Part shown: piece after piece, positions 1-64,000 of the stretch | Numbering within the stretch: position 1 is the stretch's first letter | Layout of the letters: each line of letters begins with the position of its first letter | NCBI RefSeq assembly: GCF_000208745.1 | Contig: NC_030856.1 | Span: 11,762,954 to 11,826,953 of the forward strand | Length of the DNA: 64,000 nt | From: Theobroma cacao | Lineage: Eukaryota; Streptophyta; Magnoliopsida; Malvales; Malvaceae | Direction of reading: 5' to 3' | The notes under the pieces: generated by a model | What the model was told of the DNA's origin: nothing | Seen by the model: the letters and a program-made list of their open reading frames with translations, nothing else | The model's database searches: none | Position numbers and translations under genes: made by a program

Positions 1-877
1 AAAAATAAAATAATTATTATATAATAATGGGTATTTTTGTCTTTTTATTTTTATTCTTTTCTTATTCCAAAGTTATTTTTACCAACCAAACACTGTAATA
101 CGTCATAATAATCATTCCTGCTCTATTCCATTTATCATACCAAACTATGTAATACCTATTCTATTCTATTATCATCTCATTCTATTCCCACGTAATAGCT
201 ATTCTATTCCATTCCTGTCTATTCCGCGAACCAAACGTGCTATAAAAAACTTTCACGTGTCTAAAATTTTTAATTGATTTTAATATGTTCTATATTTAAA
301 TTTTTTTTTCAAATTAATGTTTTATGACTTATAATATAAAAAAGTAAAAAAAATCATAAAAATTAATTTTAAATATCAAAAATAAAAATATTAACTGCTA
401 AAAAAAGGGTAACTCTGGAAATTTTAAAAATGAAAAATAGACAAATAAATGGGTACTAATACTTCTCAAAAACTCTAATTAATTATGAAAATTTGGAACA
501 AAAGTTACAAATAATTATTTCATGTAAAAGTAAAATAATGCATTATTATTTACAAGAGATTAAATTTTTTTATTTTTAATCATTCAAAACATTATTTATC
601 TTTATATTTCATTAAATGTACTTTTTACTTCTCTTTAACTTTAAAACATTTAATAAAAGTAACAATCAAAATATAGACTTAATATACGAGTTTTAAAATA
701 AATAAAAAGAAGGATTTACATGTCAAGGACAAACTTTTCTTCCATTTGTTTTTGTTTGTTGTTTTTTTAAGTTAGGCATGGAGTTTGCTGTTTGATGTTT
801 TCTTATCGCCGGAGCTTGCTCTTTGCTTACAGTATTCATGGATGAACTATCAGAAAACGATGGAAACAATAAACAGA
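1..877. other. AT-rich intergenic or intronic DNA with MITE-like end
   Basis: No coding segment is visible. Bases 60-240 are built from variants of 'ctattccatt' and 'accaaac' and end in a 'ccgcgaaccaaacgtgc' stretch, which looks like the terminus of a short dispersed DNA element. The rest is A/T-rich. If the receptor-kinase exon at 922-1057 belongs to an intact gene, this stretch is the beginning of its first intron on the minus strand. Confidence 0.5.
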
Positions 878-914
878 GAAGCAGAAGCAGAAGCAGAAGC
901 AGCAGTAGAAGAAG
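878..914. repeat. (GCAGAA)n-type microsatellite
   Basis: Imperfect AGAAGC/AGCAGA hexamer repeats run across this segment. It lies within 50 bp inside the predicted first intron of the receptor-kinase exon, just past the splice donor, and yields a meaningless poly-Leu or Cys/Phe-rich translation on the minus strand. Confidence 0.9.
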
Positions 915-921
915 CAAATAC

Positions 922-1057
922 CTTCAGCAGGATCAGTAGTAGACTGAGATTGATTCTGAGCTTGAGCTGCACCTAAGATGCAAAGAGCATAGAAACAACC
1001 CAAAGCCAAATGTTGTGGTGATCTCATCACCATCTTCATCATCACTCGAAATATCAT
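922..1057 (-). CDS. First exon of a probable LRR receptor-like kinase (LRR-VIII-2 type), partial
   Basis: Read on the minus strand, this exon encodes a hydrophobic signal peptide (core LALGCFYALCILGAAQA) followed by a short Gln/Asn/Ser/Thr stretch ending in TTDPAE. That order, with a phase-1 intron directly after the 'DPAE' codons, is characteristic of first exons of the At1g56120/At1g56130/At1g56140 group, where the next exon continues with an ALNSIF-like segment and then leucine-rich repeats. The donor at 922/921 reads GAAG|GTATTT. Several in-frame ATGs exist (1096, 1057, 1042, 1039, 1030); I chose 1057 only because it is closer to the usual length, and the true start is uncertain. Later exons (LRRs, malectin domain, kinase) would lie below base 1 and are not visible, so I cannot tell a live gene from an isolated exon. 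The product would be a plasma-membrane receptor kinase. Confidence 0.62.
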
Positions 1058-1099
1058 TTGTTCATCATTTCTCTTCTCTGTTTCATTAATGTTCAATGA

Positions 1100-1654
1100 A
1101 AAAGTTGTATGAGAAGACTTGATGCGTTGCCTTTTCTAGTTGTTGCCGAGCCACCTGATAGAATCAAACCAATCCCAATAATAAGTAGAGAAAAGTATGA
1201 AAAAGCCTGCTCTTGGTAACAAGTTAGAAAGTTTGACTACTGCTCAAGTTAACGAATGTCTTGGCTCACACCGGCCATCACATTTCAGACGCACATCCAT
1301 GACATGGACATTATACTATCATAAATGCTTTGGTATCTAATGGCAAATTCTCTTTTTCGATAAACTTCATTCGTAAGTATGACGTTTTCAATTTTTTGAC
1401 TTGTGAAAAGTCTTTTTTTTTCAATATACATTGATGGTGAGCTATATATATGACAAGAAATAGTTTCCTTTTTTCCATAAATCTCATTAAGTTCATTTTA
1501 AATTGGAATTCAAGTTTTCAAAAATAAAATCTTGGACTCTAACCTTAATGCATCACTCGCACTCTTGTTTAAATTTTACTAAAAAGATTTTGTTATGTTA
1601 ATAGCAAGGTTTACTTCTTCTAATCTTTTTCAAAACATGTTATTCTAGAAAAAT
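1100..1654. other. Intergenic DNA, probable receptor-kinase upstream region
   Basis: This is upstream of the minus-strand receptor-kinase exon. Bases 1100-1300 are less A/T-rich and look like single-copy promoter or 5' UTR sequence. No TATA box is convincing and no coding potential is visible. Confidence 0.4.
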
Positions 1655-2175
1655 GACATAAAACTTGAAAAGCCCCTTGATTATTTAAAAAAATTTAAAT
1701 AAATCATTATTCTTCTTTCACATTCAATTAAATTTTTATATTTTTATTTTAAATCAAATAGACCTTTATAATTAACGATTTATTAATTATAATTTGTCAA
1801 ACTACCACAAATCATTTTATACTTATGTGGTGTTGATATTACATTTGACGTAGATGGTGAAAAATCATATCTATATCATCATACTGCATCAACATGTTAC
1901 ATTATCATCTATTATAATATGTCAATATGTCACATGACATAAAATGACAAATGATATTTTAACTAATAATTGTTGGTCAACTATTAATAATAAAAATTTA
2001 TTTAGCTCAAAATAAGTATTNAAAATAATATGTATTATTTTAATTAATAATAATTAATAATAAAAGTTTAATTGGTTGAAAATAAAGATATAAAGATTTT
2101 ATTGAATATAATAAAAATATAAATATTTACTTAAATTTTTCTAAATAACTCATAAACTCTTTTAGATATTATGCC
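1655..2175. mobile_element. MITE-like inverted-repeat element, copy 1
   Basis: The ends form long imperfect inverted repeats. The left end (gacataaaacttg..., then a 'ttaaataaatcattattctt' block) is the reverse complement of the right end (...'taaatttttctaaataac'...'ttagatattatgcc'). The interior repeats 'caaatagacctttataattaa' and 'tatgtcacatgacat'-like blocks and has no ORF. The same architecture and sequence occur at 57319-57696, so this is a dispersed non-autonomous family. Its outer motif is about 'ggcataat'. The TSD is not clear. One N lies inside the element. Confidence 0.72.
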
Positions 2176-3205
2176 ATACTTATAAGAAAAGGAGGAGTAA
2201 ATATAAATATTTGATATGGGTACGTATTCTATTTTTCAAGTAGATAAGAATAAGTTTATGAAATGATCAAATGTTATTTATTAAAGTTTTAATCAATTGT
2301 AGTGTTCTACTTGCTCCTTTTTTTTTGGAAATAAAAATACTTTAAAAAATATAAAATTAGAATTTTTGACTTATATTTATATATATTAGAATAACTGTCT
2401 AGAGGGGTAATAGGAAATATTAAAATAAATAACCCATGACTATATAATGAAAGCGTACTTTGTATTAAATAAGCTGAAGCCTTTTTGTTTCCCTATGTCA
2501 AAGTAGTTAACCGATTTTGACGTGTATCCAAACACGCCGTCAGCGAGTTCGAGAGCCGCTGTCGTTTTAATGTTGTGATTAATTAATGAATATTTTAAGT
2601 GTAATTTACGAGTCATAATAACACATGGACAGAAGCCTTCAACGTTGTCAGCTGCTAGACGATGACAAGCAAAATCAACCCAAATGTCTGCGTTGCATGC
2701 GTGTCTCCTTTGCTGGTAAAATAATAAAAAAGATTGATGCTAAGTTGTTTTTTCTTCACTATAATAATAATATGGGATAATGTCAAGTTTCAACAGCAGG
2801 ATTTCAATTCTGATTACAGTTGCATATTGTTAGATTTCAACTTGATTTTGAAAATGGGAAAAACATGGTCGTGATTTAAGTTTAACTCTGATCATGCAGG
2901 GTCAGCTTCCTAATGGAGGAACTAGAGAAATTGGAAAAGTCTAGTAGTTTCCTCTACTAAATTAATGGGTTATAGAGAAAGAAGAAAAGAGAGGAAGAAT
3001 GAATGCACAAAGAGGTTCGTTATTTGTGCAAAAACAAAAAAAAAATAATAGTCAACATATGTGTACAGACAAATTTCATATAAAAAATATAATATGAAAA
3101 TTTGGAGCCCAATAACAATTTATTAATCATATGTGTAAGTACAATTTTTAATTTTTTTAAAAATAAGAGAATAATACGTGCAATTTACGCAATGTAGCTT
3201 TCAAG
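2176..3205. other. Intergenic DNA, no gene seen
   Basis: No coding region is supported. Bases 2510-2720 are relatively GC-rich and look single-copy. The segment stops at the TSD of the solo LTR that begins at 3211. Confidence 0.45.
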
Positions 3206-3410
3206 CAATTTGTTAGCTTTAATAACTTAAAAATTATTAGAGCTTTGATATGATAAAAATGATCAAAATTACTTCTCTAAGTGATCCTTGAATGCTTTTG
3301 ATGTGTTTTTATGTATCTTTACTTAATTGACATTTGAACTTGTATTTGTCTTGTGAAAGGAAAATTATTTTATACACTTTGAAACTCAAGTTCAAACAAA
3401 AGGAATCAAC

Positions 3411-4091
3411 TACTGGAAAAGGAAACATCGATTTTTGTAAAATGAAATATTTAGACAAGTTTCTCTAGAAGCTCAAGAATTGATTTTCAATGGTTAAAAA
3501 GATAATTCCTACAAGATAGAATTTCAAAACAAGTTATTGGAATTCTAAGAATCGACACTTGGGAGTCAAGAAGTCGATTCTCGCAAGTTTGGGTAGAAAA
3601 ATAAGCACAAAGAATCGATTTCTAAAGAAGCAAATATTGGTTCTTGGAGGACCAAAGGAAAAAAATCAAAAACTTGAAAAAGAAGGAAGAGATGAAATAA
3701 ATGGATAAGATTGGAGCGTCAAAGATCAAGTTCAAATTCAAATTTTAACACCTAACTACAGTGAATAATCGATACCTAGTGAAAGAAGAATCGATTCTTG
3801 AAAAATTGTAAAAGTGTCACCTTTGAACCAAGTTTAGAAGAATCAACATCTGGTAGGCAAGAATTGATTCTCAAACAAGAAGAATCGACACCTTAGGAAT
3901 GAAGAATCGATTCTCAAAAAATAGAAAACTCCAGACTTTAAGTGAGACAAGAAGAATCAACATCTGGAAAGGCAAGAATCAATTTTTAAACAAGAAAAAT
4001 CGACACCTTAGGAATGAAGAATTGATTCTTAGAAAAACAAAAACCTTCAGACCAAAGAAGAATCGATTCTCGAGAAGAAAAGTCAATTCTT
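3411..4091. repeat. Palindrome array GAATCGATTC in LTR family A
   Basis: At least ten full or decayed copies of AGAATCGATTCT are spaced about 25-60 bp apart, for example near 3574, 3611, 3786, 3903 and 4058. Decayed copies read gaatcAattc, gaatTgattc or agaatcgaCac. The array sits in the U3 region and ends about 75-90 bp before the two TATA boxes of the LTR. Confidence 0.88.
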
Positions 4092-4181
4092 AGTAGTCGT
4101 TAGACACAAAAAAGAAAAAGACAAGATCAATGGCTAGTTTCTCCGCCAAGTCATCCCTAATGGCTATAAACTTTTTCCAAG

Positions 4182-4190
4182 TATAAAAGG
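4182..4190 (+). promoter_or_regulatory. TATA box of LTR family A
   Basis: TATAAAAGG directly follows the palindrome array and precedes an A/G-rich segment of the LTR. A second TATAAA lies at 4165. The equivalent position in the 45055-46460 copy carries TATAAATA on the minus strand. Confidence 0.6.
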
Positions 4191-4530
4191 TACTTCTCCA
4201 ACACATTTTGGGCAAGAGAAGAGTTGAGAAAAAGATCATTTGATCAAGAATCGTATGAGATGAAGAAGAAGAGAAAAAAGAGAGAAAGACCAAGCTAAAG
4301 AAAGCCATTCATATTCTTCTAAAAAGCTTGTGAACTGCCTTGTGCTTCAAATTCTTTGTGTTTTCACTCACATCTTTTGTAATCATTCTTTAGCTCTACT
4401 AAACGCTTCCTTCATGTACTTATTAAGCAAAACCCACCTTCTAGAGGTATCATTTGCTTTGAGCTTGTAAGAGAGAAAAGTTATGCCTTAACCTTTGAAA
4501 GGCAATGTTGTAAAGGTTCTACTAGATCCT

Positions 4531-6071
4531 TGTTGTTGATTTCTCACGCAAGTGCACATATCATTAACAAATAATATAATAGAAAGTAGAATTCGTTCCC
4601 ACAGAGAATTGAATTAATTCCTAATTGCTAATTACTAAAATTATAATACCCTAATCTTATCCAAACAACCTAATTATTAAAAAGAAAAATTAAAACTAAT
4701 AACTAAAATTAATCTATCAGTAAAATTATTTTATTAAATTCGAGTGACTACCAGACCTAAGATTATGATATCCCTCAATACTTCATCTGATTATTGTCTC
4801 TCTTTCTTAACTTAGTTTAATGGATTAAGTTGTTAACCTAAAATCCTAATTTATTTACAAGTTTCTGTCGGGTTTCTTATAAAAATATCTTTCCCAATTA
4901 ACTTACTATATGTTTATGCAAATTAAGTTGAAGAAAGATTCATTAAGTTCGTGCTCTAATTTTAACTACGTATGGCTTATAGGTGTATGTCTACCCTATA
5001 TGCAAATGAAATCACCTAATCAATTAAGTGCTTTCGATCATATGCTATTTTATTCAAGTTTTACTTAAATCTCCTTCGTCAAGGTTTAACTTAGGTTTCC
5101 AATTCAATCTAATTCATGGCCAATCAATTAGAAGTATTAAGAACAGAATAAAATAAACAACTTAATTCCATCAAATATAAGCAAAAGAGAGATAAATAAA
5201 TAAGACAACGTATTAAGTTCAATCATAATCTTAGAGAAATAAGTTAGTTCCTCATCAAGTCACACATCATCATCAAATTAAGTTTAAACATTAAAATCAA
5301 ACTAAGAAAATAATAGAATAACAAAAAGATAATAGAACTTAAGAATTGTAATCTTGATCTTCCAAATCTTCTTGAATCCCTCAATTGCTTCTCAACTTCA
5401 ATGACTTTGCGGCTTGATTCTCAATTTTTAATTTGGTGTTTCGTTCCTCTCTAAAAGTCCTCCAAAAGGTTGTTTTTATGGAGCTTTGAAGTTAGACTAA
5501 GTTTGGTGAAGAAAGAAATCAAATTTAACTAGGAATTCCTCATCAAACTACATGAGCCATGGCCTACCTCCACCAAAGCTACGGCCTCGACCAATTAATT
5601 AGTAGAAATCATAATTACTCTAGGACTGCTGCAGTGTTTTAACTTTAACAAGATTTTTGACTACTTGCCATGCCCAACTAGATGAAGTCGTAAACATGAA
5701 AGTTGAAGTTTTTTGTCTTATCTTTCCAATGGTCTAAGAATTATCTTAATTGGAGTTTTGTAAAGGGAATTATGGTAAAAAAAATAAAATATGTGCAATG
5801 AAAGCCTACACCTCAAAATTGCTCTCATTCTTTTATTAAAAGTCTTCCTTCATTCAACACCTACAAAAGTACAAATAAATCAATAACAACTTATCTAAAT
5901 CACATTAACACCAAATTAAGTATAAAATTATCTAAGATTAGATTGACTTAGCTAAATTAATTAACTTAAGTAATTTAACTAAAACCCTCAAATTTCTATG
6001 CATTACCACAAGAACTAAGTTAAATTATTATCAAAATTAAACCCAAATAACTCTATATCATAAAGTTATCA
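4531..6071 (-). mobile_element. Solo LTR, family B, inserted in LTR family A
   Basis: Bounded by TG...CA and near-perfect 5-bp repeats (ATCCT at 4526-4530, ATTCT at 6072-6076). On the minus strand it begins TGATAACTTT and ends with a 'ctctgtgggaacga' block, then 'cacttgcgtgag' and AACAACA. The same end structure occurs in the 61259-62680 copy, which reads 'ccctgtgggatcgata' and 'acttgcgtag'. This conserved 3' segment is common to a widespread plant LTR family. There is no coding capacity. The surrounding LTR resumes at 6072 in the same repeat context ('ccttgaaaaggc'). Confidence 0.78.
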
Positions 6072-6990
6072 ATTCTTGAAAAGGCTGAGATTATGTCTAC
6101 TCCTTGAAAAGGCATATAGGTTTTGCTTTATCCTTGAAAAGGTTGAGGCTATGGTTGATCCGCAAAAGGCATGGGTTGTGCTTGCTCTAGTAAAAAGGTA
6201 GTGAAGGCTGAGGTTATGCTTGATCCGTGAAAAGGCATGGGTTATGCTTGCTCTAGTAAAAGGTAGTGTGTAAGGTTATGCTTGATCCTCTCGAAAAAGT
6301 AGTGTGTAAAGGTTATGCTTGAACCTTTAAAAGGCAGTTTTTATAGTGGATTGCAAACTCTTTAGAGAGCCAAGGGAGAGGATATAGGCACTTATGGAGA
6401 GAGCCGAACTTCTATAAATGATTTGTGTCTTTCTCTCTTCTCTTTACTCGTGAACTTGTGCTTTTGCTCTTTACTTTTCACTACCTCTTACTTGTGTAAT
6501 TTACTTTACTATGAAAATATTTAAGTATTTGTTTTCTAACTTGCTTTTTTCTTCAACTCAATCTTCAATTCACTTTTTATTTACTTTGATATACTTGTTC
6601 ACTTTGCTTTGAAGAGTTTTTAGAATTTCCTTTCTTATCCAACTTATGCTTTTTACTTTGAAGAAATTTTTAAAACTCACAGTTCACTCACTATTCACTC
6701 TTATACTTGTATGTTTTTACTTTTTTGTGAAAAGATTGGAATTATTGTTTTCAAATCTGTTTTCCAATTCATTCTTTAAAGGATTTGAATATTTGTTTTT
6801 GAACTTATTCTTTTACTCACTCCTCAAATCCTTTTTGATATGTTTGCATATTTTATTTTGAAGAGTTTTAAAAATTTGTTTTCAACTTATTTGTTCATTA
6901 CTTTTGGTTTGTTTCAAAAAGAAAGCAATTCATCCCTCCTCTTGGATATTTTCCTCATTATTATTTAGTTAACACATTTCTAACACAATT

Positions 6991-7900
6991 CATGTGGAGG
7001 TTCATCACGAATTCAAAATAGTTGTCTAATAGAGATTAGAGATCAAATCAATGTTTAACTCATGATCCATCTTAAAGCCCAATTACCCAAGCTTTTCCAT
7101 ATAGCTGAGCATTTTAAAGTAATGTGCCTTTGACAAAATTTCCTTTTGCCATCTTACAATAAAACAATTTCCTAAAAGTCTCATACCTCTTTGTACAACT
7201 TTGCTTAAAGAACAGTTCTCTTAGATGCAAAATCATACTTAGAGCATCCATGTTTTCAAAATCATACTTAAAGCATCCATGTTTTTCTGTTGCTTTTGAA
7301 GCTAAGGGGACATGCTATTTAGCATCACACATGCAGCAAGTTCATCATCATCATCTTTGTGATGCTAATCAGCATCCCACATTTTATCACAGTATTACTC
7401 AACAAGGACTAGTGGCCCAACATTCTCAAGGACATAAAGTTTCTACTCTTCCTTGAGAACTATTCTTAAGTTTTAATACCAATTTAAAAGGTTTGGTCCA
7501 ATAAGCTTATTTGCATCAAGCACACTTCACAAGGAAATATTGTTAGTCATTTTAATCTATAACCTAAGTAATATATAACGAACGTGTATAAGTTATTTAA
7601 TCATATAAAAGAATATAAGATAAGGTCTTTAAATTTTTTTTGAAAAGTACTTTTTTAGCACTAGAACCATTATTCCTTCAAAAGTCTCTATACTAACCAT
7701 TATAGATATCTATTGGCATATAAACATCTAGCCTATGCAACATAGAACATGAACAATTACAGATAACATTACCCTTCAATAAGTCATCGACGGCTTCGTC
7801 ACCCCTAACATGATCAAGTCATATGTATGAACAAGGTCTCAACACTTTTCCCAACAAAGCTAAAGTTGAGCTACAAAAATAATGCAACTACTTAAACACA
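6991..7900. other. Unclassified, probably old repeat DNA
   Basis: An open stretch at 7250-7456 (His-rich) has no recognisable domain and no convincing start context. The segment between the solo LTR and the LINE debris shows no gene I can support. It may be decayed retroelement sequence. Confidence 0.35.
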
Positions 7901-10900
7901 CATAAACCTTCTTCAAAGCCCTTGTTAATCGACCAACCAAAAAAAACATAGACATGCCAGCCACAATTCACCTACTTTTGCTATGTACACAAAAAAGACT
8001 TGAACAAGAAGACTTACAACAAAATGGATCAAACTCATAAGACATAAGCAAAACGTGTCCCTCATTAACATATCATAAAAATACAATTAAAGCAAAGGCA
8101 TCAAAGCCATCAGCAACAAGAATCGAAAAAAAATTCAGAAGTAACCTTCTTTTCAAAAGTGATTAAAATAAAAAAGATCTTACTTGTAAATAACCAACTC
8201 TAAAAAAAGCACCATTTCCCACTAACATAAAGCCACAAAGATGGCCTAGAGAATCTTTACCTTTGTGTTCCATTGCCTCGAGTTCCACAATTCTTTATAT
8301 TACCTCCTCCTTGTCTACTATAAAATTTAAGCCTAACTTCTTGCTTAATTCCTAAATCTCTTCGGCTTCTCTAACCATCATTGGATTTCTTCTCTTAGTC
8401 AACATCCAAAACTAACCCTTCCTCTAAATCCATTTTCTTAATACCATTCTACCCTTTTTGCTCTTTTCAACTCTCTTTTTTTTTGCCTTTTATTTTTGTA
8501 GCTTAACCTTGTCCTAGATGTTGTAAACTTTAGTTTCGGTTCCCCTCTCCTACCTTTCAAATAACCCTTCCCTACTCATACTATTCTGACCACTTTTCAT
8601 ATTTGGAGAGTACTTTTTAGTGTTGTTTTTCCCTCTTTTGCTTCTTTTTAACTTACTTGTCTCCCATTCCTCTTCAATCTGCCATCCTAATCTTTCATTT
8701 TTTTCTTTCTCTAACTAAGATTCCCCACTAATAAATTTTTTCTCTTTGGTATTATCCACAACCTCTTCAACATCGATCCTTGTTCCCACATGAAGCACAT
8801 CATCAACCACTTTGTCTTTCACCTCTTTTTGTTTATCCATCTCACCTTTATCCCTTAGCACTTGATTTTTTTATTCCTTTGTTAGCCTTCCTTAACCCAC
8901 TATTTTGAGAATCCCTTTTTATTTGTCGTTGAAACTCGTTTTCCAAATTTCTTTGGGTGCCTTCTAGATTTTCATTATGCTTCTTATGCTTAAAATCAGA
9001 GCCTTCATCACCCCAAATCCTTTTGTGGCACATACATGCCTCTTTAAAACCATTCATTAGCCCATTATCACCATATATAGCTTTGGCTTGCTTTAACTTA
9101 AGACAACCCACTTGATTAAAATCTTTTTGGCCTTTAAACCTTCTAGCCGAACTTTGTGGGCTTTCATGCTATTTCATTAACCCACATCCTACCTCAAGCT
9201 CACTACACTTTAATTTCTTTGGGCTTTGGTCACTATTAAATGGGCTTGCATTCAACAGGTTCATCACCTTTAACTTCTTTCTAAGACATTCTTCTTTTTG
9301 GTTCATAAGGTATCTTTTTTCACCATTCAAGTTGTTTTTTTAACTTTTTGCACTTTCTTACTCTAAGCACGTCTTTTCCACCCTTTTTTCTTTCAGATCT
9401 GTTAACCTCCTCTGAAGCCATCTCACTCCTTTTTAGACTATATGTCACAGCCCAATTTTCGGTCATGACCGGTGCATGGACCCAATGGGCATAGCCCACT
9501 AAGCCCAAGCAAGCTTATTTATATAACCTGTTCATCATTCTATCAAATATTCCTAAAGTCACATTTCATAATTCCAACCTACAAGTACTTTAATAATGTG
9601 CTACAGCAATCAAATACTTGCATTTATATTAATCCAAAATAATATTAACCATTGCTAACTAATAGTACCATTGCCAACTAATAGTGCCATTACCAATCAA
9701 AATATACATATATTGTCTAAGACCTATATCTTAGTAATTTACATCGCGTTTATCTATACACAACAAAAAGACACTCGACTTCCAGCGGAGTGACCTTGGC
9801 GAAGGTACAACTATTGAATGCTGAGATACCTATCAAGGAGACGAATCTACGTGGACACCTCGACCTAGGTTCCAACTGCTTCCTGATCTGAAAACATGAA
9901 GTTGAAAACAGTGAATATAAACCCAGTGAGTGAACGTAATAAGGGAACAAGCAAACGATACAAGAGATTTTGAAAACATGATGCACTTTAGTTACAAACA
10001 ATGCAACTTAGTTTAATTTCTTGTAAAGCCTCTTAATTCAACCCTTGATTATTTAACTCCTTAGTATTGAAAATCCATGATAACCAATGAAGTTGAAAAG
10101 AATGAAAATTTCAGCAAATATCCACGTAAGACAAGCAAAACAGAGGGTTTCTTACTGTAGCAGAAAGGCATTCTCGGCAATTACTTGCCATTATCAACAA
10201 CCTAACATCAATCCTAATTCATTACTCACCTTGGTAGATTTGTAGTTGAATTCTTTCTCAAGAGTTCTCAAGCTATTATGGATAATCTCTCTCTCTTTCT
10301 CTCTCTAAAATGTCCAGCTAGTGAGAGAAAGTATTGAGGAAAGACTTTTGATGGTTCTTGAAGTGTAGAAGTGAAAGAGCATGAAAAATCCTATGACAAG
10401 GTATATAAAAACATAAGTTTTGGGGTTACCATGAGAAAATTTATGGAGGTTTCAAAGCAAGCTTCCATGGAAGATGAGAAAACATGAGAAGGGGAGAAGA
10501 GATGGAAGGAAGAAGAAGAAGCTGCTGGAAAGTAGATATTTATATATAAAGTTTATCCAATTTCTCACATAAATTACCAAAATGCCCTTAACAAGGTCAC
10601 TTTGTCTTTATTCTATCCTTTGTGCAATCTTTTTACTCTTTTGACACTAAAACAAAGTCCATAATAGTCTAGAAATACCCGGGTTCACGAAAACGTAAAA
10701 ATTTAAGCTCGATATGAAAAATGACCATTTTACCCTTGCTATGGAAATTATTAGTATATCTATCTTCTTCATTCATTTTACCATCATTCAACTATTCCTT
10801 AGGCCTACTTAGACTTTAATAACATTAGAAAGCTACTTTCAGGAGCTCATCATGAGAAACAACGAAATTACCCCTAGTTCGTGTTATCGCATCTACTTCT

Positions 10901-12303
10901 TGTTACGGGTCTATAGAGGTTGAGGTTTCACACTATATTCAATCTCTTCTACAAAAACCTCCTGCTTTTCCTCCTCATTCATACTCACTTTCCTGTTCAT
11001 CACCTTTTACTTTATTTCAAAACCATCTGCCATCTTTTTTTTCCTGTTTAACCCTTTGATCTATTCTCTCTGTCATGGTCCTTGTTCTTCCCATACATAG
11101 TTTCCAACTTTATTTCTCTCTCCTTGTTATCCCTGCCACCCTTACCACTCATCACAACCTTTTGTTTCACCATCTAGATCATTTTTTCCCTTTAGAATAC
11201 AACTCCAACTCATAACTACCCTTAAATCCCATAATGCTAAGCATAATATTAAAAGGTTGTCCATCGACTTCGATATGCACCATATCTAGGATCACAGTTT
11301 TTTTTTTAACCTTGATGAGCACAAAGGCTTGATCAAACCTTTATTTCTTATAAGCATTCCAATCAATGCTAATATACCTTCCCTAACACTGACCAATTAC
11401 TCTAAAGTTGTTATTGTGACAAGCTTGGATCAGAATCTCATTTTACCTTAACTAGAGACTTGCTTCTCTAACATCGTGTGCATAGATAGCTGGGGTGACA
11501 AAAGTAAACCAAGTCTACATCAACTCCATATAACAATCTAAAATTGTCTCCATCAATCCCCACTCATCGAAGGTTAACAAAATAGACATTCCTTCAAGGA
11601 TTCTCACTATTACCTTGATACTTTCATTAGCCAAATTAGCTTGGATAACACTACATGCCACTCTCTTTTTCAATTCGCCCATGGCACTTCATTTTACCCA
11701 CTCCATTTCTTCCTCTGGTACCATTATGCTCACACTGACTATCCTACTTTCTTTCTTTTGATTGTCAACTTTATGCTCTATTTTCCTTTCCACCATTTTA
11801 CCTTCATTCCTTTTCACCCCCATCCCCTATTGTTTCCTTTTTTTTTTTGTTTTCACTGTATCCACCACTTCTCTTACCTCTTTTTTACGCTTTTCTACTA
11901 CCTTAGTCTCGTTTATCACCATACCCTTATACAATCGACTGCTTATCCCCTAGTTGCTTAGCTTACGTTGATTCCATCCTCTTGACCTAACCTCCTATCA
12001 ATATCATTTTTCTTTATTGGTTTTGCTCTTTTCACAATAACATGTTTGCCATTGATCCATTTATGGTTGCCCCATTTGATTGCTCTTTCCATCTCGTGCC
12101 TTTTTTTATACTAACAAATGTAAAGTTGGTTATTCTCCCTTTATCTTGCAAACTCTTCTTCCAAATAAATGCATCCATAACTCTTCCATATTTCTCGAAA
12201 GCTCTTTTGAGTGCTAACCATATAACCCTCTTGCTGACATTACCTACAAAGACTGAGTATAAGCTATCCAGCCACTTGCGATCTAGCATACTTTCAACAT
12301 TAA
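7901..12303 (-). pseudogene. Decayed LINE (L1-type) ORF1, split by a solo LTR
   Basis: Reading the minus strand from 12303 downward, an RNA-recognition motif comes first (about 12290-12040, with LYSVFVGNVSKR and LKRAFEKYGRVMDAFI). A second conserved block of plant LINE ORF1 proteins follows (about 11640-11220), with ILEGMSILLTFDEWGLMET, HNNNFRVIG and MVHIEVDGQPF. Multiple stop codons and frame changes interrupt it. A Lys/Asn-rich tail includes the open piece 9111-8848. The solo LTR at 9443-10932 splits the tail, and the solo LTR at 12304 cuts the N-terminal side. I see no endonuclease or reverse-transcriptase ORF2 here, so this is a fragment. Known LINE ORF1 proteins bind the element RNA. The lower boundary near 7900 is approximate. 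Confidence 0.7.
9443..10932 (-). mobile_element. Solo LTR, family C, 1490 bp
   Basis: TG...CA ends (TGTCACAGCC ... GGTTTCACA) are flanked by the 5-bp TSD CTATA at 9438-9442 and 10933-10937. In element orientation (minus) it starts TGTGAAACCTC and ends GGGCTGTGACA. A TATA-rich promoter lies at about 10533-10549. It shares the terminal block 'gcccaatgggcatagccca' and the 'agcggagtgacc' block with the solo LTR at 19143-21435 and with one half of the LTR at 31745-34597. It lacks the minisatellite and palindrome cluster of the 19143 copy, which accounts for about 800 bp of length difference. No coding sequence is present. Confidence 0.92.
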
Positions 12304-12559
12304 TGTGAAATCCCACCCTAAGTAAAAGGATAAATTAAGAAATTCTTAAGTGAGCATGTGAACACTTTTGTTTAAAACATTACACTTAGTTTTAAACCTT
12401 AGAAAAATTCTGTTTTGGAATACGTTGATGTTTGGCAAAATTAGATGTTGAAAAAAGGTCCAATTGGACAAGTTTCTAAGTGTTTTTTGTATACTAGAGT
12501 AAATGTATCTATACATGGTCTTCATGTCTCAATAAATTTAGTTTAGAAAGTTTTTAAGA

Positions 12560-12690
12560 AGAGATTTGAAGAACATGTATCGAGAGATTTGGATTTTTAT
12601 GAACATTTATCGATGCATAGCCAAATGTGTCGATAAAATTTTTCTAAAAGCCAATATATCAATACATGGACCCAATGTATCAATACATTT
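12560..12690. repeat. Palindrome array TGTATCGATACA in LTR family D
   Basis: Variants such as catgtatcgagag, tttatcgatgcat, tgtgtcgataaa, atatatcaatacatgg and tgtatcaatacatt follow one another at about 25-bp spacing and end 53 bp before TATAAATA. Several copies show the CG core changed to CA. Confidence 0.85.
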
Positions 12691-12742
12691 CATCATTTTT
12701 AGAAAATTAAAAGGGGTAAAAAGGTATTTTCACACCTTAGAT

Positions 12743-12750
12743 TATAAATA
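12743..12750 (+). promoter_or_regulatory. TATA box of LTR family D
   Basis: TATAAATA is preceded by 'ttcacacctta' and followed by 'tgccacat'. The related minus-strand LTR at 52090-52081 has TATAAATA in the same context, which supports a conserved promoter. Confidence 0.65.
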
Positions 12751-13027
12751 TGCCACATTTTTTTAGAGTTGGCAACCCTCAACCATTTTTGCAAGGTAAT
12801 TTCTAAACCTTAAACCCTCTTTAACCTATTTTCAACCCAAAACCTCATTTTTGATTATTTTAAGGCTTGGATTTAAGTTTTTAAGAAACAATGACATTTT
12901 TTAACTTTAAATCCTTGATTTATGGTTTTTCCAAAACTAAAGATGTTATTTTTATGCCCAGATTTTCTATTGAGTAGTAGAGCTCAAAGGTTTTGTGATT
13001 TTTCTTAGCATCTAAACTCACATAAAG

Positions 13028-13123
13028 TAAGGATGAAAGATTTATGGGTTCCTAAGCTTTATTTATGTTAAGTAGTAAGGATGAAAGATTTATGGGTTCC
13101 TAAGCTTTATTTATGTTAAGTAG
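13028..13123. repeat. Perfect 48-bp tandem duplication
   Basis: The 48-bp unit starting taaggatgaaagatttatgg and ending ttatgttaagtag occurs twice with no mismatch (13028-13075, 13076-13123). It is absent from the related LTR at 51640-52814, so it is recent. Confidence 0.95.
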
Positions 13124-13679
13124 TAGTAAGTTCAACTTAAAAAATTAGTTTCGATGAATCTAACTAGTTTCGACAGTGCTAGAAATGACTACTATGAAAT
13201 TATTAGACTAGGTAATGATTGTGATGTTGTTGAATGATTGGAAGCTGTTGGGAATTTCAAGGAATCCACTAGAGTGGAGTCATAATTGGAGCTAGACATC
13301 GAATCTCTAATTAGGTGAGTGGATACACCTCTTTAAGTATTTAATATGTAAAGTGGGCATAATTTTCATGGAAATAAATGTTTATAAGATGTTGGAATGT
13401 TATTTTCATAAATGACTTATTAAAGGACTTGAGTTTTAAGATTTTCAATTGACTTTCAAAGAGTATGCTTAAAGAACTTGATTTGATAATGATTTGTGAT
13501 ATGAGTGACAGAAATGATTTCAAGTTGTTTGCAAATCTACTATGCATGTAAATATCCTACTTTGTATTAGTTTTCAACAAAAGAGGGACAAGCCCTTTCA
13601 AATGTTTTCCTTTAAAATAAGATGAATGGTATAATGTACATGCTTGACATGGCGTAGCATGTAGGGTATGATGGATACA

Positions 13680-13845
13680 TAAGTTCCATTTATGAGATTA
13701 TGACATGTGTGCCATGAGATGTATGTGTTGAGAATATCATGTACACTATGGGCTAAGCATGTGAGTGATTTATGAGGTTATGAAATGCATGCCATGAGAT
13801 GTATGTGTTGAGATAGTCATATACACTATGGGCTAAGCATGATGA
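13680..13845. repeat. About 80-bp imperfect tandem repeat
   Basis: Two units share 'tgccatgagatgtatgtg' and 'acactatgggctaagcatg', lying one behind the other inside LTR family D. Confidence 0.8.
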
Positions 13846-14896
13846 TGATTTACGAAAATGTTACTTGTTTGTAATCCATGTTAAAGATGAGAATGATCCT
13901 AAGCTTAAGGAATCCTATGACGATAGTGGGGATTGATCACTATCCATTTAAGTGCGGTGGGACCATTCGAAGGGTTATGGGTGAGGTTAATGTACCACTC
14001 ACACAACTAAGATGATCGTTCACGCGAAGTGAACCAGATGGTAGTGAGGGCTTTGTCCACTACTCACCTGAGTGGGGTAGGACTACTCAAATTGTGGGTG
14101 AGGTTGATATGCCACTCATAAGAGCGCGTTAGGAATTCTAGGTAGTGAGGATTAAATCATCATCTGTTTGAATGGGGCAAAGACCACTCATAGCTAGGAA
14201 ATGTTTATGGTTTATGAAAAAGTTTATGAATTTATGCTCACAAAGTCTACGTTATGTGTACTGAGAATGATTGTTGATTTACATGTTTAAATGTGTTCAA
14301 TATACTGATTAAGTGAGGTTGATATTATATAATCTAGTACGAGGTGAATGTAGGCTTGGTTAGACTGAACCTTAGCCTAAGGAATGGTTCTAAGAGGTAA
14401 TAAGACATATGAATGGATATATGTAGGATTTTACCTAGAAAAATGGGTTCTATGCCTAAAGTATCAATACATAAAGAGCATGTATTGACACTTTTTGGAT
14501 AGGATGCAAAAGGAGGCATTCTATGTACAATGTATCGACATATTTTTCCTAAAATGAGTTTTCAAGTGTTTCCTAAAAAGGTTTTCAAATTCAAACGGTT
14601 TCTAATGGTTTATGCAAACCTGTTTTCCATGACATGTTATTTAATTGAGTTTCAATTCTATGTTTCATGATTATCATGGAAATGAAGGAAAGATTTATTA
14701 ATCATATGTATTTATAAGTGCATGGTTATGAAAAACTCTCCACCTTTGCTTGTCTCCTTCCTCGTATCCACTCATAGAGTTTTTATGACTCACATGTTAT
14801 TTTTCTTTACTATTTTTGTTACAGATCAGTGATAGCATTCTCTTGCTAGCAACTAGTGTCACAAAAACATGATCCATTCTTCTTTTGGTAGGTGAT

Positions 14897-17800
14897 TGTA
14901 ACGACCGCTCCTCGGTCATTACCAGCGTTCGAGACATGCGGGTAAACCTGTCAAATCCCAAACAAGCCTTACTAGAAATACCCATTAGCTTACTATATAC
15001 GATCACCATTCCATATTAGTGCTTACACCATATACTTTCGTATCATAACTTGAACCATAATTATAATAATCAATTCAATCTTTAAAACATATAATCATAA
15101 GTATATACAATGAGGTCTAAAGTCTCCAGTTTAATACTTATACCAAGACCGTTATCCATTTACAATTAAATAAACAAAGTGCTACGACTCGACCTCTAGC
15201 AATGGAGTGACTTGGAATGAAATGCTATGAGATGCTTTTACCTATCCACAATGGACCATAAGTGCCGATGATTGCACGCTAGGCCGATCACTATCTACAA
15301 AAGGGAAATAAGGGGGTGAGTCTCATAGACTCAGTGATCATCAGCTCCGTGAGCAAGGAGTAGATGGGAAACAAGCAATAAGCAGATCATTTGAATGATA
15401 AAACTAGAATATAAAATGCAAATCTTATAAACCAAACCACAAGGAGAATATTTGTGCATTGTAAAAATAATATTGTAAAATCATAATACAATGCTTTCTT
15501 TGGCAAAACAGTGTCGAAAATAAGTGTAACAGAAAAAGTTTCAATCACAGGAAACACCATTGCCATCAAAAAATGAAATACAGTATAAAGGTAAGCACGC
15601 TTCCAAAATGTGTCGCATGTAAAGAAATCAAAGTGTACGGCCACTTAAATCAACTCATGTTTGTCAAGTAAGCACAAAAAGCTTTTATTTAAACAATGGG
15701 AGATGTAGAGAAAATCTTAACTTTCCGCCATGTAAGAGAGTATGCGTTGAAAAGTCACAAGGCTCTCTATTAAGAAAGTATAATATCAACACGTGGACCC
15801 ACTTCCACGTAGTAATAATCTGAGAGTCTTACTCCACCATATTCCCATAGCCATGGCAATTTCCACGATGTTGGGCAACATCGGAGAATCAAGCGGTCGC
15901 AACCGTGCACATCCGGGAACCTAGCTCCACAGGATCAGTTGTGGCCTAGCCACGTATACACATCACTAGCTGTGGCCCCTGCCACTGCTAACCGCCTGTC
16001 GACGATCCAAAGGTTCTCTAACTAGAGCTCACTCGTGCACGAGGGTCAAAATTAACCGAAGTGACAATCGGCCTACTATCGACGCACTTGGTTTTTCAAA
16101 ACCATTTTCAAAAATTACATTGAGGTTTCCAAGTCTTTCGCTTAAAACCATTTGAAACCAAGGTTCAATAACCTTTCAAATTACTTTTCACATAAAAAGG
16201 CATGATGTATTCTCTTATACGAAAATCAGACTAAAATCGGTACTCTAAACTTGCATTTTAAATCATTTAACAATTGCATTTAAACTATGCATATCACACA
16301 AAAAAACAAGGCACGGATTTTGAATACAAAGCAGTATAAAAGGCTTGTTTCCCGATTCTTAAAACACTTTACGTATATAGCTCATTTATAGATATATCCA
16401 AAACAATTTTCAAAACAACTTGCATCCACAATTTCCTATGAGTTCTACCAGCTCATGTTTTCCACAATAACAGTGTATAAATCATTATAAATCCATTTAG
16501 AAATCACCTATCGAGGTTAACAGCTCCTACTTTCCACAATTGCATTTAATAAACTCTGACAACATTTATAAAACGAATAACCTTATATAGCTATGGAAAT
16601 TTTTGAAATAGGCCCCTCTTGCTCTCTTTACAATAGCGGGACGCTTCGTCGTTATTGATTCGGGTGCGTATCTCGCTATTTCTATTTGCTGGTCACTCGC
16701 TGCCTCGCTCGGTTCGCCACCATGGCCACTTTCCTAGCAACAAATTAAACTCAATACATTTAGTGTATATCATTTCCACTTCTCTTTGTCATTCAATCAT
16801 GAATCCTCATTCTACTAACTTGCGTCTTGACACGTTTTTGCTAAGGTTCTTCATATCCTTTGCTTACGTAATTCTTTAAATTATAAGTACCGACAACTTG
16901 TTTATAACGTTAGCACACATATTAATTCTTTCCAATGGTATCTATCAAGTTCAACTATCATTTTCACACCAATAACCTCACATATGGCAATAATTATAAA
17001 TCTAATCTCATCAAGCATTTCCTAAGTTTACATGCACCACAATTTACATTCATATACTGCCCACACTTGCACAATTATTTCCTCACAATATTGAACTAAC
17101 CGTAGGCTTTAAAATATAGCGCTAAGTTTACCGTTTTCCTTTTTCACTTTGAGTCCATCATGTACCCGCGGGTTTATTGGCTTGTATGTCACAAATTTTT
17201 TCTCCAATCAAGCCAATCTTTGCTACCACAAGAAATTTCTCTTAGTCACTAACTCATTTTCAAAGATTATTCAAGCTAAAAACAAGAATCCTTACCTTTC
17301 CTTGCTTGAATCACCAAAACCAAGCTTTTTCTTCCTTTCTCTCTTTTTCTTTCTCCTTTCTTTCTTTCCTCTCTTTTTTCTTCTAACTGATCTCATCTAT
17401 TTTCTTTCTAAGAGTATGGTTTTCCTTGCAAAATAAAGCCATTTTTCTTTTCAAATGCGTGGTGGCAAGATGAAAATGGCATGGATGCTTGAAAATGGCG
17501 TGGAAGCATGAAGGTGAAGAAGAAAATATCTTGTGGGTGGAGATAAGAACCGGCCATGGGATAAGGATGAAAAGTCAAAGCTTCCTTTGAAAGCTTTGAC
17601 CAAACTAATGGTAAAATTATCATTTTACCCTCCTAGGTTTTCACCCTTTCTAATTGTATTCTCCCACAATCTTTTAATTCCAATTTCTTTCCATTTTTCT
17701 TCCTTAACACTTGTATCAATAAAATATCAAGTTTATACTTCAACGCGGTATCACCGTAATATTTAAATATTTACTTACCCATACTAGCTTCATTTAATAA

Positions 17801-18191
17801 AGACACGCGAGCCCCATTAATGTCATTTTTCTTCAAAATTTTCTCGTTCTTCTTCTCTCCCATTTAGATTGACCATATACTCTTTTTTCATGAAAAATTT
17901 CGATATTGAATAAAATATTAATATTTTAATATTATTTTATTCTAAAATTTTTCACTTATCTCCTTGGTACCTAAATGTCTTATTATGCCCCAATTCATTC
18001 CCAAATCACTTTTTATCTCACTAATTCATCCTCAACAAAAATATTATTATTTAATCATTATTTCTTCGCGTGCAAAATATTTTATTCCAAACTATGCCTT
18101 TCACCCTTCAGCACTTTTGAACACTCTAATTAACCTTAATTTGCATCCGATAAGGTATATTAGTCAACATAGCAAAGTACGAGGTGTTATA
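14897..18191 (-). mobile_element. Solo LTR, family E, 3.3 kb, inserted in LTR family D
   Basis: A perfect TSD GTGAT flanks it at 14892-14896 and 18192-18196. Its left end is TGTAACGACCGC. Its right end reads GGTGTTATA, so the terminal CA has become TA. In element orientation (minus) it begins as the mutated form of a TGTAACACCTC-type LTR. The right 1.6 kb (about 16590-18191) closely matches 32940-34597, including the 'gcgtatctcgctatttctat', 'cgtaatatttaaatattta' and 'ttgaccatatactctttttt' blocks. The left part differs from that element. Open frames such as 17149-17436 and 17533-17766 are low-complexity LTR sequence. Confidence 0.9.
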
Positions 18192-18669
18192 GTGATCTAG
18201 CAACCACTTGCAGCTTAAAGGTCAAGTCATGTTTCGTTGACAAGTTGGTCTTTATTTTTATTTATGTTTATGGATAATGAACACATTCATGATGATGTAG
18301 CCTATGTTTGGCATTTTACTTTATGAATGTTATGGATAAATGTGCAAAGGTGGCTCGAGAGCCTATATGGACACTTAAGGGTGTTGATAAATGATTATAT
18401 GATACTATGCATGACATTATGGCACTTTGATGATACATGAGATGATTGCACTTACCCTATTTATGTTGAGAAGCTCCATAACTATGTAATATTGCTTACG
18501 GTTGCATGCATATGATTACAATTATGCATATGAATGATTGGATGTATTTTTCTGCACATGATTATGAATGTTTAATGAATGAATGGAATAAGGTTTGCTT
18601 GCGCTTAACAGGCTATACTTGTCTAGATCCATGTGCCGATCATATCCCACCATAAAATGGGATGTGACA

Positions 18670-19142
18670 ATTAAGGTTTTTAATTTTATTGGTTACAACC
18701 ACTATTTATTCAAACTAATAGCCCTTAATATTAAATCAAAACATTTTTAATTTCTTAGTGGGTTAATTAAGATCTCATTTAATATACCACAACTTTGAGT
18801 GACTCAACAAATCATGATATATTAAATTAGGTAGATAACTTATTTTATCAATTACATCCACTATAACTCCTAGATCCATTAGATGACAACTTTTTGTCTA
18901 AATATATCATATATGTTTCGTCTAATGATTGCCTCAAACACTATATGGTCATGAATAACTCAACAAAATCATATAAGTTAGTTAAGTAAGACCCATTTAT
19001 CATAGCATAAACATATGTTTTTTTTTTTAAAGTTGACCTTGAGTGACTTAATAAGTCAATGATAAAAAAAACTCTAGTTTTTACTATGATAACAGAAGGC
19101 AATTTAATCATGTTAAAAAAATGTGACAATATTTAATGAGGG
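18670..19142. other. Repeat DNA flanking solo LTRs, origin unclear
   Basis: The segment contains internally repeated variants of 'gagtgactcaacaaatcat' and 'gaataactcaacaaaatcat', suggesting an old repetitive element. The sequence resumes after the solo LTR at 21436. No coding region is seen. Confidence 0.4.
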
Positions 19143-19534
19143 TGTGAGACCTTGACTTTTATAGACTTATAGTTAGTAATATACGCGATATCCCTGATCA
19201 TGGGTAATTTCATCATTTTCTTAGTAAGCCCATAAAAGTAAGTTTTAAATAATATTATGGCCTAAGTAGGCCTAAAGCATAAATGAATGATGAAAATATG
19301 GGTGAAATGGCAAGGAAATAAAAATTTTGATGATTTTCATGGTAGGGGCTAAATGGTCATTTTGCACCTCAGGTTAGAATTTTTAAGTTTTCATGAACCC
19401 AAGCATTTCTAGACCATTATGGACTTTGTCCCAATGTTAAAAGAGTAAAAAGATTGCATAAAATATGAGAGGAGAATAAGTTAATTTGTGGAGGGGCATT
19501 TTCGTAATTTCTAAGAGAGTGGATAAGCTTAGGC

Positions 19535-19542
19535 TATAAATA
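19535..19542 (+). promoter_or_regulatory. TATA box of LTR family C
   Basis: TATAAATA in the context 'aggctataaatatcttctcc' precedes a pyrimidine-rich leader. Unlike families A and D, no palindrome array lies upstream; the array of this copy is about 850 bp downstream. Confidence 0.6.
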
Positions 19543-20087
19543 TCTTCTCCTTCTAGCAGCTTCTTGAAATTTCCAGCAGCATGTCTTCTTCTTCCTTCTT
19601 CCCTCTCACGTTTCTTCAATTCCTCCATGGGAGTTTTCTTCAAGCTTCCATAACTTTCTCTCTCTAGCTCCAATTTTCATACTTTTGGTGTACCCTTCCA
19701 TAAACCCTTGTGCTCTTTCATCCTCTCACTTTAAAACCCTTGAAAAATCATGTTTTCATACTCTCTCTCACTAGCTAGGTGTTTAGAGAGAGAAAGAGAA
19801 AGAAAGCCCCTAAAATAGCTTGGAAATTGTTGGAAAGAATTTCAAAGTTTCAAAGCTACTAAGGTGAGTGGACTTGCATTTCAAACTTGATTCGGGAATA
19901 TGAATGATTTTATCAAATTTGTCTTTGAAAATGTGTGCTAGGGAACAAGCCTTGATTAAATGTTTTTGATAGTGTGAAATGGAAAACGTGTGTAAAGATG
20001 AATCCATGTGTTGATTATTATGTTGGTATGTATGTATATATTTTATGAAAATGTGTTGTGCTTTGATGAATGAGGTTGGGTGATAAT

Positions 20088-20205
20088 ATTGGAGTGTGCG
20101 AGTAGGGAGTGCACACATGATGATGATTGAGTGTGTGAGTAGGGAGTGTGCACACATGACGATGATGGAGTGTGCGAGTAGGGAGTGCACACATGATGAT
20201 GATGT
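20088..20205. repeat. Minisatellite of about 40 bp, three units
   Basis: The unit 'gtgtgcgagtagggagtg' followed by 'cacacatgatgatgat' is repeated three times. A homologous, longer array in the opposite orientation lies at 32400-32660 in another LTR. Confidence 0.88.
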
Positions 20206-20379
20206 ATGTATATGTAAATGTGTGAGTTATAGAAAGTTCATATTATGGTATATGGTTGAATTGCTTGTGAGATTTGACATGTTAAACTTTGGGGAAACTA
20301 TATGAGTTTCATGTTGTGTTGGTCATGTGAATAGGGTGGGTTTTGTTTGAGGGAAAGAGGGATTTTTGCTGGTGCCTTG

Positions 20380-20840
20380 TTTCTCGCTGCAGCGAGATTG
20401 AATTTCGCTGCAATGAGAAACTCTCGGGTTTGAGGGCCTTTCACCAGAACTGGTTCTCACTGTAGATAGAATGAATCTCGCTGCAGCGAGATAGTCACTG
20501 TAGCTTTTCGCTGCAGCGAAAAGGAATCTCGCTGCAGCGAGAAACTCTCTGTTTCATCAGCTGAATTTTGCTGAAGTGAGAAAGAATCTCGCTGCAGCAA
20601 GAAACCTTTTGTTCATTTTGCTATCTTGTGGGTTTTGCCATACTTTTCCATTTCATTTAAACCCTAGTGGAGTATGGACTTCCAACATGTTTGGGGATTA
20701 TCTAACTAAGTTTGAAATGATGAAATTTTGAGAGAAACCCTCATTCGGCTAATAACTTAAATCCCAACGTCGCTGCAGCGAAAATTCATTCTCGCTGCAA
20801 CAAAGATTTGTCGTTGCATTTGACTTGTTGGTGTATCACT
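20380..20840. repeat. Palindrome array CTCGCTGCAGCGAG in LTR family C
   Basis: Exact or near-exact copies lie at about 20382, 20476, 20506, 20527, 20587 and 20770. Decayed versions (cgctgcaAtgag, tgctgaAgtgag, gctgcaAcaaag) lie between them. Each core contains CTGCAG flanked by CG sites. Confidence 0.9.
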
Positions 20841-21440
20841 GAAGCCTTCACTTTTCAAATTATTGGCTATGTATGGGTTCTTCATTACCAAGTGATTAAT
20901 CATATAAGGGTTTAATGAGGGGGTTTTAATATGAATGAAATTAAGTTGCATTGTTTTAAAACAAATGCATCATGATTTTAAATTATTCCCTATAGTATGC
21001 TTATTCTCTTCCTTGTTCACTCACTAGGTTTATATTCACCATTTTCAACTTCATGTTTTCAGATCACGAGGCAGCCGGTAACTAGGACGAGATGCCTTTG
21101 TAGACTTGTGTCCACTTTTGGTAGGTGTCTCGACATTCAGTAGCTGTACATTCGTCCGAGTCTTTCCGCTGGAAGTCGAGTATTTTTTTGTTGTGTATAG
21201 ACAAGTTTAATGTAAATTATTAAGAAACATGTTGTAGACAATGTATACACACTTGTTTGGTATGCCAGTATGAGATGGCAATGTTCAATATTATTTTGAT
21301 CCTAAATTATGAAATATGACTTAGCAGTTTATGATAGAATGATGAACATGACAGATTAATAGGCTTCCTTGGGCTTAGTGGACTATGTCCATTGGGCCCA
21401 TGCGCCGGTCATGGCCCAGAATTTGGGTTGTGACAGAGGG

Positions 21441-22386
21441 ACTTATTAGTTATTGATTTTAAGGTCTCATTATATTTCATGTGTAGCATTTACAAATATC
21501 GCATAAAAACAAATGTATCATGTGCTTACTACTTAGATGATTATGGGCTTTGATCTAGCCTAATTTTCTTGAGCCATCAAAGGAAACTAGTTGGTCTAGA
21601 TCCTAGATAATTGTATACATAATCTTCAGAAGTCTTTGAGTGTAATTTCTTTGTAGTTCATCATGGTGCTTAAGTCTCCATCTTTATTAATTTTACATAA
21701 ATCTTTTCCTAATCACTATCTTATAAACTATATAAGAAATACGTAATTTATTAAGAAACCTCAAGTAACATTCGAAGGGATTAAAATGAGAAAATAATTT
21801 ACAATCCAAAGAAAATAGAAAAAAGGTAGAGCTTACAAGCGTTATTTCAAAAACACCATAGAAAATTTAAACCATACTAATTGTCATAACTAATGTTTCC
21901 CAACTGTGTTTTACCATCCCCAAGCCTAACTTGTCATTTGGAGTTGAATTATTAATAGTCGCAATACCAATGTTTCTCAACTTTCATTTCCAATCACCAT
22001 GTGTTCAAACCAAATTAATTGTATTATCATCAAAATTTATTGCTACAACATTGTTATCATCTAAACTCTTCTTGCTTTTTTCACCTTTTATCTCTCGTTT
22101 CAAGATCTTACAATTCCACTTGATATGACCAGCTTTGCCACAATGGTAGCACTTCATTAAATCCTTGGAATTTGACTTGTTTTTGGAATTTTTACGAACT
22201 CTAAAGTTTTTGCCTCTATTTTTAGTTCTCTCCATATGCTCTATAACAAGAGCTTGACTAGTCTTGATTCCATATCCTTTTGTCTTGCTTCTTCATTAAA
22301 CATGCTATACTTTACCATATCCAAGGTCAACTTGTCATCTAGAATAAAATTACTAATAGTCACAACTAATGTTTCCTAACTATCTG
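21441..22386 (-). pseudogene. Copia gag 3' part with zinc knuckle (minus strand)
   Basis: On the minus strand, 22235-22005 encodes a basic segment followed by CYHCGKAGHIKWNC, the CCHC zinc knuckle of a Ty1/Copia gag. The polyprotein is interrupted upstream by the solo LTR at 22387-25030 and continues at 25031. Part of the sequence is duplicated: 21870-21985 and 22290-22385 share 'ctaatgtttcc' and 'acttgtcat' blocks. No protease, integrase or RT is recognisable, so the rest of the element has been lost. The zinc knuckle normally binds element RNA in the virus-like particle. Confidence 0.72.
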
Positions 22387-22589
22387 TGTAACCCCTCAAT
22401 TTTTATGTGAAAATAAAATGGTAACTTAGTTAGTGAGTTTGAGAAAAACTTTAAATTTGAAAGATCATGGAAAGAATTGCTTGGAAATCTACAATTTTGA
22501 AAGGTTTTAAGTTAAATGGGACAAATGAGGAATGTTAGAACCAAAAAGTATAAGTTTTGGGAAAAAATAGTGTTTTCATGAAAAAGTGT

Positions 22590-22800
22590 CTATACTTGAA
22601 GAACAAGTATTGATAATTAAAAGGTCGAATGCCTTGGGAAGCATTTTTGCGTAAAAATTATTGATATTTTGAAAGTAGAATGCTTTAGGAAACATTTTGT
22701 GCGAAAAGTATTGATACTTAGTACTTTGGGTGTGTTAAATAAGGACAGGCCACATGGAAAGTATTGATACTTTCCTAAAAGTATCAATATTGGAGTTAGA
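22590..22800. repeat. Palindrome array AGTATCGATACT, first cluster
   Basis: Decayed copies such as agtattgataatt, aaaattattgatatttt, aaaagtattgatacttag, aaagtattgatacttt and aaagtatcaatatt recur. In almost all of them the central CG is TG or CA. A second cluster lies at 24165-24275 in the same LTR. Confidence 0.8.
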
Positions 22801-24164
22801 AAGTTAAAAAATAAACTACCTCGGGCTGAATGCCATTTGCATTTTTCTCTCATATCGAACCTTAACTTCTCTATCCTCTTCCAACACTTTCTCACATTGG
22901 TTCAAGCTTGGTTTAACTTGGATTTTACACCAATCAATGTAAGGATTTCAACCTTTGAGTATTTCTATCTATTGGTTTCATATTTAAGTTTTCTCTCTAA
23001 GGAGATTTGGGTATTCCTTTTAGGTTTCAAAGTTTTTTATGTGGATCTTGAGAGACAAGCTCACCAAGGTAAGTGTTGGCTAGGAATGAGCAATGCGTGA
23101 AGTGAGTTAAAAACTTGAAAAGGTTATGAGCTAACCAAAAGTTGAGGAAAAATGGGTATGGTGTGTAGGATAAGATTTATGGGTAGAAAGTGGATCTAAG
23201 GAGTTCGTAGAGAAATAAAATGTACTTGTTAATTATATGTATTAATTATGTTTATTTCTTGTTTTAGATTCCATTAGAGCTTTAACGGGCCTTAGTTAAA
23301 AGAGCACTAGGTTGTCTTACTTGTGTAGAGGTAACACTAAAGTAAGGGATTGCATTTAAAAGGTTTGATAAAGAATGCATGAAATGTTTGAAATATGATT
23401 GTGCTCAATATTTCAAAAAGTGTGCATGAGAACATGCCTTTGTTATTTTATATGTTTATGCTCTAAATGAAAAGTGCAAATGACTTGTACTAATGTTTCC
23501 TACATGTGAATTATATGTAAATTATGAATATATGTATATGTATGTATGCTGAACTATGAAGACCTTGAGTATGTATGATGGATGTCATGGTGGTTGAGAC
23601 CTCATGCCTTATGATTGAATAATGGGAAGTTGTAAATGGCTATTGTTAAACACATTTTAAGGTAGAGCTCTTAAGTAAAGACCTATACTGGCAACAATAT
23701 TCGCTAGATGTTACAAGTAATGGAGTAGCCCTAGGTAGCAAAGAAAGAAATGGTGCTAGCCATGTATGGTGGAGTAGAGCACATGACTTAAATTAAATCT
23801 AGTGGCTAAGTGCGTTAGACCATATAGACATATGATGGGTTAGTTACCTGCTCATTGCCCATGATAATGAGGTGGAAATATCACTATTCCATGGAGTAGT
23901 ATTCCATAGGTAAACCTTAGTACTTCTTAAGTATGCTATACTAAAAATGAGTTTGTCCAAGTGAGTTATATGGATTCTTTATAAGCTCTTATAAGTTTTT
24001 ACATTAATGGTGATTGTTTGAAAGTATGAAATGTTTCCTAAGCTTTAGTGTCAAATATTTGTTTTGAATAATGAAATATGTGTCAATAGATATGATTATC
24101 AAAAGATAAAGGTTTGGACAGGTTTTGAAAGGCCAAATTGTCAGAAATTTACCGATTTTGAATG

Positions 24165-24275
24165 AAGTATCAATACTTCATGAACAAGTATTGATACTTT
24201 TTGAACAAAATGGTTTTCGAAGGCATTCTGTACTAAAAATATCAATACTTGTTGATAAAGTATCAATACTTTCGC
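24165..24275. repeat. Palindrome array AGTATCGATACT, second cluster
   Basis: The series agtatcaatactt, aagtattgatactt, atatcaatacttg, aagtatcaatacttt has copies about 30 bp apart, with TG or CA cores. It lies downstream of the promoter part of the LTR. Confidence 0.82.
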
Positions 24276-25030
24276 CTTATTTTTGCCAAAATTGCCCCAT
24301 TTTGAATTGTTTTAAAATTAGAATGCTTGATTTGGACTATGGAATGTTTCAATGCTTGATTTAATTATTGTATGATATGTGTTTACGAGAATTTGAGACA
24401 TGTGCATCATGGATTGGACTTTTAACGTAAATTGCATGGTTTCAAAGCAAAATTAACATGGTTGTACTCACCTTTTTAAAATTGGACTATGAAATGTTCT
24501 CTCGTATGATGCTCGTTCCCCTCCATTATCCCTCACTACGTTGTACTCACCCTTTTAAGATTTTATGTTTTCATTTTCATATCTAAAAGTAGTTGGATTG
24601 TAGATTCTAACGTGGAACCTCACTCACCATCCTTTTGGTAGGTTGTTCATATGGCATTTCATAGCCGCACCACCACACTAGTCATAACTTATTTGTCTAA
24701 TCATGTGTATTTTGTGTTGTCTATAGTATGGGTGTTACCACTTGTCTAATGTAGCCTTGAATTGGCCTAGCACTTACTATTTTTGAGTTGTATATACATA
24801 TACATACACACACACACTTACTTGAGAAATAAGAAATGGAAAATTTAGTAGAAGTTATGCCTTATAATGATCTATTGGGAAATGAAAATCATGAAATGAT
24901 TATTATGTATTGAAACAAGGAATAAATGTTCAATATAAGGCTTGTACAAAATATATGAGATTACGAGGCTTGTGTGGGCTATGCCTATTGGGCCTTCACA
25001 CTAGTCATAGCATGAGATCGAGTCACGACA

Positions 25031-25497
25031 ATCTTGCAAAGAACTAAGAAGAAACAACGCTGACAATTCATCATCCAAGTAAATTTCATAGTAGAAAGTT
25101 GATTCACCAAATCTTCGAAGTCACACAAGTGCTCAACCTCTGTTCGTCTCTCGTATTTCAAATTAACAATCTTTTTAGTCACAAAAGATTTTGATTTGAG
25201 TAATCTTCTTTTCATACTATGCACTTAATTTTTCCCAAACTCTTTCTTCTACTAGACGGTGAAAAACACTAATATCAACCCACTTTTTAATGGTGCCCAA
25301 CCTCTTTTTGCCTAACTTTTACCAATCATCATCAAGCATATCCTTTGACATAGCTATAGCACACAATACCGTATGAAAGCAATATAGATGCTCTTCCATT
25401 TTTGGCTTCCAACTTGAGTAATTTGAAGTTGTCAATTGCATCATGGAACCCAAATCACCCTTCATGACTTAAAACGATAAGTTGTTTTGATACCAGT
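25031..25497 (-). pseudogene. Copia gag 5' part and primer-binding site (minus strand)
   Basis: The piece at 25204-25036 encodes a typical Copia gag motif, VEHLCDFEDLVNQLSTMKF. It is continuous with the zinc-knuckle part at 22386 once the intervening solo LTR is disregarded. Next to the LTR end lies ACTGGTATCA (25497-25488 on the minus strand), which matches the plant initiator-Met tRNA primer-binding sequence TGGTATCA. Frame breaks are present, so the gene is dead. Confidence 0.75.
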
Positions 25498-25905
25498 TGT
25501 TATAACACAATATCAGAATGCCCATAGCAAATAGAGAAGAACCAACCGTAATCATAAGATAATAAATACAAGCCAATTAACCAAATGATATATAAATTGG
25601 TAAATGTTGTAGTTATCAATAAAAAAATAAAGAAGACCAAATATACGTGAAAACCCTCTAGTGTAGAGGGAAAAAACCATAGGAAAACTAAATAAAATCT
25701 ACTATACAAGAAATAAACAAACTTATAAAGTTCATATCTTAAGTTTTTGCTCAAAACTTAAAATTCACAACAATTAAACAACACAATAAAATACTGCTTT
25801 AGGAATCTACTCTAAAAAAAATTTTAATTGTTGAATAAACTTATCTCTTCTTTATTGTCTCTATGGAGCAAGAAAATCCTCTTTTTATTCATTTAGCCAC
25901 ACATG
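25498..25905 (-). mobile_element. 5' LTR of the minus-strand Copia
   Basis: The LTR abuts the primer-binding site and ends TGTTATAACA in inverted sense. It contains the 'accctctagtgtagaggg' inverted repeat, which looks like an LTR hairpin. The far end near 25905 (acacatgtca) is estimated. No matching 3' LTR is recognised. Confidence 0.6.
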
Positions 25906-26645
25906 TCATGGGGGTATTCTCTTGACCTGTGCAACCTTGCCTTTGCCTTACTCAAGGTTTCTTAGAAAGGCAAGCAGTCTTTTCAATTAGTCAAGGTTAA
26001 AATCGTTTGGTAAGCACACTAAGTAGTAAATAGAGCTTTCAAAGTTCTTGGAAACAAATGAGAAAGTTTTATTAAGCATAAGATCAGTAAAAGAGTCATT
26101 AGTTACAAATAAGGGGCTCAAGGGGTTTATATAGCCTAGGGGCCCTTCTAAGTTGTTACATTATTGTTTTTAATGGCTAGGAACAAATTTGACCACTGGT
26201 GGGCCACATAGATGCACCTTAAGGCTCCTCTCTAACAGTCAGAAATGACCATCCCATTAGTTAGGCTAGCGGTTCCTGTGAACCCAACAAGCTATTTAGG
26301 TCATGCAGCATACGCCTCACGCATCCATCCTGTGCTTGTGCCCTGCACATTGTCTGTGTTCCAATCTCGCACCTAAGTCTCGTGCACTGCTTATGCACCA
26401 AAACATTGCCTTAAGGAAAAATCTGAGCCATGGCCCTTTTTGCTTGTCCGCCATTGAGCTGGCTTGCCCATGAGCCCGAAAGGAGCGTGCATCAAGCTTC
26501 TTGCAAATATCAACTATAAAAATAAAAAGAAGAAAAAACCTTAATGTCTTACAAAATCATGAAAATTAGATGTCACCATGGTAGGTAAATAGAAAAAGAA
26601 GAAGTCGAGGTTTTTCATGTGAGCCAAATAAAAGGAATGGGGTTA
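25906..26645 (-). mobile_element. Unassigned LTR-like fragment
   Basis: This stretch is GC-richer than its surroundings (26200-26500) and contains 'tttatatagcctagggg' and, in minus sense, an AATAAAAC polyadenylation-like signal. That is typical of a plant Gypsy LTR and leader. No boundary or coding region could be fixed. Confidence 0.4.
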
Positions 26646-27122
26646 TGTTAAGAATGGTTTCCTTCTTCGCATTAAGTTTGAGCATTGTCTAGCAATGTAA
26701 TCCCAAGCCAAAAACAAACATTAAATGAGGAAGATGAAGTCATACGCCTCCTACTACGTGACCTACTTATTGCCTTATTCTTTTTTTTTTATATATTTTT
26801 TAATGTTTCTTTATTTTTCCTTGTTGTTTCTTTTTTTTTTTGGTTGTAATGATATAGTAGCATTACATGCAGTGGCCTAGTTGTATTTCTTGTACAAGGT
26901 ACCAAACTTCGAATTGCTCACCAAGCCGTTATTTCCTATCTTTTTTTATTTCATGTTTTTAGTCTTTAGTCATTTTCTCTCTCATGAAAGCAACATTACA
27001 AAAAAAAAATGAGTGAAGAGAAAACCGTGTTTTGCACCATGTTTCAATTTTGATATTTTTCTCCCTCTTCTAGTTCAAAAACAAATTTTCTCTCAAGCTT
27101 TATTTTCTGGCCTATTTAAACA
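26646..27122 (+). mobile_element. 5' LTR of the plus-strand Copia
   Basis: It starts TGTTAAGAATGG and ends TTTAAACA directly before TGGTATTTGAG (27123-27133), a mutated initiator-Met primer-binding site. The first 290 bp match the 3' LTR at 37654 ('aatgaggaagatgaagtca', 'cctactacgtgacctact', 'acaaggtaccaaac'). It is about 180 bp longer than the 3' LTR. Confidence 0.75.
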
Positions 27123-28125
27123 TGGTATTTGAGTTGTAAAGAACCTTAAGGAACCTTAGTTTCTCTATTATTTTTTGAGAAAACTAGAATCTCTTATATT
27201 TTAATTCCTTTTCTCTTCAAATGCAACTCACTTAGCTCCAATGGCATTTGCAAGTTTCAATGTTCTTGCAATCTTTTCAAGATGACTACCTTATTTGGGG
27301 TGTAAAAATGAAAACTTATCTTTGAGCCTTTGATTTGTGGGAGGTTGTAGAAGTTTGGGGAGAACCTTCTATTTTAACACAAACAAATCAAACCATTGCT
27401 TAATTGAAGTGACATAGTGAAGAAGTGGCAAAACAATACAAGGCTCTCTCTTGTATTCATTTGGCTATGTTTGACTTAATCTTCACAAGAATTATGGCTT
27501 GTGAAGCACCTAAAGAAGCTTGAGAAAAGTTGAAAGAAAAGTTCATGGAGTGACAAGACTCGACAAATACAAATACTTAATTTGTTGAGAGAGTTTGAAG
27601 TGTTGAAGATAAAGGAAGATGAGAGTATTAAAGGTTATTTTGACAAATTAATGAAGGTTATGAATCAACTTAAGTTTTTGGGATAAGACTTAACAGAGAA
27701 AAGAATAATGAATAAGATACTTATGAGTTTACCAAAGAAATTTGAAGCCAAATATACTCTTTGGAAGACTCAAAGGACTTGTCTCAGCTCATAGTAATTG
27801 AGTTTATAAATGCTTTGCAAACCTAAGAACAAAGAAGGGCTATCAGGCATGAAAATACAATAAAGAATGCTTTGACATCAAGAACCAAGGATTTTAGAGT
27901 CTATTGTGGGGGTTTAAAAGGGGTCGAAGGCAACAATAAAGACAAAGAAAGAAAAACTAGAGATGGGAAGCAAAGTAAACAAGGTAAAAAATATCCATGT
28001 TAGTATTGCAAAAAGAAAACTCACATTGCTAAGTTCTGTTGGTATAGGCTTAGTGTCAAATATAAGTCTTGTAACCAACATGGACATGTAGAGAATGTGT
28101 GCAAAGCCAAAAGTGCTCACATAGA
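27123..28125 (+). pseudogene. Copia gag (5' half of the split element)
   Basis: Degenerate gag: segments EDESIKGYFDKLMKVMNQL and MSLPKKFEA are visible around 27620-27760. The zinc-knuckle region has [14 protein letters not shown] and [13 protein letters not shown] at about 28010-28110. The first cysteine repeat contains an in-frame stop, and several frameshifts lie upstream. Gag is cut at the TSD ATAGA (28121-28125) by the 6.5 kb insertion. Its reading frame continues at 34598 into the protease region, which confirms that both halves are one element. Confidence 0.82.
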
Positions 28126-28280
28126 TGTCACAACCTAATTCCTGAACCATGACCAGCGCAAAGGCCCAATAGGCATAGCCCACCAAGCCCAAGCAAGCCT
28201 CTCTTTCTTTAAGATCTAAAACTCATAATTTTTAATAAATATTCTTACAAAATTAAATAGTGAGAACAAAGTATTTATAT
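28126..28280 (-). mobile_element. Truncated 3' LTR of the nested Gypsy-type element
   Basis: The 155 bp match 31745-31899 base for base apart from scattered substitutions ('ctctctttctttaagatcta', 'taataaatattctt'). Similarity ends exactly at the single N, in a TATATA microsatellite. The other 2.7 kb expected for a full LTR are missing. Confidence 0.8.
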
Positions 28281-28281
28281 N

Positions 28282-31200
28282 CTTATCTCATGTCATAACT
28301 ATTTAGGCGAAACCTAATCCTCCTTCAGCAATATAAGATTGGCTTAAATCGGTCGGTCATTCATCCGTTTCAATGTCTATCATTTTCACTTTGACATTTC
28401 TATTAATAATCTTTTATTGTTAACCAATGACCGAACAGGCTATCGATCTAATTGTCTACTCCAATTATATATACATATATAATTATATATATATATAATT
28501 ATCCCAAAAATTTCAACTTCAAGTAATCTTAGGCATGGCAAGTTCAATAAACCACTTGTAATATTAAATTAACCATTAAATTTAGTTTAAAATCATCTCC
28601 TCTTACGTTTAATTGGATCATGCTCACCATCATGTGGGGAATACTCAAAACCGTTTATGTGTTCTATTCTCATACCAGAGTCAATCACTAATTGGCACCA
28701 TCCCCAAAACACCACATGTCTTAATAGTCGATTTTTCTTAGCCAAAATTCATATTCTAATATCATGCCTCTAAGTCGTAGCTCATTACCAAAGTCTTTAC
28801 TGGTATCTGAATACTTGAAATCTCAAATCATCATCTCTTTTCTAAGTAGATTTTTACAATTTCCATAGTGTATTTCTATCCCTCACCAAGGGTAGTATCA
28901 TCTAATCAGACCATATCACCATCGTTCTCTAAGCATTTAAAGCACAATTCAACCTTTGCCTTCCCTTAACAAGCACTTTACCATGATAATTACTGAAAAT
29001 AATTTGAAACTTGTGGGGGAAGCACATTTCACAATTTATGCCTTGTGTCTACAAGTATATCGAGACTGCATCCTCATCGGGTATGCATAATGGCAAGATA
29101 ATCATTGTCTCAAATCAACATTTCAAAACATCTTTATATTTGCAACACATTTTTATACTTATGTGATATATCAATCACGAGCCCCAACTTGACTAGATAG
29201 CCATTTGCTCTTTGAGCTTTAATGTTTTCTCATTATGAAAAATTTCTTGAATTTATCTCACTAGGGTGTCCACAAGGTGGATACAAGTCCATAACTTACA
29301 GTTCAATGCCTAAAGCAGTGAACACTATCTCATCGTTGAAGTTTTATGCTATATCATATTATACAAAATATAATCTCATAACTATGACAATGAAATTCTA
29401 AGGTTCCACCCTTATCTACCAATCATAGCTCCCTTTATGAGCATATACTTATACACTGCTTGATTGTTCACAAGCCACTCATGGCCATCCAAATTCAACC
29501 TCTTATAGTATGTCAAACTAGTATATTGTTCTTATGCTTTTCAATACACTCCCAAAATGCTTAAACACATCCTTTAATAAGATTTCATTGAGGACTTAAA
29601 CAATCAAAGGCTTATCTTCAAAGCCACTCATAGCTTTAACAATTCAATGTATGCCTGATAACAATTTAGCTCATTGAGGGCATTATTTTAAGATCTTCCA
29701 AGGTGTCTGTGTTCTTAGTTTGGATCATACCATCTAACTTAGTATATTTGCATTGATTATACTTAAACTTCTTATGCTCGTTATAACAATATCCATATTT
29801 CTCCCATCATTTATCTTACTTTTCATTCACTCATTCCTTAGCCTTTAATAGGGCTTAGTCTCTTGTCACTTTTATTTCTTAGGATTTGACTTTAGTCTGT
29901 GTAATGTTTATCTTAATACTTCACATGGCAATTTATCTCAAGAACTCTCTAACTCCCCTTTTACTTACATACCCTTATATAAGGTAATAAAGAAACTTCT
30001 CAATTCATTTATATAAATACTTTCCAAAACCTTAAAACTCCAATTAACAAAGCTTAACATCAAGTCCAATGACCATAACTCCACTCGCAAATCCGTCTCC
30101 ATGCCACTCACATCTTGTTTTTGCTTCCTAAACATAAGATGTTCTTAGCGCTAAGAGCTGGGCAGTCAGCACTGCGGTGCTACAGCTGTTGGAAATTCAC
30201 TTTATCAAAACAATTCTCCTACCCTTAAGGCTACTACCTTAATCATTCTCAATCGTATGGCTTTCCTCTAAGTCTGTACCACAATTAGCAAAACTAACTT
30301 TTTACCACAAGTACGCAATCGAAACATTAATTTCAGCATATATGTTTCACTTTTTGTGGTATGCCAAAATCATCCTTTAGGCATATTTCACTACTAGCAA
30401 TCATATTCCTTTACCATAACATTTAATACAAACTTGGTCAAGCAATGATTTCCAAATTTACTCTTAGCCACATGTATCAAATTATAAACCACTTATCGTT
30501 GAGATCTTGACTTTTTCCATCAATCCTTAACCAATCACATTTATAAAGTGGATAATTTACTTAATTATTGCATTTCGCCTTCACAGTCATAAGATCAAAA
30601 TTTCCTAAACTTAGAATGTAAGAACTCCCTCTTAGCACTTATCCCAAAATCGGTATTTTCTAAATCTCTTACCTCTGGGGAGATCACATTCAAGGCTACT
30701 CATTTATATCATAGATCTCATACTAAACTAATCAGACTTTTAAATTGATCTTTAAAACAATTTGTATATCAAACTTAAATATAGAACTCTATGTAGCATT
30801 TAGACTAGATTCAACATTTCTAAGTCACTAAACTTCAAGCTACCAAATCCAAAACTAGTCTTTTAATCCTTTGGCTTCTCGCTAAGCATAGCAAAATTCA
30901 AGTTCATCCTTAGAGCAGATTTGTTTACTAGCCTTTTACTTTTTGACCACACATCAATTATAATAATCTCTTATTTTCACCCTTGAACTAATTCGTGTAC
31001 TTATAACTATAAACCATAATAGTTCAAATCAAACCTTGGGATCTCACAGTCACTTAATTCAAATCAAAACTAGCTCCACCTAAGCTGCTATACACTTATT
31101 CTACACTTATGCTTATAAAATATTTCAAAAGCCCAACACCATTTATATGTGAGCATTGCAAGCTCAATCATTATAGTGCACTTACCTTCGTGCACATAAA

Positions 31201-31744
31201 TATTGGTTTATGCCTCCCTCAATGCTTAGATTTATAAACTTTAAGTGAATTGCAACAATCACTATTCATTTCAATCAAAGTATGCCCCTTATTACTATTA
31301 TCACACGCGCTCCTTTATATTGATATCAAATACGATCCATAGTCATTTAATTTTTTCTTCCCATTGACAATCATGGGTTCAAATTATAACTTCACCAAAT
31401 GAATAAGTTATTACGAACCTATCAGTCCAACTCCACTTTCCTCCATCCTTATTCGGAGGGATATGTCATTACATTAACCTTTTATTAGGAGCATTTTCTT
31501 AAAATCTTTCCAACAATAGTTCATGTCTCGGGTGGCATCTCAAACTCGGATGACGGCACCACTTATGACCTTTATATGATGTTAGCATAAGGGTAGGTCA
31601 CTAGGAATGGGAGTTTATATAGCTTCTTGTCTATGAGTTGTGCTGTAGAAACCATAAACAAGACTCTACATTAACTCCGACAACTTCACTGACTGACATG
31701 AGAATTCCTAAGACTCGACTAAACCTAGGTTTTGATAGTAACTT
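28282..31744 (-). other. Interior of the nested element: 3.5 kb without recognisable coding sequence
   Basis: The stretch has no open frame above about 60 codons in any frame, although it is less A/T-rich than many neighbours. From the primer-binding site it runs through 'agtcgagtcttaggaatt' and 'atgccacccgagac'. I could not recognise gag, protease, RT, RNase H or integrase signatures even as broken pieces. It resembles the noncoding interior of a LARD-type non-autonomous element, but could also be very decayed. Confidence 0.5.
31724..31744 (-). promoter_or_regulatory. Primer-binding site of the nested element
   Basis: On the minus strand the LTR end TGTGACA is followed by two or three bases and then TTACTATCAAAACC, differing from the initiator-Met complement TTGGTATCAGAGCC at three positions. 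This orients the element and identifies the right LTR as its 5' LTR. Confidence 0.7.
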
Positions 31745-34597
31745 TGTCACAGTCTAATCCTAGGCCACGACCGGCGCAAGGGCCCAATAGGCATAGCCCA
31801 CCAGGCCTAAGGAAGCTTCTCTTTCTTTAAGATCTAAAAGTCATAATTTCTAATAAATATTCTTTCGAAATTAAATCGTGAGAACTAAGTATATATATAT
31901 ATAACGTTTCCAAAATAGGGTTATCATTCATCAACCCTAAACGACATGGTTAATCAAACCAATATATAGAGTGCACAACAATCTCACGATTTACATTTAA
32001 GTAACTATATACACATGCAAAAGACCTTGACATCAGCGGAGTGACTCTGAGCGTGGGTACCGCTACTGGATGCCATGGTACCTACCAAATGGCGAATACA
32101 AATGGACACTTTAATCTAGTTCCCAACTACCTCCAAATCTGAAAATATGAAGTTAAAAAGAGTGAGTATAAACCCAGTGAGTGAACATAGGAAGGGAACA
32201 AGCATATGATACAGAAAGTCTTCGAAAACATGATGCACTCATTTAAAAAAAATGTAATTTTTTTATATTATGAACAAAACTCGATGTCATGTTGTTTTTC
32301 AACTCATTTTAAAACATTTTGGGAGTTTAACTTTCAACATTCAATGCAATCACATAATATTCTCTCTAACATTTCTATGGTAAGTGTAAACATGTATACA
32401 ACCACCGGTCATCAACTCATGTGCACTCCCATACCGCACAGAGTTGGAATCATCATCCTCCGATCATCAGTTCATGTGCACTCCCACACCGCACATAGCT
32501 GGAATCATCACACACCGGTCTTCAGCTCATGTGCACTCCCACACCGTACATAGTTGGAATCATCACCCACCGGTCATCAGCTCATGTGCACTCCCACACC
32601 GCACATAGTTGGAATCACCCGTCATCACCAGCATGTGCACTCCCATACCACACACACGCGATTACAATTATCATTCAACATTACATTTTAATGCATGGCA
32701 CACGTAACAACATGTAACAAGAATCTTTGCATAACATTACATCACATGCCACAAATCAATTGGCAATTCAACACAATATTTCAAATACGTAATTCATCAC
32801 ATTATACATTTAAAACATAGAAGTATCACTTGTGAAAAGCTTGTTCCCGTGCATAAATTTGAAAAGAGTCAACCAAGGATATTCTAGCATTTCATTCAAC
32901 ACATATGCATTTGTTCAAAACCTTTTAAATGCAAGTTCACTCACCGTACTATAGCGGGATATTACATCGCTATTTATTCAGAGGCGTATCTAGCTATTTC
33001 TACTTGCCGATTGCTCGTTATTTCCTTCGACACACCACCACAGTACATTCTCTTTACTTTTGGCACTTCGTAGCAACAATCCAAATTCAATATCTTTAGT
33101 GTACATCATTTCTACTTCTCTTTTTCCTTCAATCATGAATCCTTATTCAACTAACTTATATCTTCACACATTTTTACCAAAGTTGTCTTTATCCTTCACT
33201 TGCATAATCTTTTAAATTATAATTACCAGCAACTTATTTATGACTCTAACATCTATATTAACCTTTTCTAGCCATTTTCGTTCAAATTTGTCTTATATTT
33301 TCACACATAACCCACATATATGGCAGTGACACTCATTCTCACTTTCACTCAATTATTTCTAAGTTTACATACATCCTTATCTATCTAACTTTCAATACTT
33401 TACTTCTCAATCCTCCATCCACATTCTTTTTTTTTTTCATTTCTTTCAAATAACATGCCATACAAACTTAACAATTTTTCAACTACATAACAATAACTAT
33501 TTCTCAAGATTTCTCAACTATATTTAAAACATCATTCGTTTTTTATTTTTTTACTTTTATGGTTGCTTGACCCGCACATACACTTCATTGTTCCTTCAAA
33601 ACATTAATCATCAAGCTGCCAAAATGATTCACACATTATTTCTCCAAAAATTTAACCAATCGTGAGCTTAAAACACAAAAATCCTTACCTTATGTCTCTT
33701 GAATCTTGAGGCCCATTTGATATTTCTTCTATTACTCTTGAATCACTCAATATCCAAGGCTTCCACTTTTCTCTCTTTTCTTTCCTTAGCCGATTCTCTC
33801 TATTTTTCCTTTCAAATGCATGGTGGTAAGGGTGAAAATGGCGCGGGAGCATGAAAATGGTGTGGGAGCATGAAGGAGAAGAAGAAACTATCTTTTGGGT
33901 GGATAAGAACCGGTCATGGGATAAGGATGAAGAGTCAAAGCTTCCAAACGATGAAGAGTCAAAGCTTCCTCTTGAAGCTTTGACCAAACTAATGGTAAAA
34001 TTACCATTTTGCCCTCTAAGGTTTTCACCATTTTTAATTGTATCCTCCAACAATCTTTTAATTCCAATTTCTTTCCATTTGTCTTCCTTAACATTTGTAT
34101 CAATAAAATATCAAGTTATGCTTCAACATGGTATTATCGTAATATTTAAATATTTAATTACCCACGCTAGCTTTATTTAATAAAGACACGTGGGCTCCAT
34201 TAACATCATTTTTTTTTTGAAATTTCCTCGTTCTTTTTCTCCCCCACTTAGATTGACCATATACTCTTTCTTCATGAAAAATTTCGACACTGAATAAAAT
34301 ATTAATATTGTAATATTATTTTATTAATAAAATATTATTTTATTCTAAATTTTTCACTTGTCTCCTAGGCACCCAAAATGTCTTGTTATGCCTCGATTCA
34401 CTTTCGAATCACTTTTTATATCGTTAATTCATCCTCAATAAAAAAAATATTATTATTTAATTGTTATTGCTTCTTGTGCAGAATATTTTACTCCAGAATA
34501 TTCCGTCCACCCTTCATCACTTTTAAACACTCTAATTAACCTCAATTTGTATCCGATAAGTTCTATTAGTCAACATATCAAAGTACAAGGTGTTGCA
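31745..34597 (-). mobile_element. Full 5' LTR of the nested element, mosaic of families C and E
   Basis: The LTR is 2853 bp. Bases 31745-32930 follow family C: 'ggcccaataggcatagccca', 'agcggagtgactctgagcg', 'gtgagtataaacccagtg'. Bases from about 32940 to the end follow family E (16590-18191): 'aggcgtatctagctatttct', 'ctaatggtaaaattacca', 'ttgaccatatactctttctt'. The changeover lies near 32940. A minisatellite (32400-32660) lies in the family C part. Open frames at 32206-32717 and 33685-34180 are repeat translation, not genes. Confidence 0.82.
32400..32660. repeat. Minisatellite of about 60 bp, four to five units
   Basis: The unit 'catgtgcactcccacaccg' + 'cacatagttggaatcatc' + 'acccaccggtcatcagct' repeats four times with one degenerate end copy. 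The core 'tgtgcactccc' is the reverse complement of the core of the array at 20088-20205. Confidence 0.92.
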
Positions 34598-37500
34598 ATA
34601 GATGAAAAGGTAGTTGTTGCAGATCATATTGAAGCTGCTAATGAACTCTTATTCATGGCCAACACTACTGTTGTTGCAAAAAGGAAAAACTTATGGTTAA
34701 TAGACAATGGTTGTTCCAATCACATGATAGGAGATGATCAAATCTTTACTACCTTCAATAGAAACTTCAAGGCAAAAATGGAGATTGGCAATAGACTTTA
34801 TTCAAAGATCATTGGCTCGGGAACGATAGCAGTGGAGACTTCATCTAGGACAAAGTTCTTATCAAAGATGTATTAAATTTCTGAGGTAACATAAAACTTG
34901 CTCCGCGTTGGGCAATTTCCTGAAAATCATCATGACTTGCTGTTTAAAGATAAGTTTTGCACAATCTTTGATCTCGCTGGTGAGAAAATGTTAATTGTAG
35001 AAATGAAGAATAACACTACTCTTCAGATTAGATGAACATTGAGCATAAAGAGTACTATAGTAGAGCTAGTGATACTGAGCTTTGGCTAGAAGGTTAGGTC
35101 ACATTAATTATGCCTCTTGTTAAAGGTATTTCAAGCATATTACCATCTGAACATGTTTGTGAGACTTGTATGCTAGGAAAACATAACAAACTTTTTTTTT
35201 TCCAAAGCCAAGTAATTGGAAAACCTATGACAAGCTCCGACTTGTTCATTTTGATGTTGGAGGACCCATGAGTACTCCTTGCTGAATGGTAGTCTTTAAT
35301 ATCTTATTTTCATATATGACTATACAAGGTTATCTTGGATTTTTTTTTTTTGAAGCAAAATCTAAAGTGTACAACCATTTCATCAAATTTAAGGCCTTAG
35401 TTGAGAATGAATCTGAACAAACCTTAAAGATTCTAAAGACAGACAATGGGTCAAAGAATTGCTCAAATGAATTTAAAAGTTACTTAACTCTTAAAAAGAT
35501 CAAACACCAATTGATAGTACCCTATAATCCTCAACAAAATAGGGTCTGTGAGAGAAAGAATCAAACCATTATTGAGATGGCTCACTGTTTACTTTATGAG
35601 AAAGGATTGTCTAAGTCTTTCTGGGTAGAGACAGTCAATGTTGCAGTGAGTTTACTTAATCTATTTCCAACCAGAGCACTTTAGTGTAAAAATGCTTATG
35701 AGGCTTGTTGTGGCTCAAAACCATTTATCACTCATCTAAAAGTCTCTGGTTGTACTTGTTTTGCTAAAATTCATGATGACAAAGGATTAAGCTTGATCCC
35801 AAGTCTCAAGAAACAATTCATCTTGGATTTAGTGAAACTTCCAATGGGTAACAATTGTACAATGTTGACTGCAAGAAATTTATTATGTGCAGAGATGTCA
35901 AATTTGATGAGGATCTTAGATGGAGTTAGGAGAAGAACACTATTGAAAATTTAGACAACTTAAACATTGTTGGTGATGTTTTCTTGCATTAAGATAATCA
36001 ATTAGATGATGAAGAAGATTAGAATTTAGTTGTCAGAGGAATGAGAACACTACAAGATATATACAACAGATGTAATGCTGCCATTGTTGAGCCTACAACT
36101 TACACTAAGGCTAATGAGAATGATGAATGGAAGAAAGCAAAGAACACAGAGACGGAAATGATCAAGAAGAATGGTACTTGGTTACTAGTTGACAGGCCTG
36201 CTAATCAGAAGGTTATTGGTGTCAAGTGGGTTTATAGAACCAAACTCAGTGCAAATGGATTAGTAAACAAACTAAAAACTAGGTTGTGCATGGATTAGTA
36301 AACAAACTAAAAACTAGGCTAGTGGTCAAAGGAAATTCACAAGTTTATGGGGTTGATTTCTTTGAGATATTTGCCCCAGTAACAAGACATGATACTATAA
36401 ACTCTTAACAACTCTAGCTACTACGGAAAGTTGGAAAATTTTGCACCTTTATATCAAGTCTGCGTTCCTAAATGGTGTCATCACTGAAGATATATATGTT
36501 GAACAACCTGAAGGCTTTGTGTAAATGGGAAAGGAAGACAAAGTTTGCAAGCTTGTTAAAGCTCTTTTACAAGTTGAAACAAGCTCCAAGGGCCTCGTCT
36601 GAGAGAATTGACAATTATCAAGTGAGAAAAGGTTTCATACGCAATATAAATGAACCCATTTTGTATGTGAAGAACATTAATGGCTTTGTAACTCTTATAG
36701 TCTCGCTCTATGTCAATGACCTTCTTTTGACAGGGCCAGACAGTTATGTTTTAAATGATTTCAAGACGCAAATGAAACTTGAATTCAATATGACAGATTT
36801 GGGGGAGACGAGTTATTTTCTTAATACGGAATTTATACCATCTCCTAAGTTTATTTACATTCATCAAAGTAAGGAGCTTTTGAAAAGGTTTAATATGGAA
36901 GCTTGTAAAATGGTTGATACACCATTAGTCTCAAATGCAAAGTTCTATTGCAATGATGAAGCTCCTACTGCTATAAGCACAACTTACAAATGCTTAATTA
37001 GGAGTTTGCTATATTTAACAGCTTCTAAGCTTGATATTATGTATTTTGCAAGTGTGTTATCGAGACATATGCAAGCACCATTTGAGATTCACTTCTTCGC
37101 TGTCAAAAGGGTGCTTAGGTACATCAAAGGAACCACTGGTTATGGTCTTAAATTTAGTAAGAATGAAAGTAAAGAATTGGTTGGCTGCTGTGATAGCGAT
37201 TGGGCAAAATGCCTTGATGATTCAAAGAACACAAGCGGGTTTTGTTTCTCATTTGGAAGTGTAGCTTTCTCATGGAACTTCAAGAAACAGGGTATGTTAG
37301 CCTAATCTTCTATCAAGGCGAAGTACATCGCCAGTTTCTGCTGCCAATCATGTTTTGTGGCTAAGGAAAATTCTTGGTGTTTTGGGGTTTAAATAGAAAG
37401 AAGGAATTGTATTGTGGCTTGATAATCAATTAGCAATAGCCATTACCAAGAATCCTGTGCAATATGAAGGAACAAAGCATATTTGAGTCAAATTCACTCC

Positions 37501-37653
37501 ATCAAAAAAATAGTGAAGAATGAGGAAATTGCAGTGAAACACTACAACACAAATGAATAACTTGCAGACACCCTTACTAAGGGCTTAAGTAAAGAAAAAT
37601 TTGCTTATCTAAGATCAAATTTGGGCTTTTGTAAGATAGAAACCAAGGAGGTG
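34598..37653 (+). pseudogene. Copia pol: protease, integrase, RT, RNase H (3' half of the split element)
   Basis: The order is that of Ty1/Copia. Protease has LWLIDNGCSNHM (about 34690-34726, the usual DSG is DNG). The integrase zinc finger is broken (GHINY ... CETCMLGK, 35100-35190). The integrase core has LKTDNGSKN and VCERKNQTIIEMAH (35430-35580). RT starts with AKNTETEMIKKNGTWLLVD (36130-36200) and has the active box LYVNDLLL at about 36706 (normally YVDD). RNase H ends with CDSDWAKCLDDSKNTSGFCF (37190-37250). Several stops and frameshifts interrupt it and part of RT is duplicated (36270-36320). It is dead. Together with 26646-28125 it forms an element of about 4.8 kb plus insertion. Confidence 0.92.
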
Positions 37654-37952
37654 TGTTGAGAGTGGTTTCCATCTTTGCATTGAGTTTAAAGACAGTCTAA
37701 CAGTGACGTCCCTGCATCAAAAACAAACTTTAAATGAGAAAGATGAAGTCACGTGCCTCCTACCACGTGACCTACCTATTGTCTTATTCCTCTTTTTATA
37801 TTTTTAAAGGTTTCTTTATTTTTCCTGGCTATTTCCTTTTTTTCTGACGATAATACTATGGTGGCACCATGATGCTACGGGGAGTGGCCTAGGATTTCCT
37901 GTACAAAGATACCAAACCCATAGGGTCACGTGCCAAACAATCACTCTCAACA
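37654..37952 (+). mobile_element. 3' LTR of the plus-strand Copia
   Basis: It follows a purine tract (aaaccaaggaggtg) and begins TGTTGAGAGTG. It ends CACTCTCAACA, a perfect 11-bp inverted copy of its start. It matches the 5' LTR over most of its 299 bp, but is shorter at the 3' end. No TSD agrees with the 5' flank (GGTTA on the left, TAAAG on the right). Confidence 0.78.
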
Positions 37953-38029
37953 TAAAGTGTTCATATGTGACTCTATCGCATTGATGTATCACCTCATTCC
38001 ACACTAGCAAAGATGCAGATTTACCTGAG

Positions 38030-38365
38030 GAAAAGACAACAATCAAGCAGAGGCTTGGTGACGGTGGAGGAGTGGCCTCTTTGTTTAACAAGCTTTGCAC
38101 AAACATTATCAAATTAAGGACTCGGTGACCGACAATACTCTCTTCGATTTGCAGAGCTGAATGCAAACTACGAACAGCCTTGGCACAGCAGGAAAGCAGC
38201 ATTAAGGCATAAGATTTCAGCACATCTTGGAGAAATGCTTCTACAATTGCTGCAATTTTGTTCCTTGTGCTTACTCTGGTGCAAACCATATTGTCAATGT
38301 TGGCTATGTAGCTTCCAACCTATAAACTATGTTTGCAATAAGTTGCTGCATCATGTACGCAGTTT
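38030..38365 (-). pseudogene. Possible B-box (CONSTANS-like) zinc-finger relic
   Basis: In minus-strand frames broken by stops, Cys/His spacing like that of plant B-box proteins appears. CVHDAATYCK is followed by ANIDNMVC, then HKEQNCSNCRSISPRCAEIL with CLNAAFLLCQGC, then a Ser/Arg-rich stretch. That would be the end of one B-box and most of a second. In-frame stops (after CQGCS, after KHSL) mean it cannot encode a full protein. A donor-like TCAG|GTAAAT lies near 38030. An alternative 157-codon frame (38289-37816) crosses the same bases but has no family resemblance. The assignment rests on motif spacing alone and may be wrong. Confidence 0.33.
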
Positions 38366-38369
38366 GGTA

Positions 38370-38890
38370 GTTCTTGCAATAGAATTTGAGTTTGTGTTCT
38401 TTATTGGTGTCTTTTTGTGTATTATACACCTTTATAACCCTGTCTTAACGTATGAGTTCACGCTTAGGTGCTTTCTTCTTATATTTAGATGATAACCTTT
38501 AGATTCCTTGTGTTTTGACTCAAAGGTGTACTTTTCTAAGAGTAAGGTATGCATGTTTTGACACAAGTATTCTAATTTCAAATAAGCTTACAGTGCAGAA
38601 GTCAATGGCAGCATGTTTGGGGATTGATGATGTCGATGGTATTAACAGAGATATTGATACTCCATAGAATTTTGGAAGTATTGTGAATTTGGATATTAAC
38701 AGAAGCAAGAAAGAGAAGGAAATTATGGTTGGAGGTGATGGCTTCATAAGAAATCTTTACACTGTTTTCAACAGTGATTCAATCAACCTTCTCCATATAT
38801 ATATATTTGAAAATAACATTAAATTATATACGAGTATTATAAATGCATTATCAACAAAAATTCAATAGAAGTAAGTAAACTTCAATTTTA
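38370..38890. other. Downstream flank of the bZIP-like gene
   Basis: This is 3' of the bZIP-like stop codon. Short open frames on both strands have no recognisable content, and no gene is supported. Confidence 0.4.
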
Positions 38891-38896
38891 CTTGTT

Positions 38897-41800
38897 CTAA
38901 CAACTATCATTGGCAATCTTCTCACATAGAGCACCATTTTGCACCCTGAGTACCATATTTTCAATTCGCAGGCTTCCATTCTCCTTTATAAGCTGTGATG
39001 AGTAATCCTTAATGTCGACTTCATTCCTCAATCTAACATTTTCATCTTTGAGGTTTTGATTTTCATGTTGAAGGTCAGGGTTGGCCTACAAAGAAATCGA
39101 AAGATGATAAGGATCCACATATACTTGTGAGTAACAATTTGTTGTTATTATTATTTTGAAAATTTTTATTTTTTTATAAAAACAAAGAAGCTACAGTTAA
39201 AATTTAAAAGTATACAAACAAAACAAGTTTACGCAAACTTCCGAGCTCAAGTCGCTACTAGTGTTAATCTTAAGAAGTAAAGGTGGGAGTGAAGGGAAGA
39301 ATTTTGTTTTGACAAAACCAAGATAAAGGATATATTAATAAAAAAAATCTAAATACAAGAGTATTAAAGTTAAATTAAATGATAATTTCAGTCATAAAAA
39401 AATGTAAATATCTTTTTAGGATTAAAAGAAACTTATTGGATATATAAAATATTGAATACAATTAGTCTAACAAATAAATTCTTTCAAAAGATAAAGAATA
39501 GAAGTTACACAAGGTTTTAAAAGGATTGAGGTTTAAAAAAGAAAAGCTTGGTAGGAAATAAAAAAAAATCCTTGTAATTTACAATTGATTTTATGTGCAC
39601 AACAACATATATAGTAACTAGTTGAACTTCTTTTTAATTGCATTTTCTTTGTCTACATAAAAAGTAGTTTGACATAATAATTAATGCCAACATGCATGTT
39701 TAATTAATTGAAAAAACAAATTCACTATAAGGTAACAAAAAAAGCATTGGAAACAGGTAATTTTTTTTTTTTTTGAAAGGAAAGAAAATCAAATTATTTT
39801 GATTGAATCTAAGAGCAACAACCATCAAATTTACCATACTAAAAATTCCTAAAGAGGGGCCAAATTATAAGTTCTTGGAGAGACAAAATAAGGTTTTATC
39901 ATTTTTTGAGAGAGAATATACAAAAGGTTGAGGGAACTTTAAGGAGCCAAGGGGAGAAGTTCAGGTCCTAAAAGATATATTCAGAAGGTATGAAATCGCA
40001 TCTGGACAGAAGATAAATCTAGAAAAATCAGATCTGGTGTTCAGCAGGAATACAAGGAATGAGGAGCAAGCAATGGTATGTCAAATGTTGGGCATGAATA
40101 ATGATCATTAGGGAGGCAAATACCTAGGGATGCCATTAATAGGAGGTGGGTCTAAAAAACAGATATTCCAATTTGTCAAGGAGAAGATTACAAGGAGAAT
40201 ATCAAATTGGAAGAACAAACTGTTGTCCATTGCAGGCAGGCAATTCCCACTTATATAATGAGCTGCTTCAAATTACCAGAGTCACTTTGTAATGAAATTA
40301 ACTCGGTGATTGCTAAATAGTGGTGGGGTGGGAATAAGAAGGACCACAAGATCCATTAGAAAAATTGGCAACACGTGTCTGTCAAAACATAGCGGAGGTA
40401 TGGGATTCAGGAATATACGAGCTTATAATCTGGCATTGTTAGCCAAGCAGGGTTGGCAGTTGTAGATGAAAGAAGACACACTGGCATTTAGAATGCTAAA
40501 AGAAAGATACTTTCCTAGTACTGATTTTATAAGTGCATTGATGGGGACTAACCCAATTTATATTTGGATAAGTTAGGGAGTCTCAATCCTTAATCAAAAA
40601 AGGCATGATGTGGAGAGTGGATAATGGAAGTGAAAACAGAGTGAGAGATGATTGTTGGGTTCCATATGACACTCCTAGACCCGTGCTTGTTTGTGAGGAT
40701 AGTGCGTCAGGAAATATGATGGCTAGTGAGTTAATTGATCAAAATTATGTCAGGTGGAATGAAGGTAAAATTAGAAGTTGCTTTGCAGATTATGAAAGTC
40801 AGCTTATAATATCAATTCCTTTGAGTTTTCGGATGCCTAATGATAAGCAAATTTGGTTTGATAGCAAAGATGGTGCATATACGGTAAAAACTGGTTATCG
40901 ATTGCAAAGCTCTAATATGTTTAAGATGGGTAGTGGCTCTTCAAATAGAAATCCAACGACTGTCTGAAAGAAGCTGTGGAGCTTTAAGGTTCCTAGGAAA
41001 ATTATTTTATTTACATGGAGCGCTATTAAAGGAATTTTACCTACGAGGGCAGCTTTAATACAAAGGAAGCTTAATGTGGAACCATCATGTCCCTTTGTGT
41101 GGAGGAAGTAGAAACATATTTTCACTGCTTGTGCTATTGTCAGTATGCAAGAGCTCCTTGTCTTTATTCTAAGCGGGGATTTCGGGATATTAAAGAGCAT
41201 TTTGATTCGGCTGCTGATTGGATACTTTGGCTTGTATTGAATGTTGAAATACTGGATGCAGAAGAAATAATTTGTGTATTATGGGCTTTATGGAAGGCTA
41301 GGAATTTGCTGGTTTTCAAAGTGCAGAAAATGGATCCTATGGCTGTTGTGGAGATGGGGTGTGACATTTGCAGGGAATTTTGGAGTGCCAACAAGTTGAG
41401 TGGTATAAATGAAGAAATGATAACAGGAATTCATGATCACTGGAGAAGAGCTGTAGGAAATAAATTAAACACTGATGCTGTGATCTTTGTCAATAATGGA
41501 GTAAAAATTATGGAAGCAGGATTTGTCTTGCGAGATGCTTATGGTGAGATGATTTGGGCAGGTTGAGCAAAGTTTAATTTTGGTGGTAAGGTTGAGGATG
41601 CAGAGTTACCGTCCCTGGATGATATGCAGTAGAGAAAATATGGGAATAACAGAGGTGGAGTTAGACAACGTGACGGTGGTGAATCAGCTAAATGAGAAGA
41701 AATTTTCTGGTGCTCTAGGAAATATCTTCAAGACTGCACTGATTATACGGAGAAGGTGAATTGCAGAAAAGTTTCTCAATGCCTAAGGAGACTGAACCCT

Positions 41801-44158
41801 GTTGCTCACCTTATGGCCCAGCATGTAAAAGTAAACAGTGAGGATCATGTGTTGTGGAGAAGATGTGCAGAGTTACCGAGCAAAATCAAAGAGTGCCTGC
41901 TAAAAGACGAGGAAGCTTCATAGTTTACAAACGGGTGATGGGTTTTGGGAATGTTCCTAGTGATTTGCATGGTTAAGTACTCTTTTCTACTTACCCTTGG
42001 TTTTTATCCCAATGGGTTGTTTCAAGGGTAGGTTTTTTACAAGGCTTACTTGCTGTGCAAGGGGAACAAATGTGGGATATAGGGGTCTGATGTTCTTGAA
42101 ATGTAATTTTGTTAATATCTCGCATTGTGACATGTGATTGGTGATTAATGAAATGCACTATATTCGCAGCAAAAAAAATTAATTATAAACAAATCAAACC
42201 ATATCAGTTAGCTAACCCTGAGAAATCAAGAAAAAGCAAATATATCTTTTCCCCAATATGAATCTGCATAATACTACAGACTATATTAAACAAATAAGTA
42301 AGACATATCTCATTAAGGAAAAGAAAGGGGAAACAAAAAACTTCAGAGAACAACTAAGGCAGAGAGAGGCACTTACTAGAAGTTCTGATGAAAGTATCTG
42401 TACCAGAATATTTTGCTTCTCATGCTCAAACTTCGTATTATTGAGATCATTTCTAAGTTGTTTAATCTCTTCTGCTTGTGATTCTAAAGTTTGATTCATC
42501 AAAGCATTTTCCCCCTTTAAAGATTCATTCTCCTTCTCCAAATGTTCATTTTCTTCACCAAGTGCCTCTAGATTGTCCTTCATTTCCATTCTCTGTTTCT
42601 GTAAGTGAGAAATTAAAGATTTTAAATGAGACATACCATAAGAACTGAACAAAAGATAACAAAAAGGAATAATATTTCACCTTGCATCTTTCTCTGTAAT
42701 CTCTATCCCTCTGTCTTTTCCTTGCAACCTTGTCATCTGTCAAAACTTCAGCATCATTTATTTTGGACCTTCTACTTAAGGATATATCTAAACCTTGCTG
42801 CCCTAAGTGCATGTTTGCTTCATTAATATACGCCATCATACTAGATGTTGCATGTTGATCATATTGTTGTCCAGTAAACTGAGTGCCAGTTGTCTGATTT
42901 AGCATTGATGGATCAAAAGACAGTAGTGAATCGATAGAATTCAATAATTCCGGTGAAGGAATTTCCATTTTCACTGTCAGTAGAACAAAAAACAAGATAT
43001 GTGTTATATTAAGCATTTGACTCAATGTTAAGTGCATATACCCCCTGTTGCAAAAAAAAAAAACCGATTCAAATACCAGTCCCTAAAAATTAAAAAAAAA
43101 AACCAAAATATAGCAATATAGTTTATTAAGTTGTACACCAGCAAGGAGGATAGAAATAGATAACCCAAAATCCAATAAAGTACTTGGACTCAATTGGGAT
43201 GAAATGGTAGGCAAGAGCTTCCAAAGATTTCATTCTCCTAGTAAATAGTAATGTAACCGATATGTTGTGAAATACTGCAATGGAAACTTGGGTTAGGAAT
43301 TGCAGCTAATAGTGTAACAAACAAACATGCAGATTTTTAAAGCTTATAAAGTTAAAGATTCCTCAGAACATATGAACTTTTATTGGGGAATTTCACCAAA
43401 CATTTTGAGTCGAATTATTCCAATTTCTAATTTGGTTTAGTTCTTCTCTTCCAGAAAGTCGCTGGGTTCTCATTAATTTATTCTTTTACTAATTAGAAAG
43501 AATTATTGATTTAGATATCTATATATATACACGCGAAAGAGGCTTTTGTGAGGATTTCATAACAAGATCATAGAAATTAAGATTTGGGGAAAAGGAGAAA
43601 AAAAAAGAACCAAGATCAATACTTTTGATAGGCACAGATGTGATCAGATATGATCATGCTAGAATTATTATAATTCATGTATAATCGGTTACGCTTATCA
43701 ATCTTATTATATGATACCCTTTTCACTAATTCTAACAGACAAAAAGAGATAAAGTGTCATCCTCCAAAAAAACATTAAAATTTTAATTAAAATAAACATT
43801 TATATATATAAAAGAATTAAAAACAAAAACAAAAAAATTTCCCAAAAAAAAATTTCTTTACAAATTGAAAGGCGTTTTTGGAACTGAAAATAAATTATGG
43901 GAGAAGGGGCAGTTCTCGATTTGAAAGAGAATGGCAGATTAAAAAATATCTCAGTTTCTGAAAATCAAGCATAAAATTCAATAAAAGCTATCAACAAATA
44001 GACAAGCATAAAATTGGAAACATTTAAAACTTACAACTTGCTTCAAGATCTTGATAGGAGTTCGTCCCATCGGAACTTGGTTCCCCAAAATCCTCCATCG
44101 ACGAACTGCTACTAAAAAATGCTTTGGGATCGATCTCTTCAAACCCTGTTCCAACCAT
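38897..44158 (-). CDS. bZIP-like transcription factor, four exons, 275 aa
   Basis: Minus-strand exons: 44158-44035, 42973-42681, 42598-42377 and 39085-38897. They give 828 nt with an uninterrupted frame and consensus junctions (GTT|GTAAGT, CAG|TGAA, AAG|GTGAAA, CAG|AAAC, CTA|GTAAGT, TAG|GCC). The N-terminus ([15 protein letters not shown]) is Ser/Asp-rich and acidic, as in activation domains. [13 protein letters not shown] begins the second exon's conserved part. Basic region: [20 protein letters not shown], about residues 123-142. It is followed by a heptad-rich coiled coil ([20 protein letters not shown] ...) to the C-terminus. The basic region lacks the classic N-x7-R with SAxxSR spacing, so DNA binding may be atypical. 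A TATA box lies at 44280-44271. The last intron (42376-39086, 3.3 kb) holds a LINE on the opposite strand. It is probably a nuclear dimeric regulator; its target is unknown. Confidence 0.78.
39761..39905 (-). mobile_element. 3' end of a minus-strand LINE or SINE with poly(A)
   Basis: T14 at 39761-39774 is the poly(A) tail of a minus-strand element whose 3' UTR reads 'ttcaatcaaaataatttgat' and 'ttttctttcctttc', a style common in plant LINEs. It lies directly before the plus-strand LINE. Where one ends and the other begins (about 39900) is not certain. Confidence 0.5.
39906..42178 (+). pseudogene. 5'-truncated LINE (RT end, zf-RVT, RNase H) in the bZIP-like gene's intron
   Basis: The plus strand encodes the C-terminal part of a plant L1-type ORF2 with stops and frameshifts. 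RT end: [20 protein letters not shown] and [20 protein letters not shown] (39960-40160). Then the linker [17 protein letters not shown]. The zinc-binding zf-RVT region has [20 protein letters not shown] and, across a frameshift, [20 protein letters not shown] plus [15 protein letters not shown] (40605-41150). An RNase H-like domain follows ([20 protein letters not shown], 41450-41560). It ends in a 3' UTR and A8 (42171-42178). It is antisense to the host gene, inside the last intron. Confidence 0.87.
42179..42376. other. Intron 3 of the bZIP-like gene, part next to exon 3
   Basis: A/T-rich intronic sequence lies between the LINE poly(A) and the donor of exon 3. No further feature is visible. 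Confidence 0.5.
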
Positions 44159-44270
44159 TGAGTTCAACAAAATAATTCTTGCCTATGAAAATGAGCTGCT
44201 GGGGTTTCAGTGGAAAAAGAAATTAGTACTTGCTGAGTTGTCTCTGGTAATTAACTTTTTTCTTTTTTCG

Positions 44271-44280
44271 TATATATAAT
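44271..44280 (-). promoter_or_regulatory. TATA box of the bZIP-like gene
   Basis: ATTATATATA on the minus strand lies 113 bp upstream of the ATG at 44158, a normal distance for a plant core promoter with an 80-nt leader. Confidence 0.55.
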
Positions 44281-44289
44281 TCTGCAAAA

Positions 44290-45054
44290 CATATCGAATC
44301 TTTTGGCAATTTGTTGAAAAGGACCGGTGAAAAGCTGCACTAATTTATTTATAAAGCAATGAAAAAGAACATGCATTGGAGTCAAAGACGGTGGTCTTTA
44401 TTAGTTAATTAGCTTCTTTATTTATCTGCATATTATTTATTTACTATTGAAAGAATTTATTGTTCGGAAAAATCAATATCTTCTCTTTCACGTCAAATGA
44501 ATCTAATTGTAATATGTTTTAAATAATCCTTTTAGTGATCTAAGACATCTAGAACAAAATGAGACCACCACATATTTTTTCTGCAAAGAATTAGAATGAA
44601 ATGTTCACACGTTTTAGAGTTCTTAGGGCTAAAATGCATTATCAATTCAATAAATGAGTTTAAAAGGGTTAGATACCTTGAGTAATGTGGGTTAATTTGA
44701 TGAAATGATTAATTAAACGTATATAAACGTGTCATATACGGGTTAAGTAGATTAATCCCTATAGGAAACATATCATTTCATGTCATAAACGGATTTACAT
44801 GATTATACAAAACTCAAACTCACTTAATTCTATGTTATGTTAGCTGATCTTTGTCAAAACTATAAGGTGTAATTTGGATCATAGTGCATTTTTCTTATGT
44901 GCAGTGGCGGGTTTAAGATTTTATATAAGAGGTGTAAAAGGTAATCATTTAAGGTCATGGATCGAGTCAATGATTTGATTGAGAGTAAAAATTAATCACT
45001 TTTAAAATAATTTTGAATTATAAAATAAAATTGCATTAACAATTTAAATATAAG
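44290..45054. other. Upstream region of the bZIP-like gene
   Basis: A/T-rich promoter-distal sequence. The piece 'agtggcgggtttaagatttt' near 44905 resembles a repeat end. No gene is supported. Confidence 0.4.
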
Positions 45055-45726
45055 TGTTAGATAAAGAAGCTTGTAGCACAACAACTAAAAAGAAGTGAAT
45101 TGCTTTTCAAAAAAAAAATCACTTTTCTTTGCAAACTGTTAAAGATAAAAACATTAAGCACTAAACTAGATCAACAATCAATATAAGTACAAAGAAAGAA
45201 AAGTAGAGCAAGTAAAGTTGAAAGAGAATAGAGAAAAAAACTCAACCATAATTTTTATAAAGGTTTGACCTCTCAATACCTATGTCCTCTTCCTTGATAT
45301 CACAAAGAGTTTAAATCCACTAACCAATGTCTTTCTCAACTAGATTCAAGTGTAACTTTAATAAGTAAGTGCCTTTTAAGAATCAAACACAACCTATCAA
45401 TGGATCACTACCTTTTCAAGGCTAAAACGCAACCTATCTACCTTTTTTAATAGAGGTATAACTAAGTTTACTTTTTCAAGGTTCAAGTATAACCTATGTG
45501 CCTTTTCAAGGAGGTATAACCTATCAACAGATTTGGTGTACAAGAGAATTAAGCGGATCAAGGAAAATAAGCTCAAGAACAAATACTCTTTTTTGAGAGG
45601 ATTTTGTAGAGTGAGAATGGTGTATACTTGAGAATGGAAGCTTTTCTGTCCTTTTTGAAGTGAAGATCTTTTTTTTTGTTTTTTTCTTTATTGGTTCTTT
45701 TCTCTCCTTGAAATAAAGTTCTTGGA

Positions 45727-45739
45727 GGTATTTATAGCC
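45727..45739 (-). promoter_or_regulatory. TATA box of the family A LTR fragment
   Basis: GGCTATAAATACC on the minus strand lies directly downstream of the palindrome array, the same arrangement as in LTR families A and D elsewhere in the window. Confidence 0.55.
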
Positions 45740-45794
45740 TCACTCAAAATCTACTTGTCAAAGAGAATGAGAATTCAAAATTTCAAACATTGAG

Positions 45795-46350
45795 GCCACT
45801 TGAATCAACTTTGTCATTCTTCTGGAATCAACCATTGCCAATATGAGAAGTGGATTCTTTTGTACCCTAGGGCATTCTATTTCCAAGGAATTGATTTTTC
45901 CATTCTTCACAAGTCGATTATTCCTGCTTTAATTTTGTGCCCGATGCCCTCTATTTTCCAAGAATCGATCACTATTCCACTGAGTACTCTATTTTTCTTG
46001 TACTTGAGCATCACTTTGAAATTTCAAATTTGTGTTTTCCCACTCAAAATATCCCCTTTTAGCTTCTTCAGCAAGTTTCCAACTTTTCTTAATTTTGCCT
46101 CAAGGAATTGATCATTGGAGACTTGAGAAGTCGATTCATTCTATTCAATGCTTCTTCTTTGTGCTTTTACATTCATAGGAATCAACTTTTGCTTTTTTAC
46201 AATTTGATTCTTTCAATCCAGTAGCTTTCTATTTTCAAAAAAATCAATGGTTACTTCTTTGACAAGTTGATTCCTTCTTATTACATAGAAGAAATATTGA
46301 TTTCCCTTTTGCTAGAATCGAGACTTCACTTTTTAGAAGTCAATTCTTCT
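45795..46350. repeat. Palindrome array GAATCGATTC, second occurrence
   Basis: Copies such as aagaatcgatcact, aaggaattgatttttc, gaagtcgattcatt, agaatcgagac and aagtcaattctt are distributed over 550 bp. The cluster lies about 60 bp upstream (minus sense) of TATAAATA at 45737-45729. Confidence 0.82.
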
Positions 46351-46461
46351 CTATTGGAACTTGTTTTTGAAGCATTCAAAGAATTTCATTTTTCACAAGT
46401 AGCTTTAAAACATTAAGGGATTGTCCTTCCATATCCAAACCATTCTTTTCAGTTCTAGTAC

Positions 46462-46577
46462 TGTGAAACTCGTACATTTTGTTGCTTGGACAATTAACTT
46501 GGTGAGCTTAGGAAATATTTTTGTTGACTTGAAAACCTCAATTTCATCCTTGAAATTTCATTAATAAAAGTCATGAA
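46462..46577 (+). mobile_element. 5' LTR remnant of the Tekay-type Gypsy
   Basis: About 116 bp match the start of the 3' LTR at 51065 (TGTGAAACTCG ..., 'ggacaattaacttggtgagc', 'ttgacttgaaaacctcaatt'). Immediately after it the sequence is late reverse transcriptase, so most of the LTR, gag, protease and RT were deleted. Confidence 0.82.
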
Positions 46578-48493
46578 GGTATGCTCGAGGTGATAGGGAG
46601 GAACATGAATGACATTTTAGGATTGTGCTCTAGGTGTTGAGAGATCACCAACTGTATGCCAAGTTCTCCAAGTGCGAGTTTTAACTGGATAGCTTTAGTT
46701 TCTTGCGTCATGTGATTTTCAAAAAAAGAGTTATGGTAGACTCAAAGAAAATAGAGGCAGTGGAGAAATGGCCAAGGCCAATCTCTGTGATGAAGATTCG
46801 CAGCTTTTTATGTTTAATAGGATATTATAAGTGGTTTGTTAAGGATTTCTCTAGACTTGTAGCACCAATGACTAGATTGACTCAAAAGAATGTGAAGTTC
46901 TAATGGAACGAGGCTTGTGAGGAGAACATTGGAAAGCTTAAGAATTATCTTACTTTAGCTCCCCTACTTAGCCTATCACAGAAAGTAAGTGGATGTATGG
47001 TTTATTATGATGCCTCACGTGTTGGTTTAGAATGTGTGTTAATGCAACATGGCAAAGTCATAGCTTTTGCCTTTAGACAGTTGAAAAAGCATAAGAAAAA
47101 CTATCCCACCCATGACTTAGAGATAGATGCCATTGTGTTCGAGCTTAAGATTAGAGACATTACCTTTATGGGGAGATGTGTGAGATCTACACAGATCATA
47201 AGAGTCTCAAATACATCTTTGAGCAAAGGATCTCAATCTTAGGCAACGTTGGTGGATGAAGTTGGTTAAGGACTATGATTGTATTATCTTATACCATTCT
47301 GGCAAGGCCAATGTGGTAACTGATGCTTTGAGTCGAAAGTTTATGGGGAGTTTAGCCCATGTCACCGTTGGTAGGAGACTTTTGGTGAGAGACATCTATG
47401 GTTTAGGAGATATGGGAATACATCGTAAGGTCGATGATATTAATGCTATATTAGCATACTTTCGAGTTAGGCTTATGATACTTGATCGTATTAAAAAGCA
47501 CTTAGGATAAAGATGAATGGGTGACTAAGGCCTTAGATGACACTCAAAGGAGTAAAAGGCAATATTTAATTAGAGATACCGATGGATTACTCTACTATGG
47601 AAAAAGTCTATGTGCCAAATTTGGATGGTCTAACGAGGGAGATTCTTGAGGAGGCACATTTGTCAGCTTATGTAGTACATCCGGGATCCACCAAGATACA
47701 CCATGATTTAAAAGAGGCATATTGGTGGGAAGGAATGAAGAAGGATGCAGCCAAGTTCATGGCTAAGTGTTTAATATGCCAATAGGTTAAGGCGAAGCAT
47801 CAGAGGCCCACAGGTTTACTATAGCCTTTACCCATTCCTGAATGGAAGTGAGAGCACATATTTATGAACTTTGTGACAAGGTTATCTCGCACTAGTAAAG
47901 GGTATGATTCCATTTGGGTCATCGTGGACAGATTGACCAAGTTTGCTCATTTTTTACCAGTGAAGGTTACCCACGGGGTGGCCCAATATGCAAGGCTATA
48001 TATTGAGGAGATAATGCGATTGCATGAAGTTTTAATTACCATAGTCTCGAATAGAGGTACCTAGTTTACTAGTCAATTTTAGAGTAAGTTCCAAGAGGTT
48101 ATGGGAACCAAGATAAGTTTCAACACTGCTTTTCATCCTCATACCAATGGACAATTTGAGAGGACTATACAAACCTTGGAGGATAGGTTACGGGCTTGTG
48201 TTGTTGATTTTGGAGTTACTTGAGATCAACACTTGCCTTTGATAGAGTTCGCCTATAACAACAGTTACCATGCTAGCATTGAAACGGCACCTTATGAGGC
48301 ATTATATAGGTATAAGTGCAGATCACCTATCGCTTGGTTTAAGGTTGGTGAAAAGAAGCTACATGGACCGAAAATGGTTCAAGAGGCCATCGACAAGATT
48401 TGATTGATTCGAGATAGGTTGTTGATAGCTCAAAGTCGACAAAAATATACGTTAACCATAAGCGTCGAGACTTAGAATTTGAAGTGGGTGAAT
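46578..48493 (+). pseudogene. Tekay/Del-type Gypsy pol: RT end, RNase H, integrase
   Basis: The order is RT tail (YAKFSKCEF and FLRHVIFKKRVMVDSKKIEA, about 46650-46760), the RT-RNase H linker (IRSFLCLIGYYKWFVKDFSR), RNase H ([36 protein letters not shown]), the integrase zinc-finger end (KDAAKFMAKCLICQ), and the integrase core (NFVTRLSRTSKGYDSIWVIV, TIVSNRGT, FERTIQTLEDRLRAC). Both catalytic aspartates of the integrase core (usually DFV and SDRG) read Asn. Stops occur at several places. At 48493 the sequence is cut by a solo LTR with the TSD TGAAT; the C-terminus resumes at 50594. Confidence 0.9.
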
Positions 48494-50593
48494 TGTCTAT
48501 CCCAAAAAGCGTGTTAAAGAGGGGTGAATAGCACTTTTGGAATAACACTAAAATTCCTTCCAAGTAAAAAGTTGATTAAACGAATTTGAAAATAAAAGTT
48601 TAAAGCTTGTTGGAGGAATGATTTAAGTATTAAGAGTAAGAAGAAAATAAAAAAGGTAGACAAAACACAATGATTTATAGTGGTTCGATCCTCTTGACCT
48701 ACATCCACTACCTTGATCTCTTAATCAAGGATTTTCAAACCAATTCACTAAAATTAATAAAATTCTCAAGCTTCCATCAAGCTTTTACAATTGCTTTTCA
48801 CAAGCTCAGCCACAATCTTTAACAATGGTTTTTCATGAGATCAACCAAAACCCAAAATGACTTTTCATAGGCTCAACCACAACCTTGAACAATGATTTTT
48901 CACAAAATCAACAAAAACCCAAAACTAACTTTTCTAAGGCTAAGTTATAACCTATAACAACAACAAAGCTGACCCAAGCTTAATCTACCTTTTAGAGTAT
49001 TTCTCACACTCTAAGTAAACAAGAAATAGAGAAAATATGAAGTACAAATGATCACCTAGCTGATCTAAGATGTACTAAGTTAAGCTCAAACACTTTTTCA
49101 AAGGATGGGAGTGAAATACAAGTGTAAAGAGAAGGTTTTTAGTCTTCTAAGCTCAAAATCACTTTGGATAACTTGTTTATATGATTTTTGACTGTTTGAG
49201 AGGCTTTAAATACTTGAAAAATCACTTTTGAAGTTTAGAGACAAAAAGTAGCCGTTTCTGGCAATTATTTTGTCTTTTGTGCTTGAATTCAAATTTTCTG
49301 ACAGTGAGCTTTTAGTTGGTTAACTATACTTCTTAATCGATTAAGTCTTTTCTATCTCGCAGTCTGCTTTACTCTGTTAATCAGTTAAGAAAAACTTTAA
49401 TCGATTAAGAGTTTACTGTTTCTAGAGCAACTAGCTTCACCAACTTTTCTTTGTTTGATTAATTCTTCTCTTAGCTTGGTAATGCTGATATTCCATTTCC
49501 CTTAAATAGCAAATGAGATATGTTTGTCATCCGACATTTCTTGAATTGTTCTTTTATAAATTTGACTCCCTTCATTTTGGATCTTTACTTTTGGATTTTA
49601 GCTAACTAACTACCTTGGTTAACCAACTAAGAGGCTTCTGTTTATATCTATCATCTTCTTAATTGATTAAATCTTGTGTTAACTAGTTAAGACCTTTTTG
49701 TCTGTCCTTAGGGTAGCGCCCAAAATTGCTTTAATTGATTAAGAATTTGTGTTAGTCAGTTAAGACTAATTTGTCTTCATCAAGGCTCGTTCTTCTTTGC
49801 TTGTTTAACTAATGAACCCATCTTGCAACTGAACAAACATCTTGACTTGCTTTCAAATGCCAAATATATTAATGAATTTAAGCTTTCTCCTACACATTTA
49901 AACAATATAATTAGACACCAATGAATGAGAATGTTTTGCTATCATCAAAAACATATAGAGTCAACATTCTCTATTTCTTATTTTTGATGATGACAAAACA
50001 CTCCTAGATTAAGAGTGCATTTTTTATGTTCAATATGAATACTTCAAATCTTTATGCATAATGAGTTACTCCCCCTTAGTCAATACATCTAGTTTTCTTT
50101 AAAGATTGCAATACACTATTTATAATATCAACAATAGCTAAACAAGATATACAATGTCCACAGTAGCTAAATAAGATATATTGAATATCTATAATAACTA
50201 GCACATAATATTCAATAAAACCATAACTAAGCATCAAACACATAAATTAAACATGAAAACCTATCACACTCAATTTAAAATAATTTTCCTTCTCTCCTTT
50301 TATGTCATCATTAAAAAAGATATTCAAAATTCTCCCTTAATGAGTGCATCTGGATTGTCCTTTAATCTTTAAATTAGACTTTAATGAATAAGAATCATAA
50401 GCACTCATATACTTAAGTCATAAAAGCTTATAAATATAGTTCAGTAACTTCACGAGTCAAGCTTGTAACTATGTAAGAACAAATGTATAGAAGTTAAATT
50501 GTTTCAAGAACTTGTCAAGGATCACTTAAATAATGTTCAAGAAAATTTGATCATTTTGTCATAATCAAAACTATAATAATTTTAAAGCTAACA
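48494..50593 (-). mobile_element. Solo LTR, family A, 2100 bp, inserted in Gypsy integrase
   Basis: TGTCTATCCC ... AAGCTAACA ends are flanked by the perfect TSD TGAAT (48489-48493, 50594-50598). On the minus strand the beginning TGTTAGCTTTAAAATTATTA matches the start of 3211-6985. A palindrome array TTAATCGATTAA (49320-49760) is followed in minus orientation by the TATA-like TATTTAAAG at about 49212-49204. There is no gag or pol. It splits the integrase between the VGE codons and the VFLKVSPTKG segment. Confidence 0.92.
49320..49760. repeat. Palindrome array TTAATCGATTAA
   Basis: Copies: cttaatcgattaagt (49332-49346), ttaatcagttaag, tttaatcgattaagag, ttaattgattaaatc, ttaactagttaagac, tttaattgattaagaa, ttagtcagttaagac. 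The core is ATCGAT or a decayed version (ATTGAT, ACTAGT, GTCAGT). It lies about 110 bp upstream, in element orientation, of the TATA-like sequence. Confidence 0.87.
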
Positions 50594-51064
50594 TGAATAT
50601 GTTTTCTTAAAGGTTTCACCTACTAAGGGGATCATAAGATTTGGTAAGAAGGGCAAGTTAAGCCTAAGATAGATTTAACCTTTTGAGATCTTAGAAAAAG
50701 TCGGAGCAGTGGCTCATAAATTGGCATTATCTCTAAATCTTTCTAGTATTCATCTAGTGTTTCAAGTGTCTGTGCTTCGCAAGTACAACCCTGACCCATC
50801 TCATGTGATTCATTATGAGGAAATCCACTTAGGTGATGATCCGTCATGTGAGGAAATGCTAGTAAAGATTTTGGATAAACAAGTAAAACGACTGCATACC
50901 AATGATGTAGCTTCAGTGAAAGTCCTTTGGCACAACCACTCTGAGGAATTGGGAAGTTGAGGATAAGATGCGCACAAAGTACCCCCACCAATTTCAAAAC
51001 TAAGGTAAGTAACTTTTGTTTTAAATTCGATGATGAATTTTTCTTAAGGGGGGGGGGGGGAGAA
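50594..51064 (+). pseudogene. Gypsy integrase C-terminus and polypurine tract
   Basis: VFLKVSPTKGIIRFGKKGKL, then FEILEKVGAVAHKLAL, then LSSIHLVFQVSVLRKYNPDP, then EEMLVKILDKQVKRL are typical for the C-terminal integrase/chromodomain region of Tekay/Del elements. One stop follows KLSLR. The tail is followed by AA-G13-AGAA (51046-51064), the polypurine tract directly before the 3' LTR. Confidence 0.9.
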
Positions 51065-51640
51065 TGTGAAACTCGTTAATTTTGTCACTTGGACAATTAA
51101 CTTGGTGAGCTTAGAAAATACTTTTGTTGACTTGAAAACCTCAATTTCATCCTTGGAAATTCATAAATAAAAATCACGAAGATTATGGGGGAGATTTAGA
51201 ATGTGATTAGGCCTTAAAAGAAACAAGTTTCATAAGTCTAGACCTTGGAAGTTGATCTTGGTGCATAGAAGGTCGATCCTGTGAAGTAAAAAGTAAGGAA
51301 AATCAAGGGTTCTAGCCAAGGAACGACTATGAGCCCTCTATAATCGATCCTAAGGAGGAAAAATGGAGGAAATGTCAACTTACTGATCCTCCATAGTTGA
51401 TATTTTGAGGAAAATTAGGCATAAATGGACATTCTAGTCCAAGAGCTACTGTAAACCTTCTATGGTCAATAGTATGAAAAGGAAATGGGTAGAATACCAA
51501 AGCTACTGGTCCAAGATTGACTATAGACACTTCATAGTTGATCCTAGACTGCACAGTCAACTTAAAATGGACTTAAAAGCCCTAAAACTTGAAAAATTCT
51601 CATTTCTCTTTTATCTCCTTCTTCTTTCTGTGAAATTCAT
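51065..51640 (+). mobile_element. 3' LTR of the Tekay-type Gypsy, truncated
   Basis: It starts TGTGAAACTCG after the polypurine tract and matches the 5' remnant at 46462. Bases 51235-51550 contain decayed repeats around GTCGATCCT and 'atagttgatcct'. It ends near 51640, where a minus-strand family D LTR starts. The boundary is approximate. Confidence 0.75.
51235..51550. repeat. Degenerate TCGATC repeat cluster
   Basis: Variants gttgatcttgg, ggtcgatcctg, aatcgatcctaag, agttgatattttg, ggtcaatagtatg and gttgatcctag recur at 40-60 bp spacing. The cores again differ mainly by CG to TG or CA. The palindromic character is weaker than in the other arrays. Confidence 0.6.
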
Positions 51641-52080
51641 AGAGTTTTCAAGCGTTCCTATCATAACATTCATTACAATCAATTCCTAAAATAAAAATCT
51701 CAAAGTAATCATCTTGGGCACTTTCAAAATTTATTTGTTTTTAGCTAAACTAATTTTCTAGCTAAAACCCATACTTAGAAACGCATAAATCTTCCATTTT
51801 TACCCTAACTAAGCTTTAGATGCTTAAGAAAATCACAAAGCCTTTAAGTTTTAATCACAAATAGAAAATATGGGTAATAAAATCATATTTTCAAAAATTA
51901 AAAATCAACATTTAGAGTTTCCAAAGAATAAAAATGTCATTGTTACCATTTAAACTCAAAACCAAATTTTTTAATGATCAAATATGAAGATTTGCATCAA
52001 AAATTGGTTGGGAGAGCTTAAGTTGAGAGAAATACTTTAGAAAAATAGATGAAAGTTGAAAACCCTCGAAAAATGTGAGA

Positions 52081-52090
52081 TATTTATAGT
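52081..52090 (-). promoter_or_regulatory. TATA box of the family D LTR fragment
   Basis: ACTATAAATA on the minus strand is preceded by 'ttttcacactta' and lies about 55 bp downstream of the palindrome cluster. Position and context are the same as at 12743-12750. Confidence 0.62.
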
Positions 52091-52144
52091 TTTAAGTGTG
52101 AAAATACAATTTTACCCTTTTTTATTTTTCTAAAAATGACGAAA

Positions 52145-52275
52145 TGAATCAATATATTTGGACCATGTCTCGATACACTTGGTTTTGAAAAAATTGTATC
52201 GATAAATAATGAACATGTATCAATACACGACCATATGTATCAATAAATTATGAACGTATATCAATACATTGGAAA
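52145..52275. repeat. Palindrome array TGTATCGATACA, second occurrence
   Basis: Copies aatatatttgg, tgtctcgatacactt, ttgtatcgataaat, atgtatcaatacacg, atgtatcaataaat and gtatatcaatacattgg are spaced about 20-28 bp apart. Two cores keep CG and the others read CA. Confidence 0.85.
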
Positions 52276-52814
52276 TAGAATGCAATTTCTTAAACAGATT
52301 GCCTATAAAACCTTCCTAGCTTATTTATATTAAATAATGTCCTCATTTTTACTTCTTTCTTTTTTACTTTCCATTTACTTAAGATATTTAATGTAAATAA
52401 GCAAAAAACACTCCATTTATATTCAATAAAAATATAAAAAAAAATCCAAAAGAATCAAAATCTAAATTTTGGTTTTAAGAACGAAATCGAAAATGTTCAC
52501 TTAAAATTAAATTTGCAACACGCATTTACCATAGCAAACGTGTTCTAAAATTATGAAAAAATCATTTTTGGTCATCTAAAAATCAAGTAAATCATTACTG
52601 TCATTTTTTATTTTCAAAAGATTGTTCTATAAAAATCACATATTTTGACCTTTTCCAAACTTAGAAAATTTTCTACTTCATAAGTGACAAACAATCAAAA
52701 GTGTCAATGAATTCCTTTGAAGGTTAACACTAAGTTTGATGTTCAAAATACGTAATCCAATGGCTCACCTAAGGATTTCCTAACTTGTCATCTTATTTAG
52801 GGTAAGATTTCACA

Positions 52815-54492
52815 AAACCATGTTCCATCAATTTCTCTACTACTTCATATCATGTTCTCATTCATAACTTATACATAATCTCCCTAGAGTCTAACCTCTA
52901 TAGTTTTCCTAAAAATCAATTAGAACTCAAATATTTATAAGTGGTAGTCCGTCCTAACTCAAAGCAAATAGGGTTTAATCCCCACTATCTTGGATTACTG
53001 TGTGCAAATTAAGTGGCATTTTGTCTCACTCATACAGAGGATAATGGTACATTCCTCACTATCTCATATTTCTCTATTTGTGTAGTACATGCCTCACATC
53101 TAACCCTTATATGCGTGTGGTACAATGCCCCATATCTGGCCCTCATATGTGTAAAGAATTTAACATATCCATAACTTGTAACACCTTCAACACAAATCAT
53201 ATTTTACAAATCTCATAGGGTATGTGGAACTATATCACATACAAATCTCAAATAGCATGCATCACATGCTCATATACATATCGCATAATCATTCCATAGG
53301 CTTATAAGTGGGAATGTCTACATCCATCTAGACACCTTATCTAACATACATGCATTTCATACTTATTATAACAACTTGAACTCATTTTGAAGGAAACCAT
53401 TGAAAAGGCTTGTTCTATCTTATTGATAGTTAATACATAGTAGAATATTTACATACATAGTAGGTTCAAAACTTTCTTGAAATCATTTGGATTTAAACCT
53501 TTGAAATTATTGTTATATAAACAATATTTGAATCATGAAAGATAAACACCTCAATAAATCCTGCTTTACTTTACATAATAAAATACTTGAAACGGTGTAT
53601 CTACTCACCTTGAAGCACTTAACCTCTACTAAAGCAAAACTTCGCTTTAGAGAATTTTTTAGAGTTGCGACAGCACCAAAACATTCAACAATCATCAATA
53701 ATATTACTTAAACCACAAATCATGTAGGAATCTTCCTACGCTAATTCAAAAATTGTTGAGTTCGATTAAATTTAACTTTCTAGCTTAAACCCACTATTCT
53801 TCACTTAACTAGTAGTATAGAAATTTAAATCGTTGTTATCTCCTTATCTTGGTGAGCCACAAAAGAGTAAAACTTCTAGAAATTCTTAACCCCTTAGGAA
53901 AACACAAAATCTGTTGACATATCTAAAATCAGTAATAGAAATCAAGGGTTTGAAAGATTAAAAGTTGGAAACTTTACCTTTGATAGTTGGAAAAACCCAA
54001 GCCAAGTTTCAAATCTTCGAAAATGGAAATTTTTGGCAAAATAATGTAAGAAAGTGTTGAAAGTAGAAAGAAATGTGAAATTAGGCGACTGAGGTTTCAA
54101 ACTAATGAAAATATGCCTTTTAGGGTAATTTTTGAGTGAGAAAATACTAATTTCTTTTATTTTTGTGAAAACGGTAGCAAGTATCGATATATTGGAGAAA
54201 GTATCAATACTTGAGTTTTTGAGTTTTCATGCATCGATATTTATTCATCTAAATCCTTTTGAAAGCTTTTTGGGTAGAAAGTATTGATACTTGTCTATCA
54301 TATATTGATACTTTTGTTCCAAAATGTAAATTTTCACTTTGAAAATACATTCTTTTGACCTATATTTCTTTCGTAAGAACTTGTACACTTAAAAACTTGA
54401 AATTAGCCCTAAAACATGTTTAAATTTGCTCACCAAGTAGGATTTTACTTAACTAATCTCTACCTAAGATAAGGGGTTTTACAATATGAGTC
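52815..54492 (-). mobile_element. LTR fragment, family D-prime
   Basis: In minus sense it starts TGTAAAACCCC at 54492. It has the AGTATCGATACT cluster (54315-54180) and later a 'tagtggggattaaacccta' block also found in family D. It breaks at 52815, where another family D LTR begins in the same orientation. No TSD is identified, so it may be truncated by that insertion. Confidence 0.75.
54178..54318. repeat. Palindrome array AGTATCGATACT, third occurrence
   Basis: aagtatcgatatatt, aagtatcaatacttg, tgcatcgatatttat, aagtattgatacttg and atattgatactttt are spaced 20-45 bp apart. CG is kept in two copies and changed to CA or TG in the others. Confidence 0.85.
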
Positions 54493-55063
54493 ATTGGGTA
54501 TTTGGTTATGGATGTAAATGGGTAGGCTACTAACTATTTTTAAGGAACTAGACCTTGAAATCATTTAATTATCAAGATATCCTAATCCTATTAAAACTCA
54601 GATAAAATTACAAAATATTATCTAAAACTGAACCCTATTAATATAATACTATTTGTTAATTATCCAAATTCTTTAAATACCCAATTATACAAGGCAAATT
54701 TTTTGTATATGGATTCTTGTTTAATAACCCAAATCCAAAACATGAATGAAAAGATAATTTACACTAATTCATATGCAATTGACTAACAATTAAAATTTAA
54801 ACCATAAAAAAAATGGAAGTTAGTTGAGATGGCTTATTAAGATTGTCTCGAAGGTAAAGAGGACAAATGTTTGAATCTCACTAATTATAAAATTTTGTAA
54901 CATTATATATAATATTATAATATTATTTATAATCGGCTTTTGCAAGTACCAAATTCGAGTTTAGGGTATCTTAAGGTGATACTCGAAACCTACCTGAACT
55001 TAAGTTGAATATTAAAAGTTTGACATGAACTTGCTCCATAACCAAATATAGGATACCCGAACC
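54493..55063. other. Unclassified repetitive DNA
   Basis: A/T-rich sequence with a 'ttcgagtttagggtatctta' and 'gatacccgaaccctatg' segment resembling a common dispersed plant repeat. No gene is seen. Confidence 0.35.
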
Positions 55064-55490
55064 CTATGTTATTATGTTGGATACCTGTACAATGTACAAC
55101 AACCCATTTGCATCCCTATATTTAGTTCCATTATACTTCATGAAATTGGGGACATTGAATTTTGGTGGAATAACCATATCAAGCACCAAACATAATTCCG
55201 TTGCATCAACGGGACCATAGATATCTATTCCTTGAATAGATATAAAGCACTCCTCTAAAAGTTCATAACTTTGTTGCACTCCCAAATCTTCTCTTGACTT
55301 TGACAAGTTTACTATTAATTTTTCTTATTTTATGAGATATCCAAATCGGGCACAAGAATTGAGTCATAAGGATTTGTACTCTGAATTGGCATAATTTGCC
55401 CTTGAGTAGGCAGTTGGTTCATGGTAACAATAGGAATTAGGGACTTAAGAAGAGTGAAAGTCGACTACCAATTGGAGCCATGGTGGTCTA
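55064..55490 (-). pseudogene. Gypsy gag N-terminal fragment
   Basis: The minus strand encodes VQQSYELLEECFISIQGIDI followed by YGPVDATELCLVLDMVIPPK and FNVPNFMKYNGTKY. That is the conserved gag start in a group of plant Ty3/Gypsy elements, where it usually reads about IPPKFKVPxFxKYDGT. An upstream part (QGQIMPIQSTNPYDSILVPD, 55420-55340) is in a different frame, separated by a stop. The rest of gag and all of pol are missing. Confidence 0.65.
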
Positions 55491-55499
55491 GCTTTCTCT

Positions 55500-57318
55500 C
55501 TTTTTTCTTGTTTTTTTTTTTTACTTTTTTTTTAATTTTTTATATATTTTAAATACTTTTTATTTTTCATGGACTTATATTTATTTTTGAGCTACAAAGG
55601 TCATATGATTGAAATCTTAATTGGACTAAGATTTACATTCATTTAAAAAAATAGGCCCAAACAAATCAATCTAAAAATATCGAAAAAGACATACCCAAAT
55701 CAAAGTTCAAAACTAAAATCAAATTAATTTTAATTTAATCTACATAAGTATTTTATTAAAATCTTGAATTGCTCCCGACAAAATTTGGTGTCTATAATTA
55801 ACTAGGTAATTTGCTATATTGGTTAATTAAAAATTTTGACGAAAAGGATCTATTATTGACAAAATTTTAAAACAAATTATTGAGCATGCATTATGATAAA
55901 CTAATATAGAAACTTCAAAGTTCAAAACTCAGGTTAAAATACCTCAAATTTTGGATTTTATGATTGCTTCATTTGGAATACATGTGAGATCATGTCTTTT
56001 GATTTGAAAATTTCCTATTAATTAACAAGATGAAATTCTCTTTATTTATCTTAAAGCTAGATCATATCCATATATATAGGATTCAAAATTATTTCTAAAA
56101 AGTTCATTTTAATCGTTAGCTAGGTAATACTCCAAAATCCACCAATTAATAATCCATATATATTCAATTGATTGAAATAAAAGTTCCACTTAGTTCTCAC
56201 CTTGATAGTATTTATATTTTGTTATTTGCTTATTATTTTAGATATTTATTATATAATAAAAGCATAAATAGATGGTTGATATTTCTTGGATTCATTCACT
56301 AATTAATATCAACATTATATTGCACATATATTGTTATCCTTGGAATTCAAGAATTGTTTTCATTTAATTCTTCATTTTTTTTCTTGTTTTTGTTCCAAGT
56401 ATTTGTAAGTAGAAAGCAATTAAATGACTTAAATCTAGGCTTAATAAGTTGCTCTTTAGTCTTTTATATACTATTAAAAGATTCATATACTGCAAATAAA
56501 TATTTAGATTTTTATAATATGATAGAATTTGCCGAAGCTATTTTCCATAATTTCAAAAAAAAAATATTGCATGGTTATTCTTTTTTTTTTTTGAGTTCAG
56601 TTGTTTTTTAATAAGTATGCAAGTAAAATTTTTAGATCTGGTCCCTATTTTATATCTATATCATATTAATATATTTTATGTTAAGGAAATTAAAATTCAA
56701 ATCCGACCCTTTAACTAAAAATTATATGCATCTATTATCACACCAAATGCTTAAATGCATTTAGTATATATACAATTTAATATTTAAGATATTATATTTA
56801 ACAAGTATTTAATTTCTTAAAAACCACAAGAAACTACTGATCACTTTCATAAATCATTTATTACCAAATTGTAATTGACAAGATAAAATCATGAACTAAA
56901 ACATAAAATAGAGGAAATAGTGAGTCAAAATCAAGCCGCAAAATAAAATCAAAGCAGAAATCAAGTTACATTAACATTAACCAAACAAAAGGAATAAAAC
57001 AGAGTACAAGCAATTTGGATTCTCTCTTGTGCACTGACGAGTCCAGTCTATTTCTTATATGTTCCAAATCACATACAAATTTATTAACTTCGTTCTATGA
57101 CAACCACAAAAAAAAAAAAAAAAACCTTGATACTCTAGTGAACAAGATTTAAAGATTGAACCTCGCTCGTTATTTTTATTTATTTATGGGGTTTATATTG
57201 AATGCACCGTGAATGTACAAACTCTATACATTGACAATGAATTACATGTTGCCATGGAAAATAAAACTTTGCTTAATCATTAGAATAAGCATTCATATTT
57301 TAATCTTAAATAAAAAAA
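55500..57318. other. A/T-rich intergenic DNA, no gene
   Basis: Poly(T) and poly(A) runs (55509-55530, 56577-56592, 57107-57124) and simple A/T sequence dominate. An open frame at 56354-56611 is Phe-rich low complexity, has no family resemblance, and is not called a gene. Confidence 0.5.
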
Positions 57319-57696
57319 GGCATAATGTTCAAAAAAGTCTTAAAAATATTTAAAAAATTTAAATAAATCTTTATTCTTTTATTGCGTTCAATTAAGCCCT
57401 TGTAATTTATTTTTGATCAAATAAGTCTTTATGATTAATAGTTGACTAATTACAATTACTCAAAATGTTTATTGTCATTTTATGTCTACTCAGTGTTGAC
57501 ATAAAAGCATATAATGACAAGTAGTGTTTTGAATAAGTCAATAATTAATCATAAAAGCTTGTTTGATGTAAAATAAAAATATAAGGGCTTGTTGGGTTTA
57601 AAATAAAAATATAAAAACTTGGTTGAACGCAATAAAAATATAAAGACTTATTTGAAAATTTTTAAATAGTTTAGAGATATTTTTAAATATTATGCC
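57319..57696. mobile_element. MITE-like inverted-repeat element, copy 2
   Basis: The ends GGCATAATG ... TATTATGCC continue as inverted repeats of about 90 bp. Left: 'taaatctttattcttttatt' plus 'gcgttcaattaagccct'. Right, inverted: 'taagtctttatatttttatt' plus 'gcgttcaaccaag'. The middle has 'aataagtctttatgattaat' and 'attgtcattttatgtc', also present in the copy at 1655-2175. It is 378 bp and encodes nothing. Flanking A-rich sequence hides the TSD. The transposase family is unknown. Confidence 0.85.
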
Positions 57697-58454
57697 TTAA
57701 AAAAGGCTACATGTTTATCCTCTTTTCAATGAACAAATTAGGATTGGAGAAGAAGCATCTTTGAAATCAAATTCACTTGGAAAGATCTGAATTTTGAATC
57801 TACTTTTAACTTGAATATTTTAAGAAAATGCTATTTGCCCTACGTAACATGATGTATAATTGTATGTTCATCCAACTCTCACATTTTAGTGAAGAATTTG
57901 GGAGCCTATGCAAAATACGATGAGCCAAGTAACATTGCTCCAAAATATGTTTTGCAATTGTTGAACCTGCTGGGGTTGTTGTGGCTCTTTTAACTCAAAA
58001 AACCAGCATTTCAAAACCAAAGAGTTGGGGGCCAAAAAAATGGGGGATAAGCACTCTGATTATTGGCCCAAAGAGGGCAAAAAGGGGGTTGTCATTGACC
58101 CTTTTTAACTCAAAAAAACCAAAGAGCTGGGGCTGAAACAGGGGAATCGCTCTCTGTTATCCTCCAAAACCACAAGAATTCTTAGTCAGCAAAGCCATAA
58201 AATACAACTTTGGACAGGGTTTTCATCCTTCTAAAATTTTCTTCTCCAAGTGATTTGTGCAAAAGAGGTTAAACAAAAGATTAATAAATACTTAGTAACT
58301 TTTTTTAACTGATTAAACACTTGAATGTGTTCACTTATTTTTGAAGACTTTGCTAAATTTTTCACGGCATTATTGGTATGGCAACATGTAATTCATAATT
58401 ACATGTATAGAGCACATTCATATCATGCATCAAATATAAACCCTTATTTAACTG
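57697..58454. other. 3' flank of the coiled-coil gene
   Basis: It includes an imperfect direct duplication around 57990-58150, where 'aactcaaaaaaccagcattt' or 'aactcaaaaaaaccaaagag' is followed by 'ttgggggccaaa' or 'ctggggctgaaa'. No further gene is recognisable. Confidence 0.4.
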
Positions 58455-59231
58455 TTACTTGCCTAGCAAATTTTCCACCGAACCTTCCATCTTCTGGTTT
58501 TGCATTGTTACGAGTTCACTGCAATAAGAGCAAAGAGTGAGAAAGAAAGAAAAGAAAAGAAAATGAACTGCTAGTAACCAAAAGGTTCAAAATCAACAAG
58601 CACAATTTGGGTTTCTTTTTTAAAATCTTTTCGAGAAAATATTTAAGCAAACAGCAATTAAGTTACAGCATAGTTTTTATCATGATGAATTGATAATACT
58701 AATTATCATTTGAATGTAGGGAAGAAATGGGAAAAAGAAATGATAGACCAACCGCAAAGCCTGAGTGAGCTGTGCTGCTCTGTTGAAGTCTTGGTCTTCC
58801 CTCGCCTTGAGGATCCGAAACATGAGGGCGAGGCGGAGTTGGGTGTTGGCACTTTGTTGTATGATGAGGTTAGTCTCATTTCGAAGCTGATCACATTCCT
58901 GCTCGATTGCTTCAAATTTTTGTTTGACCTGCATTTGGCCCTCTTTGATCTCTCTTTGTTCTTCGCTGATCTTTTCCATCTCTGCTCGCAACTGTCTCAT
59001 TCGGGCATTCAGTTTCTCCGTCCTCCTCCTCTTTTAATGCAAAAACTAGAATGGCATGTAAGATTCAAAAGCACCATTTAATGAAACTTTTGAGAGAAAG
59101 GAAAACATCAAGAAAAGAAAAATCACAGTAATATATGTTTGGAATACCTGATGTTTCCTCTGTAACGATCCATGACTCACTTTTGGAATTGCCAGAGGAG
59201 ACTTTCTCTTGCTCAATGCCATAGCATTCAT
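58455..59231 (-). CDS. Small coiled-coil protein, three exons, 141 aa, function unknown
   Basis: Minus-strand exons: 59231-59148, 59030-58753 and 58518-58455. They give 426 nt with one continuous frame (junctions CAG|GTATTC, AAAAG|AGG, GCG|GTTGGT, TTGCAG|TGAA). The N-terminus is MNAMALSKRKSPLAIPKVSH, followed by basic residues (LQRKHQRRRTEKLNARMRQL). A highly charged coiled coil follows (AEMEKISEEQREIKEGQMQV, then KFEAIEQECDQLRNETNLII), then QLRLALMFRILKAREDQDFN and a short tail ending ENLLGK. It has no signal peptide and no membrane helix. The basic stretch before heptads resembles a bZIP architecture, but the residues do not fit the classic basic region. I do not recognise a named family. 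The third exon's tract (ctttctcactctttgctctt) supports its acceptor. A TATA box lies at about 59313-59305. Confidence 0.75.
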
Positions 59232-59303
59232 TTCTTTCTTTCTTTTTTCAGTGTTGGTTTACCTAGCACACTCGGAAAAGTGAATGTAAATCATCAGGCA
59301 TAT

Positions 59304-59313
59304 GCATATATAT
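59304..59313 (-). promoter_or_regulatory. TATA box of the coiled-coil gene
   Basis: CTATATATAT on the minus strand lies about 80 bp upstream of the first ATG (59231), in a reasonable core-promoter position. Confidence 0.5.
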
Positions 59314-59319
59314 AGTTCG

Positions 59320-61258
59320 ATCCAGCCCTAATAATTCTTTATTTATTTTTTAGTAGACTTTATTTAATTCCTCCTCCTTAAGGTCAACTGAAACCAAAAC
59401 ACGGGTTAGAAATCCTCTTCTGCTTGCTGGACCAATTTGAACGGGCATAAGCATTATATTTCGAAATTTGAGCGCTGCTTTCCTAAATTTAAAGTCGAAA
59501 GAGATCGTATGATAATCGGTGCGACATCGCAAGATTTCCAGTTGATAGTGGAAATCAGCTATCAGAGACGCTCGATGCTTTATGTAGTGACTTTTTCTTT
59601 TGGAATTAACCGTTAAAGGGTTTTGAATAGGTAAGTTTCCTACCTAACACGATGGAGACTTCTTAACATTTTCAGTCAATTTTATATCAAGAATTTATTA
59701 TTTTATTATTCTTTTTAACACTTCCCCGTTAAACAATGAATGGGTTTTTTTTTAAAAAAAAAAAAACATTTCAAAAATTCAATAATTTGTCAAGTACACT
59801 CTTTAAATTTTAATTTTTAAAATTAAACACCTTTTAAATTGACCTATTCAAAAACGTGTAGATGTCCCATTGAATATGTCAAAGTCTTCGTTTTAAAAAA
59901 TTTAACAGACAAAAAACAATTATATCTTGTGGTACGTAAGGCAATTTCATATAATTTTTTTAATTCACACAAAAAAGTTGAAGAAAAAAAATTTTGAAAT
60001 CTTCAACATTATCTTATATCAATTTTGAGAAGACGAAACAACGGTTAAATCAACCCTTTCTCGTACTCTATCTACTAATATTTTTAACAAAACCAAGATT
60101 GAAGATGGGATTAGTTTTTGTTTTCCTTGGAGACTAAAATTTTAATTTAATTCTAAGTCACTAGGTTTAGGCATATTGACTGACTCCAGCCAGGGATTCC
60201 AATGGTTATATTTTCTAACATTTGAAAACTTAGAATGCTAAATCATTGAATATGAAACCGAGTGCTATGAGTCTAAAACTTTCTGCGCAATTTCCGCTGG
60301 TGTTGGTTTACTTTTCTTAGCAAAATCCATGCAAATTCACTAAATGGGACAAATAGTCCTCAAGGAGATACCTAATTTTTTGAATTCAATACCTTTAACT
60401 CAAAACCTTTTTTGTTAGTACAATATAAAATTACAATGCAATTACGTTATAGTCAATGGATGTAATGTGATTGTATTGATTTTTTCAATACAATCTCATA
60501 TTATAACTTACTTTGCTATGTTATCAAATTTATTTGATGTTTTTGTCTTTTTCAATAATTAAAATTCTAAAACTTAATTTTTATCACTTTAAAAAATTTT
60601 AAAAATATTTTTAAATTTTTGAAAAATTTTGAAAAACATAAAAATAATTTTTAATTCTTAGAAATTCTAAAAAAATTTAAAAATAAAAAAATTATTAAAA
60701 AAAAATTCTGGAATGATAAAAATTNTAAAATAATTTTTATTTTAAAGAAATTATAAAAAGATTAGAAAATCCATAAAATAAAAAATGTATTTAGAATTTT
60801 GAAAAAATAGAAGATATTCTTTTTTATGCTCATAATTTTTTAAAATTATAAACATTATTTCGTCCATGTAATTTTTAATAAACTTTTAAAATTAAAAAAA
60901 ATTTTCGTTTTTTACTTTCAATTTTAAATGTTTTAGGAATATTTCAAAATAATAATACCATTAATATATTTTAAAATTTTCAAAATTGCTAACAAATAAA
61001 AATTATTTTCTAATTACTATGAGCATGGATTTGGCCGATACTTAGTTATTTGCTAGAAAATTTATTTAAGAGATAATATCATATAAAATTTTACAAAATA
61101 AAAATATACAAGTATATTAAACTTCTATTTTAATACATAAAGGTAATTTTGAAAATTAACATTACATTTTTAGTAAAGTAATTGTAAATCAAATACTGCT
61201 ATTTATCTTCTTAACATTTTAATCACACTTTCCTTATTATGCTGCAATGTTATCTTAC
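59320..61258. other. Promoter-distal, very A/T-rich DNA
   Basis: 59350-59620 looks like unique sequence. From 60560 to 60990 the sequence is over 80 percent A/T, with 'aaaaatttt' variants and one N at 60725. Near 60420-60450 and 62700-62740 there are related 'acaatgcaattac'/'gtgattgcattgta' pieces, suggesting ends of an element into which the solo LTR at 61259 inserted. No gene is seen. Confidence 0.4.
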
Positions 61259-62680
61259 TGATAATTCTATTTTATAGAATTATTTTACTCTAATTTTGTT
61301 ATTAAATATTAGCTAAGTCCTCAATTTTTAATTATAATTTAATTATTTTTTAGATGTTTTTATGATTAGGTACTTTTTAGTGAGTTATTTTAATTTTATG
61401 TTAGTCTTTTTATTTTAGTTATTATTTATTGATTTTTATATTTTTAAGATTAAAAGTGATTGGGCTTAATTTTGGAAAGTAAGGTGCTGAAAGACCTAGA
61501 ATCTCCTTGCATATGTTTCGGTATTTTGGACATATCTCGAGCTACAGAACTTTAAATGATGCGATTCTTAGATCATTGGAAAGCTAAGAGACAGAGCTAC
61601 AACTTTCATGAGGATCACTTTGCCTAGTTCTACTTTGAAGATAGAGAAAATCACATTGGAAAATGGCTGGACTTACTGTGCCGGGAATGAAAATTTGTAA
61701 AGACTGATAATTGATTTTTGAGCCTTTTATTACATTCTTAAGCCCAAATAAACCCTAGGTCAGCTTAAGGAACTTTAGGTTTAATCTATTAGTCTAAATA
61801 GGATATGTTTTGACAACATTAGGTAGACAACTTTTGTGAGATTCAAGAAGTTACAAGTTGAGGCTGAAACTTGGAGATCAAGACGAAAAATATTATTTTG
61901 TTTTCTTCCTTAGCTTTTATCTTTCTTGATACTTTCAATGGTTGAATTTTATATAATGTTATTTCATTTTGCAATTATGAGTTGCTAAATTTCTTTTTCT
62001 AGGATTGCAATTGAACTCACATGTAATCTAGATTTTTAATCTCTTTCTTACTTATTTTTAATGGGATTTGAATTGGTTATTCTAATTTGTTCTTAATGTT
62101 TTTAATTGTCTGATCACCAATTAAATTGATTTAAGAACCTAAACAAACTTGGGAAAGGGAGTTTAGAGTAGACTAAAATTGAGATAGCATATGATCAAAT
62201 TAATTGATTTGCGTAAGATAGGGATATACCTATAGGCCGTATGTAGCCAGATTAAAGCCTAAACTTAACGAGTCTATTTTAATTTCAAATCACATAGGGA
62301 TATAGTGTTCTGGTTAAAATAGATATTTTTATAGGTTGAGTCGGGGGACCCTTATAAATAATTTAGGACTCTAGGTTAGCAATTCAACCCATTGAAATAA
62401 GTTAAGTAAGAAATGTAAGATTTAGATGAAGTGTGAGGGATATTGTGATCCTAGGCTTGTTTGATTTGATATTTTCTCAAGTTATTATTTTGATTTTTCT
62501 TATTGGTTTTAATTTTAGCTTTAATTAATTATTTAATTTTGATTATTTGGATAAGATTAAATTGTTCTAATTTTAGTACTTAGTAAAGTTTTAGATTAAT
62601 TCCCTGTGGGATCGATACCCTGCTTGCTAATATACTATCTATTCGATACGTATACTTGCGTAGTAGGATTTTAACTAACA
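61259..62680 (+). mobile_element. Solo LTR, family B, 1422 bp
   Basis: TGATAATTCT ... AACTAACA ends carry the perfect TSD CTTAC (61254-61258, 62681-62685). The end block 'ccctgtgggatcgatac' and 'acttgcgtagtagg' matches the minus-strand copy at 4531-6071. Other shared blocks are 'tgatcaccaattaaattgat' and 'gggatatacctataggccg'. It has no coding capacity. The internal 'acatatctcgagctacagaa' and 'gatcattggaaagctaagag' pieces are typical of long plant LTRs. Confidence 0.92.
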
Positions 62681-62739
62681 CTTACCAGCAATGACATTCC
62701 TTACAATCACATTTCCTACAATGTGATTGCATTGTAAGG

Positions 62740-63380
62740 CACCAAATGCAACCTCAATTAGAAAGAAAAGTTGCAAGAAAGGATTTTGCAAAGAATTTTT
62801 CATTAATAAAATTGTAGTTACAAAGCCAACTTGTATATCCAAATGTAAAATAGTCCTAACAAAATTTAACAAAAAGGGGCAAAAGTATCCATTAAATATT
62901 TACAATAGCTTCGGTTACTATGGTACGGTAATTATAGCAAGGGTAAAAGGCTGTAAAGCAATAGCTGCAATAATAGAATACTAATTATAGTACACTAACT
63001 AACATAACTAACTAGCTAATAAATTATTATAAATTTAAAATTACTCTTAATACTCCCCTCAATATGAGTATAGATATTAAGAATACTCATCTTGCTCAAC
63101 AATTTGTGGAAAAAAAACCATGGTTATAAAGCTTTGGTGAATAAATTTGCCAGTTTTGAAGTTCTAGGAAATTAATTGGAAGAGATAATCCATTCAAGTA
63201 CTTTTGTCTACCATGAAAGGATCATCTAGTTCAATGTGCTTGATCTTATCATGAAAAATTGAATTTATGCAAATGTGGAGAGTTGATTGGTTATCACAAA
63301 ACTATTGGAAAAATAACGAAGCATAGAAACTATTCAAGAAAGTCTGAGGCATGAAACATTGTCCTTAAGGATAATTCTGT
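62740..63380 (-). pseudogene. 3' end of a Copia: RNase H tail and part of 3' LTR
   Basis: On the minus strand 63300-63050 encodes the end of a Copia RNase H/tail: FVITNQSTLHICINSIFHDK, then IKHIELDDPFMVD, then QTGKF- and SIL-like pieces with stops. It is followed by GAGGGGAGTATTA, the polypurine tract (63062-63049), and an A/T-rich LTR starting near 63010. The host usually shows CDNQSALHIAANPVFHERTK at this place. The upstream part of the element is not present, because another LTR-like sequence begins at about 63388. Confidence 0.7.
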
Positions 63381-63600
63381 CTTTTCAGAATGTGAAACTC
63401 GATGCAAAAAGACTGTAACAGTTGTCTCCCAAGATTAATAGATTCTTCCTTATTAGTTTACACAAATTATCAAGGATACAAAAATAATAGAAAAATTAAA
63501 AATAAGAAAAAATCCAACAAAATAGGGAAATGAGGGAAGTAGAGAAAAGGAAGATAGGAAAGTTAAGAAGAAATGATGTGACAATTGAGGTGGAGGTTGG

Positions 63601-63610
63601 TATTTATAGG
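63601..63610 (-). promoter_or_regulatory. TATA box of LTR family G
   Basis: CCTATAAATA on the minus strand lies about 50 bp downstream of the ATAACGTTAT array. A pyrimidine-rich leader follows ('cacatcatttcttcttaact' in minus sense). Confidence 0.55.
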
Positions 63611-63654
63611 CTAAAGATAAACAAAAATCAAGAATAACGTTGTAGAAAATCAAG

Positions 63655-63830
63655 AGAAAATTATAACATTATATAACATTCTGAAAGACTGAGTCTATAA
63701 TATTCTATAACGTTATAAAAACTGATTCAATCAAAGACTAACTCTTTGCCATGAAAAATTATAACGTTATACGACATTCTAGAAGACTGAGTCTAAAACA
63801 TTTTGTAACGTTACAAAGACTGAGTCTGAT
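63655..63830. repeat. Palindrome array ATAACGTTAT
   Basis: Units such as 'ttataacattatataacatt', 'ctataacgttataaa', 'attataacgttatacgacat' and 'ttgtaacgttacaaa' are each followed by 'ctgaaagactgagtct'-like segments, at about 50 bp spacing. The core AACGTT contains a CG and reads AACATT in decayed units. Confidence 0.85.
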
Positions 63831-64000
63831 AGACTAATTAAATCAAAGACAAATTTTGACAATGGTAAAAGATTGAGTCAGTAAGGTAAAAAAAATAAAC
63901 CACCAAGGTACAAAATATCACTTGGGCCTAGCCAACATATATACTTGCACGTAGGAGAAAATCCGCATTTTCTCAAGGCTTGGCTCGATTTCGTATGCGC

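What the first reader, a model, noticed from the sequence alone, without database searches (positions are those of the whole stretch)
3411..63830. Family-specific palindrome arrays in several LTR families
At least seven LTR copies contain an array of one short palindrome, and the motif changes with the family: GAATCGATTC (3411-4091, 45795-46350), TGTATCGATACA (12560-12690, 52145-52275), AGTATCGATACT (22590-22800, 54178-54318), TTAATCGATTAA (49320-49760), CTCGCTGCAGCGAG (20380-20840), ATAACGTTAT (63655-63830). Spacing is about 20-60 bp. Unrelated sequences thus share the same design: many copies of a 10-14 bp dyad with TCGA, CTGCAG or ACGT in the centre. I know of no description of this as a general LTR module. 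I infer a protein-binding, hairpin-forming or methylation-sensing function.
Basis: partly seen in the sequence, partly recalled or inferred. Interest (0 to 1): 0.88.

Follow-up and report, generated by a model that had tools for sequence, protein, structure and literature searches.

The report
Paired palindrome arrays in retrotransposon promoters
Several families of jumping genes in this plant genome carry, in their control regions, arrays of one short mirror-symmetric DNA word, often set in pairs two turns of the double helix apart, which looks like a landing pad for paired proteins; a similar feature was already known in one group of such elements.

Summary
The arrays are real, though most copies are imperfect. 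Scans that know no motif recover the strongest ones and find more in 20 arbitrary stretches of the same genome. In genome copies the motifs exceed shuffled sequence about 15-fold (family B) and 480-fold (family C).

Genome-wide, exact GTATCGATAC pairs number 457 (reversed-letter control 0); of the 50 listed, 33 lie 19-23 bp apart. TAGTCGACTA pairs number 261 (control 0); all 50 listed lie 20-22 bp apart.

Homologous LTRs carry palindromes differing by symmetric two-base switches. In family B the array ends about 56 bp before a TATA motif.

The families span Copia (Sirevirus-like) and Ty3/gypsy. Palindromic repeated motifs upstream of TATA are published for Sireviruses (PMC2829016), so the idea is not new; gypsy occurrence, the two-turn doublet and symmetric switching I did not find in print. 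Best reading: upstream enhancers for dimeric DNA-binding proteins paired on one helix face.

The parts
3403..4089 (+). Family A array, GAATCGATTC with degenerate partners, 14 near sites; TATAAAA follows at about 4182
   Evidence: 18 genome copies
45802..46346 (-). Second family A array, strongly decayed, 10 near sites
   Evidence: not seen in unbiased scans
12504..12687 (+). Family B array, TGTATCGATACA, 7 near sites; TATAAAT follows at about 12743
52145..52268 (-). Family B array, TGTATCGATACA, 6 near sites; TATA at about 52088 on the minus strand
20383..20804 (+). Family C array, CTCGCTGCAGCGAG, 10 near sites in an LTR of a Ty3/gypsy family
22585..22791 (.). Family D array, AGTATCGATACT, 6 near sites
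24166..24270 (.).
54180..54312 (-). Family D array, AGTATCGATACT, 5 near sites; flank homologous to family B LTRs
   Evidence: not seen above chance in unbiased scans
49312..49808 (-). Family E array, TTAATCGATTAA, 10 near sites; LTR homologous to Sirevirus-like LTRs with TTAGTCGACTAA
63634..63814 (-). Family F array, ATAACGTTAT, 7 near sites, spacing 10, 29, 34, 54; TATA at about 63608 on the minus strand; element unclassified

Best explanation
Each array is an upstream enhancer (U3 operator) of an LTR promoter. One palindrome is the site of a protein homodimer. Two dimers sit side by side on the same face of the DNA, two helical turns apart, and several such pairs are strung along roughly 100-700 bp ahead of the promoter, giving cooperative activation. 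Different families use different dimeric proteins or different members of one class. When a family changes partner, both half-sites of its copies change together. Where the centre is CpG the array is a methylation target in silenced copies and decays to TG or CA. Shown here: arrays, spacing, symmetric switching, position before TATA in family B, the one-hit CpG decay pattern, presence in two superfamilies. Inferred: protein binding, cooperativity, activation, methylation.
For: Doublets at 19-23 bp: 67 of 125 adjacent spacings in B, 51 of 118 in C, 8 of 15 in D, 7 of 12 in E; genome-wide 33 of 50 listed GTATCGATAC pairs and 50 of 50 listed TAGTCGACTA pairs. Spacing classes, one vote per family and class (40), have best period 10.4 bp, 0 of 5000 random sets as strong. 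Centre distance stays at two turns while palindromes run from 10 to 18 bp. Symmetric switches: outer pair T/A in 156 of 196 B sites, A/T in 13 of 20 D sites; inner pair G/C in 15 of 20 sites of L005, L006, L016 and A/T in 5 of 9 at 49.4 kb, in homologous LTRs. Family B: a TATA motif 54-58 bp after the last palindrome in 19 of 23 copies. B centres CG 74, TG 65, CA 50, TA 3 where 44 TA are expected if hits were independent.
Against: Family A shows no 19-23 bp spacing at one mismatch (0 of 51), only with two mismatches (50 of 115 under 70 bp); F is spaced 10 bp. Periodicity without the doublets is weak (31 votes, p=0.03) and families B/D/H and E/E2 are related. Arrays of C and D have no TATA motif within 350 bp save one row each, L006 and 49.4 kb have none. 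Two LTRs have no array, so it is not obligatory. Within-doublet complementarity (B p<0.0005, C p=0.025; 28 of 33) is also what a hairpin predicts. No factor is identified.
Confidence: 0.55

Rival explanations
1. RNA hairpins. Two facing palindromes fold into a 10-14 bp stem in the transcript (U3 is at its 3' end) and serve packaging, dimerisation or 3' end formation, or feed small RNAs that silence the element.
For: Array RNA folds far better than shuffles in four of five arrays (z -5.1 to -9.1); facing flanks of doublets are complementary in 28 of 33; small RNAs map to palindromic LTR regions of maize Sireviruses (passages).
Against: Centre distance is constant while palindromes run from 10 to 18 bp, so the loop would have to shrink in step. 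Array A does not fold better than shuffles (z -0.9). Further spacing classes follow the helix period, which a hairpin does not need. Folding of palindromes is expected whatever their role.
Confidence: 0.2
2. By-product of local duplication: a short palindrome and its spacer were copied repeatedly by slippage and carry no function.
For: Family A copies differ in array length while flanks persist; a 115 bp tandem duplication lies at 3836-4052; repeats of 73 bp recur in L006.
Against: The same spacing recurs in families without sequence similarity, both half-sites switch together, and the 50 listed TAGTCGACTA pairs have 26 distinct spacers; but 15 of the 22 ten-base spacers chain into one cluster at two mismatches, so they are not independent.
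Confidence: 0.13
3. VANC-like system: the arrays bind an element-encoded protein that removes silencing from its own family.
For: Family-specific motifs in non-coding regions that diverge between related families, as for VANC targets (passages of PMC5735166); L006 has an extra doublet between pol and a post-pol ORF, as the 2010 paper reports upstream of ENV.
Against: The gypsy element L061 showed no ORF of 80 codons or more on its plus strand between integrase and 3' LTR. The post-pol ORFs of L005 and L006 show no DNA-binding domain; one has a sub-threshold ATHILA ORF-1 match, E 0.0011. L005 has no linker doublet in the 600 bp looked at. VANC21 motifs as printed are not palindromic.
Confidence: 0.07

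Closest known systems
Sirevirus repeated motif (RM), Bousios et al. 2010, PMC2829016 (section 9 whole, other passages read)
   Same: Palindromic motif repeated many times in the LTR, upstream of TATA, motif differing by element; Tnd-1 motif ACAATCGATTGT resembles families A and E; extra copies upstream of the ENV gene, as the L006 linker doublet.
   Different: There reported as Sirevirus-specific within a Ty1/copia set; here also in Ty3/gypsy families B and C. CGG-CCG core absent here. The terms 'spacing' and 'helical' occur there only in reference titles, so no doublet rule was seen; the supplement was not read.
Maize Sirevirus LTR palindromes as small-RNA hotspots (Bousios et al. 2016, not held; known from passages in PMC10760457 and PMC5311732)
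   Same: Clusters of palindromes in the cis-regulatory part of the LTR with strong predicted secondary structure.
   Different: One superfamily, GC-rich motif CACCGGAC...GTCCGGTG; no small-RNA data could be examined here.
VANC target motifs of VANDAL transposons (PMC5735166, passages)
   Different: DNA transposons; motif YAGTATTAY is not palindromic; the binding protein is element-encoded and known.

Membership tests
Sirevirus repeated motif (family E) | Borne by a Sirevirus (Copia) element | tested here: met
   L005/L006: RVT_2, SH3_retrovirus, CCHC gag, AGGGGGAG tract, Met-tRNA primer site, polyC before the LTR end; criteria from PMC2829016, matched by eye
Sirevirus repeated motif (family A) | Borne by a Sirevirus (Copia) element | tested here: inconclusive
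   LTR pair, but no coding match at E 1e-6 in the one element examined; promoter words resemble L005 by eye
Sirevirus repeated motif (families B, C) | Borne by a Sirevirus (Copia) element | tested here: not met
   C: RVT_1, RT_RNaseH, Integrase_H2C2 between LTRs of L061. B: gypsy SH3 beside 2 of 20 copies; one other copy, L056, has a Copia RT fragment nearby instead (32%)
Sirevirus repeated motif | Palindromic, many copies, in the LTR | tested here: met
   copy number 4-17 by family and cut-off, not always the 8 or more of the paper; L005 reaches only 4, equal to its shuffle maximum
Sirevirus repeated motif | Array a short distance upstream of TATA | tested here: inconclusive
   B 19 of 23 at 54-58 bp, A 16 of 20 at 80-199 bp, F 26 bp, L005 122 bp, L016E 238 bp; not in C (1 of 23), D (1 of 6 rows), L006, 49.4 kb
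Sirevirus repeated motif | CpG-rich array (CpG island) | tested here: inconclusive
   CpG observed/expected 0.79-1.33 in five arrays, 0.45 in E, window 0.43
Sirevirus repeated motif | CGG-CCG core | tested here: not met
   none of the motifs here has it; the paper lists Tnd-1 as the exception
VANC/VANDAL anti-silencing | Element-encoded protein that binds the motif and lowers methylation | not testable with these tools
   no candidate domain in post-pol ORFs; binding and methylation need experiments

The most novel reading that the evidence does not exclude
The palindrome is an address code. A diversifying class of dimeric DNA-binding proteins, used by both Copia and Ty3/gypsy elements, reads dyad pairs set two helical turns apart, and LTR families escape or capture regulators by switching both half-sites of all copies in concert. 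The design would then be a convergent regulatory module of plant LTR retrotransposons in general, with Sirevirus repeated motifs as its first noticed case.
Probability: 0.3. Interest if true: 0.85.

Novelty: new variant of a known kind. Interest (0 to 1): 0.62.

Why it matters
It would turn a lineage curiosity (Sirevirus repeated motifs) into a design shared by both LTR superfamilies of one genome, with a geometric rule that can be tested directly: two-turn spacing of dyads. It offers an entry to an open question, which host or element factors switch plant retrotransposons on and why LTRs diverge so fast, and a simple way to predict enhancers in uncharacterised LTRs.

Tried and rejected
An all-10-mer spacing autocorrelation at one mismatch gave only a weak excess: at 20-21 bp 9 palindromic pairs against 2.3 scaled non-palindromic in the 200 kb sample, and 1 against 0.7 in the window. 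CpG-tolerant scanning makes false arrays of CGCGCG-type words at 32 kb and near 20 kb and of TTTTCGAAAA-type words at 1.1 and 60.5 kb; dropped. In the random stretches the flagged windows of L001, L002, L013 (three motifs), L015 and L018 were dropped as simple-repeat-like or low-count; 5 of the 31 windows with five or more copies are the L013 repeat. Viral-contig scans for doublets gave 9 and 4 stretches; of these, L082 and L087 were read and look like intergenic repeats of non-plant contigs, so there is no evidence from another plant. Paper searches; the six motif strings occur in 5 papers, none on LTRs by title. Bousios 2016 is not held. No DNA search with the D, E or F arrays and no pattern search for CGCTGCAGCG or ATAACGTTAT pairs was ever answered.
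Full report
What was checked. The window lies in a 324,851,811-base genome of 431 contigs; from memory that size fits Theobroma cacao Criollo, but no call tested the name. Because those motifs were chosen by eye, I ran scans that know no motif. With one mismatch, 8 of 635 windows of 600 bp hold five or more copies of one ten-base palindrome, against 0 of 7,620 shuffled windows; they are the 3.4 kb and 20.4 kb arrays. The 49.3 and 63.7 kb arrays reach four, as do 7 shuffled windows. The 12.5, 22.6 and 52.2 kb arrays emerge only when CG, TG and CA are treated alike. The 54.2 and 45.8 kb arrays emerge in neither.

Independent stretches. Twenty stretches of 10 kb at round-number positions on ten contigs gave 31 of 1,900 windows with five or more copies, against 0 of 9,500 shuffled. 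Of the 31, 26 belong to six arrays: TTAGTCGACTAA (L006, L016), AGTATCGATACT (L009), TGTATCGATACA (L016), CTCGCTGCAGCGAG (L014) and CTTAATTAAG inside TTGTCTTAATTAAGACAA (L009); 5 belong to an ACATATATGT repeat in L013. So the pattern is not a quirk of the window.

Family copies. DNA searches returned 86 matches for the 3.4 kb region, 48 for the 12.6 kb region and 82 for the 20.4 kb region, each with 40 candidates scored out of 407, 405 and 3,118. I fetched 18, 20 and 19 further copies, plus one LTR-pair locus each for A and C, choosing long matches; the queries contained the arrays, so prevalence cannot be read from them. Family A: 5-17 near sites per sequence against 1.1-2.7 shuffled, 19 sequences. 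Family B: 158 sites against 10.4, 22 sequences. Family C: 159 against 0.33, 23 sequences.

The doublet rule. In the window the sites pair up at about 20-22 bp in five motif families. In the collected sequences, adjacent spacings up to 80 bp fall in 19-23 for 67 of 125 (B), 51 of 118 (C), 8 of 15 (D), 7 of 12 (E), 3 of 9 (E at 49.4 kb), 2 of 8 (G, CTTAATTAAG), 3 of 7 (H, L016 TGTATCGATACA), 0 of 6 (F) and 0 of 51 (A). In A the partner is degenerate: at two mismatches 50 of 115 spacings under 70 bp are 19-23. F has 10 bp pairs. A search of the whole genome for exact pairs is the cleanest test. GTATCGATAC with a second copy 0-30 bases on: 457 matches, 0 for the reversed-letter control; of the 50 listed, first by coordinate, 33 are 19-23 bp apart. 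TAGTCGACTA: 261 matches, control 0; of the 50 listed 46 are 20, 3 are 21 and 1 is 22 bp apart. Exact GAATCGATTC pairs gave 0, in line with its degenerate partner. Further spacing classes lie near 30, 40, 51, 62 and 73 bp; one vote per family and class (40 votes) gives a best period of 10.4 bp in a scan of 8-14, with 0 of 5000 random sets as strong, and p=0.03 without the doublets. B, D and H are related, as are the two E sets, so the votes are not fully independent, and some classes (16, 27, 34, 75 bp) are out of phase.

Symmetry. Family B (TGTATCGATACA) and D (AGTATCGATACT) LTRs align outside the array at 58-60% over 500-600 bp, yet the outer base pair is T/A in 156 of 196 B sites and A/T in 13 of 20 D sites. 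Genome-wide doublets show a third form, GGTATCGATACC. Family E LTRs align at 61-79% and carry mostly TTAGTCGACTAA in L005 (3 of 4 sites G/C), L006 (6 of 8) and L016 (6 of 8), but mostly TTAATCGATTAA at 49.4 kb (5 of 9 A/T). Both halves have changed together, which a mere direct repeat would not need. Inside doublets the facing flanks are complementary in 28 of 33 (permutation p 5e-5).

Elements. Family C lies in the LTRs of a Ty3/gypsy element: weak gag, RVP_2, RVT_1, RT_RNaseH and Integrase_H2C2 between LTRs of about 1.5 kb, 89% alike. Of 20 fetched family B copies, L044 and L047 have gypsy SH3 sequence a few hundred bases before the array-bearing LTR; L056 has a Copia RT fragment (32%) instead, perhaps a nested insertion. 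Family E is Copia of Sirevirus type: RVT_2, SH3_retrovirus, CCHC gag, AGGGGGAG tract, polyC signal and Met-tRNA primer site. Family A has an LTR pair (83%) but no coding match; its promoter words resemble L005 by eye, so Sirevirus type is likely, not shown. F was not classified. A gypsy LTR whose coding part is 82-87% like family C (L007) and 625 bp of a non-Sirevirus Copia LTR (L012) have no array; L005 reaches only its shuffle maximum.

Position and chemistry. In family B a TATA motif starts 54-58 bp after the last palindrome in 19 of 23 copies (in 2 of these it is the second such motif). In A one lies 80-199 bp on in 16 of 20, in F 26 bp, in L005 122 bp, in L016 238 bp; C has one in 1 of 23 copies, D in 1 of 6 rows, L006 and 49.4 kb none within 350 bp. 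B centres are CG 74, TG 65, CA 50 and TA 3, where 44 are expected if hits were independent: one deamination removes the CpG and spares the other strand, as expected if CG methylation marks silent copies. CpG is enriched in five of six arrays and not in E.

How it most likely works. I favour enhancer arrays read by protein dimers in pairs. The centre distance stays at two turns while palindromes run from 10 to 18 bp, which fits helix phase better than a hairpin loop. The proteins are unknown; from memory, GARP, homeodomain and bZIP factors prefer GAT, AAT and ACGT cores, but nothing here tests that. Hairpins remain possible (z -5.1 to -9.1 in four of five arrays folded, -0.9 in A) and may be what small-RNA silencing sees, as reported for maize Sireviruses (passages).

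What is known. Bousios et al. 2010 (section 9 whole, other passages) describe palindromic repeated motifs upstream of TATA in Sirevirus LTRs, including ACAATCGATTGT in Tnd-1, and extra copies upstream of ENV. L006 shows such a linker doublet, decayed, at 7523/7543 before its post-pol ORF; L005 shows none in the 600 bp looked at. The gypsy cases, the two-turn doublet and the symmetric switching I did not find in the listings and passages seen, from a library that lacks most subscription journals.

Noticed in passing
window 46646-50693: A decayed Ty3/gypsy pol is interrupted between about 48445 and 50592 by a stretch that aligns to Sirevirus-like LTRs and carries the 49.4 kb array; target-site duplication not checked.
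   Followed up: partly
window 35331-37302: Copia integrase and reverse transcriptase remains (RVT_2 at 36472-37302), unrelated in position to any array.
   Followed up: partly
window 32402-32617: 55 bp tandem repeat, about 3.9 copies, in DNA that partly aligns to the family C LTR region.
   Followed up: no
L009:792-973: Array of an 18 bp palindrome TTGTCTTAATTAAGACAA without CpG, spacings 21, 27, 21, 29, 29; bearing element unknown.
   Followed up: partly
L082:6934-7210, L087:11062-11261: Clusters of GTATCGATAC-like palindromes between ORFs of IMG/VR contigs; non-plant, origin not studied.
   Followed up: partly
L005:2198-2758, L006:8085-9245: Post-pol ORF region conserved between two Sirevirus-like elements (63-64% in tblastn); L005 part has a sub-threshold ATHILA ORF-1 match (E 0.0011).
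   Followed up: partly
window 13026-13125: Perfect 48 bp tandem duplication downstream of the family B array.
   Followed up: no
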